64,000 nucleotides of DNA from Cephalotus follicularis (taxonomy: Eukaryota > Streptophyta > Magnoliopsida > Oxalidales > Cephalotaceae): positions 348,924 to 412,923 of the forward strand of contig BDDD01002260.1 in assembly GCA_001972305.1 (NCBI GenBank), written 5' to 3'. A program made the translations under genes and the position numbers. The first letter of the stretch is position 1. Each line of letters starts with the position of its first letter. Below the pieces are notes generated by a model. It was not told the origin of the DNA. It made no database searches and saw nothing but the letters and a program-made list of their open reading frames with translations. Of the stretch, positions 1 through 64,000 are shown one piece after another.

Positions 1-922
1 CACTCGGCTAAGTAGGAAGTATGCATGAAAATGAATATATAAATGCAATCATGCATGATAGTTAATATATATATATATATAAACAATCATGCCAAGTGGC
101 TACACTCACTCAGGCATCAATCATACCGCACAAAGGTACAACTAATCAATCACTTTGTCCGAAGACCATTGGTGGGTGTCATCTAGTGCTTCCTCCTAAC
201 TCAACCGATGCACCACCTGACCACCACCATGCACTCCGATGATGATAGACTAGGTAACACTATTGCCGGCACTTGACGGGGAATCACTTACTCACGATCT
301 GCATTGTAGATAAGTTTGGTGTATAAGCTCTAGCCATAAACTCCTGGCCCATAGGCTCATCGTCGTAGTTAGTGATGCACTCCGATCACTAGTCCATCAG
401 CTTCACTTCAATCATAATCAATTCACTGATATTACATATATGTAATGTAACATAATAAGTTCTCTTTGGTAGAGAAACGATAAAACTTTAATTTACTTTG
501 GAAAATAGTAAAATAATATTTGGCTCAATGGCATAATAACACTTATCACTGGTTCTCATTGTAGAGAAATGTAACGTCCCGAATTTCATAAATAATTATT
601 ATGAAATTTGTGCGTGTACAATTGTGATAAAATCGATAGAGCCCGGAGTAATAAAAAAGGCATTACGCATTTAAGTCGTAATCGTGTTAGCTAAGACGGC
701 TAATAAAACCTATTTTTAATGCGCGACAATAAATCCCAAATGTTCTCATTTTTATTGCGATTATTTCGGTGGTCGTTTGGATAATTTATATCGCGATTCG
801 CGGAAAAATCGGGACCCATACCTTAGTATTTTACCAGAAAATACTAAGGAGGAAGCAAAACAATAAAAGAAGAAGGAGGCAGACACGGGCGCATAGCGCG
901 CCCGTGCAAAGAACCTGCAGAC

Positions 923-943
923 GAGAGAGAGAGAGAGAGAGAG
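923..943. repeat. (GA)n microsatellite
   Basis: A pure GA run lies in the purine-rich part of the T1 solo LTR. Similar GA-rich stretches occur in other LTRs here, for example at 29,517-29,549. Confidence 0.9.
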
Positions 944-2013
944 ACTAGGAGAGACAGCGGGAGAGAGAGGGAGAGAGGGCGCCGGAGACGACGCCGGAGC
1001 CAGCCACGTGACCGGGAGAGGACGGCGAACCACCTAGGCACGCCTACCGCCGGTAAGCTCTTCCCCCTTCCCCTCTTTTCTCTTCTTTTTCATCTTCTTC
1101 CTCGCCACTGTCGCGCCTCCGCCGAGCGTTTCCTGGCACCGTTAGCGTCGCGGATGGCGTGGGTTATGGTGTAGAAGGCCCGCTCTACCAATTTCGACCA
1201 TAAGTGAGGCGTGATTCAGTCAGAAACGGCCAGAATCAGTTGACTGAGTCGACTCACAGCCGCCTGAGACCGCGCTTTTGGCGCCGAGTCTCGGCGAGTC
1301 ACGGGTAGGGGTGTGTATAACTGGTGAATGTGTGGCATTTTTGGGTGGCGATCGGACCTGTTGAGGTCCGGCGAGTTGACTCAGTGAGTCACAACTGACT
1401 GCCGGCCGTGGCACGGCGTTCAGCGCCAATTCATGGCGAGTCTTGACCGGTTTTGAGTAGACCATTCAATGTGGAACCCGTTGATGTGTGTTTCGCAAGC
1501 TGGATGAGTTGGCCGAAATCCGGCCGACGTTTCGGCGACGAAAATATTTTGCGTGCGTTGATCGTAATGAAATGTGTTGTATGTGCAGTGTGTGTGGCAA
1601 TTGCATTTGGCACTGGAAAGGATCAATTAGCAAGAACCGGCTTCGGTTCAACGGTTATTGGAAAGGTTCGGCCATTGGACCTGCGGCTCGACTGTGCTAT
1701 TGCTACTGCGATTCCTAACTCGGAATCAGAGGTAGGGGTAATAGTAGGGGATTTATACTTGCTTATGTGAGTTCAAGAATGATGTCTATCATTGATGAAA
1801 TGCGTGAACTTTGTGGATTGAATTGCATGCGCGTTTTGGGATAATTTTCCCTTGGTGTGTGAATGGTGTGATTTGTGTTAGGGTTGCTATGAGTAGCTAA
1901 CCTGCCTTGCATATTGTGATTGAAATGATTGTGGATCGAATTGCATGTGTGATTATGCATGTTGATCTCTTGGTATTGAACGTGTTGAAGAAGATGTTTC
2001 CGATCTTCTCTAA

Positions 2014-2395
2014 CCGTCGATGCTTAAACGATAAGTGTCGACGCTATGGACTGTTACGCGTAGGAATGTACACTGGCTTCGTGATAAACGTCGATGCTTA
2101 AGGAAAGCGTTGACGCCCTGGTTTGAATACGCATAGTGATGGACACGTGGATGTTGACGCTTGAGGTCCTACCTCAAAGCGTCGACGCCAAAGTAATGAA
2201 AACCGACGCTCAAGGATCCTTACCTTGAAGCGTCGACGTCAAGGACAAATGTTGACACTTAAGTTACTGGTTAAAGTGCCGATGCTTAAAGGGTATAAGC
2301 GTTGACGCCTAGGGTTAAGCGGTGACGCTTAAGTGACTAATATGAACGATTTGGCGCCTAGAGGTTAGGTGACAACGCCGAAAGGGTCGGGTTGC
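2014..2395. repeat. GCGTCGACGC palindrome array in T1 solo LTR
   Basis: About a dozen diverged copies of an AAGCGTCGACGCTTAA-like palindrome occur at irregular spacing, for example AAGCGTCGACGCC near 2,177 and AAGCGTCGACGTC near 2,228. Many copies show C-to-T type changes (GTCGATGC, GTTGACGC), as expected from decay of methylated CG. The same motif recurs in several other LTRs of the window. Confidence 0.85.
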
Positions 2396-2429
2396 ATTTT
2401 GAGCATATGTTTGCTTGCATATTATTGTG

Positions 2430-3090
2430 GATTGGTCGAGCTTTCCTTGCCTTGTGCCGGTTAGCGTCGATGTAGGTATGAATTGAACTGTGAACTGAAT
2501 TGTGAATTGAAATGTGATTGAATTCTAAAGTGTTTTATCATTTTAGTAGTGCATACATGATTTTATAACAAATCATTATTTTACACGAAAATGTATATTT
2601 GCTAAAAGTATATTTTCGAAGGATTGAAACGTGATTTCAAAGACTGTTTACATTTTGAATAAATGTATTATTTCAAGTATTTTATAACTTATAAATTACT
2701 TGGAAAGGATTGATTTTTGGATTGATTGAGCTTTCCTAGCACCACGGGACGGTTAGCTGTGTGCTTTCCTAGCTCGGGGCCGGTTAGTATCAATGATTGA
2801 ATTGTTTGATTGATTGTGATTGTTACGCTGTTAGTGCGGTGACGGAGGTTGTCACTGACGCTAATGGCAGGTTGTGCTCTAGGGGCCAGGAGATGGCTAG
2901 GGACACCACACCGGATGGTCTTCCTCCGCTACGTGCCGGTTGACATCCACACTATGAGCTATCCTCCGCCTATGTGCCAGTTAGACTCATTTATTTGTTG
3001 AACTTTCCTCCGCTACGTGCAGGTTAGTGTCAATTATTGATCGAGCTTTCCTAAGCCTATGGGCCGGTTAGCATCGACGTGAGATAATAC
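2430..3090. repeat. Diverged repeats of GCTTTCCT...CCGGTTAG
   Basis: At least five imperfect units appear, each with a GAGCTTTCC-type start, a variable middle, and CCGGTTAG or GTGCAGGTTAG followed by a TGATTGA-like tail. Inverted equivalents appear at 120-420 in the surrounding minus-strand LTR. This is a family-specific minisatellite-like segment. Confidence 0.65.
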
Positions 3091-4234
3091 TAACCTACGG
3101 GTGGTGGTTATCGAATACTGATTGAATTGATTAGTCCTTAATGACATGAATGATGAATTGTGTAGATGTAGCCACTTGGCATGGTTGCGTAACTATTGAT
3201 CGAGATACATATACAAATACGTATTGTATATATATTTTACTGCATCATTATGCATTCATTACATGATTTACATTATTGTTGATCCCGAAAGGTATTTATA
3301 CTTTCTCTACTTAGCCGAGTGAGGACAAAGGCTAACCCCCTACAATTTCAGATTGACAGGGGCAATTGGACAAGTGCTGCTGAAGCTGTGTTGGAAGCTT
3401 CTTTCCTGAATGTTGTTTTAATTGTATTGTATTGTAATAATCATACTCGTGGTTTAAGAGAATGATGAGACGTGCTTGTTAAGAATTATCAGTTGGATGA
3501 TTGTATCAATTGGTTATTAAAATGATGGAATATTGTACTGGATTAATGTATAATAGTTTATGGCTTTACCAATTCTGGATAATGTATTATCGTATTTGAT
3601 GGATAATCATTAAGTATGGATTCTGTATTTAATGAAATATTGTATCGACATGTTTTTATCACGCTCCGTTTTGAGGGCAATTAACAATGGAATGTCGTAT
3701 TTTGGTAACACGTAGTATGGGATGCGTGTTACGTTGTTAATTCGGCTTATGATTGAATGCTTCCGCAAGTTATTAATCGTTCTGAAAGTTTTAAATTTTC
3801 GTGTAAAACTGTATAAGCCGGATATTATGTTGATTGCTACCATTATTATTGTTGTTATGGGAACGGGGTGTGACAAGAAAACACTTGAACACTTGCACTT
3901 TTGGAAAAACTTGAAACATTTTCAATCATTTAACACTTTTCACATCTTGGGAAAAACACTTGAAATAGTTCTGGAAAAGTACTTAAATCAGTAGTATTTA
4001 TGTGAAATACTTTGTGACACTAATCAACTGTATGATATGCAATGCATACTAACAATTCAATCAATTCCAGAACAATCAATACAATCATTCTCAATATATG
4101 CAATCAACAGTAGATGTAGTAGCCGTGGAATCTTATAAACTGATTACACACAACCAGGAATGATTATGGAAATCATTATCCACGGAATCCAGTGTAATTC
4201 TATGCAATTTCGCCTAACAGTACACTTAATTGTT

Positions 4235-4405
4235 GACATTTTGACTAAAGCGTCGCCGCTTATACTCAAAGCATCGACAGGATACCCAAACCGTCGACGG
4301 TGTTCATGCGTTAAGCGCCAATGTAATTTCGTCTAAAGCGTCGACATCTATGCCTTAAGCGTCGACGGTCCTAGACTAAGCGTCAACGCTTTAAGTCGAC
4401 CAGGC
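4235..4405. repeat. GCGTCGACGC palindrome array in outer T1 LTR
   Basis: Several copies such as AAGCGTCGACATC, AAGCGTCGACGG and AAGCGTCAACGCTTTAAG lie in the minus-strand T1 LTR, in the position expected from the array at 2,014-2,395. Confidence 0.8.
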
Positions 4406-5602
4406 ATTTTCCAGAAAATAGAGCATGCATTTGTAATTCAATCCAACCCAATTGACAGCATGCAATCATATAGCAATTATCCAGACATGATATACATATT
4501 ATATGTTCAAAATCATGTCAAATTTTCTACCAGTTAAGCCAGTAGCAAAGTACAGTCGAGCTGCAGGTTCAATTGTCGAACATCTCCGATTTGCTGCCAA
4601 CTGTCAATTATCACTTCCCTTCACTGCCAAACCAAATTACCAGCTCTCTCACTAGACATACAACACATTTCCATTACACTTAACACACAGAAACCAACAC
4701 TGCCGTCACCAGAGCGTTGGCCAGATTCTGACCGACTCACCCAGCTTGTGCAACACCCATAAACAGGTTCCACATTGAACGATTTACTCAAAACCGCTCA
4801 AGACTCGCTATGACTCAGCGCTGAACGCCGTGTCATAGGCGGTAGTGAGTTCAACTCACTGAGTTGACTCACCAGACTTCAACAGTTCTGGTCACCACCC
4901 AAAAATGCCACACAACCATCAGTTCTACACACCACTGTCCAAAAGCCGAGACTCGGCGAAAATAGCAAGATCTTAGGCAACATCGAGTTGAACTCATTGA
5001 GTCGACTAATTTCGGCCGATTCAGGCTGAGAAACGCCTCAACGGTGGTCAAAATGGGTAGAGCTGGCCTTCTAGACGAAGAACCGCTTCATCCATGATGG
5101 TAATGGTGCTGGAATCACGAGTTCGACGTGCAGAATGATGGGAAAGAAGAGAAGGAAAAGAAGAGAAAATAGGAGGAGAAAGAAGGGTTTACTGTCGGTT
5201 GGAGGGTCTGGACCGCTCACCGTTTCTTCCTGGTCTGGTGGCTAGCTCCGGCGTGCTCGTGTTCCTTTTTTCCTTTTTATTTGTTTTGTTATTCCTTTTT
5301 CTTTTATTTACCCTTCCTTTATTAATTCCTTTGGTATTTACAAGCAATTATTAAGGTCTGGGTCCTGATTATTCCACGCATTGCGATATTAATTAAACCA
5401 ACGCCCACTAAAATAACCAGAATAATAATACGAACAGTAGGCCTCATGAGCGCGCATTAAAAATGGGCTCTATTAGCCATTTTGGGCCTTATAATTACGG
5501 TTTCAATGCGTAATGCTTGTTTCCTGGCCTCCATCAACTTTATCATGGCCATAAATTGTACCAATATCACAATTATTATTTACAAAATTTTGGGGCATTA
5601 CA

Positions 5603-7348
5603 ATTCTCGTGTCAGTAGTGACTCCTACTTGTTGCGGTTGTGTATAAGTGCTAGTCATTTAGCAAGCTTTTGAACTCATATGATCCTGAGACCTGACAGA
5701 CTTCTCTATATTGTATGGAGACGATTATACTCTGATCTCCACCTTACCCAGTTCTTGCGTAGGGCTGGCAATTGGATGATCTTTGGGTATGGTTGAATCT
5801 ATACGATTGTAAGCGAGTGAGCAATATGGAATTGTCACACCTGAGAGAAGGTGATCGGCTCTATCATGATCTGTTTGTACTGTGGACTTATGAAATCCTT
5901 GGCCAAGGTTGAGGTAGACTGAAAAATAAATTTTTGGAGAGTCTACCAAAGGTCCTAGTGATGATTAGATATTTTAGGCATTGAGGTACAATTTAGGGTT
6001 GACATGATTCCTTACCCTAGACCTCAATCGAGGCTAAGTATCACAAGGGAGATAACTTAGAAATTCTTGTGTTACGATTGTGTGTAATAAATTATAAGAA
6101 ATTAATTAGATTAATTTTTCATCTGGATAATATTGGATGTTAGTCCGGGAGCATTTAAATAGGTTTGAGACTATTTAGAATGGTTTAACCGAACGCTAGG
6201 GGTATTTCATTAATTTATGAACACCACCGATTCTAACCGAGATTTTAAAGGGTCCTTGCCCGATAACGTTTTCTTCTTATGTTGGACATATTAAGTCTTG
6301 GTGACATTTATATAATAAGATATCGGTTAGGTGGATTTTAAAAATTGTGGTAACAGATTTGTTTAATCTTATTTAATCAATATCCGAAGGGATATGTGGC
6401 ATCACTAAAATGAGTATGATTCATTTAAGTGAGAGTTGGACTCAAAATTTGTGACCAGCCTTCAAAGCGTCGATGCCTTTTGGATAAGCGTAGACGCTTA
6501 GGGACATATAGGCATCAATGCCTTTTAGAAAGGCATCACCGCTTAGCTCATCTAAGCGTCAGCGTTTTTGGAAAAGCGTTGACGCTTACAGCGGTAACAT
6601 TAGTTCCGTACGTGGGCGCACAAAATGCGCCCGTTCTTTCTCCCATTACCACCTCTTGGAAAGTGGAAGGAAGCACGTCCGGGATCATGGAATGGTTTTT
6701 CCTAAAAGGAAGGACCATGATCTTGGAGTGGGTGAAATTGTGTGAGAGAGAGAAATTGACTGAAATAAAGAGTAGAAGGAAATTTCAGAAGGGAGAGACT
6801 TATGCGTTTTTGTAAAAATTGCTGGGCAGGTTCTCTCCAAAATCCCTTATCTGATTAGTTCATCAAGTTTGTAGCTAACCTAGGGTGGATTGTTATTGAC
6901 AATCTTAATCAATCCCAATCTTCTCTTGGTGAGCATTGTGAGAGAGAGAGTGAAAACATAGGGCTATTTTTTGGTATGCTCCATTGCTGCCCTGTGGAAC
7001 CTATTGCCTAGAGCTGTAGGAATATGACTTGGAGGAGTACATAGAGGGAGTCTTCGCAAGCTTGAAGCGGCAAAGATGAAGGAGCCATCACCGAACGGTA
7101 TGAACTCCTTGTCTCTCCTTATCTCTCTATGTCACCTTGCTTGTGTGTCACCATTGCATGAATTAGTGATGCCAATTCAATTATGCTTATGATGTGGTGA
7201 TCCTTAGCCTATGGATTCCCTGTTTTGGACCTTGTTTTGTGGTATTAAAGTTTTATTTTCCGCTGCTTTATGTTTAGAAATTTTTGTTCAACATTCTAAC
7301 ACCCTTGGTCCGAATCCGGGTTTAGGGTATGGTATACCATTCCCAACA
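5603..7348 (+). mobile_element. Partial copia-type LTR, family C
   Basis: This aligns along its length with the complete family C LTR at 46,554-48,770. Shared landmarks are ATTCTCGTGTCAGTAGTGAC at 5,603 and 46,999, a conserved block on minisatellite-free sequence at 5,710-5,960, a CGTCGACGC-type cluster at 6,460-6,590, and CTAGGGTGGATTG near 6,880. It ends ATTCCCAACA at 7,348, equivalent to GATTCCAACA at 48,770. Its first ~445 bases would lie left of the T1 LTR, outside the window. The bases after it (CCCCG) are the expected TSD, but the partner is not visible. Confidence 0.75.
6460..6590. repeat. GTCGACGC palindrome array in family C LTR
   Basis: Copies such as AAAGCGTCGATGCC, AAGCGTAGACGCTTA and AAAGCGTTGACGCTTA lie in the middle of the family C LTR. 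The other family C copy has the same cluster at 47,845-47,985. Confidence 0.8.
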
Positions 7349-8620
7349 CCCCGGGCCACGGATATTGCCCTTCCGCGTATTTCCAGTCGCCTCCGTCCAT
7401 GCCACGACATTGAAGGGAGCCGACCTACTAGTACCATCCAACCCCTCCATAGTATCTGACCCACTAGCAGCTTTGCACTTCTCCTACAAAAAAAATACAA
7501 GTTTAATCAGTTATGTAATTGACATTTTTTTTGGTAATTGACATATTCATTATAGTTTGTGACTCACCACCCTCTCCACTATAACAGGAGGTGGAAGAGT
7601 GTCCTTATGCACCCTCTGATTGATGTCGAAGTATACATCCCCAATCCTTTTCCCCCTGGCCTCTTGCAAGTCAAATACTATTTCAAATAAGTTTAAAACA
7701 CAAAAAGTGTAGATCAGTTTTAAGAAATATAACATTAATCACCATAATTGTTAATTATGTTTATTACTTTACCCTATCTTAAGTTGCCTCCACATCGTGT
7801 AGCTACCGCCAGTGTAGGTAGTGTAGGATTCGCTTGCCCTATTTTTGAAATTTGTTCCTGCCTTCTTCTGAAAATCCACTGACATACAGATGTCCACCAT
7901 CTGCTCCCACACTAGCTTCGGTAACTCTGTTGGGAGATGCCGCTCATACTCAGGACTCATCTGATGCACACAAACATTGGTCATCAACTTATTTCTCAAT
8001 TTATGCATCCATTTTGGACGTAACTGTGGAATGCAGGTCTGCTGTGTGCATCAGATGACAGCTTTAACTGAAACAGTTTTACTCACCAGAAGCTTCTGCA
8101 ATAGAAGTTACTTTTCTTAATCAAGCCACTGGCTCAATGTGGTCCAAGGGTGCAGTATTCTGGCCTTGGTGAGGATCGCTATCGTGTTCTTGACATCCAT
8201 GTTCTCAAAACAGCTGCAATTAAAACAATATTAGCACCAACATGATAGGTTAGTTAAAAAAAATGTACTGAAATTACTTGTTATTTACCCACTGGCACTG
8301 ATATGACGAACAAGCCTAGAATCCTCCGCCCCTTCTAGCTCCCTTTATCCATCGCTGATGAGAGCCTGATTAAAAAACATGGTTACGTTTGACCGTAAAC
8401 ATGTATAACAATATATAACAAAATGGCTTCAAAAATATGAAAAACAATTTAATAAAAAATTATGACATAATAAATTTCTTTACTAGCACTGGGAACATCA
8501 GTATCCTGCTCCCTTGTGTCTAACTCCATATCGTCCCACTTGGGATGCGTAGAACAGAAAGCTGTAGTGGAAGCTCCAGCAAAAGAGGAACTTGTCACCC
8601 TACGTGGTATATCTGTAAGA
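7345..8620 (-). pseudogene. CACTA-B second gene remnant (TNPA-like, Transposase_24 type)
   Basis: On the minus strand, peptide blocks resemble the second protein of plant CACTA elements. An N-terminal block near 8,500-8,610 is rich in Ser/Thr and contains WDDMELD. A middle block at about 7,770-8,010 contains FKNRASESYTTYTGGS, typical of the Transposase_24 (Ptta/En/Spm) region. A C-terminal-side block near 7,350-7,490 contains KCKAASGSD. AT-rich gaps between blocks look like introns. It lies downstream, on the minus strand, of the CACTA-B transposase remnant, the same gene order as in CACTA-A. No continuous frame remains. In known elements this protein binds subterminal repeats. The family match is by eye. 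Confidence 0.6.
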
Positions 8621-8769
8621 ACTCACCGTATTTAAAATCAATACAAATTCTATACAGTTGTTCAACTATATATTATCAAATTATAATGTCATGCAAAAGT
8701 AAAAGGTTAAGAATACTATTGTAAACATCCTTTACTATGTATACTACAATATTAACTTACAGTTTAATC

Positions 8770-9121
8770 TATGTTATCAATATCCATTGCATCTTGACTA
8801 TCAGAATCATATTTCATCACTTCGTCCTCCTCATCCATGTCAGAATCTTCCTCTTCCCATTTATCTTCCTCATCATCCGTATTTTCATAGTCTAATATAG
8901 GATCCTTTATTTGAACATTGGATGCAATACTACTTCCTCCCCTTTCTCATCTCCTTGAAGGGAATCATCACTTTCAAGACTTACATCATCTACAAATGAC
9001 CGTAGTAGCCTATTGTCGGCATCTTCTGGCAATGTCAAATCCCTACCCAAATCATCGCAATCTTCTTCTTCCTAATCAGGAAGGATATAAGCATTTATGG
9101 GTTTTGTTTTTATCACAGTAA
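8770..9121 (-). pseudogene. CACTA-B transposase acidic C-terminal tail
   Basis: Directly downstream (minus strand) of the DUF4216 block, the sequence encodes Glu/Asp-rich peptide, for example DEEDKWEEEDSDMDEEDE near 8,830-8,880 and EEEDCDDLGRDL near 9,040-9,075. Acidic tails after DUF4216 are usual in plant CACTA TNPD-type transposases. Some of it may be spliced. No function can be assigned on its own. Confidence 0.45.
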
Positions 9122-9122
9122 C

Positions 9123-9545
9123 CTACCCATTGTACCCAGGATCATTGGAAACGCTGGCTGTATAGAACATTTGCACAATTTGACTTGCCAGCATGAACGA
9201 CTCGTAAGTAGGGAGTTCTTTTTTCGGGTTCAAACGAACAATCTCAAACTCATCTACTCTAGTACGTCTCTCCGAAGTGTCAACCCAACCACACTTGCAT
9301 AAAACAACTTTGTTGTCATTTTTGTAGAAATCAAGCTCTACAATGTCAACCAAGGCTCCGTAGAAGTCACTACAACTATCATTATAAGTGCTCCCTTTGA
9401 TCATGACACCTCAATTTTGAGTTATTGAGGTCCTCGATGCATCTTTGCTATGAAACTTGTACCCGTTGACGACATACCCCTTCCACAACCTTACTTTTGT
9501 ACCAGGTCCACCTGCTAAATTTTGTACACGGGTATCAACTTCCTC
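9123..9545 (-). pseudogene. CACTA-B transposase C-terminal fragment (DUF4216)
   Basis: The minus-strand peptide runs from LAGGPGTKVRLWKGYVVNGY (about 9,465-9,525) through GVMIKGSTYNDS, then IVELDFYKNDNKVVLCKCGW, DEFEIVRLN and MLASQIVQMFYT. These are the hallmarks of DUF4216 at the C-terminus of plant CACTA (TNP2/TNPD) transposases. One in-frame stop (TGA... region near 9,404-9,415) separates the first part from the rest. The catalytic core that should precede it on the minus strand is absent; the N-terminal domain of what is probably the same gene is at 52,292-52,600, beyond the copia-1 insertion. As a DNA transposon gene it is dead. Confidence 0.75.
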
Positions 9546-10969
9546 ATCGTTCTTAACTTATTATGTGTGCAATGTATACACACGAAATAAAATGCATATA
9601 AAAGTCAACATCAACAGTTAAAAAGCTAATATGAAACAGAGTCTTCGCCATAACGACGCAGCAGGCTGCGAATGCTCCAGGTATTGTTTCGGTTTTCTTG
9701 TTTTGGTAACCGTAAGGAGTTTGATTTGATGACGTGTTAACTTATTCTATGGTAACTGAGTTCTTTTGTTATGCATCTTGGGGTGCCCTTTCAGTTGTTT
9801 GTTTCGGATTGGTATTTGTTTAGATTTCGGGACAAAATCTTTTTAAGGGGGGAAGGATGTAATACACCGTTTGTTCAGGCGTATATTTTCGGGCCTTTAA
9901 TGTGTTTTGTTATATTGTGGGTCTATTTTGATTTTTGGGCTCTTATGTTTTGGACTTTTAGATATTTGTTGGAATATGATTATAGATAAGTAAAATTAAT
10001 TGTTTTATAATTTAAATTAGTTTTAAAATCATTTTTTAATATGAATATGGTAAAAGTATTTTATTAGGAAACAAAATAATGTATTTTGGTTAAAAACTTA
10101 TTTTCTCACCCTCTCTATCCCGTATGTATCTCTCTTTCTCTTCCAAACCGATTCTCTCTCCCCAATTCTCTCCCTCAATCCCGAATTTTCTGCCCCTTTT
10201 CTTATCCTATCAGATTTTTGTTCCCTCTTTCCTTATCTCTCACACGTTTTGTCTTCTCCATTCTATATATGTAAGTTGTTGCCATTGTTTTATGTTATCT
10301 CTTACCCTTTTGCTTGGAGAAATCATGGCTGGTTTAATTTTGGACTCCTTGCGTTATTCTTGCAGCTTAGTCATCCCAATCAGGTTTGTCCTCTTGATTT
10401 TGTTTTGTTATTAATCCCTGTTTTATGTGTATTTGGTTAGGAACCATCTTTGAATATGAATATGGCCATCTTGCTGGTTTATGTTCCTTTGCTTTGTAAA
10501 TTCCCGACAGCAGCTTTAGGTCATCTAATATGAGTTGTTTAATCTAGTATGATGACCTTGTCATAATGCCTTGATAAAATCGGATATTACGTGTAGAGTT
10601 AGAATCCCACGATTCTCTTTAAAGTATGTTTACCAATTGCATATTGTTCCTACTTCCTTGTGTTCTTATGCAACTGGTGTGTCACATATGTCCTTTTTAT
10701 TGTAGTTTTGGTCTTCTGGTAATGTGGTATTCTGATTTTGACAGAAAATTGGGCTATATATATGTATGTTTTGTTTAGAAGTCATCTCTCTTTAAAAGTA
10801 TAACCACTGTCAGTACTCTCTCTTATGATTCAGTGTTTTGTTGCTGTCTTAAATACCTTATAGAGTCTTGTTTAAATGGTTATGACCTTTTGATATTAAG
10901 AAATCTAGTATTTGATAGGAAATTGGCATAATATTGTTAGATTTTTCTATTCTGTCGCCCAGTACATCG

Positions 10970-11175
10970 GTTGTTTCCATGAATAGTCGGCTGTTGCGCT
11001 TTGAGTAGTCGACTGCCTCTTCAATCAGTCAACTGCTATTCCTTACACAGTCGACTGGACCCCTGTCTCAGTTGAGTGGCTGTAGTTCTGCCTAGGTGGG
11101 CGGCTGGCCATGTGGTGCAGTCGACTTCTTGGTTTCAACAGTCGACTAGAGTCCTGCTACAGTCGGTTGGTCAGT
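10970..11175. repeat. CAGTCGACTG palindrome array
   Basis: About nine diverged copies of a CAGTCGACTG-like palindrome lie in some 200 bp, for example AGTAGTCGACTGCC near 11,003, ACACAGTCGACTGGA near 11,046 and AACAGTCGACTAGA near 11,137. Spacing is irregular at about 15-30 bp. The core GTCGAC is shared with the GCGTCGACGC arrays of other LTRs, but the flanking bases differ. Confidence 0.8.
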
Positions 11176-11842
11176 CCAGGAAATTCTTGTTTCAAGTCTC
11201 CTTATCCGTTAGTCCTTCGGTTGAATCGAGGGTTTGTTTTAAACATCGTTATGATTCTGTTTTAATGTCCGTAATTGTTTTAAGTACTTATATGAATGAT
11301 TTCATATTTTATAGATAATTGTACTACCGGGGTGCAGTTTAGAAATTCGTAAAGTTATTTTTGTGATCGCATAAGGTACGGATGTTTCGTTCCTTGATAA
11401 CCTCCTATTGTTTTTATTATGAGTAAAAGTTAGCTTTACAAAACGAATATGTATGGATACTTTCTTTCTTGGATACTCCATTCGATGTTAATTGAAATTG
11501 ATTTATTATCGTTTTTGTTATGGACTTTCGTATTTGACATTGCTCTTTCAGTTTATGAATATGTACGGATTTTGTTATCAGATATTTCGATTTTTATAAA
11601 ATCTGTTTTATTACTGAAGTTTAATATTACCAGTTTTATAAATTGAGTATGACTCTCACTTATGAAAGTATACTGATTTTTGATATGGAACATGACTTTC
11701 ACATTAGGAAGTATGTTAATAATTATGATATGTTCAGAAAATGTTTAGAAAATCTATTTATGTTTTTGAATTGTTTTGGAATAAAACAATACTTTTGGAA
11801 CAATGATATACATAGATATTTCCTACCAATGGAGGTACCATA

Positions 11843-14780
11843 TGTAATGACCCACATTAATTTTTGGGTAAATTTATGTTTGGGGCTTGGGGGAATTTTT
11901 TTTTCTTTTTCTCCTTGGTTGTGGTTGGCGTGGGCTTCTTTTCTTGGGTAAGTGTTACTTTGGCTTGGGCTTGGTGGAGGCCCAATGTTATACGATATGG
12001 TTAAGAGATAAGAGATATTTGATTGGTGTTGGGAAGTGTGCAAAGCTTACTTAGGAAGCTTGGCAATTGGCTTTCGGCAGACATCACATCCATCATCTTA
12101 CGCTTGAAGAAGCATTTGAGAGAGTGAGCTTTCATCTTTCATCTTTCTTCTTCGTCTTTCTTCTGAAGCTTCTATCGCTGTTTGAGGTTGGGACTTTCCT
12201 TACCCGTCTACGCGTCTAGCACGTAAGAGTCCTCCTTGGTATGTTGTGGTACGTTGCTTTGTTGGTGTTGAGACGATCTATGAGGCCGAGGAAGAGCTTT
12301 GCCTTGGTTTTCATGGATGTGTGTGGTTCATGCATAACTTCAGGAACGTTTGTTCATGGTAGCTAAGCGTTGTTGTGTGTTGGTCTTGCAGAGGAGGATC
12401 TAGGCACGGAGTTCTCACAACAAGGAAGCTAGTTGAGGAAGCTACTGATACTAGTGAGTGGGATGTTGTTCTTTCTATCAATTGATAACTGAGAGTTTAT
12501 TGTTTATATGCCGTCCCATGATATTATCTTTGACTAGGATTTCTTCTCCTGTCATCTGTTGATATTGCATGTGAATACTGTTGTCTCGATGCCTGGGTTG
12601 AACTTGTTGTTTCCCCTTTCTGTTTAAGTATTCATGCTTTATTTGATATCATGTGTTGTTGTCCTCGGGTACTGGTTACTGGTTACTTGGTTATGTATGA
12701 GACTTGTTGTGGCTGATGGGGGAGTGGGCGTTCGACCAATTCCATTCAGTAGTGCCATTGTCTATGATGAACTGTTGAGTGTGACTGTGCTTGGGTTCCA
12801 TACCCGGATCTACTCATTCCATTGGTCTATGATGGGATGATGTGTGGGAGCAGCTGAGGATCTGCTATCTTCTCTGGTCAGGCCATAATGGGTCCTCGGG
12901 CATGAGATTGCCGGCACGAGATGGTCTAAGTGGTGATACACTTACCTCTGAGCTGATGTTCTCCTCTGTCATCTCGTTAAGGGTAGAGCTGAGCGGTGAT
13001 TCGCGGGCCCCTTGAACAATACTAACGCTATGTGATTTCCGACGAGGTAGCTCCTCGATCAATGTTCATATGGTGTAGTGCTGAGCTCGTGATTGCCGAC
13101 GGCGGTGGGCTTGCGTAGCCCCTCGATCGATGTTCATGTATTGAGGTGCGCCAACGTGTGATTGCTGGGGAAGGAGTGCTTGCGTAGCCCTTCTACCGAT
13201 GTTCATGCGGTAATCTAGAAGTGGGTATCTATATGCGTATATGAGGGATGTGTACAGTCCTGTAGCCCATGACCGCGTTGATGGATCGTCAACGGAGTTG
13301 TTATTTGTGCTTACCGAGGTGGTTCCAACTATGGAAGTGTGTGAGTATGATGTGTGCATGTGCGTGTGTGGAATGTGCTTGTGATTGATACAGTACCAGT
13401 AGTCCCTTGATAAATGTCGATCCTTAGAGTATGATCTTTTTTTGATCCTCGGATCCTTGGCATGTTCTGACATATAACCTGTTGTTTATCTTCTTTCCTT
13501 GAGGTCGGTCATTGAGTTGGTAGCTCTCACGTCTCCTCAGGTTTTCTTTTTATCGATATCTTTGTATATTTTCACCTCTGCCTTGTTTTGTTGAGCAGTG
13601 GATATGGGTTCTCCTCGGCCTAGTTGGGGTAGGGCATGTATACCTTGGCTCTTGGCACCCCGGTGGAAGTGGGTTTGCCCAGGATATTCCTTGATCTTAC
13701 TCACTAGTCAGTTGGACTAATCCTTTCTCAGTTTTATGTGCAAAGGAAGCGGGGCAGCAGGGTTCTTGAAATCCACTAAGGATAGCGTGTTGAAAGAGGT
13801 AGATGCCTGACGCAGCACCTTAGGATGGCTCCTCGACCACGGGCACCTTCATGCATTTGGGGACATTCTTGGGGGGTTTGTTGTATAGATTTTTTTGATG
13901 TCTATGCCTTGTAACCCTTTTGTTGTACACATGTGTATTGGCTTCTTGGATGTTGTGGGTCCTTGGCATTTTGCCTGGGGACCGTACATAATTCACTTGT
14001 TGTTTTATATAGTTTGTTGTTATGAGCTGTTTACCCTACCTTGTTGTTGTTTATGTTAAGTATTTAGGGTGCAGGGATGACGTATGAGTTCGGGGGTTGT
14101 TTGACCCTGGGCAGAGGAGCAGGTCTCCCCAGCCCTGGTCTTAGTGAAACTTCAGTGTTTCTCCCCGGGGACTTTTGTGCGTGGCACCTCTGCTGAGATG
14201 CTGGGGAGGGGTGGCTATGCTCATAGTTAGTCAAACCTTAGGTTGACCTCGCAGCTCGGGTTGGTTGACCCTAAACTGAGGTCTGGTGGCGTCCTTGGGT
14301 TTTTGTCCCCGAGCATGCTCGTAGGCGTTAGTAGACTTGAGAAGGTTTTCCTTAGTTTTGCCCGTCCTCCCGACCTCGGACCAGCTCGGTCCCTGAAGAT
14401 GTTTTGTCAGGTGAGCCCTGGTGGATCCCCCGGGTACCTGGCCAGGGTGAGATTCCATCTCCTTAGTCTAAGTTGAGCATTTGGGGGACCTCTGGTTGTT
14501 GTCCCATGCTTGGCGTTTGTCCCCGGGCCCTTGTGTTGATCCCAGTCTTAGCTTATGTTAAACGTTGTCGTTTCCTTGTGCACGGGTATTCCTTGTTTGT
14601 ATGCCTTAGTTGCGTTTGGCCTGGGGAGCATGGCTCTCCTCGACAGTGTGTTTTAACGCTTGCCCTTGGCCTTAGTGTTAATCTTTGTTTGTTGGGGTTT
14701 TGATTAGGGATCCTGGTGGGGGATCCTTCCACCTGGCACGTCCGTCCTCGGGCGGGGGTGCTCGAGAACGGGGCATGTCA
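11843..14780 (+). mobile_element. Solo LTR, Ty3-type (TSD CCATA)
   Basis: It starts TGTAATGACCC at 11,843 and ends GGGGCATGTCA at 14,780, with the perfect 5-bp duplication CCATA at 11,838-11,842 and 14,781-14,785. No primer-binding site or coding domain is present, so it is a 2,938-bp solo LTR. The segment 12,770-12,840 resembles a segment of the 27-kb element's LTR near 29,830-29,950 (CATTGTCTATGATG, GGTTCCATACC, GGATCTGC), which points to a related family. The last ~750 bp are unusually G-rich. Confidence 0.92.
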
Positions 14781-15833
14781 CCATAGGCATGTCGTAGGCC
14801 TGTCACGGGGACATGACACTTCTGTAGTGGTGTGATTTGACCACGACATCTCTCTATGTTTTGATAATCCCATGAGGTGAATTATGGATCTGTTATGTAT
14901 GATAGAGGCGTATGGGTCGATCCTAGGATATGTTAAGGATTTGGATTTTGGGGATTGATTGTGTAGTGCCATACACGTCTTTCCGTCGGAGCATGTGGGC
15001 CTTGCAAACCCCTTGCAATTATTTATGTGTGAATAAAATTTTGGATCTCTGTGATGAGATTATGGAATCAGATAAATATCTGTTTTATTTTTGGAATCTT
15101 TAACTCGGATAATGTTAAAAAAAATTTGGATATTGTTTCGGATACTATTTTGGAAAATTAGATTGGCTCTGAAGCTTGGATTATGCTTGAAATTTGAATA
15201 TTACTTTGAAAATCAGATTTTGCCTTTGGATATCGATTTGAAAAGTTGATAACGTTTTGAAATGCGAATATTTGTTTTGAATTGATAGAATTGTTTATAT
15301 GACCACTTCTTTTTACTTTCCGAAATAATATTAAACTATTTTATATATGAGATTTTTGGTATTTAAAGGTTCAGGTATTTCCTATCCTTTAAAGTATCAT
15401 TTTATGTTTTATGATTCTATATCCGTACTGAGGTTTGCTCAGCCCTGTTTTGTTTTCCATGCGGCAGGTATTTTGGGACAGCATCCAGAAAATCTGTGAT
15501 GAGTGATGTCCACCCACGTTTGAGGATCATCTAGGAGTGTGATCCTACTATGTTTCTGTTAGGATTAGTTTATGAGCAATAAGTACCTTTTGGTTTATGA
15601 TTTCAGTATTTGACTTATGGATTATGTTTAAACTTTCATATTATGATTAAAGTTTTAGACTATGTTTTAGATTTTGTTATATATATATATATATATGTTT
15701 AGACCACCACGTTTGAATAAAGTTAAGATTATATTTTGATTAAAAGGAATAAAGTTGAGCTTTGTTATAAGATATGTTATGTTTAGTTTTGGATTATGAA
15801 CCGTAACGACTCCCACCGTTCGGGGGTGTTACA

Positions 15834-16903
15834 CTTATAATCGAAATAAAAGAATTAAACTTAATTTAATTCTTTATTACACGTGATTAGTAATCAATTA
15901 ATCTCGATTATCCTAATGATCAACATCGACATCTAGCTATGCATATTGATCCCCAGGTAATATGAATATAACCTCGAATATCGAATTACAGTTACGTGCG
16001 CATATAATCCTTCTATCGGAATTGCTTGAATTAAACCTAGGGTATGAAACATGTTAGGGCCTAATAGTTTATTCATTGAAATGATATTGTGGGTAATTAG
16101 ATGTCTCAATCAAATTAGAAACCCTTTCTAATTAACTGATCTTTGATATTGGAATCATCATTCTAATTCCTTTTCATTATGGTCAGAAAATCTTATAGCT
16201 AATAACCCTAAGTATAAACTCCCTTTGCTGGGAGCGGTAGATTCCATCTTGCTCACTCACATATCTCGATGCATAATCTACCATACCCAACTAATATCTG
16301 TATACTCCTCATGGTTAGAGGATGTACTTAAGTATCATTAAAGCATGATATCTTATAAATAAGACAAATAGTAGTGGCTCAGGTCTAAGGACCACATACA
16401 CTACTGCAATACAAGAAGCCTGTCTGGCATGTAAGTAAAACTCCATGTAGATCTTCCTACTGCGAGCCACTTTAGTGAACTCATAAAATAATGAGCACCC
16501 ACGTGTATGCCATATAGTCACTACATGAATACTTCTGAGAATAGTTAACATCTTCAATGAGTTGGCATACTATGTGCTAGTCTATCCGGATAACATATGT
16601 TCAAGTATGTTATCCTACGACTAGGGAGGTTCTAGAATAAAGCTTATCGATGTGTTGAGTCTCACAGTATGATCTCATCATGGCCTTAGTCATCAAACTT
16701 TATTCCATGGACATTTAAACATTAAAATTCAATAAAGGATATTCTCTATTATAATCAATGGCAACTGTATATATATATATATATATATATATATGAACAG
16801 TTGCCATTGATTATAATAGAGAATATCCTTTATTGAATTTTAATGTTTATTATTAACTATTGTTATTACATGATAACCTGGCTTGCAGGACTTATCTCTA
16901 ACA
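15834..16903 (-). mobile_element. copia-1 3' LTR, truncated
   Basis: The minus-strand start TGTTAGAGATAAG lies at 16,903, directly after the polypurine tract. The sequence aligns to 51,270-52,291 (5' LTR). About 660 bp of its distal end is missing on the far side of the Ty3 element that ends at 15,833. It contains a long snap-back palindrome at 16,716-16,849 that its partner LTR lacks. Confidence 0.85.
16716..16849. repeat. Perfect 53-bp inverted repeat around an (AT)n loop
   Basis: The left arm 16,716-16,768 and right arm 16,797-16,849 are exact reverse complements by eye, for example ending GGCAACTGT and starting ACAGTTGCC. They are separated by about 28 bp of AT dinucleotides. The 5' LTR of the same element has the right-arm sequence (about 52,184-52,240) but not the left arm, so the hairpin arose in this copy. 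Confidence 0.93.
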
Positions 16904-16929
16904 ATCTCCCATTACTACTAAAGTAAGTT

Positions 16930-17605
16930 ACCCATGTGTCTCACACCCATCATAGAAGGATGTTCGTCGAAGACGTTCTTTGATAAGGCTTTGGCAAAGG
17001 GGTCTGCTGTGTTGTCTTCTCCTAGTACTCACTCCACTTTGACATCTCTTTTTCCAATGATCTCTCTAATGGAATGGAAGTGCCACAATATGTGTTTAGA
17101 CCTTTGGTGTGACCGGGGTTCCTTGGCCTGTGTAATTGCCCTATTGTTGTCACAATATAAAGATATTGGATCATCAAGGAACCACATCAAGATCTGTGAT
17201 GAACTTCTTCATCCACACACCTTCCTTTGTAGATTCTGATGTTGCAATATATTCAGCCTCAGTGACTAAATCTACAGTGGTTGGTTGCTTGGAACTCTTT
17301 CAGCTCACTACACCACCATTCAAGATGTATATGCAATACGATGTTGATCTAGAATCATCCACATCTACTTGAAAGTCAAAGTTAGTAAAACCCTCTATTT
17401 TCAAACAATTTCTTCTATAGACTAGGAACATATCTTTAGTCTTTTTTAGGCACTTAAGAATGTCCTTGACTACCTTCCAGTGAATCTCACCTGGATCCAA
17501 CTGATATATGCTAGTATCGCTTACAGCAAAAGTGATATCCAGTCGTGTACATAAGATAGCGTACATGATACTCCCTATTGTAGAAGCATAGGGAACATGC
17601 ATCAT
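16930..17605 (-). pseudogene. copia-1 RNase H region
   Basis: Minus-strand peptides match the Ty1/copia RNase H region, beginning after YASTIGSIMYAILCTRLDI and continuing to motifs near the polypurine tract. It is the last coding part of the element, next to the 3' LTR. It is a broken fossil. Confidence 0.8.
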
Positions 17606-17715
17606 GCCCTCTCTTTCATGGATTTTGAAAGCTTAATCCCATGACAGAGAGGTAGGTAGCCTCTCTTGGAATTTTCCATGCTAAACCTCTTTAGCACTTT
17701 ATCTATGTATAAGGA

Positions 17716-18411
17716 TTAGGATAGTCCAAGCATCCTCTTAGGAATATCTCTATAGATATTAATTCCTAATATGTACGATGCATCTCCCAAGTCCTTTATG
17801 GAGAAAACTGTGGACAAAAATTTCTTAGTTCTAGTCGACATACCTACATCATTCCTAATGAGTGGTATGTCATGAACATAAAGAATCAAGAATAGGACTG
17901 AGCTCCCACTCAATTTCTTGTGCACACATGGTTCATCTTCATTTTTTACGAAATCAAACTCTTTGACCTTTTAATGAAAATAGGTGTTCCAACTCCTAGA
18001 GGCTTGCTTCACTCCATAAATGGATCGATTGAGTTTGCACACCTTGTGGTCCTAACCATTGGATATGAAAACCTTAGGTTGGGTCATATATATGTCTTCT
18101 TCAATATGTCCATTGAGGAAGGCAGTCTTTACACCCACCTGCCATATCTCATAGTCATGGTGTGCCGCAACAGCAAGTAAAATCCGAATGGATTTAAGCA
18201 TGGCAACGGGAGAGAATGTTTCTTCATAGTCGATCCCTTCTCTCTGTTTGTAGCCCTTGGCTACTAGCGTTGCTTTGAAGGTGTTAACCTTTTCATCCTC
18301 TCCAATCTTTCTCTTAAAGAGCCACTTGCACCCTATGGGAACGCTTCCCTCAGGTGCATCTACCAAGTCCCAGACTTGGTTGGAGTACATGGAGTCCATT
18401 TTGGATTTCAT
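17716..18411 (-). pseudogene. copia-1 reverse transcriptase region
   Basis: Minus-strand peptides include [38 protein letters not shown] and KTAFLNGHIEEDIYM, all signature blocks of copia reverse transcriptase, followed by SIKDLGDASYILGI. The catalytic D-D motif area (YVHDI) is recognisable. It is a broken fossil. Confidence 0.88.
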
Positions 18412-18419
18412 GATTTCCT

Positions 18420-19500
18420 ACCATTTCTTTGACTCTATATCTGATATAGCTCCTTGATAACTAGTTGGATCCTCATCTATAAGATTTACCTCTTGGGTTC
18501 CCTCTATGAGAAAACTCCCATAGAACCTGTCGGGTTCCCTAGGTATTATACTAGACCTTCGAGAAGGTTGTGTGTCAAGAGGTTCCATTGTTGCTACATG
18601 CTCAATTAGTTGGTCATTTATCTGTTGAGTAGACGGAATCTCATCTAGCTCAACACTATTCGCACTGTATTCTTCCAATAGAAACTCTTTCTCTAGGAAT
18701 ATGGCATGCTTTGAGACAAACACTTCGTTCTCATCGAAGTAGTAGAAGTAGTATCCCATAGAGTTCTTGAGGTAACCTACAAATTTGCATTTAACTGACT
18801 TAACCTCCAACTTATTTACTTATGTTAGATTTACATAAGCTAAGAAACCCCAGATCCTACAGTAATTACGATGGGGTTTCTTCCCAATTCATATCTCATA
18901 TGGTGTACTATGTGTAGATTTCATAGGTGTCCTGTTCAACAAATGGAGTGCAGTTTCTAGGGCATATCCCCAGAAATATAGTGGTAGATCTGCATGGCTC
19001 ATCATGCTTAGCACCATATCAAGTGGGGTACGGTTTCTCTTTTCAGATACACCATTATGCTGTGATGTTCCTGGAGGAGTCCACTGAGAGAGAATCCCAT
19101 TGTCCTTGGGATAACCTAGAAACTTAGTGGAAAGATTTTCGCTTCCATGATCTGATCGTAGAGTTTTAATACTCTTTCCAGTTTGTTTCTCTACGTTGAT
19201 TCTGAATTCTTTGAACCTTTCAAAGGTCTTAGGCTTGTGCTTATCAAGTACAAGTAACTGTACCATGAAAGATCATCGGTAAAGGTTATGAAGTAGGAAT
19301 AACCACCTCTTGCCTGAATAGGCATTGGGCCTCACACATCTGTGTGCACTAGGCCCAATAGGTCTGTAGACCTCTCCCCTTGTCCCATAAAGGATGATTT
19401 TGTCATTTTACCTTTGAGGCAGGGTTCACAGGTTGGAAATGATTCATTGTGAGTGATATCAAGACATCCATCACTAACTAACCGATGGACGCTTTTCTCA
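18420..19500 (-). pseudogene. copia-1 integrase region
   Basis: Minus-strand peptides include LRSDHGSENLSTKF, GTSQHNGVSEKRNRT and LPLYFWGYALETALHLLNR, the usual core blocks of copia integrase, followed by the C-terminal block KCKFVGYLKNSMGYYFY. The zinc-binding N-terminal part lies near 19,330-19,500. It is a broken fossil. Confidence 0.85.
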
Positions 19501-19589
19501 CCGGCATGACCAAGTCTATAGTTCTAGAGGTATGTCTGGTTAATGCCATATCTCTTTCTTTTGGTTCATTTTTCAACATTTAAATTAAA

Positions 19590-20130
19590 ATTTCAATTTA
19601 TTATGTATAACCCATTATCAACAAAACACTCAACATACAAGACATCATTCTTATATAAAGAACAACTCTTGTCTTTAATTATACAACTAAAGCCATCGGC
19701 CATAAGTGCAGAAATTGAAATGATGTTCTTCCATAAGGAAGGTATAAATAAAGTGTTCTTTAGCTCGAGGCTCTTGCCAGTGGGTAACAAAATACAAGTC
19801 GATCTTATAGCTAATGCTTTAACGCTTGTTCCATCAGCTACTTTCAGGTCCACTTCTCCCTTTGCAAGGGTTTCACTTCCTTACATGTCCTGCATATTAA
19901 CACAAATGTGTGAGGAAAATCTAGTATCTAATACCCAAGAAGTAGGATAACTCTTATCAATTGGCATATTTATCTGAATCATGAATACTGAAGGATCACT
20001 TTTGTCTTGTGGTTTGCTAATGGAAGACAGGAACTTCTTGCAGTTCCTCTTCCGGTGCCCTACTACACTGCTGTAAAAACACAGGTCCTTTGTAGGGGTT
20101 TCGATTGATGTAGAGGCTATATTTGCCATT
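19590..20130 (-). pseudogene. copia-1 zinc knuckle and protease region
   Basis: The minus-strand peptide CFYSSVVGHRKRNCK is a CCHC-like zinc knuckle at the end of gag. SWVLDTRFSSHIC is the region of the protease active site, followed by the downstream protease block with SLELKNTLFIPSLWKNIIS. It is a broken fossil. Confidence 0.8.
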
Positions 20131-20186
20131 GCAGGTTACTCCCCTTGGTGCGGGTGCAGCTGACTGTGGCATTGTATAAGGCTACA

Positions 20187-20879
20187 CTACCTTATGCCTT
20201 GCCTATTTTTGCCTTTTCCCTTGCCTTTCGCAAAGGCATTCTTCCCCCTTGTTTTGTTCTGGGAAGTGTGGGTCAAGTGTATCACAGGATTGGACTTAGG
20301 GAGATGAATCTCAGTAACCCTCAACATGTTGAGAAGCTTAGAAAGAGAGACCTCAACTTTGTTCATGTTGAAGTTAATGATGAATTGAGAGTAGGAAGGA
20401 GGAAGTGACAGAAGGATCGCATCTATGCTCAACTCCACATCTTGGATGAAACCCAAAGATGCAAGCTGTTCCATACAGCTAATCATTTTCAGACAACAAT
20501 CGTTGACAGATGCTCCATTTGGCATCTTGGTGCAGAAAAGCTCCTTTGAGAGCTGATACCTACCAATCCTACTTTTCTCACCATACAACTCTTGTAGGTG
20601 AAACAAGATAACCATTGGGTCAGTTATGTGCTCATGCTAATGCTGCAGGTCATAGCTCATAGCTGCTATCACGCATCATCTGACAATCCTTCCACTTGAG
20701 AAATGTAGCATTCTCCTCATCACTAGCATACTCAGCAACGCTTGTGGGGATGTTAGCCTCAAGTACATAGCCTCTAGATCGATTGAGAGTATCAATCGTA
20801 GGTTACGTATCTAGTCCACAAAGTTTGGACCGGTTAACTTATTGGTATCCAGTATATCAGCGAGTGGGTTGGGTGCCAT
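20187..20879 (-). pseudogene. copia-1 gag region
   Basis: The minus-strand sequence begins near an ATG at 20,879 with peptide resembling copia gag starts (KLTGPNF). It continues with HLQELYGEKSRIGRYQLSKE and LPPSYSQFIINFNMNK, the UBN2-type gag core, and a Lys/Gly-rich basic tail. Copia-2 has the same blocks at 58,542-59,303. It is a broken fossil. Confidence 0.82.
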
Positions 20880-22048
20880 TGCAATATCTACAGATGTAAA
20901 AGAAAAGAAAAGATAATTAGTATTTTGTTCAAGTCATGTTCTCAAAACATTAAAGATTATGTCTTTAAATCTTTAAGTATATCCTCCCACTATTTTGCGC
21001 GAATTCCATAACCCTCAAGAATGGAAGACGAGAAACATTTAATTTGAATGATCTCATCATAAGTTGTTTCTTAGGGGTGATTGGAATCCCATAACATGTA
21101 CACCAACACCTTGGATTTACCCAACATGTGTGATATGCCTTATGGTTAGACAAAACTCTTTGTCAATTTTATCTATAAAATTCCCAATCTTTGTTTTAGA
21201 CTATAGGTACTATATGCCCATGAGTTTACTCATCAAGGCATAAATATTCTATTTCAGGTTGAGCCCATCATTGACCATTATGGTGGATTAAAGATATAAC
21301 CCTTGGGTTTATCCAAAAAGGATCGATCAATAGCCCATCACTAATGCATACCTAATATTCAATTGATGTAAGAAAACTTATCTTAAGTAAACCTTGGGTT
21401 TACCTAACAAGTTATGAGCTCTTAGCAAGGCTCCTCACATCAATAGCAATGATGGAAGGTAACGGCTGGTTATGTGCTTGTGTCCATGTTCACTATCACT
21501 TGATATTGAATTGATTAGAGGGGTTTAGTGGTCTTTAATATTAGCCATCCCATTATTAGTCTGGTTGACTGGTACATGGCATAATATGTAGAGATCGTTG
21601 GAATCTCTTGCACAACACATTTACGCTAAGCATGCATCTCATACATCTTAACCTAATGGTAGTCATGAACTTTTGAATTAATGCTCTCATCTTAGGTAGT
21701 TTATTACAATAAAACTAATATCCCATACAAGCCATGGGTGTTAAAATATTACAATATTACATTCTTCTACCTTCTCTTTTCGTCTTCCACCGCGGCTCTC
21801 GCCAACTAAACAAACTACTTCTAATTGCAAATAAAAAAGAAACTCTATTCCAAATCGAGGGATTTACTAGAGGAAGAGAGATTGTTTAAACATATTACAA
21901 ATTAGGGAAGAAGAGGAATGAAAGACTTAATAAATGAATATTACAAACACCTACCATTAAAGCAATAAAACTACTATACATTCAACATTTGAATAAAAAC
22001 CGTCCATCTAGCTTGAAGTTGATGAACTAACATCATGCATATTTTAAT
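20880..22048 (-). other. copia-1 untranslated leader with repeated stem-loop motif
   Basis: This lies between gag and the primer-binding side. It aligns with the copia-2 leader (59,304-60,480), for example CCTCCCACTATTTTGCGCGA against CCTCCCACTGTTTTTCGAGA. It contains three to four copies of a short imperfect inverted repeat (such as CCTTGGGTTTACCTAACAAG) between about 21,105 and 21,420. Confidence 0.7.
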
Positions 22049-22333
22049 GGGTAAAATACAAAAAACCCCCTGAGGTTTAGACTCATTAACACTTTGCCCC
22101 TTTGTTTTCAAATATTACAAAAACCCGCTCAGGTTTGAGTCCGTTTAAACATTAACCCCCTCAGGTTTGAGTCCGTGTAACGATTAACCCCCTCATGTTT
22201 GAGTCCGTTTAACGATTAACCCCCTTTGTTATTAGCATAAATTGTAAGTCAATGTGGTATATGTAATATTTGAAAACACAGGGGGTTAAGTGTTAGCGAG
22301 TTGAAACCTCAAGGGGTTTTTTGTATTTTACCT
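22049..22333. mobile_element. Mutator-like MITE (TSD TATTTTAAT)
   Basis: A 285-bp element has terminal inverted repeats GGGTAAAATACAAAAAACCC / GGGTTTTTTGTATTTTACC (slightly diverged) and a 9-bp duplication TATTTTAAT at 22,040-22,048 and 22,334-22,342. The interior has three near-copies of a CCCCCTCAGGTTTGAGTCCG block. A 9-bp TSD and no coding capacity suggest a Mutator-type MITE. The copia-2 leader gives the empty site (CATGCATATTAATTCAATC near 60,451). Confidence 0.85.
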
Positions 22334-22342
22334 TATTTTAAT

Positions 22343-23423
22343 TCAATCTCATTGAATATATAGGTAATAGACAAATGTATGAGTATATGTGAGCATACAA
22401 AACAATAACCAACTCTTCGAAAATTTTTAAAAATTTTAGGCTCGGGTTACTATTCATCATGGGCCCGGGAGGTACACGGGCCTACCAAGAATTGAGCCTT
22501 GGTAACTATTCATCATGTGCCTAAGAGATACTAGGGTCTACTAAGAATTGGGCCTTAACAACTATTCATGGTTCAACTATTCCATTAGGGTTAGAAGTTA
22601 GTGTTAGAGTTAGCGTTAGGTAGGATTTAGTAAAAACCCTAACCAGTGCCATGTGTCATCCATCCACACATATGCCACTTGTCCCTCAATTCAATCCTTC
22701 ATCACGTGACATAACTTCAACGCTAAAATTTAAAATCAAATCCTAACCATCCATCTTATGGATTGATCCAAGAGCCAAGATTGAATATTGCATAAAAGTT
22801 ACTTTATTAAAGGTGAAGACAAGCTTCCTTAAATCAAGAAAAATGTCATGAAGTGTGTCATAACAATTACACCATACTCCAACCTCCCATTTATTACATC
22901 TTGGTCAAAATTTGTGCTCTCCCTTACACAATCTACCTTCATCTCACATTTAATGTAACTCTTACATCAAATTAAATGCAACTCTTATATCTCATCATCC
23001 ATAAACATTAAATATAACTTTTATACTAAAGTTTATGGACTTTATTAAATTTTAAGACATTAAAGTGAGTAAGGTAAATATTATAATATGTCTCACATGT
23101 TATAATGTTTAGGGACTTTATACATTAATGTCGTCATAAAGGCCTTTTGCCATCATCTTCATTAGGATGACATAAAAGCTTCTAACAAACTCCATTAATG
23201 GAGTTAGAAAATTAAAGGGGCCAAAATTTTTAGTGACATATGGGATATGGTTAAGTTGATTTTTAGACTTAGGTTCGAGAAACAAAAATGTCCCTAACAC
23301 ACACAATCTCATTGGTGCGCCCTCAAAAATCAAAACAAAACTCTTTTGTTCATCATTTTTATACTTAAGCTTAGACTAACATTTAGGTCACCAAAATTAA
23401 AATTTTTACACTAATGGAAAGCT
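22343..23423. other. Unassigned segment inside copia-1 leader
   Basis: The copia-2 leader runs directly from TTCAATCTCAT to AATATAAAATGTGATC (60,460-60,500), but in copia-1 about 1.1 kb intervenes here before the homologous AATATAAAGTGTGATC at 50,518. It contains a ~56-bp imperfect tandem repeat (22,445-22,575, GGTTACTATTCATCATG) and otherwise AT-rich sequence. No gene, terminal repeat or TSD was recognised. Confidence 0.5.
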
Positions 23424-26397
23424 CATTATGTGACACACCGTGTCACTTTCACATGGTTGACGTGCAAAGGATGGGAGCTCATCATTATTATTAGTATTTA
23501 AAATAAAAAAAAAGAAATGAAAGCACCGGGAGGCGCTAGAAAGCGCCGGGCTTTTAAGTAAAAAAAGAGGGACTCGGGTGCCATGCGCCCGAGAATGAAG
23601 AATACAGAGAGATGAGCGGGAGAGAAACAAAGGCAGAGTAGCGCCGGAGAAGACGAAGGCGCCAGCACCGGGGAGAGGGAGAAACGGCGAGCTCCACTGC
23701 CAGGTACTCCTCTTCTCCTTCTTCCTCCATTTTCCTCTTTTCTTTTTCTTCTCTTTTGCACCGAACGGCCACTGGCCGTGCGTCTCCACTGCCGTTAATC
23801 GCCATATATGGAGATAATCTTCTTGGCATTGCCTATTTTGACCTTGTCTTGGGCGTTTTCTGACAGTTTTGGCGTTGGTTGGACGACTGAGTTGACCCAG
23901 AGAGTTTGGCACGGGTTGAGCGGTGGCGTTGTCGTTGGGGGCGAGTCACGGCGAGCCACGAGCACAGACGCGCATATCAGAGCAGTTGGATGCTGGTGAT
24001 GATGTGGCCGGAGTTAGGTCAAGGCTGCCAGAACTTTGCCAGAGTCCTGTAGAACTTTCGCGATGCATGATTTCTCTGGGCAAATTGTCTGCCTTTTTGG
24101 TGAGTTTCTATTTTGAATTAGTGCATATGTTCATAAATATTCATGTTGTATTTGATAGATTGCGAGATTCTAGCATAAATGTTGAAGTGTTTGAGAGACA
24201 TGGTTATGAGTAGTTATAGAATTGAAATGGGTTTAAGGGTGTTGGTGAATTTAAATGATGATATGCAATGGTGGAAGCATTGATATGAGTAGTAGATGGA
24301 TTATGAGTAGTAAGTAGTAAAAATTGAGAAATATGATTAATGATGCCATAAAAGGATTAGGAATTGAGATATTTGAACCATGAGTAAATGTCACTAAGCT
24401 TTGAAGGTAGATGAATATGGTTAATAAATCGGGGATAAAATATTTAAGTGAAATGAACAATGAGAAGAAAGAGGAGATATATGTAGATGTATATCCGGGT
24501 AATGTAATTGATATGTTTTGTTTATGCAGTGTGAAGGATGGTAGAGTTTCGAAAAGATAACGAGAACCAATGACCTATTCAAACTTTGAGGGATTAGTCC
24601 ATGGTAGTAATTGACACTGATATTTGTGAGTAGAAAGTCTCCTTCCTTTATCTTATTTGATTTTGAAATTCATGGATGATTGATATTTGTCTTTAATTTG
24701 ATTCTTTAATATCATTTAAATTGTTGATAACCTAAATTGAAATTCATTCCTATGCCTATTGATAGCCTTCATTGTTTGATTCTATCATGTGATATGGCTT
24801 GTTATAAGATGATTCCATAATTGTTTCTTGGAATCCTTTGTTGACATTCTCGACCAAACTCTGATATGACTTGTTGATTGTCCGATGTGCAATCGAGTCC
24901 ATAATGATTTCTTTTGGATCCTTATATGATATTTTCGATTGAATTCTCATATTGATATGATACATTGCCGGTTGTAGATTCATTTTGCCCTTGCTTTTAT
25001 CTCCACTTGGCTCCCGCGGATGGATATTGCTTCGTATTATCATTATATTCATAACGTCATATTGATAGTCCTGTTGTTTGCATATGTGCCCTGTGTTCTT
25101 GTGATATGTGACATTGGTCGGGATTTGTATTCTGTTTGTCTTTTGTTGATATATTCATTGGTTTGTGATATGATCTCGAGCGGGTATATGCTCGATGATC
25201 TGGGTGACTTGGTCACCTTCTCACATTTGTGACATCGTGACTTGTCATATTGTTATACTATGTTATACTCTGATGCTGGGTACCGGTGTAACACCCCGCG
25301 CCCGCAAATTAGACAGGTGGCATTACTCTCAATCCAATATACAGTATAATGGTCAGGGCTAGCAATATAAAAATACGGAAAAACTTAAAACTTTACAATG
25401 TGCGAAAGATACAACACAATAATCCATCCATACGATGAAATACATTGCAATAGCAGTGCTTTACAATACCAATCTTTTACAGTGCGATAACAGTCATTTC
25501 AATACAATACATTTCAATCCTGTCACTACAAAATCTCACCACCAGCTCAGCGGTACCCAAGCAGTCGTGCGATCAAAATGAGTCTTCAGTCCTTCTGTCC
25601 ATTGCTACCTACTGCCCTACCTATTCGGCACAAAAGTACAACACAGCTCCATCATGAAGGATGGGGTTAGCCACACTGGCTAAGCAGAAACCCCATGCAG
25701 CATGTATGCATGTACAATGTGCAATATCGATGACAGTCTATGCAATATCTATGTACTGTGTACAATATCAATGCATGACATGGCAAATGCATGAATATAG
25801 TTGGCGATCTGAATATCCATATGTCCTGGCCCATAACAGAATATACAGATAGGATCTATAACAATCAATCAATAGCAGACACTCAATGGTGGTGTAAAAA
25901 CACCCAATCAATCAAACAATATCCTATAAAGCATGCGACCTGGGGTCAGTACAATGTCAATCAATAGTAATGATCAATCCCACGGAAGGTAGTTCTTCGA
26001 AAAGGGTGGGAGATCTACCCATTTGTCTCAAACTGATCAGGTTTGGGACTCATAGGTCTTCCAACCTACGGCTGGGTCAATACAATATTGATGAGCTACA
26101 ACCATGGGGGAGCTACTATACCGTTAGGGAGCTACGACCCTCTGGGAGCATCAATCGTCAATCAATACAGCACTGCTTGTCAGCAGATCAATACGATAAA
26201 TGACGCGATCGACAAAATAGGTGGACAAAGTGGACAACCTAACATGCCAATGCGATTCATACGGTCTCTCCATAGGATTCATACAATACAATCCATCAAC
26301 CTATCAGTAAAATGCCGATAAGTGGTGATGTCTAATAGAGAAATTGGTTAATGCTTTGGACTGGAAATTCTGGCTTAAGTGCCGATGGTTCCAGGTA

Positions 26398-26605
26398 AAG
26401 AGTCGACGCTTTGGAGGCAACCGACGACGCTCCAAATGTAGGCATCAACGCTTCGAGATCAAGTGTGTTAGCTGACCTGGAGGAGACTTAAAGCGGCGAT
26501 GCTTTGTAGGAAAGCGTTAGCGCTTTAGTCGGGATAGAAGTTGGAGAACTCAGTATAAGCACGTGACCGGCAACGCTTAGGGATAAAGAGTCGACGCTTT
26601 GCCCT
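26398..26605. repeat. GTCGACGC palindrome array in solo LTR E
   Basis: Copies include AAAGAGTCGACGCTTTGG (twice), AAAGCGGCGATGCTTTG and AAAGCGTTAGCGCTTTAG. The flanking AAA/TTT matches the form seen in family C and T1. Confidence 0.8.
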
Positions 26606-27479
26606 GTGTCAGGTGCAAAATTCTAGCTTTTTGTCCTATTTCGGAGGATTTAAAGGGATCGAGGGACACGTGTCGAGCAAGGTAAGGAAGACTTATGATA
26701 TTTTGCTAGAAAAGGGCAGGTGGCATCAACTGGATGGAAGGAATTCCATCATATGGGCAACTAGGAGGCAAACTCACATGGGTGAGGTCATGGATGCACC
26801 ATGCAAGCTTGGCCTTCAAGTTTCCCTTTTTCTTTATATATGTGTGCATTCTTAGCTGCACAAAGGTTAGTTTTCTACTGAGATTAGAGAGGAGGATGCT
26901 TGGGAGAGACGAAGAGGAGGATATCAAGTGAGGTAAGGAAATTCTATACCCATTTTATCAAAGTTATTCCTCTGTTTTACTTCAAAATTGTGCAGCAGAT
27001 TGTTTTATTCATATCTTGCTCGTTTATAGATGAAATGTCAAATGGTTGAATGTTTTGAAAACCTTAAGATGTCTACTTTAACTGTTATGTTTTATGCATC
27101 TCGAAATTCTGTCGAATTCTTGATGAAAAGCCCCAGTTTCTTCTACTGCTCAGGTCTTGTTTTCAAAAGGAAACTGCAAATTTAAAAATTCATTGCAGCT
27201 TCGTTTCTAAATGGAATTTTATGATTTTTATCTCTATGAATTCTTTGAGATGTCTACTTTAACTATTATGTTTTAAGTTTTCCATTAAAGAGTTTATTTA
27301 TATATGAAATATCTATTTTAGTAAAGTTATGCAAAACTGTTTTATAATGGTTTTTGAGTTAATTACTCAAAGTGATGAGAATGGATTGTGAAAGGAAATG
27401 AAATGAAGGTTTCTATATGGAAAACCCGTTTTAGAAATGTTTTACGATGATGTTTTATAAATGCTTTGAGCTTATCACT

Positions 27480-27620
27480 CAAGGTATTAAGAAAGATGAA
27501 GAGAAATGTTTTATGAATGCATTTGAGTTAAGTACTCAAATGAAGAGAAATGTTTTATGAATGCATTTGAGTTAATTACTCAAATGAAGAGAAATGTGTT
27601 ATGAATGCTTTGTGCTGGTC
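27480..27620. repeat. ~48-bp tandem repeat with TTTGAGTTAATTACTCAAA
   Basis: Two to three units of GAGAAATGTTTTATGAATGC plus a near-palindromic TTTGAGTTAATTACTCAAA run in tandem. Weaker copies extend upstream to about 27,350. Confidence 0.75.
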
Positions 27621-28894
27621 ACTCAAAGTATTAAGAAATGTTTTATGAAATGAATTTATGACATGAACAACTACTGGATTGCGATCCAGTGAGGATTAAT
27701 CTCATAAAGATTAATGAATGAACCAAGAGAAATAATCCGAGATGGATTAATGTTAATGGAGCGTAAAGTGCTCGCGGACATGCATGTGATGTAAGGATAG
27801 TAATCGGGGAGTGCACAATACCCCGGTGAAGCGGTGTGAAAGGGTTCATTAGAGGTTCATGACCATTAAGTTTTATGAAATGTTATGTTTCATGAGATAT
27901 GAACAGAAAAAGGGTTTTAAAGATGTTTTGTTTATGAATGAGAAGAAAATGATTTTACTGATGTTTTTAAGTATGGCTTTGATACAAGCCAAAAGAAAGT
28001 ATGATTGGAAAACGTTTTTGATTGTTTTCAAGTATGTCGGTGTTATACACCAGAAAATGCATGATTTTAAAAATGTTCCGATTTTACGAAAGTTATCCTA
28101 AAAATGGATTTCGAAAGTGAAATGTTCTAGTCTTATGAAAGTAGAAAATGATTTTCAATGATATTTGAAAATGTATGATTGCAAACGTTTTGATATAAAT
28201 TATCAAAAACAATGGATTTTGATAACGTTTTATGACTATGTTTCTTACTGGGCTCTTTAAAGCTCACTCCTTTCAATGTCTTGTTTTCAAACAAATCTTC
28301 CAGGAAACGTTGAACGTGAAGTTGCGAGCTTTAGTGGAAGTTCACGAAAGAAGAGTAAGGAAAGAAAGTATGATATGCTATGAAGTTATGTTTTAATGTC
28401 ATGTGTTAATGTTTTCTGCCATGTATCATTTTATGATAAACAATGTATAGATGTTAAAGTAAGAAATTGAATGCTATAGGTTATGATGTTTTTATGTAAG
28501 ATGATGATATCAAGAGTTATTGAACATACTTGAAAGTATGAGAAGTTAATGGTAATGGTGAGTATATGATTGTTTTATGATGTAATAAGTTTATGTTTTT
28601 CTGCTGGGTAAGGTTACATATTAAGTGATGTACAAATGCAAAGGTATTAGAAACGATCATGATAATGAGAATATGACATTTTGAAATTGGTGTTTCAAAG
28701 ATGTAAGCATATGTGATCTTGTGAAGTTATTGAGTAATAATGTTAGGTTTTAAATCTAAGCTAAGATTAAATGATATGAAATGGATCGTTAAATGATTAA
28801 ACAATTTGATGGTTAATGGTTCACACCCAACGTAACGCACCGATCTTCGTAGCTCGCTTTGAACATAAAGTGGACTCAGGTCGGGGGCGCTACA

Positions 28895-29075
28895 AACGGC
28901 GTCGACGCATTTCATTAAAAATAACCTGTAAATGCACATCGATGTTCGGTATCGATGTCTTTCTCAAAGAAGAGAAATCTTGAAGGACATCGATGTCTTT
29001 GCTGCAGAAACCAAAGATGTGACATTTCAAGCAAAAGACATCGATGTCCATGGGCTAGGGATCGATGTCTTTGCT
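28895..29075. repeat. CATCGATGTC palindrome array in solo LTR D
   Basis: Repeated ACATCGATGTCTTTG and GGTATCGATGTCTTTC-like units lie here, plus one GGCGTCGACGCATT at 28,898. This is the ATCGAT variant of the GTCGAC array. Confidence 0.8.
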
Positions 29076-29513
29076 GGACAGGGTCAATTTTTATGCCGAA
29101 AACCAGCCAATCTCATACCAAAATACAATTTAAAGCCACTCTTTGAAAACCAATATTTAAAATCAATCATTTGAGGTTAGTAAAACTTGTTACAACCTTC
29201 AAAATTCAATTTCAATCCTCCTAGATCAGTTAGATCAAGGAAATCAATAAAAACCCTAGTTTTTCAATTCAATGCAATACAATCACTCAATTCAATCAAT
29301 CATTCAATCAATTATGCAGTTAAGCAATAGGCAATCAAGTAGGGAAGTCCTACCTTTAATGAAGCTTCAAAAGTTGAGCTAACGATCGATCAATGGCTGG
29401 AAACACTCAAGAATCGGCTGCTATGTCACTCAATCGGCAACCCACACCTGCAATCGGTATCCTCGTTGAAGTAGATGTAATCCGGTTGCTATGGAGATGG
29501 AGGGAGGCTGCCA

Positions 29514-29516
<3 letters not shown>

Positions 29517-29549
<33 letters not shown>
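29517..29549. repeat. (AG)n microsatellite
   Basis: A pure AG run of about 33 bases lies in solo LTR D. Confidence 0.95.
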
Positions 29550-29552
<3 letters not shown>

Positions 29553-30205
29553 ATGAAAGAATGAGAGTGAGAAATTGACTTATATAGTCAATTTGACCAT
29601 CTCCCTGAAACTCAGCCCAAAATCCTGACTACACATGCATATAATCAATACAATCACAATAGGTATAGGAATACCTCAATTCAATACAATTCGGTACAGT
29701 ACAATATGGTACAATGTATGCATGAATAGTATGAAAAGGGAATTCGGGTCGTCACAACTGGGTTTCTGATATGTATTACTGGTCCAAGGAGAGGTATATG
29801 TTTGATGCTCAATTCTACTTAGCAGGCTCATTGGTCTATGACGGGGTGTTATGTGGAAACTGCCCCTGGGTTCCATACCTGGATCTGCGGCATACTATTG
29901 TCTATGATGGTATGCTGAGTGTGAGTGCAGCAGAGCTGCTCCATTACCCTCCTATTGGACTGTGTTTGGTTACTGGATATATATATGATTTTCGGACGAG
30001 GGATGGGTCCGTGCACTGATCATGCCGGCCCCTCGGACAAGGCAAAGGCATAGACACTCTATACCGGTATATGAAGGATATGTACAGTCCTGTAGCGTAT
30101 GGCCTATTTATATATTATTGCTGCAACGGTTATGATATGACGTCATGTGATTTGGCAGGGTTATGATATGACACCATGTGATTTGGCGGGGTTATGATAT
30201 GAGGT

Positions 30206-32760
30206 TGTCACACCCCATTTTCGATAAACAACGTAAAAGCAGAAGAGGCAAATAACATCTAAGATTTAGCTTATGCAAAAACCATAAAATTTAAACTTTT
30301 CAAATAAGATATCAGTTACGGAAGCATTAAACTCATAAAATGAAAAACACATAACGTGCATCCCATACTACACGTTACTAAAAATACGTCTGTCATAGTT
30401 AAAAGCCCACAAAACGGAACGTGATCCAAAATACATTATCCAGTATCATCATAAGTCAAGTAAACCGGAAAATACAGTACACAACACCCAAAGGGACATA
30501 ACCCCTAAGTAAAAACATTATCAAAACTTGTACTTCATCCATGCTGATCCCCAAAGCCGGTCCACTGCATCAATCTGTAAAGTAGGGGGTTAGCCTTTGT
30601 CCTCACTTGGCTAAGCATAAGTGCACTTGGGATCAACATTAAATACATATCATGTAATGTATGCATAGATGATGCAGTGTAGTAGAAATCTAGTTTATAT
30701 ATATATATGAAAAAATATATAAGTTTATCAGTACTGTAAAATATCAGTGGGAACATATATATGAAAATATATGTATACAATAACGGTACAGTAGTAACCC
30801 GGCCAGGGCTACATCAACAGGCACAGTAATGTCCGAAAAGGACCAGTAAACAGGATAGTATATCCACAAAGGGACCACAAACAGGCAGTTAGTATGTACA
30901 ACGCCACTAACTCCTGGCCCCACGTTGCTCTCCCACTTCGGTCCCTTCTCCAGGCAACCAAGCAAGACAATAGTACAATACAGTGAGTTACCCAGCTAAC
31001 TGCTGTCCCCTAGGTCAACCCTGCCACTAGTCATCGCCGACAGTCCCCGCCACGCAACTAGTACGACTCAAGCACAAACACAGTAAATTCACAGAACAAG
31101 CACGGTGAATAGTCACAGTAAACAGTGCAGTAACAGTACAGTAATGATCATTAGATCAGCAACAGGCAGTTCATTTCAAAATATTTTCGAAGGTCGTAAA
31201 CATTTGAAATATGTATTTCCAATAAATAGAAAATACTTTAAATAATTTCAGTAGTGGAAATTGCTTTCCCAGTATGTTCGAAATTATAACAATACTCATT
31301 TTATATTTTCGTACTCAAACATAGTAGTTTTCAAACTCAGATGTGCATTTCTAAATTAATATAACAATTTAGAAATCATAACAGTTCATAAATGGTTATT
31401 AAACAGGTAGTAAACAGTACATATGCAATGCATACAAATGCTCAAATGCATCCTAAGCGAAATTGGGATCATCGGGTGTCAAAATCGTAAAAAACTGTCC
31501 AAACAGGACCCTAAAGCGTCGACGTTTTTCCCTTGGGCGTTGACGCTTATGTCCTCTAAGTGTCGACGTTTAGTCCCATAGCGTCAGCGCTTTCCATTGC
31601 CTAGGCGTCGATGTCTCCTCCCATAGGCGTCGACGTTTAAAATGATTTCAGAAAATAAAACGCAGTTCACAGTACAAAGCGTCGACGCTTACCAAAGGTG
31701 TCGACGTTTTCGAGCATTAGTCGTCTTCTTCCTCGCAACATGGCAAACCAGTAACAGTTCCACCACGAGAACATGCAATCCAACATGTATAAAGCCCATA
31801 AAACCTATATGCAACATCATGTTACACATCCAGTGCAACATGGCATAATTTCAGTGACCAAAAACAGTTCAACAGGCCATGCAATCTATGCATAAACATC
31901 ACTGATCAAACACCAATTATTGAACACAAAACACAATTATGGGTTCCCCTACCTCTAAACCCCAAGTTAGGAGTTGCAATCCACCTCTTTAAGTCCTAGA
32001 ATCTGGTCACAGTAGCCTCAAGGTTCGTCCTCTGCTGCCTGCCACAAGCTTCAAGCTCCAAGCTCCAAAATGCTCAACAATGGTGGTTCCTCTCTCTCTT
32101 TCACTTTCTGTTTTCTTACTCTGGTGTTTTAGATGAACCAAGGACAAAGAGAGGAGCAATTATGCTTTGGGAAACCCTCTCTCTCCTTCTCCATTTCCGT
32201 TGCATGCATTTCTCAGGTCCCATTTCCCCATTTCCTTTCTATCCCAGTTTTTGTTCTTTTCCTCTAACTTTCTGCCATTGCAGGTAATGAAACCATATTC
32301 TCTTGCATGCAAATGCTAAGGCCACTTGTCTGGTGCATGCCTGGAACCTTGCAAGCATGGCTAACACATTTCATATGCATATGAATACGCCAAGAAGGTG
32401 ATACACACTTGTCCCTTGCCCCACGTCTTCTGTCAGCGTATAAACATGTCGGATATTCGACGCTAAGCGTCGACAGTCACATGCAGGCATCGACGCTTAT
32501 GTGTTTGAATTAAGCATGCGTTTTAATTGCTTATGCGTCGGCGCTTCACTCAAGGCGCCGGCGCTTTAGCCTCAAAACTGTGCCGTTTTGACTTTATCTT
32601 ACACTTTATCATTTCCTTAGCATTTCCTCTTCCAAAATCGACATTATTAGATTTTGGAAAACATCATCAACGTCGGGAATTTTGTTATTCTCATTAATTC
32701 TATGATAAGGTTAGATCAAAAATTAAATTATTACAATGCATGAAAATCCTGGGCGTTACA
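30206..32760 (-). mobile_element. Solo LTR, family T1-like, minus strand (TSD GAGGT)
   Basis: On the plus strand it runs from TGTCACACCCC to CTGGGCGTTACA, so on the minus strand it is TGTAACGCCCAG...GGGGTGTGACA. The 5-bp TSD GAGGT is perfect (30,201-30,205 and 32,761-32,765), and the 3' LTR at about 39,006 gives the uninterrupted sequence. Two palindrome clusters are present (31,500-31,715 and 32,455-32,570). The distal motif CCTCACTTGGCTAAGC near 30,600 is the reverse of the T1 motif. No internal domain, so a 2,555-bp solo LTR. Confidence 0.92.
31500..31715. repeat. GTCGACGC palindrome array
   Basis: Copies include AAAGCGTCGACGTTTTTC, GGCGTCGACGTTTAAA and AAAGCGTCGACGCTTACC. A second, smaller cluster in the same LTR lies at 32,455-32,570 (CTAAGCGTCGACAG, GGCGCCGGCGCTTTAG). 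Confidence 0.85.
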
Positions 32761-34181
32761 GAGGTAGTGACATGATTGGTACCGGCATCCTCTTATATTT
32801 AGTTTGTTTAGGACTCTTTAGGCACATATTACATTCTTGATATTGATACTATCTTTTGAGTTACGATCGTATCCTTGAGCTTTGATATATAGATACTTGA
32901 ATTTATTTTGACTATCATGTATTTGAGTATTGCCTTGAGTTTGATATTTGTTCAATGGACTTGTTGAGTCACTGGTTATTTCATTGGAGTCTTGCTATTG
33001 TGCTTTTTATGTTTAACTTTATCTCATTGTTGACTTATGAGTTTCTTTTATGGATCTTGCTCTCATTCTTGACTCATGTTTATATTGTTGGGCCATTTGT
33101 TGAGTATCGAGATTTCCTTCACGGATTTTGTTTATACTTGCGTATCTTGCTTCCTTTTCGTGAATTAACATTTGTGGAATTCGATATTCTTGAGGATTTT
33201 GATGTTCTTTTGTTGATCTTGATATTCCCTGTTGATTTTGATATCCTTTGTAGATCTAGATATACTCTGTGGATCTTTATATATTCCTTGTGGATTTTGA
33301 TAACGTTTGTGGATCTTGGTCTCACTATGGATCTTGTTGTTATTATGGAACTCTATACTTGAGCATTGAGTTTGCATCCATGGAGTACTTTCTTCTACCT
33401 TGTACTTGTAGTCTTGTTCATATTAGAGCTCCTTTTTTGTTTTCGTTGTTGAGATTTAAGCTTAGTTTCTATGGATTTATATTATTTCGTTTTTGTTGCT
33501 TATACATTTGATTATATTATGCTCATTTTCTTCAGCACATCCAATTCTTTGATGGATGTACAGGAGATGTTTTGTTTCTACTCACTTAGTCATTTGGACT
33601 AACTCCCTTCTTTTTCTTTCCCCTCCCAGATAAATGCAAGATGGTAAGCAATTGTTGAGTTTATTTTCGGTGGATGATGGACCACGAGGGCAGGGCATGC
33701 TACCAGAATTTCAACACATGCATAATATCACCACATCAACATTTAAATTCTGCATTTACTTATGTTTTTTTATATAAACGACTTTCTTTTATGGTTTTGC
33801 TTTTAAAGGGCCGAGCCCTATATATTTGCTTTTTATGCTTGATATTATGGTTGAGGCAGAGCCCAACCCATGCTTACTGTTTTAAATTATGGTTTACTGA
33901 GGGCTGAGCCCAATTATAAACTGTTGATTCCTCCTTCGGCAGTGTGGTTATAAACTGCAATTTTCTTTACAGGTTGCATCGTCCGATAAACGGATGCTAC
34001 ATGCTCGATTTTCGTAAAAATTTAAGAGTTAGAAAAATTTTCAAGTTTTTAGAAAGCTTAACTTATGGTTTGATGAATTTTTTTTAATGAATTTCAGGTT
34101 TTAAGATATCACGTGGTGGTTTCCGAAAGGAGGCTTGTCACGTGATTGTCACATCCGTCTCGGTAGGAAACGGGTGTGACA

Positions 34182-36739
34182 TTTTGGTATAAGAGCTTTT
34201 GGTTTTAGATTCTCTATACTTGTATCGTAAATTGTTTTTCAAAAGTGGTTTCAAGTTTTACAAACTCTTTCATATCATGCATTGCATCAGTGTCATGTGT
34301 TCGGTAGCATACCCAGTGGTCGGTAAGATGGTCCCGCTGTGGACATAAATAGTAAGACATTTCATAGTTACCAGATAGACGGCTTATGTAGAATGAGAGT
34401 AAAATGTAAGAATAAGGATTCTAAGATCAAAGGTATTCTAGGATGTTATCTTCATTTTGGGTAGCGGCGAAGTTAGCCTCGAGGATGTTATTTTCCCTAT
34501 AGCCCTTTATTAATTGATGTGTCGGAGCCAGAGTTCTAGCGGGCCATAGCCTGGCTATTCTAAACTTTATGAGCTATCAGCGCATGATGTATACGATAGA
34601 ACACCTTAAATTCATTGGAGGAACTACTCTATGGTTCTTGCATATGTTCCAGGGCAGCATCATGGTGACGAATTATTCGAAGAGGCTCAGGCGATCATCA
34701 TAGTACGTTTTTGCTTGAGTACTTGATGGAAACGTTAACGGAGTACAAGGAAGGATTTAGCCTATAAGGCTAAGTCTAGAAGACATCATCGATTGTAGAT
34801 GAATGTCGGTCTTATGCAGATCTTTATAGATAGAGATTCAAACCTCGAGCAGAGCTGCGTGGAGACGATTAAAGAGTACAATTATGCTCACGAATCCCCC
34901 AGGGCAAGGCAAATGTGAATACAGATGCTTTGAGTAAGAAGTTTTCTACTTCTCTTACTTATCTTTGGATGAGTTATTCAGATCATTGCACGTAAACCTG
35001 TTAGCCTTATGCATGGAAGCTCTATCGTCTGCTCTTCGAGAGAGACCGATATTGCAGGATAAGATCAGTGATGCTCGGTGATAGAATGGTAATCGCACTG
35101 ACTGCTCGCTTTGAGACAACGAAACGTCGATGTATGGAATAGGTTATGTGTGTTTCTCGATGAAGCCGTCAAACAGAAGTTTTTTGTGAAGGCCATAGTT
35201 TATCTTATGCGATGCATTCTAATAGTGCCAAGTATATCATCTCTTGATGGAGCACTTATGGTAGAACAACACACGAAGAGAGAATATCATCGTTTTAATC
35301 ATCAGATGTTCGACATGCGGGTAACTTATACAGAGCAATAGCAAAACTTCAAGCAATTGCAGTTGCTTTATATTCTCAAACAAAAGTGTGTGCTTGGCTG
35401 TGCGTGTGCATCTTGATGTGCGCTTGTGTGCATTTTATGCAGACGATGCCTTCGTTGCCCACACGAAGAGTTTGTACGCATGCTATTGTGTGCAGTTCTT
35501 GTTGTTTGCTTGGTGGTTGTGCGTGCATAATGAGTTGCATGCATGAGATTTGTCTACGTATTTATGTGCATGTTCTTCTACGTGCGATTGCGGTTGTACG
35601 CATGATGACATGAGTATGTGCAACCTACCTTAATGATGCTTTGAGCCTATGCATGAGATTTGTCTGATGTTTCGATTGTTAGCCTTGATTGTCAGCACCA
35701 GGAGTTTTTACTCATTCTTATATCACGCCTATCGGTGCTAGCATGGGATTCTCTTGATGTTTCCACATGTTTGAAGTTGTCTATTCATCGTTTTGATTTG
35801 TGGATCGTTTAGACAACCTCTTGCCTTGTGTACGTTCGAGCATTTGAGTGGTATTTTGGTTGCATGGCTTGGATGAGTCTAGGATGATTAATTCATCGAT
35901 CAATACGCATGCCTCTTCAGTTTTGTCCTCGGACATCCTTGCTATTGGTGGATTGCGTTTGAGACTTGTGCTACATACATATGAAACGGAATCCCGTTGT
36001 CCCTCGAAAGATGTTTACCTGATGCCTTTTCAGGTGTTGGCTGACCACGTAGTAGTTCGTGTGTTCCAAACATACGCGGTTTCATTCGATGTGTCTGTTC
36101 GCTTGATGGGTGGCTCATGTGGTTTTTGACGTCATGTGAGAGCATGTCGCGATGGACTTCGTTATATGACCTATCCAATGGCTTATTTCTGTCGATTCGG
36201 CTCATCTATGATCTAGACCACTTTGAGGTGTGATCATTTCAGCACTAATGCATCAGATTCCATCGAAACTTTGAAGTTAAGTGCTTGAGCGAGAATAGTT
36301 CTAAGATGGGCTTGTCTTATGACTTTCACAGACACAGGCTCGTGGCATGACACCTCCATGAAATGTGTATGGTTGGCAACACGAGATACACTCATGTTGG
36401 GATAATATCGGTGAGAGTAATACGTGAAGAGCCTACTGATATCTCAAAGTAGGTTGAGGAGTTTGTAAACAGATGTCGCGTGAAAATGAAGTTTCAGTTG
36501 GATGAAAGAAAAGTGTTCCTACAGGCATCACGGTACAAGAGTGTTTCAGATAGGAAGTCGCGAAAGGCTCAGTTCCAATGGCATTGGATCATTCGAAACC
36601 ACTCTAAGTATTCATGATAGCTTCCACGTATCAGTGTTGAGGAAGTGCCAGTACAGGTACATGAGCATGCGATACACAGATTACTTTACAATTTGATGTG
36701 AATAAATTTCGGGGATGAAATTTCTTAAGGGGGGGAGAT
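34182..36739 (+). pseudogene. Internal region of the 27-kb Ty3 element: PBS, pol scraps, PPT
   Basis: It opens with a tRNA-iMet-type primer-binding site (TGGTATAAGAGC at 34,185-34,196) and closes with a purine tract (36,727-36,738). Recognisable scraps are an RNase H-like block near 34,900-34,945 and the end of integrase, with FHVSVLRK near 36,626-36,660. No gag, protease or reverse transcriptase could be recognised. At 2.56 kb it is much shorter than a full Ty3 internal domain (usually 4-6 kb) and shorter than either LTR, so it is a deletion derivative with many breaks. Confidence 0.8.
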
Positions 36740-39700
36740 TGTGACACCCCGTGTCACTTTTACATGGTTGACGTGCAAAGGACGGGAGCTCATCATTATT
36801 ATTTTGTATTTAGAAAAACAAAAAATGAAAGCACCTGGAAGGTGCTAGAAAGCGCTGGGCTTTTAAATAAAAAAAAAGAGGGACTCGGGCGCCATGCGCC
36901 CGAGAATGAAGAAGACAGAGAGATGAGCGGGAGAGAAACAGAGGTAGAGTGGCACCGGAGAAGACGAAGGCGCCGGCACCGGGGAGAGGGAGAAACGACG
37001 AGCTCCATTGCCATGTACTCCTCTTCTCCTTCTTCCTGCATTTTCCTCTTTTCTTTTTCTTCTCTTTTGCGCCGAACGGCCACTGGCTGTGCGTTTCCAC
37101 TGCTGTTAATCGCCATATATGGAGATAATCTTCTTGGCTTTGCCTATTTTGACCTCGGCTTGGGCATTTTCTGACAGTTTCGGCGTTGGATGGACGACTA
37201 GTTGACCCAGCGAGTTTGGCACGGGCTGAGCGGTGGCGTTGTCATTGTGGGCGAGTCACGATGATCCAGGAGCACAGACGCGTAGATCAGAGCAGTTGGA
37301 GACCGGTGATGACGTGGCCGGAGTTACGTCGAGGCTGCTAGATCTTGGTCGGAGTCCCACAGAACTCTGGCGATGCATGATTTCTCAGGGCAATTTGTCT
37401 ACCTTTTTGGTGAGTTTCTATTTTGAATTAGTGCATATGTTCATAAATATTCTGGTTGTGTTTGATAGATTGCGAGATTCTAGCATAAATGTTGAAGTGT
37501 TTGAGAGACATGGTTATGAGTAGTTATAGAATTGAAATGGGTTTAAGGGTGTTGGTGAATTTAAATGATGATATGCAATGGTGGAAGCATTGATATGAGT
37601 AGTAGATGGATTATGAGTAGTAAGTAGTAAAAATAGAGAAATATGATTAATGATGCTCGAAAAGGATTAGGAATTGAGATATTTGAACCATGAGTAAATG
37701 TCACTAAGCTTTGAAGGTAGATGAATATGGTTAATGAATCGGGGATAAAATATTTAAGTGACATGAACAATGAGAAGAAAGAGGAGATATATGTAGATGC
37801 ATATCCGGGTAATGTAATTGATATGTTTTGTTTATGCAGTGTGAAGGATGGTAGAGTTTCGAAACGATAACGGGAACCGATGACCTATTCAAACTTTGAG
37901 GGGTTAGTCCCTGGTAGTAATTGGCACTGATATTTGTGAGTAGAATGTCTCCTTCCTTTATCTTATTTGATTTTGAAATTCATGGATGATTGATATTTGT
38001 CTTTAGTTTGATTCTTTAATATCATTTGAATTGTTGATAACCTGAATTGAAATTCATTCCTATGCCTATTGATAGCCGTCATTGTTTGATTCTATCATGT
38101 GATATGGCTTGTTATAAGATGATTCCATAATTTTTTCTTAGAATCCTTTATTGACATTCTCGACCGAACTCTGATATGACTTGTTGATTGTCCGATGTGC
38201 AATCGAGTCCATAATGATTTCTTTTGGAACCATATTTGGTATTTTCGATTGAATTCTCATATTGATATGATACATTGTCGGTTGTATATTCATTTTGCCC
38301 TTGCTTTTATCTCCGCTTGGCTCCCGCGGATGGATATTGCTTCGTATTATCATTATATTCATAACGTCATATTGATAGTCCTGTTGTTTGCATATGTGCC
38401 CTGTGTTCTTGTGATATGTGAGATTGGTCGGGATTTGTATTCCGTTTGTCTTTTGTTGATATATTCATTGGTTTGTGATATGATTCCGAGCGGGTATATG
38501 CTCAATGATCTAGGTGACTTGGTCACCTTCTCACATATGTGATATCGTGATTTGTCATATTGTTATACTATGTTATACTCTGATGCTGGGTACCGGGTTT
38601 TTGATATGTATTACCGGTCCAAGGAGAGGTATATGTTCGATGCTCAATTCTACTTAGCAGGCCCATTGGTCTATGATGGAGTGTTATATGGAAACTGCCC
38701 CCAGGTTCCATACCTGGATCTGCGGCATACTATTGTCTATGATGGTATGTTGAGTGTGAGTGCAACAGAGCTGCTCCATTACCCTCCTATTGGACTGTGT
38801 TTGGTTACTAGATATATATATGATTTTTGGATGAGGGCTGGGTCCATGCAGTGATCATGCCGGCCCCTCGGACGAGGCAGAGGTATAGGCACTCTATACC
38901 GGTATATGAAGGATGTGCATAATCCTGTAGCCAATGGCCTATTTATATATTATTGCTGCAGCGGTTATGATATGACACCATGTGATTTGGCGGGGTTATG
39001 ATACGAGGTGGTGACATGCTTGGTACCAGCATCCTCTTATATTTTGTTTGTTTATGACTCTTTGGGCACATTTTAGATTCTTGATATTGATACTATCTTT
39101 TGAGTTACGATCGTATCCTTGAGCTTTGATATCCAGATACTTGAATTTATTTTGACTCTCATGTATTTGAGTATTGCCTTGAGTTTGATATTCGTTCAGT
39201 GGACTTGTGAAGTCACTAGTTATTTCATTGGAGTCTTGCTATTGTGCTTTTTATGTTTAACTTTATCTCATTGTTGACTTATGAGTTTCTTTTATGGATC
39301 TTGCTCTCATTCTTGACTCATGTTTATATTGTTGGGCCATTTGTTGAGTATTGAGATTTCCTTCTCGGATTTTGTTTATACTTGCGTATCTTGCTTCCTT
39401 TTCGTGAATTAACATTTGTGGAATTCGATATTCTTGAGGATTTTGATGTTCTTTTGTTGATCTTTATATTCCCTGTTGATTTTGATATCCTTTGTAGATC
39501 TAGATATACTCTGTGGATCTTTATATATTCCTTGTGGATTTTGATAACGTTTGTGGATCTTGGTCTCACTATGGATCTTGTTGTTATTATGGATCTGTTT
39601 ACTTGAGCATTGAGTTTGCATCCATGGAGTACTTTCTTCTACCTTGTGCTTGTAGTCTTGTTCATATTAGAGCTCCTTTTTATTTCCGTTGTTGAGATTT

Positions 39701-40221
39701 GAGCTTAGTTTCTATGGATTTACATTATTTCATTTTTGTTGCTTATACACTTCATTATATTATGCTCATTTTCTTCAGCACATCCAATTCTTTGATGGAT
39801 ATACAGGAGATGTTTTGTTTCTACTCACTTAGTCATTTGCACTAACCCCCTCCTTTTTCTTTCCCCTCCCAGATAAAGGCAAGATGGTAAGCAATTGCTG
39901 AGTTTATTTTCGGTAGATGATGGACCACGAGGGCGGGGCATGCTACCAAGATTTCAACACATGCATAATATCACCACATCAACATTTAAATTTCGCATTT
40001 ACTTATGTTTTTTTATATAAATGGTTTTCTTTTATGGTTTTTATGCTTGATATTATGGTTGAGGCAGTGCCCAACCCATGTTTACTGTTTTAAATTGTGG
40101 TTTGCTGAGGGCTGAGCCCAATTATAAACTGTTGATTCCTCCTTCGGGAGTGTGGTTATAAACTGCGTTTTTCTTTACATGGGGCATAGTCCGATAAACG
40201 GATACTACACTACAAAAAAAC

Positions 40222-40800
40222 AGGCCTTTTGAAACGGATAGAATCCGTTTCATAAGGCATATTTTTCCGTTTCAATAGGCCTTTTGAAACGGTTTTGAAA
40301 CGAAAAAATGGAATTTCAAAAAAGTGGCATATCAAAAGCTTTTTGAAACGGATAAACCGTTTCAAAAGCCTACCTTTTGAAACGGTTAATGCTGCCGTTT
40401 CAAAAGGTCGGCTTTTGAAACGGTACATCCAACCTTTTCAAAAAGGTGCCACCTTTTGAAACGGCAAGTTCTACCGTTTCAAAAGGTGGACCCTTTTGAA
40501 ATGGTTTCTTCCGTTTCAAAAGGTAGCACCTTTTGAAACGGTAGGATTTACCGTTTCAAAAGGGGTCTCTTTTGAAACAGGATGCGTTTCAAAAAGGCGA
40601 TTTTTTTTAATATATTTAATTCCCTTTTGAAACGGTTTTTGTTTCCGTTTCAAAAGGTAGACGCTATTGAAATGGGTGTTTCCGTTTCAAAAGGTAGTAC
40701 CTTTGAAACGGTCAGATTCGACCATTTCAAAAGGGGTTAGGCGCTTTTGTTATATATTCAATACCCTTTTGAAACGGTATTTCCGTTTCAAAAAGGGTTT
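40222..40800. repeat. CACTA-A left subterminal repeats
   Basis: There are many copies of CCTTTTGAAACGG and its reverse complement CCGTTTCAAAAGG, commonly as head-to-head or tail-to-tail pairs 10-20 bp apart, such as TTTTGAAACGGTAGGATTTACCGTTTCAAAA near 40,531. In En/Spm such repeats are bound by the TNPA protein. Confidence 0.95.
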
Positions 40801-41104
40801 TTTTTTAAAAAAAAAAAAGTGAAACCAGCAGCTGAAAGGCAAAATGCAACCTGCTGAGTTTGATAGCTTGGAACATATGCAGTGAAATTCAACACCAATA
40901 TCCCTGCCCAATATGCCCAGAAATACTGGGCATCCAACAACTGAAAATTCAAAAAAATAATCCTGGCCTCATTTTGGATCTATCCAATTTAAAAAAAAAG
41001 GCAGAATATGAAGTGAAATTTTGGATAAGTAATGTCCTGCCCAATATGATATCTTGAAACATCTACTGAAAACATATTTAGCATATCAGCTCATTATGCA
41101 ATTG

Positions 41105-41375
41105 CCATCATCACAGAAAGAACAAAATAGTCATGCATTGTCAAGCATAAAATCACCTCATTAAATGCTCCATCATCACAGAAAGAAAAAAATAGTCATG
41201 CATTGTCAAACATAAAATCACCTCATCAAATGCTCCATCATCACAGGAAGAACAAAATAATCATGCATTGTCAAGCATAAAATCACTTCATCAAATGCTC
41301 CATCATTACAGAAAGAACAAAATCCAACAACTCATAATATTAAGTTGAAAAATCACCTCATCAAATGCATTGTCA
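41105..41375. repeat. 65-bp minisatellite in CACTA-A
   Basis: Units starting CCATCATCACAG occur at 41,105, 41,170, 41,235 and 41,300, an exact 65-bp period, with a partial fifth unit. Each contains AATAGTCATGCATTGTCAAG. It lies between the left subterminal repeats and the end of the TNPA-like gene. Confidence 0.93.
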
Positions 41376-41598
41376 AGCATTTCTGCTACAACTGCAAATA
41401 AATAGTGAATATTTTAAAGAAATTGTTGAAAGTGCATTGAAAGTGCAAACAAATAGTGAATCTTTAAAGCAAAGTACATATTCAACTGAAAATTCAAAGC
41501 AAAGAAGTAGCAGCATATTCAAGGTTATCTGCACATCATTTAACAAGTATGTTGAGGCCTACTAACATCATGCATGTTCTTTCGGAATCACCACAACA

Positions 41599-42866
41599 TC
41601 ATGCATGTCCTTTAGGAATCACTATATAGCTGCATACTTTGAAGTGGGAGCTTGGAACCAAGCCAGTCATCATAGGTCCCAGATTTCCAAAATTGCCGAT
41701 GAAGAGGTGCCTGGCATATTGACGAAGTAAAACACCTGTATCATCCACTGGAGACTGCCCATGCACTAACATATTATTGCTACTTTGACCAGTGTTTTCT
41801 TCAGATTCTTGTCTTCTAAGTCTGGTTTTGGACTTCTGCAATTTCTTTCGCCCCATCCTTTTCGTCAAATGTCCCATATTTTTTTTTCCTAGTTGTTCTC
41901 CACACGCTAGGCCGATTGATGGGCTCATTCTTTTGATTCATCTGAAATGCTCAATGTAACAACATAGATGAACTCCAATAATATCACTAACATAGATAAA
42001 TATATGTAATGTTTAATGGCATTGAACGACGTAGATGGATCGTATAATGTTACTTTTAGCGATAAACCTCATCAACTTAAAGAGCTACCTCATGACGTTT
42101 ATTCGCATGACTTATCCTACCAGTCCTACTGACGGCCACAGGGCATCCGCGACATTCAGAATTTGTTTCTGCAATTTTCTACAAAAGGAAAGAGAAGAAA
42201 TTTTTTTTTGTAACATTTGTTGCATTTCAAGTTATTGATGTCAATTATATTTCATATGTATGAGGTTGTAAATATCATCCTTAACTCTATTACAATGCTC
42301 TAGTAAGTTAAAGTCATACCTTTGATGATTCTTTACCCCAGAATCTGATTAAGTTTCCCACTGCTCAGGATTCAACCTAGGGGGAGGGTTTTCCCTACGC
42401 TCCTCATCTGTTTGGTGAACCAAGTAGTATTCCTGCTTTACTCTATGTTTCCATACCCTCCATTTTTCGTTGATCGACCTCATGCAAATTGTTCTGTATT
42501 CCGGGGGTGCATTGGTATTGCTCTAAAAAATCCAAAATTAGACATCAGACATCACAGTTGAGAAGATCAAATATAAAAAAATATTGAGAACTTAATATCA
42601 TAATTGAAGTAATTTTTACTAAAATGTCTTTCCAAATGTTATCTAACACAGATTGATCCATCCCACTCCATGAAATGATTGTCAACGGTAACAAATCACC
42701 ATCCTGAGAAAAGCTCCCCAATTGTCCTGCCAATAATGAAGCGTTTGGTCCAACAGGTTGGTGAAATTCATTCCACTCTAAGATCAATTTTTTATCTGTG
42801 CCCCACTGCTTAAGGGGTTTTGCAGGCCCTCTAACTTTATTTACAGAAGGATTTCCATCAGATGCA
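41599..42866 (-). pseudogene. CACTA-A second gene (TNPA-like, Transposase_24 family)
   Basis: On the minus strand the first coding block (about 42,866-42,600) reads KVRGPAKPLKQWGTDKKL then WNEFHQPVGPNASLLAGQLG and ends IWKDIL, the N-terminal signature of the plant CACTA second protein. The next block (about 42,490-42,330) has CMRSINEKWRVWKHRVKQEY, then HQTDEERRENPPPRLNPEQW. Later blocks to 41,599 are basic (KRMGRKKLQKSKTRLRRQE) with a long C-terminal part. AT-rich gaps between blocks look like introns. In En/Spm this protein binds subterminal repeats and aids transposition; here that role is inferred from family membership. Whether it is still intact depends on splice sites I cannot confirm; TGA/TAA codons between blocks may be intronic. 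Confidence 0.72.
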
Positions 42867-42995
42867 GCAGATGCTCCTATGAGATTAATGATGACATGTT
42901 TGTAAGTTGCATCGTATCAATTTTCTTCATGTATGAAAAAAAATGAACTAGTTTCTATATAGGTGACATTGCATCCTCCCAAATTAAAAAAATTT

Positions 42996-45437
42996 TTAAA
43001 ATGAAACTGTTCCTGAACACATGTATACCTGCCATTGATATCCTAAACACATGTATACCTGCCATTTTAAAATAACGTTAAAAAGCACAAATACATATCG
43101 TTCAATTGGATACATCCAGCGAAATTGTACTGCACCAGCCATAGATAACTCAGACGGTAGATGAATAGGCAAGTGCTCCATCACATCAAAGAATGATGGT
43201 GGAAATATCATCTCAAGACTGCAAATCGTAATAGTCATACGATCCTGAAGCTTCTCAATATCAGATAAATTATTTACTTTCGAGCACAATTGCCTGAAGC
43301 AACTACCTAATTCAATCAATGCTTTGACAACATTCTTAGGCATCACTTTTCGTAAAGCTATTGGGAGTAGTTGTTGCATTAGAATATGGCTATCATGACT
43401 CTTCAATCCTGAAATACTACGGTCTTGCAGGTGCACACGTCGAGATATATTAGATGAGTAACCATCAAGGACTTTGACATCCTTCAACACTTTCAATAAT
43501 ATGTCTTTCTCCTGCTTGCTCATCGTAAATTCAGCAGGAGGTAAGTACTGCAGATTTGCCCCTCTCACTGTAGGATGCAAATCCGGCCTAATGCCCAAGT
43601 CTTTGAGGTCTTTCCGACCTTTCAAGTGGTCTTTCGTTTTTCCTTTAACCCCTAACAAGGTAAACAAAAAATTGTCACATATATTCTTCTCAATATGCAT
43701 GACATCAAGATTGTGGCGAACCAAATTATGCTCCCAATATGGCAATTCAAAAAATATACTCTTCTTTTACCAATTGTGTGTCTTTTTCGAAGGCATTTTC
43801 GTTTCTTTTTCTCGTTGTTTTTTGAATTCTTCTCTTTTCCTTTTTTTTAAGACATCACCCTTCTTATATATCGTTTCCATGTCAATGTCCCTTAATTGTT
43901 GCAACAATTCTTCACCGGACAACACATGCGGTTGTTGCCTCATATCAACCTTTTGTTCAAAAAATGATACTCTATCACTTCGAAACTTATGATTCCTGGG
44001 CAAGAATGGACGATGGCCAGGGTAGAACCACTTACCACTATGGTACAACCATAAAGAATTAGGATTCATGTTGCAAGGAGGACAAGCAAATTTCCCTTTT
44101 GTGCTCCATCCAGACAAGTCTCCGTATGCCGGAAAGTCATTGATCGTCCATACTAGTTATGCATGCAATTTAAACATCTCTTTCCTTGATGCATCATAAG
44201 TAGTTATCTCGTCCTTCCATAACTCATTCAACTCTTCAATTAGTAGCTGCAAGTACACATCAATCTTATTTCCAGGTCCGTTAGGACCATCGATAAGCAT
44301 GGACACAATGAAATGTGGTTGTTTCGTGCATAACCATGGAGGCAAATTATACGGCATGACAACCACAGGCCAAGTACTATGAGCGACGGACATATGGCCG
44401 AACGGATTGAACCCATCACTTGCTAAACCGAGCCTAACATTCTGACTGTCACTTGCGAAGATTGGATTCCGTTCATCAAATTTTTTCCATGCAAGAGAAT
44501 CTGCAGGATGCCTCATGACACCGTCATCAATGCGTTCCTCTGCATGCCATCTCATGAGGGGAGCAATTTTTGTTGACCAAAAATATCTCTGCAATCTCGG
44601 CTTCAATGGTAAGTACCTCACTTTTTTGACAGCTATCTTTAAGCCCTTACTCGCATTATTTGTGTCACTATCACCATCTACTTTTTTATATCTTGAAGCA
44701 TTACAAATGTCACACTTTTCAAGATCTACGGTCTCATTACGGAACAACATACAACTATTAGGACATGCATCCCATGTTTCATACTTGAACCCTAACTCTG
44801 AAGTCATCTTGTTAGCCTGATAGTATGATGTCGGAATCTTGGCATCGCGCCAAACTTTTTGCAACAACATAGTAAAAGACTTATTTGTCCATCCATTAAG
44901 CACCTTTAAGTGCAATAGTTCAACGGTAAATGATAGTGTCATGAACTCCTTACAATTCTGGAATAACTCCGTTTCTGCATCTTTTAAAAGTTTTAAAAAC
45001 TTTGCACTATCTTCATCAGACCCCACAATAGTGTCAAGTTCTGGTTCTTCATTGTCAACCATATTTCCTTCTACTTCTGGAATCCGTACTCCCTCACGTA
45101 CCATTTCTATCATATTAGCTCTCAAACTTGATTCAACTTGTACATCATCTCCTCTATTATGATCCACAATCGTAGCATCTCTCACATTAACTGTATTTCC
45201 AATATTACCTTCACCATGTCTTGTCCATTTCTTATAACTTGTTAGAAAACCATCTAGTATCAAATGCTCATTGACAGTATCTCTACCATTATAATAACGA
45301 TTAGCACATTTGATACATGGGCAACGGATAAATTCGCCCTGCTTTTTATTCATATATGCAAAGTTCAAAAACATTCTAACCCCTTCAACATATGCTCTTG
45401 GATTTATTCTACGTAAATCAATCCAAGTCTTATCCAT
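42996..45437 (-). pseudogene. CACTA-A transposase (TNPD/TNP2-like) with two in-frame stops
   Basis: This is the transposase of an En/Spm-type element. I choose the ATG at 45,437 (MDKTWIDLRR) because family members start this way; an upstream in-frame extension to 45,488 has no family match. Residues ~1-85 are Transpos_assoc (FIRCPCIKCANRYY). Residues ~260-560 carry Transposase_21 blocks, including WDACPNSCMLFR, HMSVAHSTWPVVV, then DLSGWSTKGKFACPPC. Residue ~575 onward has HNLDVMHIEKNICDN, then DUF4218 (HDSHILMQQLLPIA, YPIERY). The frame is continuous for about 810 codons except TAA at 44,157-44,159 and 43,767-43,769. It ends at 42,996 after a 30-bp-scale local duplication (ATGTATACCTGCCAT twice, 43,019-43,063), and lacks the usual C-terminal DUF4216. 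Probably inactive unless read through or supplied in trans. Confidence 0.9.
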
Positions 45438-45619
45438 CTCTATATTATGACCTATGATCCCTAACAACAAAAACACAAAAAGTAACAATTAGACATGCAT
45501 AAACTTATTTACATTTTGTTTTTATTGAAAATTTTATGCAATGCAAAAGAGCAGTAATTATGACATTGAATGTAGGATTTCACTAACATTACATTGAATT
45601 GGACTAACATTGCCGACTA

Positions 45620-46060
45620 CGTACCACTGAAGTGTATCTCACCACCTAACTCTAAAAGGTATGGCCCTATCTCATTCCCGACTACGTACCTCCACTAATA
45701 TCGTTATCTCACGTGCATAGTTCACTCCGAGAAAATTTCGGCAGCATCTCCCCATGGTTCCTCAAATACACGAATTAAACTGAATTAATCAGTTTAATTA
45801 TGCATCCGGGGAACATGTTTGAGGAGGGTAACCGAAACTTTCTTAAAGAAAACTATGTACACAAAATAACGATATATCCTACAGTGGACGTACGCATGCG
45901 AGAACTGTCCGAACTGGACAATTCATGATTCACTCCTATTGAACGAATCATGAACGAGAATCTAAGATTTCTCTCGACTTTAATCATAATAGGTAACTGA
46001 ACTCAACAATAAATTTAAACATGATAAACCATAAAACTTTCATTTTGATATAAAACCTAC
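45620..46060. other. CACTA-A segment upstream of transposase, conserved in CACTA-B
   Basis: About 440 bp (CTAACTCTAAAAGGTATGGCC onward, including CACTCCGAGAAAATTTCGGC) aligns well to 52,640-53,060 next to the CACTA-B N-terminal fragment. On the minus strand it precedes the transposase start, so it is 5' leader, intron or promoter. No coding frame was seen. Confidence 0.75.
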
Positions 46061-47844
46061 AAGATATTTCAGGGCATTGGTAATACATGGCTCAAATGTC
46101 ATTAATAGAATCACATGGCATTGGTAATGTGAGATATAATGAATTGCACAACTTAACCATATATTCATTTTTTCCTTTTAATTTGTTAGTACTATTCGCC
46201 ATTTTATTTCACCATGAAAACCTCATGACATCGTCAATGAATGAGATAAAAAATTAATATATACTATGGCTACTTGATCATTCCTAAGTGCATTTTGAAA
46301 CATAAATTTTAGAGTTTATATTTCAGTTAATTATGCTTTAATAATTTCTTTCAATAAATACCTTTTGAAAGAGAGTTTCAATGACCAATTCATTTAATTG
46401 AATTCAACAAATGTTATTACGTTGAGACTTATTAACATTCCATTGAATTGGACCACGTGGTCGTTTCAAAAGGATGCATACATGTCAAAAGTTACTAGCC
46501 ATGTCATTTCATATCAATGCAAGGCTATAACACAACCCATCATCAGTGAGTATTGTTAGATATAGTGACCCGACAAGCCATTAGATGGGTTGTCATATTA
46601 TATCTTACCATGTATGGAACAATCTTATTCTTATATATATATGATACGTGCTAAATTTGTTATGGCTATATCACTTGTATTTTATCACATAATTGAAGTA
46701 GTTTAATTATTACCTACTTATACTAGTGATGCCCTGACATAAGGTTGGATGTCTGGCATGGAGGCTGTGAGACTGGTTACCTTACTCCTTATGTCAAACT
46801 TGTTCCAAGTCATAGGTTCACTTTGTGGGCATTAGTGAACCGGATAGACTTGCGCGTATGTTGCCTGCTCATGGAATCGGGGGATGGATTCTCTCACTAC
46901 CATCTGTGTTGGACACTAGGGCAAATACGGGGTACGCGCTGGGAGCGTGTACACTGAACAGGACCCACGTAGGAGACAGCATTTGGATAGTCGCTATTCT
47001 CGTGTCAGTAGTGACTCCTACTTGTTGCAGTTGTGTATAAGTGATTATCACTTAGCGAGTTCTTTAACTCGTCTGGTCCTTAAACCTGAGCGACTACTCT
47101 ATATTGTATGGAGACGGTTATGCTTTGATCTCCACCTTACCCACTCCTTACGCAGGGCTGGCAATCGGGTGGTCTTTGGGTATGATCGAATCTATACGAA
47201 TATAAGTGAGTGCGCAATAAGGGATTGTCACAGCTGAGCGAAGGTGATCGGCCCTATTATGGTCTGATTATACTTTGGACTTATGAAATCCTCGGCCAAG
47301 GTTGAGGTAGACTGGAAATTAGATTTTCGGAGAGTTTACCAAAGGTCCTAGTAATGATCAGATATTTTATCCATTGAGGTACTATCTAGGGTTGACACAT
47401 ATCCTTACCCTAGACCTCAATCGGGGCCAAGTATGACAAGGGATTATAGTACATGCGAACCGACAACTTAGAAAATCTTGGGTTAATGAGGTGTGTAATA
47501 AATAATGAGAAAATTAATTAGATTAATTTTTCTATCAGGATAATATTAGATATTATTCCGAAAGCATTTAAATGGTCTGGAATCATTTAGAATGGCTAAA
47601 TCGAACCCTAGGGGTATTTCGGTAATTTGTGAACACCTCTCGTTTTAACCAAGATTTTAAAGGGTCCCTGCCTTATAATGATTAGATCTTTATTATGTTG
47701 GACATATTAAGTCTTGGTGTCAAATATCGGTTATGTGGATTTTGCATTATGTGAAAACACATATGTTTGATCTTACTTAACCAATATTTGAAGGGTACAT
47801 GAGATCATTAAAAGAGTTAGACTCTTTATGCTTCACTGGCCAGA

Positions 47845-47985
47845 AGGCGTCGATGTCTTTTAGAAAGACGTCTATGCTTATCTCTAATAAAGACGTCGAT
47901 GTCTTTTAGAAAGCATCGATGTGCTTTAGTGCCACATTGCATAGGCGTCGACGTCCTTTGGAAGGCGTCGACGTCTTTAAGCAGA
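47845..47985. repeat. GTCGACGTC palindrome array in family C solo LTR
   Basis: Copies include AAGGCGTCGATGTCTTTTAG, AAGACGTCGATGTCTTTTAG and GGCGTCGACGTCCTTTGG. Spacing is about 20-30 bp. Confidence 0.88.
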
Positions 47986-48151
47986 ACGTGCAACCTGTGC
48001 ACGACCTCACTTCGTGGGCACTACTTCTCTCTCATCCTTAGCCGGTTTCTCTTGATTCTACACGTTTTAGAAACGTGGGAATCATGGCTTCGGACTCCTA
48101 GGGAGAGAAGGCCATGATCCTAAGTGAATGGCAGATTGGGAGAGAGAAAGA

Positions 48152-48243
48152 AAGGCTAGTAATAGGCATTTTTCTGCAGAAAGAAAAAAGAGGAAAAAGG
48201 CTAGTAATAGGCATTTTTCTGCAGAAAGAAAAAAGAGGAAAAA
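48152..48243. repeat. 45-bp perfect tandem duplication
   Basis: GGCTAGTAATAGGCATTTTT followed by CTGCAGAAAGAAAAAAGAGG and AAAAA is present twice in succession in the family C solo LTR. The other copy (about 6,760-6,810) has no such duplication. Confidence 0.9.
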
Positions 48244-49439
48244 GGTTGAGTTTTTGCTGGACAATAGAGAGCTCGAATTTCTCTGCAGATAGTGAGTGAT
48301 CCTTCATCTGATATACACCAAGCAATGGCTTATCTAGGGTGGATTGATCATTGACTTCATTGGTCAATATCAATTTATCTTTTCTAAGCTAAGTGAGAAA
48401 GAGAGAGAGTTCATGCTCTTTAGCTTTGCTGGTTGGATTGTTTGTTGTTCCTGAGGCTTGAAGAACATCAAAGGGAATCTACTCAAGCTTGTAGCGGCAA
48501 AGAAAGAAGGAGCCTTCACCCACTGGTATAATTCTTGGTCCTTCTTCCTTATGCCATGCTTGTGTGTCACCATTGTTTGCAATGGTGACACCAATTCAAT
48601 TCAGTAGATGTTGTGGTGATCCATGTGATCTGTGGACGTGTCATTTTGGACTTGTTTATGTTATATAGGGTGTTATTCTGCTGTCATGATTGTATGTTTA
48701 AGTTTTATTCTACACCCTTTACACCCTTTGTCCATTTATGACATTGGACTCGGTTTTTACGATTCCAACAAGTATACCATATCACTAACCGTTCTATATC
48801 CATTACAATCTATATTCGTACATAGGCATATTGTCCCATACCGGCATACATATGTTTATCAATAAGCTTGTAACTAGACCAAAAATATAACTGAAGAAAT
48901 AAATAATAAAACCAATGTTTGGCTGCTATGCACAAGGTTCATCTTATCAGTCACTTTTGTTTTTATTTCCTGAACTATTGCCAGTAAAGGATAGAAAAAG
49001 CATTGATATACTGAATCACACACCACCAGATTTTTCAATATGTATCTATTTTCATCTCATTATAAATAAGGAAATAATTCATTTATATAACTGAAACATA
49101 CAATCAGCAAGAAAGAACATAACTTATATACCTTACACCTGCAAATTTGACATATGATTGGCAATTACATCACCATTGACCATCCAAAATCAGGAATTAA
49201 ACATAACTGATATTGAGGTATCACCTAATGTTTAATGCTAGTAAAAGTGTTAGATATACCATATAACTATCACAAATATCTTATTTGCAATCATAACAAA
49301 AAATTATCTGCTTCTAAGGTTTTCTGCTAATTCCAAATGCACAAGTAACAACCAATAAATGGTGACCTCTGCCGACAGTGAAGATTCAAAGATTACCTCT
49401 GTCAACAGTGAAGATTCGAAGATTGTCCGCTACTGTGAG

Positions 49440-49870
49440 TTGAGTCGACAGTGAGAGAGAAGAGAGGAGCAGTTGAGAGTGAGAGGAGTGGAGGATGAGA
49501 GGTTGTTGCCGTTGTCGTTGGTGTCGATGGAGAGCGAAAGACAGTGAGAGGGAGAAGAGAGCAGCCGTTGACAGTGAGAGGAGAGGATGAGGAGAGGTTG
49601 TTGCCGTTGTCTTGGGTGTCGATCGAGAGCGACAGACAGTGAGTGGGAGAAGAGATCAGCCGTTGACAGTGAGAGGAGAGGAGGAGGAGAGGTTGTGGCC
49701 GTTGTCATTGGTGTCGATCGAGAGCGACAGACAGTGAGAGGGAGAAGAGAGCAGCCATTGACTGTGAGAAGAGAGGAGGAGGAGAGGTTGTTGCCATTGT
49801 CGTTGGTGTTGATCGAGAGCGACAGACAGTGACAGGGAGAAAAGAGCAGCCATTGACAGTGAGAGCAACA
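49440..49870. repeat. ~95-bp GA-rich minisatellite in CACTA-A
   Basis: Four to five units contain GTTGTTGCCGTTGTCGTTGG (49,501, 49,597, 49,691, 49,787), then GTGTCGATCGAGAGCGACAG, AGAGAGCAGCCGTTGACAGT and GAGAGGAGAGGA. It lies just inside the right subterminal array, in the likely promoter or leader of the minus-strand transposase gene. Confidence 0.92.
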
Positions 49871-49944
49871 TCGAAGATGTTAGGTCTACGAAAGAAAAGG
49901 GGAAATTAGGCGTCGTTTCCTTAGTTTGGGATGTAAGATAAATA

Positions 49945-50290
49945 CTACCTTTTGAAACGACAACGATTAACCGTTTCAAATCGGCAGGTACCTTTTGAAA
50001 CGGAGTAGTTATACCGTTTCAAAAGGTACTACCCTTTTGAAACGGTACAACTATTCCATTTCAAAAGACAGGGATTTTGAAACGGCGAAATTTATCGTTT
50101 CAAAAGGTTCAGGGTTTTTGAAACGGCGTCATACTTCCGTTTCAAAAGGTTAAACCTTTTGAAACGGCGTAAACACATCGGTTTCAAATACTATACCTTT
50201 TGAAACGGATGTAGTGGCCGTTTCAAAAGGATACCCTTTTGAAAAGGCCGAGACATCTGTTTCAAAAAGGTGCGTTTCAAATGACCCTTT
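49945..50290. repeat. CACTA-A right subterminal repeats
   Basis: There are about seven pairs of CCTTTTGAAACGG and CCGTTTCAAAAGG, the same motif as at the left end, stopping just before the terminal TTCTTGTAGTG. Confidence 0.95.
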
Positions 50291-50554
50291 TTCTTGTAGT
50301 GCTACTTGCCCAATTTTCATAAAAATTTAAGAGTTAGAAAATTTTTCAAGTTTTTAGAAAGCTTAACTTATGGTTTGATGAAATTGTTTTAAAGAATTTC
50401 AGGTTTTAAGATATCACGTAGTGGTTTCCGAAAGGAGGCTTGTCACGTGATTGTCACATCCGTCTCGGTAGGAAACGGGTGTGACACATTACTCATACAT
50501 TTATCACAACATAAAATAATATAAAGTGTGATCAAATTTTTATATGATACCATT

Positions 50555-52291
50555 TGTTGGCTTTATAACAAAATAGCTAGATTAACACTTAATCTAACCC
50601 TAACTAGCAAACCCTAAAACGGAATAGATTTTTTCGAAATAAAACCTGATTCCAAGATCACTTTGATCATCACTTTGAAATATCAAAAGATAAGAAATGA
50701 AGAGAAGAAAAAGTTTAAAGTAACACTTACCCTTTGTTCTTTAATTCCTTCAAGACTTTTCAAATCATTATCTTACTTCAAGGCACTTTGTGAGTGACAA
50801 AGTTATGTCACCTCCAAGAGGATCGACATCAGGAGAGAATCAAGAGAGAGTGTGTAAAATGGAGAGGAAAATTTTGGCCCCAAAGAGATGAGGAACCAAG
50901 GAGAGATGCTAGTCCCTTATACCTTAGTCTTCTAATTTCTTTTTGGTGAAATGAACTCTTAAGGCATTTACTCTTGTAACATTAGTATATGTATACTAGG
51001 CAATTAAGTGAGTTATTAACTTTGACTATAACAAGTCAAAAGTAGATAACTTAAGTAAATGTCACATGTATTTAATTACATTAGCTTATTCAATTAACTA
51101 ACCCCATTAGTATAATTAATTAATTATTCAATTAATTATCTATCTTCAATTCTCTTGCACTCTCACACTTGTATTGTGTGTGACTCTATGTGTTCATAAT
51201 TACGCTGGACATAGGATTAATCATAACGCTTATGATTATCCGATTATTCATTCCTAATCACATTAGAAACTTGTAATCGAAAGAAAAGAATTAAACCTTA
51301 TTTTAATTATTTCTTACATGTGATTAATAATTAATTAATCCCGGTTATCCTAATCATCGACATCGACATCTAGCAATGCATATTTATTCCTAGGAAATAT
51401 GAATATAATCTCAAACCTTGAATTATAGTTACGTGCACGTATAATCCCTCAACCGGAATTGCTTGAATTAAACATAGGGCAAGGAACATGTTAGGCCCTA
51501 ATAGTTTATTCATTAAAATGATATCGTGGGTAATTAGCTATCTCAATCAAATTAGAAACCCTTTCTAATTAACTGATCTATGATATTTGAATCATCATTC
51601 TAATATCTTTTCATCCTAGCCAGGGAATTTTATAGCTAATAACCCTAAGCATAAACTCCCTTTACTGGAAACGGTAGATTCCATATTCCTCACTCACATA
51701 TCTCCATGCATAATCTACCATACATAACTAATACATGTATACTCCTAATGGTTAGAGGATGTACTTATATATCATTAAAGTTTAATATCTTATACACAAA
51801 ACATCTAGTTGTGGCTCAGGTCTATGGACCACACACAATACTACAATACAGGAAGCCTGTCTGACGTATAAGTAAAACTCTATACAGGTCTTCCTACTAT
51901 GAGCCACTTCAGTAAACTCATAAAATAGTGAGCAATCACGTGTATGCCATATATTCACTATATTATGACTTGTGAGAATAGTCAACCTCTTCAACGAGCT
52001 GGTATACAACGCGTTACTCTATCCGGATAACATATGTCCAAGTATGTTATCATATGACTCATAATGTTCTAGAATAAAGATTACCAATGTGTTAAGTCTC
52101 ACAGCATGATCTTATCATAGTCTTAGTTATCAAACTTTATTCCATGAACATTCATTATATATATATATATATATATATGAATGAACAGTTGATATTAATT
52201 ATAATAGAGAACATCATTTATTAAACTTTAATGTTTATTACAAACTATTGTTATTACATGATAACCTGGCTTGCAGGACTTATCTCTAACA
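50555..52291 (-). mobile_element. copia-1 5' LTR
   Basis: It runs on the plus strand from TGTTGGCTTTATAAC at 50,555 to CTTATCTCTAACA at 52,291 (1,737 bp). On the left, reading minus, it is followed by TGGTATCATAT, a tRNA-iMet-type primer-binding site. On the right it abuts CACTA-B coding sequence with CTGGG as the expected TSD. Its length matches the copia-2 LTR (1,733 bp). Confidence 0.87.
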
Positions 52292-52600
52292 CTGGGTGGT
52301 CTACTGCAGCCTGACAATGTTCCCTCCTTTCTCCATGTTGATCCCACAACATTTAATTGAGGGTGAAATCGTTCTTCAACAAATGTAACTGCACTTCAGA
52401 TCGAGTTTTAAATGCCCTTAACTTGTAACGGTTGTAAGGACACTTTATCTAACTATAGCAGACAAACTCTCCATATGAGAATTCAAAATCTAGGAAACCG
52501 AGCACATCCCTGTTAAATTCCTCTGTTAGTAACCCCCGGACAACCGCTTACGCATCCAACTCCTGTCCACATACATTTTTTTCTACAAGCAGGGTAAAAG
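52292..52600 (-). pseudogene. CACTA-B transposase N-terminal fragment (Transpos_assoc)
   Basis: The minus-strand peptide includes FNRDVLGFLDFEFSYGE, then KCPYNRYKLRAFKTRSEVQL, then HLLKNDFTLN and LWDQHGERR. This is the Transpos_assoc domain found at the start of plant CACTA transposases (compare CPCIKCANRYY...WTRHGE in CACTA-A). At least two in-frame stops interrupt it. The fragment ends at the copia-1 LTR boundary, so copia-1 inserted just after this domain. The C-terminal end of probably the same gene is at 9,123-9,545. Confidence 0.75.
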
Positions 52601-53570
52601 ATTGTTAGATTCGAGTATTCTTTTTTTAAAATGCATTCTTCAAAGTGTATTTCATCGCCTAACTCTAAAAGGTATGACCATATCCCATTCCCGACTACGT
52701 ACCTCTACTAGTATCGTTACCCCACATGCATAGTTCACTCCGAGAAAATTTCAGCAGTATCTCCCCACGGTTCCTCAAATACATGAATTAAATAGAATTA
52801 ATCATTTTAATTATGTATCCGAGGAACATATTTAAGGAGTGAAACCGAAACTTTCTTGAAAAAAACTATGTACGAAAATGACGATATATCCTACAGTGGA
52901 CGTACGTATGCAAGAAATGTCTGAATTGAAAAATTCATTATTCAGCCCAATTGAATGAATCATGAATGAGAATCTAAGATTTCTCTCGACTTTAATTATA
53001 ATACGTAACTGAACTATACAATAAATTTATACCTGAACAACCCACAAACTTTCATTTTAATATAAAAGCTACAAGATACTTCAATAATACTTTAAAAAAA
53101 ATGTTGCATCGATTATTACCTGTATATAATATCTAGTATTGCATCAGCCCTAACTGGAGTGGGGATATCTATCGAAACTTGTTTGTGAGCTTTATATTTA
53201 ACAGTGTTGATAACATCATTGCTGGAGTGAAGGAGAGCTGGGTTTCGAGTAACATTAACAACGGTCATTATGATTACTACTATTGTATTCTTACCATTTT
53301 GAGTTTAATTAACTTTGTATACTAAACCCTATGTTCTAGGGCTTATGGTCCTTGTGTTTGTGGAGGTAATAAGGCCAGGGATGAGGAGGAACGCATGAAT
53401 GATGTGTATTAATTGGTTGTAAACAGACTAAATTAATGCAATATATATCAACATTCTTGCTCAAGTGTTGTGGGGCCTGCCCGTTTGGTAAACATAATCT
53501 ATGGGATTAAAACTCACAACCGAGAAGAGCTCTATTAGGATTTTGAACTGCCAACAACAGTGAATGTTAT
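52601..53570 (-). mobile_element. CACTA-B, right fragment upstream of transposase
   Basis: The first 460 bp (52,640-53,060) match the region upstream of the CACTA-A transposase. The rest, to the copia-2 boundary, is AT-rich with no gene or repeat recognised. The right CACTA terminal repeat is not visible; copia-2 begins before it. Confidence 0.6.
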
Positions 53571-55303
53571 TGTTGGAATCGGTAGTGCATAGAAACTCTA
53601 ATATGTGAAAACACTTAGCATGCAAATTAGGTTTCAAAATTCTATACAAAACCAATCCTTCTCCAAGGATCATTGATACTTAAATAAGGTTTTAACAGAG
53701 TTTAGAAACTATTTCTAACAAAAAGAAGGAGATGGAGACTCACTTGACGGAGTACTCCTTCCTTCAAGTTCCTTTTGGGTTCCAAGGCTAGCTTCCAAGT
53801 AGAGGAAGTCCTCTAAAGCTATCCACACTAAGAGATCTCCTTCTTTTTCCTTTTTCCAATCTTTGGACGCAAGAAAACTCTTTTTTCTCTTCTTCCTTGT
53901 TCTTCTCTAAAAAATAGTTGAATTAATGAGAAGTGATGTTTTGTTGAGACCAAGTCTTCTCTTCTTTTGTCTTATGCTAGTAAGTGTCATTAATTGTCAT
54001 TAATGAAGAAGATAAGAATGTAGTAATATCTTACCTATTTACTTAACACTTAAGCAACATTTATCTTAGTAAATGGTAGATATTAATCTCTCATGAAATC
54101 ATCTCATGATTTCTTGTATTAGGGAGATCAACACTTGCATTGTGTAAGACTCTTTAGGTCCATAATTATGTTGGCCGTCGAATTATATTGTGATTCTCGT
54201 AATCAATTAATTAAACATTTTTCATCACATGAAAACACTTTAATTAACATTCCCAATTAAAACTATTTTAATTCTTTTTCATCCGAGATAGGTTATCAAT
54301 CTACCTCAAGCATTCTACTGATCAGCATCGACATCTAGCAATGCATACTGATCCCTAGGTAATATGAATTTTCCTTGAACGATAATATGCAGGTTCGTGC
54401 ATGTTTAATCCTTCCATCGTCAATGCTCTAATTAAACCTAGGGTATGGTTTACGTCAAACCCTAATAGTTTGATTAATCGGTACTATGGTACAATGCCAT
54501 CGACCTTGTCATATGAGAGGTGCCCCTCCAATATGAACCAGTGATATCTGAACACTTTCTTTATATCATTGCTCTTACCCTGGCTAGGGATTTTCTGCCA
54601 ATGAGCAATCAATATGAGCATCTTTCCCTTTTACTGGGAGCGATAGATCCAATCTTGCTCACTCACCTATCTCTGCCATAAACTTGTCATACCCAACCAA
54701 TACCTGTATACTCCACATGGTTAGGAGACATATGTAAGCATTTTTAAAGCATAGCATCCTATGTATAGGATACAAGTGGCGGCTCATGTCTAAGGACCAT
54801 TGTTACACTGCTGCCATCAGGAATGTTCGTTTGACGTACAGTAAAATTCCATACAGGCATTCCATCTTGCGAGTCAACTTCAGTGATCTTATTCACCCAT
54901 GTGTGTTGCCCTTGTCTCCATAATTCCATCTTGCGAGTCAACTTCAGTGATCTTATTCACCCACATGTATTGCCCTTGTCTCCACAAAATGACTTATGAG
55001 ATCAGTCACTCTCTAAACGAGTTGGCATACTACGTGTTGGTCTTATTGGATTAAGCATGACCTGAGTACTTAATCCTACGACCAGGAAGATTTAAGAATA
55101 AAGCTTACCGAGGTTCCAATTCTTACTTCTTGATCTCATTAAGAATTTGGTTCCTCCAATTTTAATCTTAGGACATTCAAATATTAATACATTAAATGAA
55201 CTCATCGCCATTGATAACAATTTACACATTTTATTGAACATCATCAAAGACAAGTTTACATATTACAATATATGACAACTTCTTGCAATACTTATCTCTA
55301 ACA
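53571..55303 (-). mobile_element. copia-2 3' LTR
   Basis: It runs from TGTTGGAATCGG at 53,571 to CTTATCTCTAACA at 55,303 (1,733 bp). It contains a 66-bp tandem duplication at about 54,861-54,990 and the block CATCGACATCTAGCAATGCAT (positions 54,326-54,346) shared with both copia-1 LTRs. Confidence 0.85.
54861..54990. repeat. 66-bp tandem duplication in copia-2 3' LTR
   Basis: TTCCATCTTGCGAGTCAACT through TTGCCCTTGTCTCCA is present twice in succession, with three or four differences. The copia-1 LTRs have a single copy. Confidence 0.92.
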
Positions 55304-55311
55304 ATCTCCCA

Positions 55312-55870
55312 CTAGTACTGAAGCCAGTTGCCATTGTGTCTCACACCCATCCCCGAGAGATAATGCTCTAAAACTCCTCGCGGCAAAGCTTTAGTCAGAG
55401 GGTCTGCTATGTTATTTTCCCCCTGAACTCGTTCCATTTTTATATCCCCTCGCTCTACGATTTCTCGTATCATATGAAAACACCGTAGAATATGTTTTGA
55501 TCTAGCGTGTGACCTTGGTTCCTTTGCTTGAGCTATGACTTCATTATTATCACTGTATATGGATACCGAGTTCTCGATGGTAGGAATGACGCCAAGATCT
55601 AAGATGAACTTCTTCATCCAAGCACCTTCTTTAGCTGCTTCAGATGCCGATATATATTCAGCTTCCGTAGCTAAATCTGTAGTGATTTATTCCTTGGAAC
55701 TTTTTGAGCTCAATGCTCCACCATTTAAGGTGAATACAAACCCTGATGTTGACTTTGAGTTATACACATCTGTTTTAAAATTAGAGTTAGTAAACCCCTG
55801 AATATTCAAACCTTGTCCTCCATATACTAGGAACAAATCCTTAGTCCTGTTAAGGTACTTTAGGACGTCC
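55312..55870 (-). pseudogene. copia-2 RNase H region
   Basis: Minus-strand peptides include VSIYSDNNEVIAQAKEP, SKHILRCFHMIREIVERGDI and NNIADPLTKALPRG, the conserved end of copia RNase H. It lies directly before the polypurine tract and 3' LTR. It is a broken fossil. Confidence 0.88.
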
Positions 55871-55879
55871 TTGACAGCT

Positions 55880-56830
55880 TTCTAGTGACTCTCACTTGGA
55901 TCTGACTGATATCTGTTTGTAACACTTACAGTATAATCAATATAAGGTCTTGTGCAGAGCATCGCATACATGATGCTTCCTATTGCTGATGCATAAGGAA
56001 TATGCATCATCGTTTGCTTCTCTTCAGGTGTCTTAGTAGACATCTGTTTAGCGAGGGAGATTCCGTGATGGAGTGGTATGAAACCTCTCTTGGAATTCTC
56101 CATGCTAAACCGCTTTAGCACTTTGTCAATGTATAAAGACTGGGATAATCTAAGCATCCTATTCTATCTATCTCTATAGACTTTTATTCCAAAAATATAG
56201 GAAGCTTCTCCCAAGTCTTTCATGGAGAAAACTGTGGATAACCATGCATTTACGTTTGAAAGCATATCTATATCATTCCCAATGAGTAATATGTCATCAA
56301 CCTACAAGACTAGAAAAGTCAATGAGCTCCCACTTATCTTCTTGTATACACAAGATTCATCTTGATTCTTTATGAAATCAAACTCTTTGATTGCTTCATT
56401 GAATCGGATGTTCCATCTCCTCGATGCTTGCTTTATTCCATAAATGGACCTTTGCATCTTGCAGACCTTTTGGTCTTCACCACTGGATATGAAACCCTCA
56501 TGCTGGGTCATGTAGATGTCTTCATCAATATTTCCATTTAGGAAAGCAGTCTTGACATCCATTTGTCATATCTCATAATCATGGTGTGCGACTGTGGCAA
56601 GGAGATCCTTATGGATTTAAGCATGGCTACAGGAGAGAATGTTTCCTCATAGTCTATTCCCTCACTTTTATTATAGCCTTTGGCAACAAGCCTAGATTTG
56701 AAGGTCTTTACCTTCCCATCATCTCCAATTTTCTTTTGAAAATCCATTTGCACCCTAAGGGTTTGACCCCTTCAGGTGCATCTGTCAACTTCCAAACCTG
56801 ATCGGAGTACATGGATTCCATCTCAGAATT
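55880..56830 (-). pseudogene. copia-2 reverse transcriptase region
   Basis: Minus-strand peptides include [57 protein letters not shown] and later FSMENSKRGFIPLHHGISL, all copia reverse transcriptase blocks. It is a broken fossil. Confidence 0.88.
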
Positions 56831-57099
56831 CATGGCGATAAGCCATTTTCAGAGTCCTTATCTGATAAGGCCTCTTGGTAGTGGGTCATCTTCCATAAGA
56901 TTTAACTCTTGAATGCCCTCAATGAGGAGGCCACCATAATATCTGTCAAGTGCTATAGACATTCTTCCTGACTTGCGAGGAGGTTCTTATGTGCTGGTGG
57001 GTTGGACTGTTTAGGGCTCGACAACTTGACTTGGTCTAGGTAGTTCCCCAATTTGTGCTTCTTTAGATTCCTTATCAAGCTTTACTTGACTCTGACCAT

Positions 57100-57960
57100 T
57101 TCCTTCTAAAAGAATTCCTTCTCAAGGAACACAACATGTCTTGACACGAAGACATTACCTTCAGGAGAATAGTAGAAATAATACCCTTTTGATTCTGTAG
57201 GGTATCCCACAAATTTGCATTTTATGGATCTAGCTTGTAACTTGTCTGCATTTATCTGCTTCACATAAGTAGAACAACCCCAAATCTTTAAGAAACCAAA
57301 AAAGGGTTTCTTGCCTGTCCATATCTCATATGGTGTATTGTTTGTAGACTTAGTTGGCACCAAGTTTAGGGTATGGATTGCAGTTTGCAAAGCATATCCC
57401 TAGAAAGATAGTGGAATATCTATATGACTCATCATACTGCGTACCATGTCTAACAATGTACGATTCTTTCTTTTAGATGCTCTGTTATGCTGTGGTGTAC
57501 CTGGAGGAGTCCACTTGTGAGACAATCCCATTGTCTTTTAGACAATCTAAAAATTCTGTGGAGAGGTATTCTCCACCACGATCTGATCGTAGAATTTTTA
57601 CTAGTATGTTTCTCTACTTCTAATCTGAAGTCTTTGAACTTTTCAAAAGCTTCAGATTTATACCTCATTAGGTACAAATAACCATACAGCGTGTGATCGT
57701 CAGTAAATGTTATAAAGTAGGGATAACCTCCTCTTTCTGCAACTATCATTGGACCACAGACATCTATATGTATGAGTCCTAGCAGTTATGTGGATCTTTC
57801 ACCCTTTTCTGTAAAGGGCATTTTGGTCATTTTATTCTTTAGGCAGAGTTCACAGGTTGGATAATTTTCATAATGAGTAATATCAAAATATCCATCATCA
57901 ACCAATCTGCGAACTCTCTTTTCGCCTACATGACCTAATCTGCAGTGCCGTAGATAGGTT
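57100..57960 (-). pseudogene. copia-2 integrase region
   Basis: Minus-strand peptides include GGYPYFITFTDDHTLYGYLY, the first catalytic block of copia integrase, then LEVEKHTSK, TPYEIWTGKKPFFGFLKIWG and KCKFVGYPTESKGYYFY. The zinc-binding N-terminal block lies toward 57,960. It is a broken fossil. Confidence 0.86.
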
Positions 57961-57969
57961 CTATTAAGA

Positions 57970-58545
57970 TCATCTCTCTTTCTTTTGTTTTTCTTTTACT
58001 ATGTTATAAACAATCTCATGTTTATCTAATATGTATAAGCCATTATGGAGAAAACATTGCGCATATGTAATATTATCAAACATAAGTGTACAACATTTGT
58101 TCTTTATGTTTACAATAAAACCCTTAGCATCAAGTGTTGGAATAGATACAATGTTTCTCAAAATTCTAGGAGCATATATACAATGTTTGAGTTCTAAACT
58201 TAAGCCTGAAGGCAACATTATATAAATAGTTCCTACAGCTACAGCTTCAACTATTGAGCCATCTGCTAGCCGTAAGTTTTCTTCTCCTTGCTCAAGCTCT
58301 CTTATTTCCTGCATTGCCTGCATATTAGAACATATGTGAGTACCCCAACCACTGTCTAATATCCAAGAGGAAAAATTGGGCAAAAACATATTAACTTCAA
58401 TAAAAGATAAATATCTCATACCTTTGCCTATAGATTGAAGATATAGAGGACGATTCCTCTTCCAATGTCCTATCTGCCCATAATGGAAGCAAGGTCCCTT
58501 TTCAGGGTTCTTGGCTGTAGAGGTGAAAGCCTCAATATTTTTCAT
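57970..58545 (-). pseudogene. copia-2 zinc knuckle and protease region
   Basis: The minus-strand peptide has CFHYGQIGHWKRNRPLYL (CCHC-like knuckle), then FSSWILDSGWGTHICSN at the protease active-site region and LSLELKHCIYAPRILRNIVS downstream, an order typical of Ty1/copia. It is part of a broken fossil. Confidence 0.86.
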
Positions 58546-59303
58546 TGGTGGTGCTGCATTCTCTTTCCTGATATGGCTCTCTTTTTCTTGAAAGCTGTTG
58601 GTTTAGGTAGCGGTGCCCCCTGTTTTGCCTTACCCTTCTCAAAGGTAGACTTGCCTTTTCCCTTGGGCCTAGAGAACTGTCCCACTACCATGACAGGCGC
58701 CTTGACCTTTTGCATATTCAGTTCCACCTCTCTTAACATGTTTAAGAGATCAGCCAAACTGGCCTTAATCCTATGCATATTAAAATTTGTAATAAAACTT
58801 GAATATGATAGCGGGAGTGAATGCAAAATCAGATCCGTGCTCAACTCTGCATCTTGAATGATGTCGAGAGCTACGAGACGTTCAATCGCATTGATCATTC
58901 TTGGCATGTGATCATTCACAGAAGTTCCCTCTATCATTTTGCTGCCAAACAGTTCAGCAGTTAATTGGAAACGAGCATTCCTGCTGCTTTCACCATAAAG
59001 CTCACGAAGATGCAGCATAATGGCTCTAGCATCTTTCATTTTATCATGCTGTATTTGGAGTGCATTAGACATAGATGCCATCATATAGCATCTAATTTTC
59101 TTATCATCCTCCAGCCATTTCTTATAAATGGCCTTAACCTTATCTGATGCATCTCCTGCAGGCAATGCAGACATTGGGGATTCTAGAACATAATCTATGT
59201 TCTCTGAATCGAGAACTTTTCTCAAATTTCTGAGCCAGTTTTTAAAGTTGGGACCAGTGAGTACATTCTTCTCAAGAATGACTAAAAAAGGGTTTGTTAT
59301 CAC
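58542..59303 (-). pseudogene. copia-2 gag region
   Basis: This is the longest open stretch of copia-2 (about 253 codons). It starts MITNPFLVILEKNVLTGPNF and continues with NWLRNLRKVLDSENIDYVLE, a UBN2-type gag core (HLRELYGESSRNARFQLTAE) and a Lys-rich tail. Gag proteins form the virus-like particle. The rest of the element is broken, so it is treated as a fossil part. Confidence 0.88.
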
Positions 59304-60555
59304 GGGATCTACAGATATAAAAACAATAAAATAATTAATAAAGCAAAAATAAAATCCAATAAAAATATAAACATAAAGTTTTGGTCTTTAAACTTTATGA
59401 TACCTCCCACTGTTTTTCGAGAATCCCATAACCCTCATTGTATGGGAGACTAGAATTAGCAATCCAACTCATGGACTCTAATTCTGAGTGGGTGATCTAC
59501 GCCCCGTAACCTTTTTATCATAACAATGAGTGTGCTCAACAGATCATGATAATCCTTGTGGTTAGGTAAAGCTCTTTGCCGATTGTGTAACTTTTGCACA
59601 ATCCTCGATCTTATGTTTTGCCTTTAGATGTAAACTGACCTTGAGTGTGCTCAACAAGTCAAATGCACTTTACCTTTCATCAACATACATGTGAATAAGT
59701 GATAAGACCCTTGGGTGTGGTCCAAACCGAATCCAATACTAATCAACTTATATGCACATCATATGTCCAATTGAAATGAACATCCTGCTGGAATGCAAAC
59801 CTTGAGTGTACTCAACAAGCTTATATCCCACAGAATCATTCACATTAATAGTAATGAAGGAAGGCGATGACCTAAAACTATTTAGTTTCGTCATTTGCTT
59901 GATATTTATAAATTGAGAGTTTATAAGGTCACTTTTTATTTATTTGATCAAACCTTTATTAATCATATTACAGGTATATGCTATAATGTTGAGAGGTCGT
60001 TGGAACTTCTAGCATAATTTAGGCATGCATCTCATACATCCTAACATCCTAATGATAAATCACGGACTCCCACTATTGTGACTTACTTGAACTCAAAGCA
60101 AGCCACTGGTCTCATTTCTAGGTGTGATTATTACAACCAGCATTTATATCCCATACATGCCATTGGTCTTGTAATATTCTTCAGTCTTCATACTTCTCCT
60201 CCTTTTGCTTCTGCTGCTACTCTCGTTCATAAATTACAAATTTCTAGTTAAAACCTAATAAACCTTGATTCACAATCAAGGGGAGTTACAAGGAGAAAGA
60301 GATAATTTATAGATACAGATTAAATAGAGAGAAAAGGCATGCAAGCTCTAAAAAAAAATTATTACAATTATTCTCATCTTTATAAAATAATCACAGCATT
60401 CAACATTTGAAAATAAAACCTTAAACCATGTCAAGTCCGTGAATTATCATCATGCATATTAATTCAATCTCATGAAGTAATATAAAATGTGATCTATTTG
60501 CTATCTTCATCATAGATCATTGATTATGAAATAATATATCTTCAAAAACATATCG
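59304..60555 (-). other. copia-2 untranslated leader with repeated stem-loop motif
   Basis: Copies of an imperfect inverted repeat (CCTTGAGTGTGCTCAACAAG and variants) occur near 59,525, 59,640, 59,712 and 59,803, in the positions of the related repeats in copia-1. No open frame of note. Confidence 0.7.
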
Positions 60556-60964
60556 GAAATGTTAGAAAACCTTAAGGTTTGATCTCTGACCTTAAGTAGA
60601 CCAACGCTAATGACTTGCAAGTAGACCAGTGCTAATGTCTGGCAAGTAGAGTAGTGCGAGTGTCTGGCGAGCAGACCAGCGCCCTCTTCCTCTAAGGTCT
60701 ACCTTCAAGCATTGAAGTTCGACTTCAAGCTTTGAGGTATGTTCTCAAGCGCCGTGGTCTGCTTACATGAAACGAGTTCTGACATCAAGTCCTTGAAGTA
60801 TAATGTAACGCCCGGTTTTTTTTCTTGATGTAATAATTCAATTTATGATGTATCTTAAACTTGAATTAATGAGAAGGTTGAAGTTTCAACTCAAAAGATG
60901 TCTCTAGACCCTAAATATTGCTTAAGGAAGGAAGTGTGTATGTCAAAGCTTGAAACGGCACTGT

Positions 60965-61115
60965 TTTGGGACAAAGACATCGACGTCTTCGGAAAGACGT
61001 CGACGCCTTTGGGGAGTAACGTACACGTGAATGCACGTCGACCTTGAGCGAAGACATCGATACCATCTTACAAAAAGGGAAAAGACATCGACGTCTACAT
61101 AAAGACGTGGACGCC
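60965..61115. repeat. CATCGACGTC palindrome array
   Basis: Copies include AAAGACATCGACGTCTTCGG, AAAGACGTCGACGCCTTTGG and AAAGACATCGACGTCTAC. Further clusters of the same motif in this LTR lie at 61,865-61,950 and 62,175-62,285. Confidence 0.88.
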
Positions 61116-62687
61116 TTTGTAAGAATGGCCATCACGTTCTTCGTCGGCAGAGTAACATGCAAAGGGAATTTTTATGGGGCTTTACGAGACGCCTTTTCAA
61201 GTGCATTGTGACGTGTTAATCACAATGGGGTGTTGCCTGGCATGTTTCAAAACCTGCCCTCACATGGGACATGCAAGGGATTACCACCCTCACATTCAAC
61301 CTGCATAAGAAAGAAAGAAGAAGACAAAAGAGAATATACAGAAACCTGGAAAGTGGGAGAGATCTCGAGAGTGGCCTGTTAAACGTCAGCATAAAGCTGT
61401 TTGGGGGAAGCCATCTGCATAAGAATAACCCTCCCCAGTTGTCTCTCTCGTTCTAAAAACACCAGAAGAAAGAAAGGAAAGAAAACAATGAGTGTGAGCC
61501 ACCATTGTTGAGTTTGCTTGGAGCTTGAGATTGGAGCTCGTGTGTAGCAGTTGCTAAGGGACCTTGGAGCTGCTGGAAGCCAGAACTTGGGAAGTTAAAG
61601 AGGTGGACTTTCCAGTTCCTAACTTGGAACATTAAGGTAAGGGAAAGTGATGGATTTATACATGCATTTTGAGTTCTAAGTTAATGAATAACCTGGGGAA
61701 TTGCATGTTAATGGTTGGATTGTGATTCTGGACCTGTTGTAGTGCTACTGTAATGCACTGAGTTAATCGTGTATGTATGATTACATGAATATGTGTGTTG
61801 GTTGTGTAAAGGATTGATTTGGAAATGGCTGAGTGTGTTACAATCGTGGAAATCACGTTCTGGGTTGTAAAGACATCGTCGTCTATGAGAAGACGTCGAC
61901 GCCTTCGTGTGAATATATAAAAGACATCAATGCTTTTGTAAAGACATCGACGCCTTTTCTAGGAAATCGTTGAACTGTAATGATCATTTCAGATGGCCAT
62001 TTTAGCCACTTGGGAATCACCTGTTTGATTTCAATTTGATGTTATGGTTGTGTTCCTATTAACCAGTAGCATACCTTATACGTTTAGGGTGTGGGATTCA
62101 TTTATATGAGGGATTAAAAGGTTGGATTCTACCCTCTAGAATCTAGACTCGCGAGCTGATGCTCTCTGGTATGAAAAAGACATCGACATCTTTGTAAAGA
62201 CATCGACGTCTTTGGTTCGAATACGCCTGGAAATGTTTGTACTTAGGATTGACGCTTTAGGCTAAAAGACATCGACGCCTTAAGCATATGTTTGCATTGT
62301 TACTGTGATTTGCATTATGGTTGCTTACTTGAAAGTGTTAACCATTTTGAAAAGCTTGCATGATCATTATGATCATTTGTATACGAAAATGTATATTTGT
62401 CAACATATGAAACTATATATTTTCGAGATAAATGGGGAAGTATTTCCAATGACGTGTTTTAAAGGTTTGATTATGAAACCAAATGTAATTTGCGAAAATG
62501 TATAATTTACGAATGTATATATTTTCGAAATGATTGGGGAAGTATTTCCAAAGACAGAGAAATGTATTGTTTTAAGTTTTGTAACTTATTACAACTTGTG
62601 AACGGGATAATATATTTTAAACAAATATACTTTGATCAAGTAATTATATGTAATTGCTTGACTTGTACTTGAATTGCTTGTGCTTGC

Positions 62688-62840
62688 TGATTATTGGCCG
62701 CTGTGCTAATAACTTGTGATTATTAGCCACCGTGCTAATAACTTGTTGATTATTACCCATCATGCTAATAACTTGTTGATTACTCGCCACTGTGCTAGTA
62801 ACTTGCTGTTGGTTTAGCCACCGTGCTAAACAACTTATTG
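62688..62840. repeat. 29-30-bp minisatellite
   Basis: Five units of TGATTATTAGCCACCGTGCT plus AATAACTTGT lie in tandem in the T1-like solo LTR, the last diverged. It sits where the 570-3,875 LTR has its own CCGGTTAG repeats. Confidence 0.92.
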
Positions 62841-63534
62841 GACTTGCTCCCGGGGGTGGAGTAACAGTGCATGACGTTGGGGCCAGGAGGTGGCGATGGT
62901 CATGACGATTGCATTGTCTGGTTCCTTTTTGGGAACATATTTCTTGCTTGTGTTGATATAACTTATGAGTTATACTTGTACTGTGAGCATGCACATATTT
63001 TTATAAGCATATACGGAGGTATTTTTACTGTGAAAATTTCATGTCCTGGCTCATCTTTATGCATTCATTCATGGTACTCATTACCTTATGACCTGAACTG
63101 TATTTATGGGTTTATTCACTTAGCCGAGTGAGGACAAAGGCTAACCCCTACTGTAACAGATTGATGGAGTGGTCTTGACATGGGCATGCTGGAGACTCAA
63201 AGAGAAGACTTGTTATTTCTCTTATTTATGTATTTGGTTATTGAGCATTGATCATGGTTACTCGGATTTTGTAACATTGGATAATTGTTATCTTGTATTG
63301 TATCATTTTCACGCCCCGTTTTGGGCGATTAACAGTTATGTTGGATTATCAGGCATCACGTAGTATGGGATGCGTGATGTGTTTTTATATTCGGCTCATT
63401 TAAGTTATTGCTTCCGCTATTGAAGGTTTTAAATTATTGGTATTTTAGCATGAGCTGAATTATTTTATGTTGGTTGCCTTACCACGTTATATGTTGTCTT
63501 AAGTTGGAAAACGGGGTGTGACATATAACCTTAA

Positions 63535-63890
63535 GCAGCGAGGTCTGCTTACTTGCTTTGTGGTCTGACCTTAAGCTCTTGAGGTCTGACCTCAAGCACC
63601 AAGGTCAGCTAACATGCTAGGTGGTCTGACCTTAAGCTCTCGAGATCTGACCTCAAGTACCAAGGTCTGCTAACATGCTAGGTGGTTTGACCTTAAGCTC
63701 CCGAGGTCTGACCTCAAGCGCCAAGGTCCGCTAACATGCTAGATGGTCTGACCTTAAGTTCTCGAGGTCTGACTTCAAGCGCTAAGGTCTGCTAACATGC
63801 TAGGTGGTTTGACCTTAATGTAGTGTGGTCTGACCTCAAGCAGTGAGGTCTGCTTACATGCAACGTGGTCTGCCCTCAAGCCCTTGAGGT
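63535..63890. repeat. 61-bp tandem array with AGGTCTGACCT core
   Basis: Five to six units begin GAGGTCTGACCTCAAGC, continue CAAGGTCTGCTAACATGCTA, and end GGTGGTCTGACCTTAAGCTC. Each unit contains several palindromic AGGTCTGACCT or GGTCTGACC blocks. Related but less regular units lie at 60,600-60,800, on the other side of the solo LTR. Confidence 0.93.
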
Positions 63891-64000
63891 TGATAAGAAT
63901 AAAAATGTGTGATTTTAATGATATATTTATTATATTTTTATGTTTGGAATAGTCTACTATGGTGGTGTTTATTTGATTTTCAGGTATTATTTGATTATTA

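Follow-up and report, generated by a model that had tools for sequence, protein, structure and literature searches.

Clustered palindromic sites in dissimilar LTRs of Cephalotus follicularis as a candidate cis-regulatory array

Otherwise dissimilar LTRs in a 64,000-nucleotide stretch of Cephalotus follicularis DNA (the window) carried arrays of one palindromic site, whose consensus among PWM sites had the core CRTCGAYG and AAAG/CTTT arms. With about even confidence, the arrays are read here as LTR cis-regulatory modules to which a DNA-binding protein would attach. They would be of the same kind as the RM boxes of Sirevirus elements, with a different core and with sites set in doublets. This explanation rests on the enrichment of the site, its palindromic consensus, the spacing of the doublets, local matches of families C and E to family T1 that are confined to the arrays, and a mostly uniform arm register per LTR that differs between copies of one family. 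Two arm registers were found, AAAG-CGTCGACG-CTTT (16 bp) and AAAG-A-CRTCGAYG-T-CTTT (18 bp).

Carrier LTRs and palindrome enrichment

Every carrier was a solo or partial LTR, none had an internal coding region inside the window, and the superfamily labels are putative; the ends of some look Ty3-like. Perfect 5-bp target-site duplications (TSD) flanked T1a, T1c, T1d and C2, and imperfect ones D and E, the start of E being the least certain boundary. Array types (a:b) give the sites in the 16-bp register and in the 18-bp register, respectively.

570..3875, plus strand: T1a solo LTR, nested in T1b; TGTAACG...GTGTGACA; TSD AGAAA on both sides
2010..2382, plus: T1a array, 13 sites, 16-bp register (PWM scan; type 12:0, 1 tie)
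3876..5602, minus: T1b LTR, start part; the rest, at 1-569, is truncated by the edge of the window; minus-strand start TGTAATGCCCC
4246..4393, minus: T1b array, 6 sites, 16-bp register (PWM scan; type 5:0, 1 tie)
5603..7347, plus: C1, family C LTR, 5' side cut by T1b; ends ..CCCAACA
6463..6589, plus: C1 array, 6 sites in 3 doublets, mainly 16-bp register (gaps 21, 24, 21, 23, 20; type 5:1)
25287..29756, minus: D solo LTR, interrupted by E (26326-28894); imperfect TSD ACCGG/ACTGG
26326..28894, plus: E solo LTR nested in D; TG...CA; imperfect TSD AGTGG/AACGG
26375..26601, plus: E array, 8 sites in 4 doublets, 16-bp register (gaps 21, 21, 21, 51, 21, 53, 21; type 8:0)
28895..29072, minus: D array, 5 sites, 18-bp register (PWM scan; type 0:5)
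30206..32760, minus: T1c solo LTR; TSD GAGGT on both sides
31512..31711, minus: T1c inner array, 8 sites, mainly 16-bp register (PWM scan; type 5:1, 2 ties)
32463..32568, minus: T1c outer (LTR-start) array, 4 sites in 2 doublets, 16-bp register (type 4:0; LTR positions about 194-298)
46554..48770, plus: C2 solo LTR, family C; TGTTAG...CCAACA; TSD AGTAT on both sides
47843..47978, plus: C2 array, 6 sites in 3 doublets, mainly 18-bp register (gaps 21, 25, 20, 32, 20; type 1:5)
60804..63523, plus: T1d solo LTR; TSD TATAA on both sides
60972..61118, plus: T1d outer array, 6 sites in 3 doublets, 18-bp register (type 0:5, 1 tie)
61868..61957, plus: T1d inner array, 4 sites in 2 doublets, 18-bp register (type 0:4)
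62175..62282, plus: T1d third array, 4 sites, 18-bp register in 3 of 4 (type 1:3)

Family T1 had an LTR-start array in T1c and T1d and an inner array in all four copies, T1b being 71% similar to T1a over 4540-5254. Identity between C1 and C2 was 80.5% over 5603-6415.

Among the 256 palindromic 8-mers, CGTCGACG was the most over-represented in the whole window (51 occurrences against 3.8 expected). Loose matches to the 16/18-bp palindrome, at no more than 5 mismatches, numbered 72 (mean 13.4, maximum 25 in 100 dinucleotide shuffles), and 18 sites had at most 2 mismatches against a shuffle mean of 0.02. Eight LTR regions contained 62 of the 72, and in each the count was higher than in any of 300 shuffles of that region: T1a with 10 sites (mean 1.09, maximum 5), T1b with 6 (0.54, 3), C1 with 6 (0.39, 3), E with 6 (0.75, 5; region 25900-28894, partly D sequence), D with 3 (0.19, 2), T1c with 11 (0.60, 4), C2 with 7 (0.54, 3) and T1d with 13 (0.65, 3). 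Enrichment over shuffled sequence, the test set beforehand, was confirmed in the window and in all eight regions. A sequence-only reading of this DNA had located clusters in these LTRs, and its coordinates were confirmed. It had also declared the clusters absent from the 27-kb Ty3 LTRs and from copia-1 and copia-2. The eight regions left 10 loose matches over 45.9 kb, all single and weak, of which two (23547 and 30052) fell in the 27-kb element, in its left LTR; the absence there and in the copia elements therefore concerns clusters, and not every loose match.

The PWM scan gave 79 matches scoring at least 6 in carriers (and 35 outside), of which 70 were kept by hand: 13 in T1a, 6 in the T1b part, 6 in C1, 8 in E, 5 in D, 12 in T1c, 6 in C2 and 14 in T1d. 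The nine dropped matches were isolated (3296, 47118, 47666, 61282, 62894), overlapping (4348), at the E/D junction (26326), or weak and at an array edge (29085 and 60959, both lying 22 bp from a retained site). In-array sites were kept at scores below 8 (2204, 4275, 26425, 61039) and of 9-10 (2373, 26383). Sites inside one array are not independent of each other.

Doublet spacing, arm registers and symmetry

The copies had been described beforehand as differing in spacing, a description that missed a recurrent doublet layout: 28 of the 59 adjacent gaps between hand-kept sites were exactly 20-21 bp, with null maxima of 16, 20 or 21 at minimum gaps of 16, 18 and 19 (5000 draws). Since keeping low-scoring in-array sites by hand favours this count, it was repeated on sites selected by score alone. 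At a minimum gap of 18, gaps of 20-21 bp made up 22/53 at threshold 10 (null maximum 16), 20/46 at threshold 12 (null maximum 14) and 15/35 at threshold 14 (null maximum 12); the strictest threshold (16) gave 8/20, no excess over null maxima of 9 or 10. Score-selected counts for a wider gap range of 19-22 bp were 26, 23 and 18, equal or close to the null maxima of 26, 21 and 18, again at a minimum gap of 18. The doublet layout is a new point beyond the earlier reading, as are the two arm registers, that reading having placed the core between AAAG and CTTT arms and overlooked that the arms occur in two positions.

One register predominated per LTR copy, and both were found within family T1 and within family C, where C1 and C2 matched in having three doublets (6 sites) at similar gaps and differed in arm register. 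Left and right arm registers of a site agreed in 34 cases and disagreed in 11 (Fisher p 0.0016), the 25 of 70 sites with a tie being left out. A weak excess of symmetry was also seen in the half-sites, which matched at 5.40 of 8 positions within a site against 5.22 for halves mixed within the LTR (62 sites, p 0.033). Transitions at the outer CpG were skewed (CATCGATG 39 against TGTCGACA 15, p 0.0015), as expected from sequence preference and not from even CpG decay.

Hand-named doublets numbered 31 and comprised 62 of the 70 sites in the half-site and first pairing tests; the G-U pairing and partner-likeness tests omitted the single D doublet (30). Doublet partners were no more alike than shuffled ones (11.37 against 11.59 of 18, p 0.88), which speaks against the doublets having arisen by recent tandem duplication of a single unit. 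Same-position members of different doublets were slightly more alike than cross-position ones (12.16 against 11.76 of 18, p 0.028).

Proposed role of the arrays and alternative explanations

Each 16-18 bp palindrome would be a double-stranded, two-fold symmetric DNA site, probably read by a dimeric DNA-binding protein. Many sites form doublets with a spacing of 20-21 bp, roughly two turns of the helix, which would place two dimers on one face of the DNA, possibly as a dimer of dimers. The protein would most likely be a host transcription factor, which LTRs of different families may recruit to drive or tune transcription. CBF/DREB was considered as a named host candidate and rejected, as RYCGAC on either strand was kept in 36 of the 70 sites against 39.1 in column-shuffled sites (p 0.97). 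In Sirevirus RM-box LTRs a conserved TATA box comes soon after the array. A TATA[AT]A[AT] scan of five LTRs here, uncontrolled for chance, gave matches about 305 bp (T1a), 207 bp (T1c inner), 132 bp (T1d third) and 235 bp (E) after the array; no match followed the C2 array, and none lay between outer and inner array in T1c or T1d.

An elaboration that we regard as speculative, and unlikely as a whole, is that unrelated retrotransposon families have the same phased palindrome doublet because a single DNA-binding protein system selects for it, and that a change in specificity of this system, moving the arms outward by 1 bp per side, switched the register of whole arrays independently in T1 and C. 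If binding were shown, one regulator would be serving dissimilar LTR families by way of a phased doublet code whose two natural registers could be compared, and it would become testable whether arrays are kept as enhancers, silencing handles or both.

Under the cis-regulatory reading, the families may have gained their arrays either independently or from one source. Local matches between C and T1 and between E and T1 coincided with the arrays or lay no more than about 45 bp away, which supports the earlier claim that otherwise dissimilar LTRs share a non-random palindrome array; local alignment gave no detectable flank common to C and T1/E beyond the arrays. A single origin, after which recombination or template switching carried the array, whether functional today or not, from one LTR family to another, is a minority possibility that deserves some weight. 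Array DNA of C2 and T1d aligned at E 5e-11, and the arrays of T1 copies occupied matching positions in the LTR. When best alignment scores were summed over 33 cross-family array pairs, the total was 932.5 against spacer-shuffled means of 885-897; with site masks of 18, 22 and 26 bp, respectively, 2, 7 and 2 shuffles out of 300 scored at least as high. Cross-family spacer columns agreed in 433/575 against a control mean of 72.0% and maximum of 75.4% (60 controls). This slight spacer likeness keeps a shared array origin as a rival, and it is an excess that binding alone does not predict. However, the excess is small and its control preserved base, not dinucleotide, composition; the missing common flank of C, and the lack of a common orientation (18/33 pairs better sense-sense, 15/33 sense-antisense), also count against a single origin. 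Spacers of C2 and T1d agreed in just 14/25 columns (sites in 89/107), in line with convergence, one of several options named by the sequence-only reading, against which the score excess (932.5 over 885) stands. Spacer agreement was high in other alignments, on few columns (for example C2-E 17/20 and 16/19, E-T1c 20/23, C1-T1b 12/14).

Arrays might alternatively be transcribed, fold and be cut into small RNAs through which the host silences the LTRs, the palindromes persisting for another reason; we consider this rather improbable. It is favoured by a maize Sirevirus precedent, in which excess small RNAs were reported on palindrome clusters (Bousios 2016 via PMC10760457), and by 110-nt windows with an MFE below -40 kcal/mol on at least one strand in 6 of 11 clusters. 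This threshold, one for miRNA-like hairpin regions, was passed in the whole window by 140 of 6389 overlapping segments on the plus strand and by 99 on the minus strand. However, such folding is a by-product of palindromes, and the better-folding strand varied between LTRs. Doublet partners paired with each other no better than shuffled ones (p 0.71; with G-U pairs, p 0.84 sense and 0.69 antisense), so RNA hairpins between partners were rejected and a DNA-level dyad is favoured. The binding-site array suggested beforehand was thus preferred over RNA hairpins, with the small-RNA role kept as a rival. Rfam at the gathering threshold gave 0 matches.

Improbable, too, is a trans-acting factor encoded by the elements, by which a protein of an autonomous relative would bind the arrays against silencing, as VANC does on VANDAL (VANDAL21 is a DNA transposon), and the registers would track variants of that protein. 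In other TEs the VANC21 motif is reported to be rare (PMC5735166), whereas the motif here is common to dissimilar LTR families. Pfam found no such gene among 8 frames of at least 150 aa in the window, a result of little weight as the window contains no carrier internal region. Functionless drift of a palindrome-prone minisatellite amplified by slippage would fit the tandem-like arrays and the position of the family C array at the start of a fast-diverging LTR part, but is very hard to credit given partners no more alike than shuffled ones, the occurrence of the same word in dissimilar LTRs and, at borderline significance (p 0.056), more identical columns between C1 and C2 in sites (66/95) than in spacers (16/32).

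Comparison with known systems

The earlier statement that no described system shows this pattern was too strong, as Sirevirus RM boxes have been described (PMC2829016). According to that source, 13 Sirevirus elements carry 8-32 copies each of a palindromic RM box in LTR plus linker; examples are Vitis CGGTCGACCG, Usier GTCGGACGTCCGAC and Tnd-1 ACAATCGATTGT, and elements that otherwise have little homology can share almost the same palindrome (PMC2829016). As in the Sirevirus LTRs, many copies of one palindrome are clustered here in LTRs of diverged elements, with 5-14 kept sites per LTR compared to 3 to 14 RM copies in the Sirevirus 3'LTR (Table 3, PMC2829016). RM boxes, described as absent from classic copia elements, have CGG-CCG cores in 12 of the 13 RMs listed, Tnd-1 excepted (PMC2829016), while the core here is CRTCGAYG with AAAG/CTTT arms, many sites form doublets at 20-21 bp, and some carriers have ends that look Ty3-like. 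A further mark of Sirevirus elements is a copia-type coding region of their own type.

Searches of viral contigs with two doublet patterns and a T1 LTR box gave 0 matches, as did a search of prokaryotic contigs with one T1 box. The PLACE entries GTCGAC (CRTDREHVCBF2), RYCGAC (CBFHV) and AAAG (DOFCOREZM), as given in PMC9138379, occur inside the palindrome, RYCGAC not being preferentially kept across sites. The maize palindrome CACCGGACNNNGTCCGGTG (PMC10760457) is likewise common to TE classes, namely Copia elements and Helitrons, and differs in sequence. Arrays of YAGTATTAY in VANDAL21, bound by VANC21 (PMC5735166), are similarly dense short motifs in non-coding TE DNA with variants by subfamily; they differ from the present arrays in that the motif is non-palindromic, enriched in one family and recognized by an element-encoded factor (PMC5735166).

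Palindromic sites and their carrier LTRs

The window (64 kb, no N) looks like plant DNA rich in retrotransposons, with Pfam matches in 4 of the 8 open frames of at least 150 aa, among them a copia-type gag and a tnp2 transposase; tests consisted of comparisons inside the window, plus literature. Scanning the whole window with at most 5 mismatches to AAAGCGTCGACGCTTT, AAAGACGTCGACGTCTTT or AAAGGCGTCGACGCCTTT returned 72 sites; 100 dinucleotide shuffles averaged 13.4 and never exceeded 25 (18 sites vs 0.02 at 2 mismatches or fewer). Eight LTR regions held 62 of the 72 sites, and the 10 sites in the other 45.9 kb were all single. As a motif picked after the fact had to be guarded against, each of the 256 palindromic 8-mers was scored by its count at ≤1 mismatch over first-order Markov expectation; CGTCGACG ranked first (51 vs 3.8 expected, z 24), followed by TATATATA (z 12). 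The palindrome enrichment is real, and the recurrence in LTRs claimed by the sequence-only reading passed the dinucleotide-shuffle test. That reading had also described the LTRs of the 27-kb element, another retroelement in the window, as array-free: clusters were absent there, but two single loose motif matches were present. The LTR of this element aligned weakly to T1a (E 1.6e-6).

LTR regions carrying palindrome arrays, with target-site duplication (TSD) and register counts (arms abutting the core:arms one base out, ties omitted)
T1a, family T1, 570-3875, perfect 5-bp TSD, 12:0
T1b, family T1, cut by T1a and the window start, 5:0
T1c, family T1, 30206-32760, perfect 5-bp TSD, 9:1
T1d, family T1, 60804-63523, perfect 5-bp TSD (TATAA), 1:12
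C1, family C, cut by T1b, 5:1
C2, family C, 46554-48770, perfect 5-bp TSD, 1:5
D, solo LTR, 25287-29756, imperfect TSD, 0:5
E, solo LTR nested in D, 26326-28894, imperfect TSD AGTGG/AACGG, 8:0

T1a aligned to T1b, T1c and T1d beyond the arrays as well, and likewise T1c to T1d; similarity between T1b and T1c was confined to arrays, and T1b gave no match to T1d in the LTR-to-LTR comparison. C1-C2 similarity spanned most of C1. Similarity of C and E to T1 was confined to the arrays or to at most about 45 bp from them, and D aligned weakly to T1a over 91 bp outside the array (E 0.007). In T1 the LTR ends were TGTAACG..GTGTGACA, and in C they were TGTTAG..CCAACA; we take these to resemble Ty3 and Ty1 LTRs, respectively, in carriers without coding DNA.

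Other repeats were found around the carriers. A 61-bp tandem repeat (at least 5 overlapping copies, 63467-63890) followed T1d, with similar-looking repeat text by eye before it (about 60590-60790); it is as if T1d had inserted into the tandem array, with TSD TATAA. Frames matching tnp2 transposase and DUF4218 in Pfam lay on the minus strand (42996-45488), the transposase being presumably CACTA-type, and two repeat blocks that resemble each other (40320-40600, 49945-50290) may be the ends of the tnp2 element. A GA-rich (by eye) 95-bp tandem repeat of at least 5 overlapping copies occupied 49362-49931. Two LTR-like copies of one element (23429-34001 and 36740-40209, 92-94% identical in three blocks) were array-free, the left one being interrupted at D/E and T1c. 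E sat inside a D palindrome, its TSD ending 4 bp from the palindrome centre; the rejoined empty site reads CCGATAAGTGG followed by CGTCGACGCATTT. A weak palindrome preference of LTR elements is reported in PMC6911290.

Doublet spacing and arm registers

Paired sites were visible in a PWM scan. Among 70 sites kept by hand (11 clusters, 59 adjacent gaps), gaps of exactly 20-21 bp numbered 28 and those of 19-22 bp numbered 33, compared with maxima of 16, 20 and 21, and of 24, 29 and 30, respectively, in 5000 random placements with minimum gaps of 16, 18 and 19 bp. With sites selected by score only and a minimum gap of 18, 20-21 bp gaps accounted for 22/53, 20/46 and 15/35 at thresholds 10, 12 and 14 (null maxima 16, 14 and 12), and for 8/20 at threshold 16, not above the null maximum of 9. 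For these score-selected sites, the doublet excess is weaker with the 19-22 bp range (26, 23 and 18 gaps, null maxima 26, 21 and 18) than with 20-21 bp. C1 and C2 shared a layout of six sites, with gaps of 21, 24, 21, 23, 20 and 21, 25, 20, 32, 20, respectively.

The AAAG/CTTT arms directly adjoined the CGTCGACG core in one register and lay one base farther out on both sides in the other. Register heterogeneity among LTRs (G 61, within-LTR sites being non-independent) was above all 5000 label shuffles (max 34), and both registers were found inside T1 and inside C.

DNA-level reading and origin of the arrays

Left and right halves of the same site matched at 5.40 of 8, compared with 5.22 for within-LTR mixed halves (p 0.033). 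Pairing between doublet partners did not exceed that between shuffled ones (10.45 vs 10.52 of 16, p 0.71), nor did it with G-U pairing allowed (p 0.84 and 0.69, both strands), in a test limited by LTRs with just 2 or 3 doublets. Outer-CpG transitions numbered 39 to CATCGATG and 15 to TGTCGACA, a skew that even CpG decay would not produce. Because of the half-site match, the lack of excess pairing between doublet partners and this skew, we favour reading the sites as double-stranded DNA. The DNA-level conclusion is not clean, since 6 of 11 clusters folded below -40 kcal/mol in a 110-nt window, the cut-off for miRNA-like stability in PMC10760457.

When the C2 and T1d arrays were aligned, agreement was 89/107 in site columns and 14/25 in spacer columns. 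A wider control covered 33 cross-family pairs among the 11 clusters, with spacers shuffled keeping base but not dinucleotide composition. The summed best alignment score was 932.5 vs spacer-shuffled means of 885-897, a score that 2, 7 and 2 of 300 shuffles attained at three mask widths, and spacer columns agreed at 433/575 (75%) vs 72% in controls. The C2-T1d spacers and this control point opposite ways; as cross-family spacer similarity slightly exceeds that of shuffled spacers, the small excess may leave room for a shared origin of the array DNA. No common orientation of the arrays was found among the 33 pairs (18 sense-sense, 15 sense-antisense). The C2 array (47843-47978) aligned better antisense to the T1c and T1d arrays (52.5 vs 28.0 for the outer T1d array), and the C1 array better in sense to those of T1a and T1b. 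Between C1 and C2, LTR identity was 86% and 80% before the array and 57% and 62% after it, a drop that makes the array the start of the fast-changing LTR part; within the array, sites were identical at 66/95 and spacers at 16/32 (borderline difference, p 0.056).

Candidate factor and described palindrome arrays

GTCGAC, RYCGAC and AAAG appear as plant cis-elements (CRT/DRE and Dof) in PMC9138379. A CRT/DRE reading was not favoured, RYCGAC being kept at 36 of 70 sites vs 39.1 expected, no better than chance.

Clusters of palindromic RM boxes are described in Sirevirus LTRs (PMC2829016), and in maize, such palindromes show an excess of small RNAs and the maize palindrome recurs in Helitrons (PMC10760457). 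The arrays here are thus of an already described kind. The view that no described system has this pattern goes too far for palindrome arrays as such; no description of a CGTCGACG-core motif appeared among the papers listed in searches of mostly freely readable literature. The arrays here differ from Sirevirus RM boxes and maize palindromes in core and arms, in doublet spacing and in having two registers, and they also occur in LTRs whose ends look Ty3-like.
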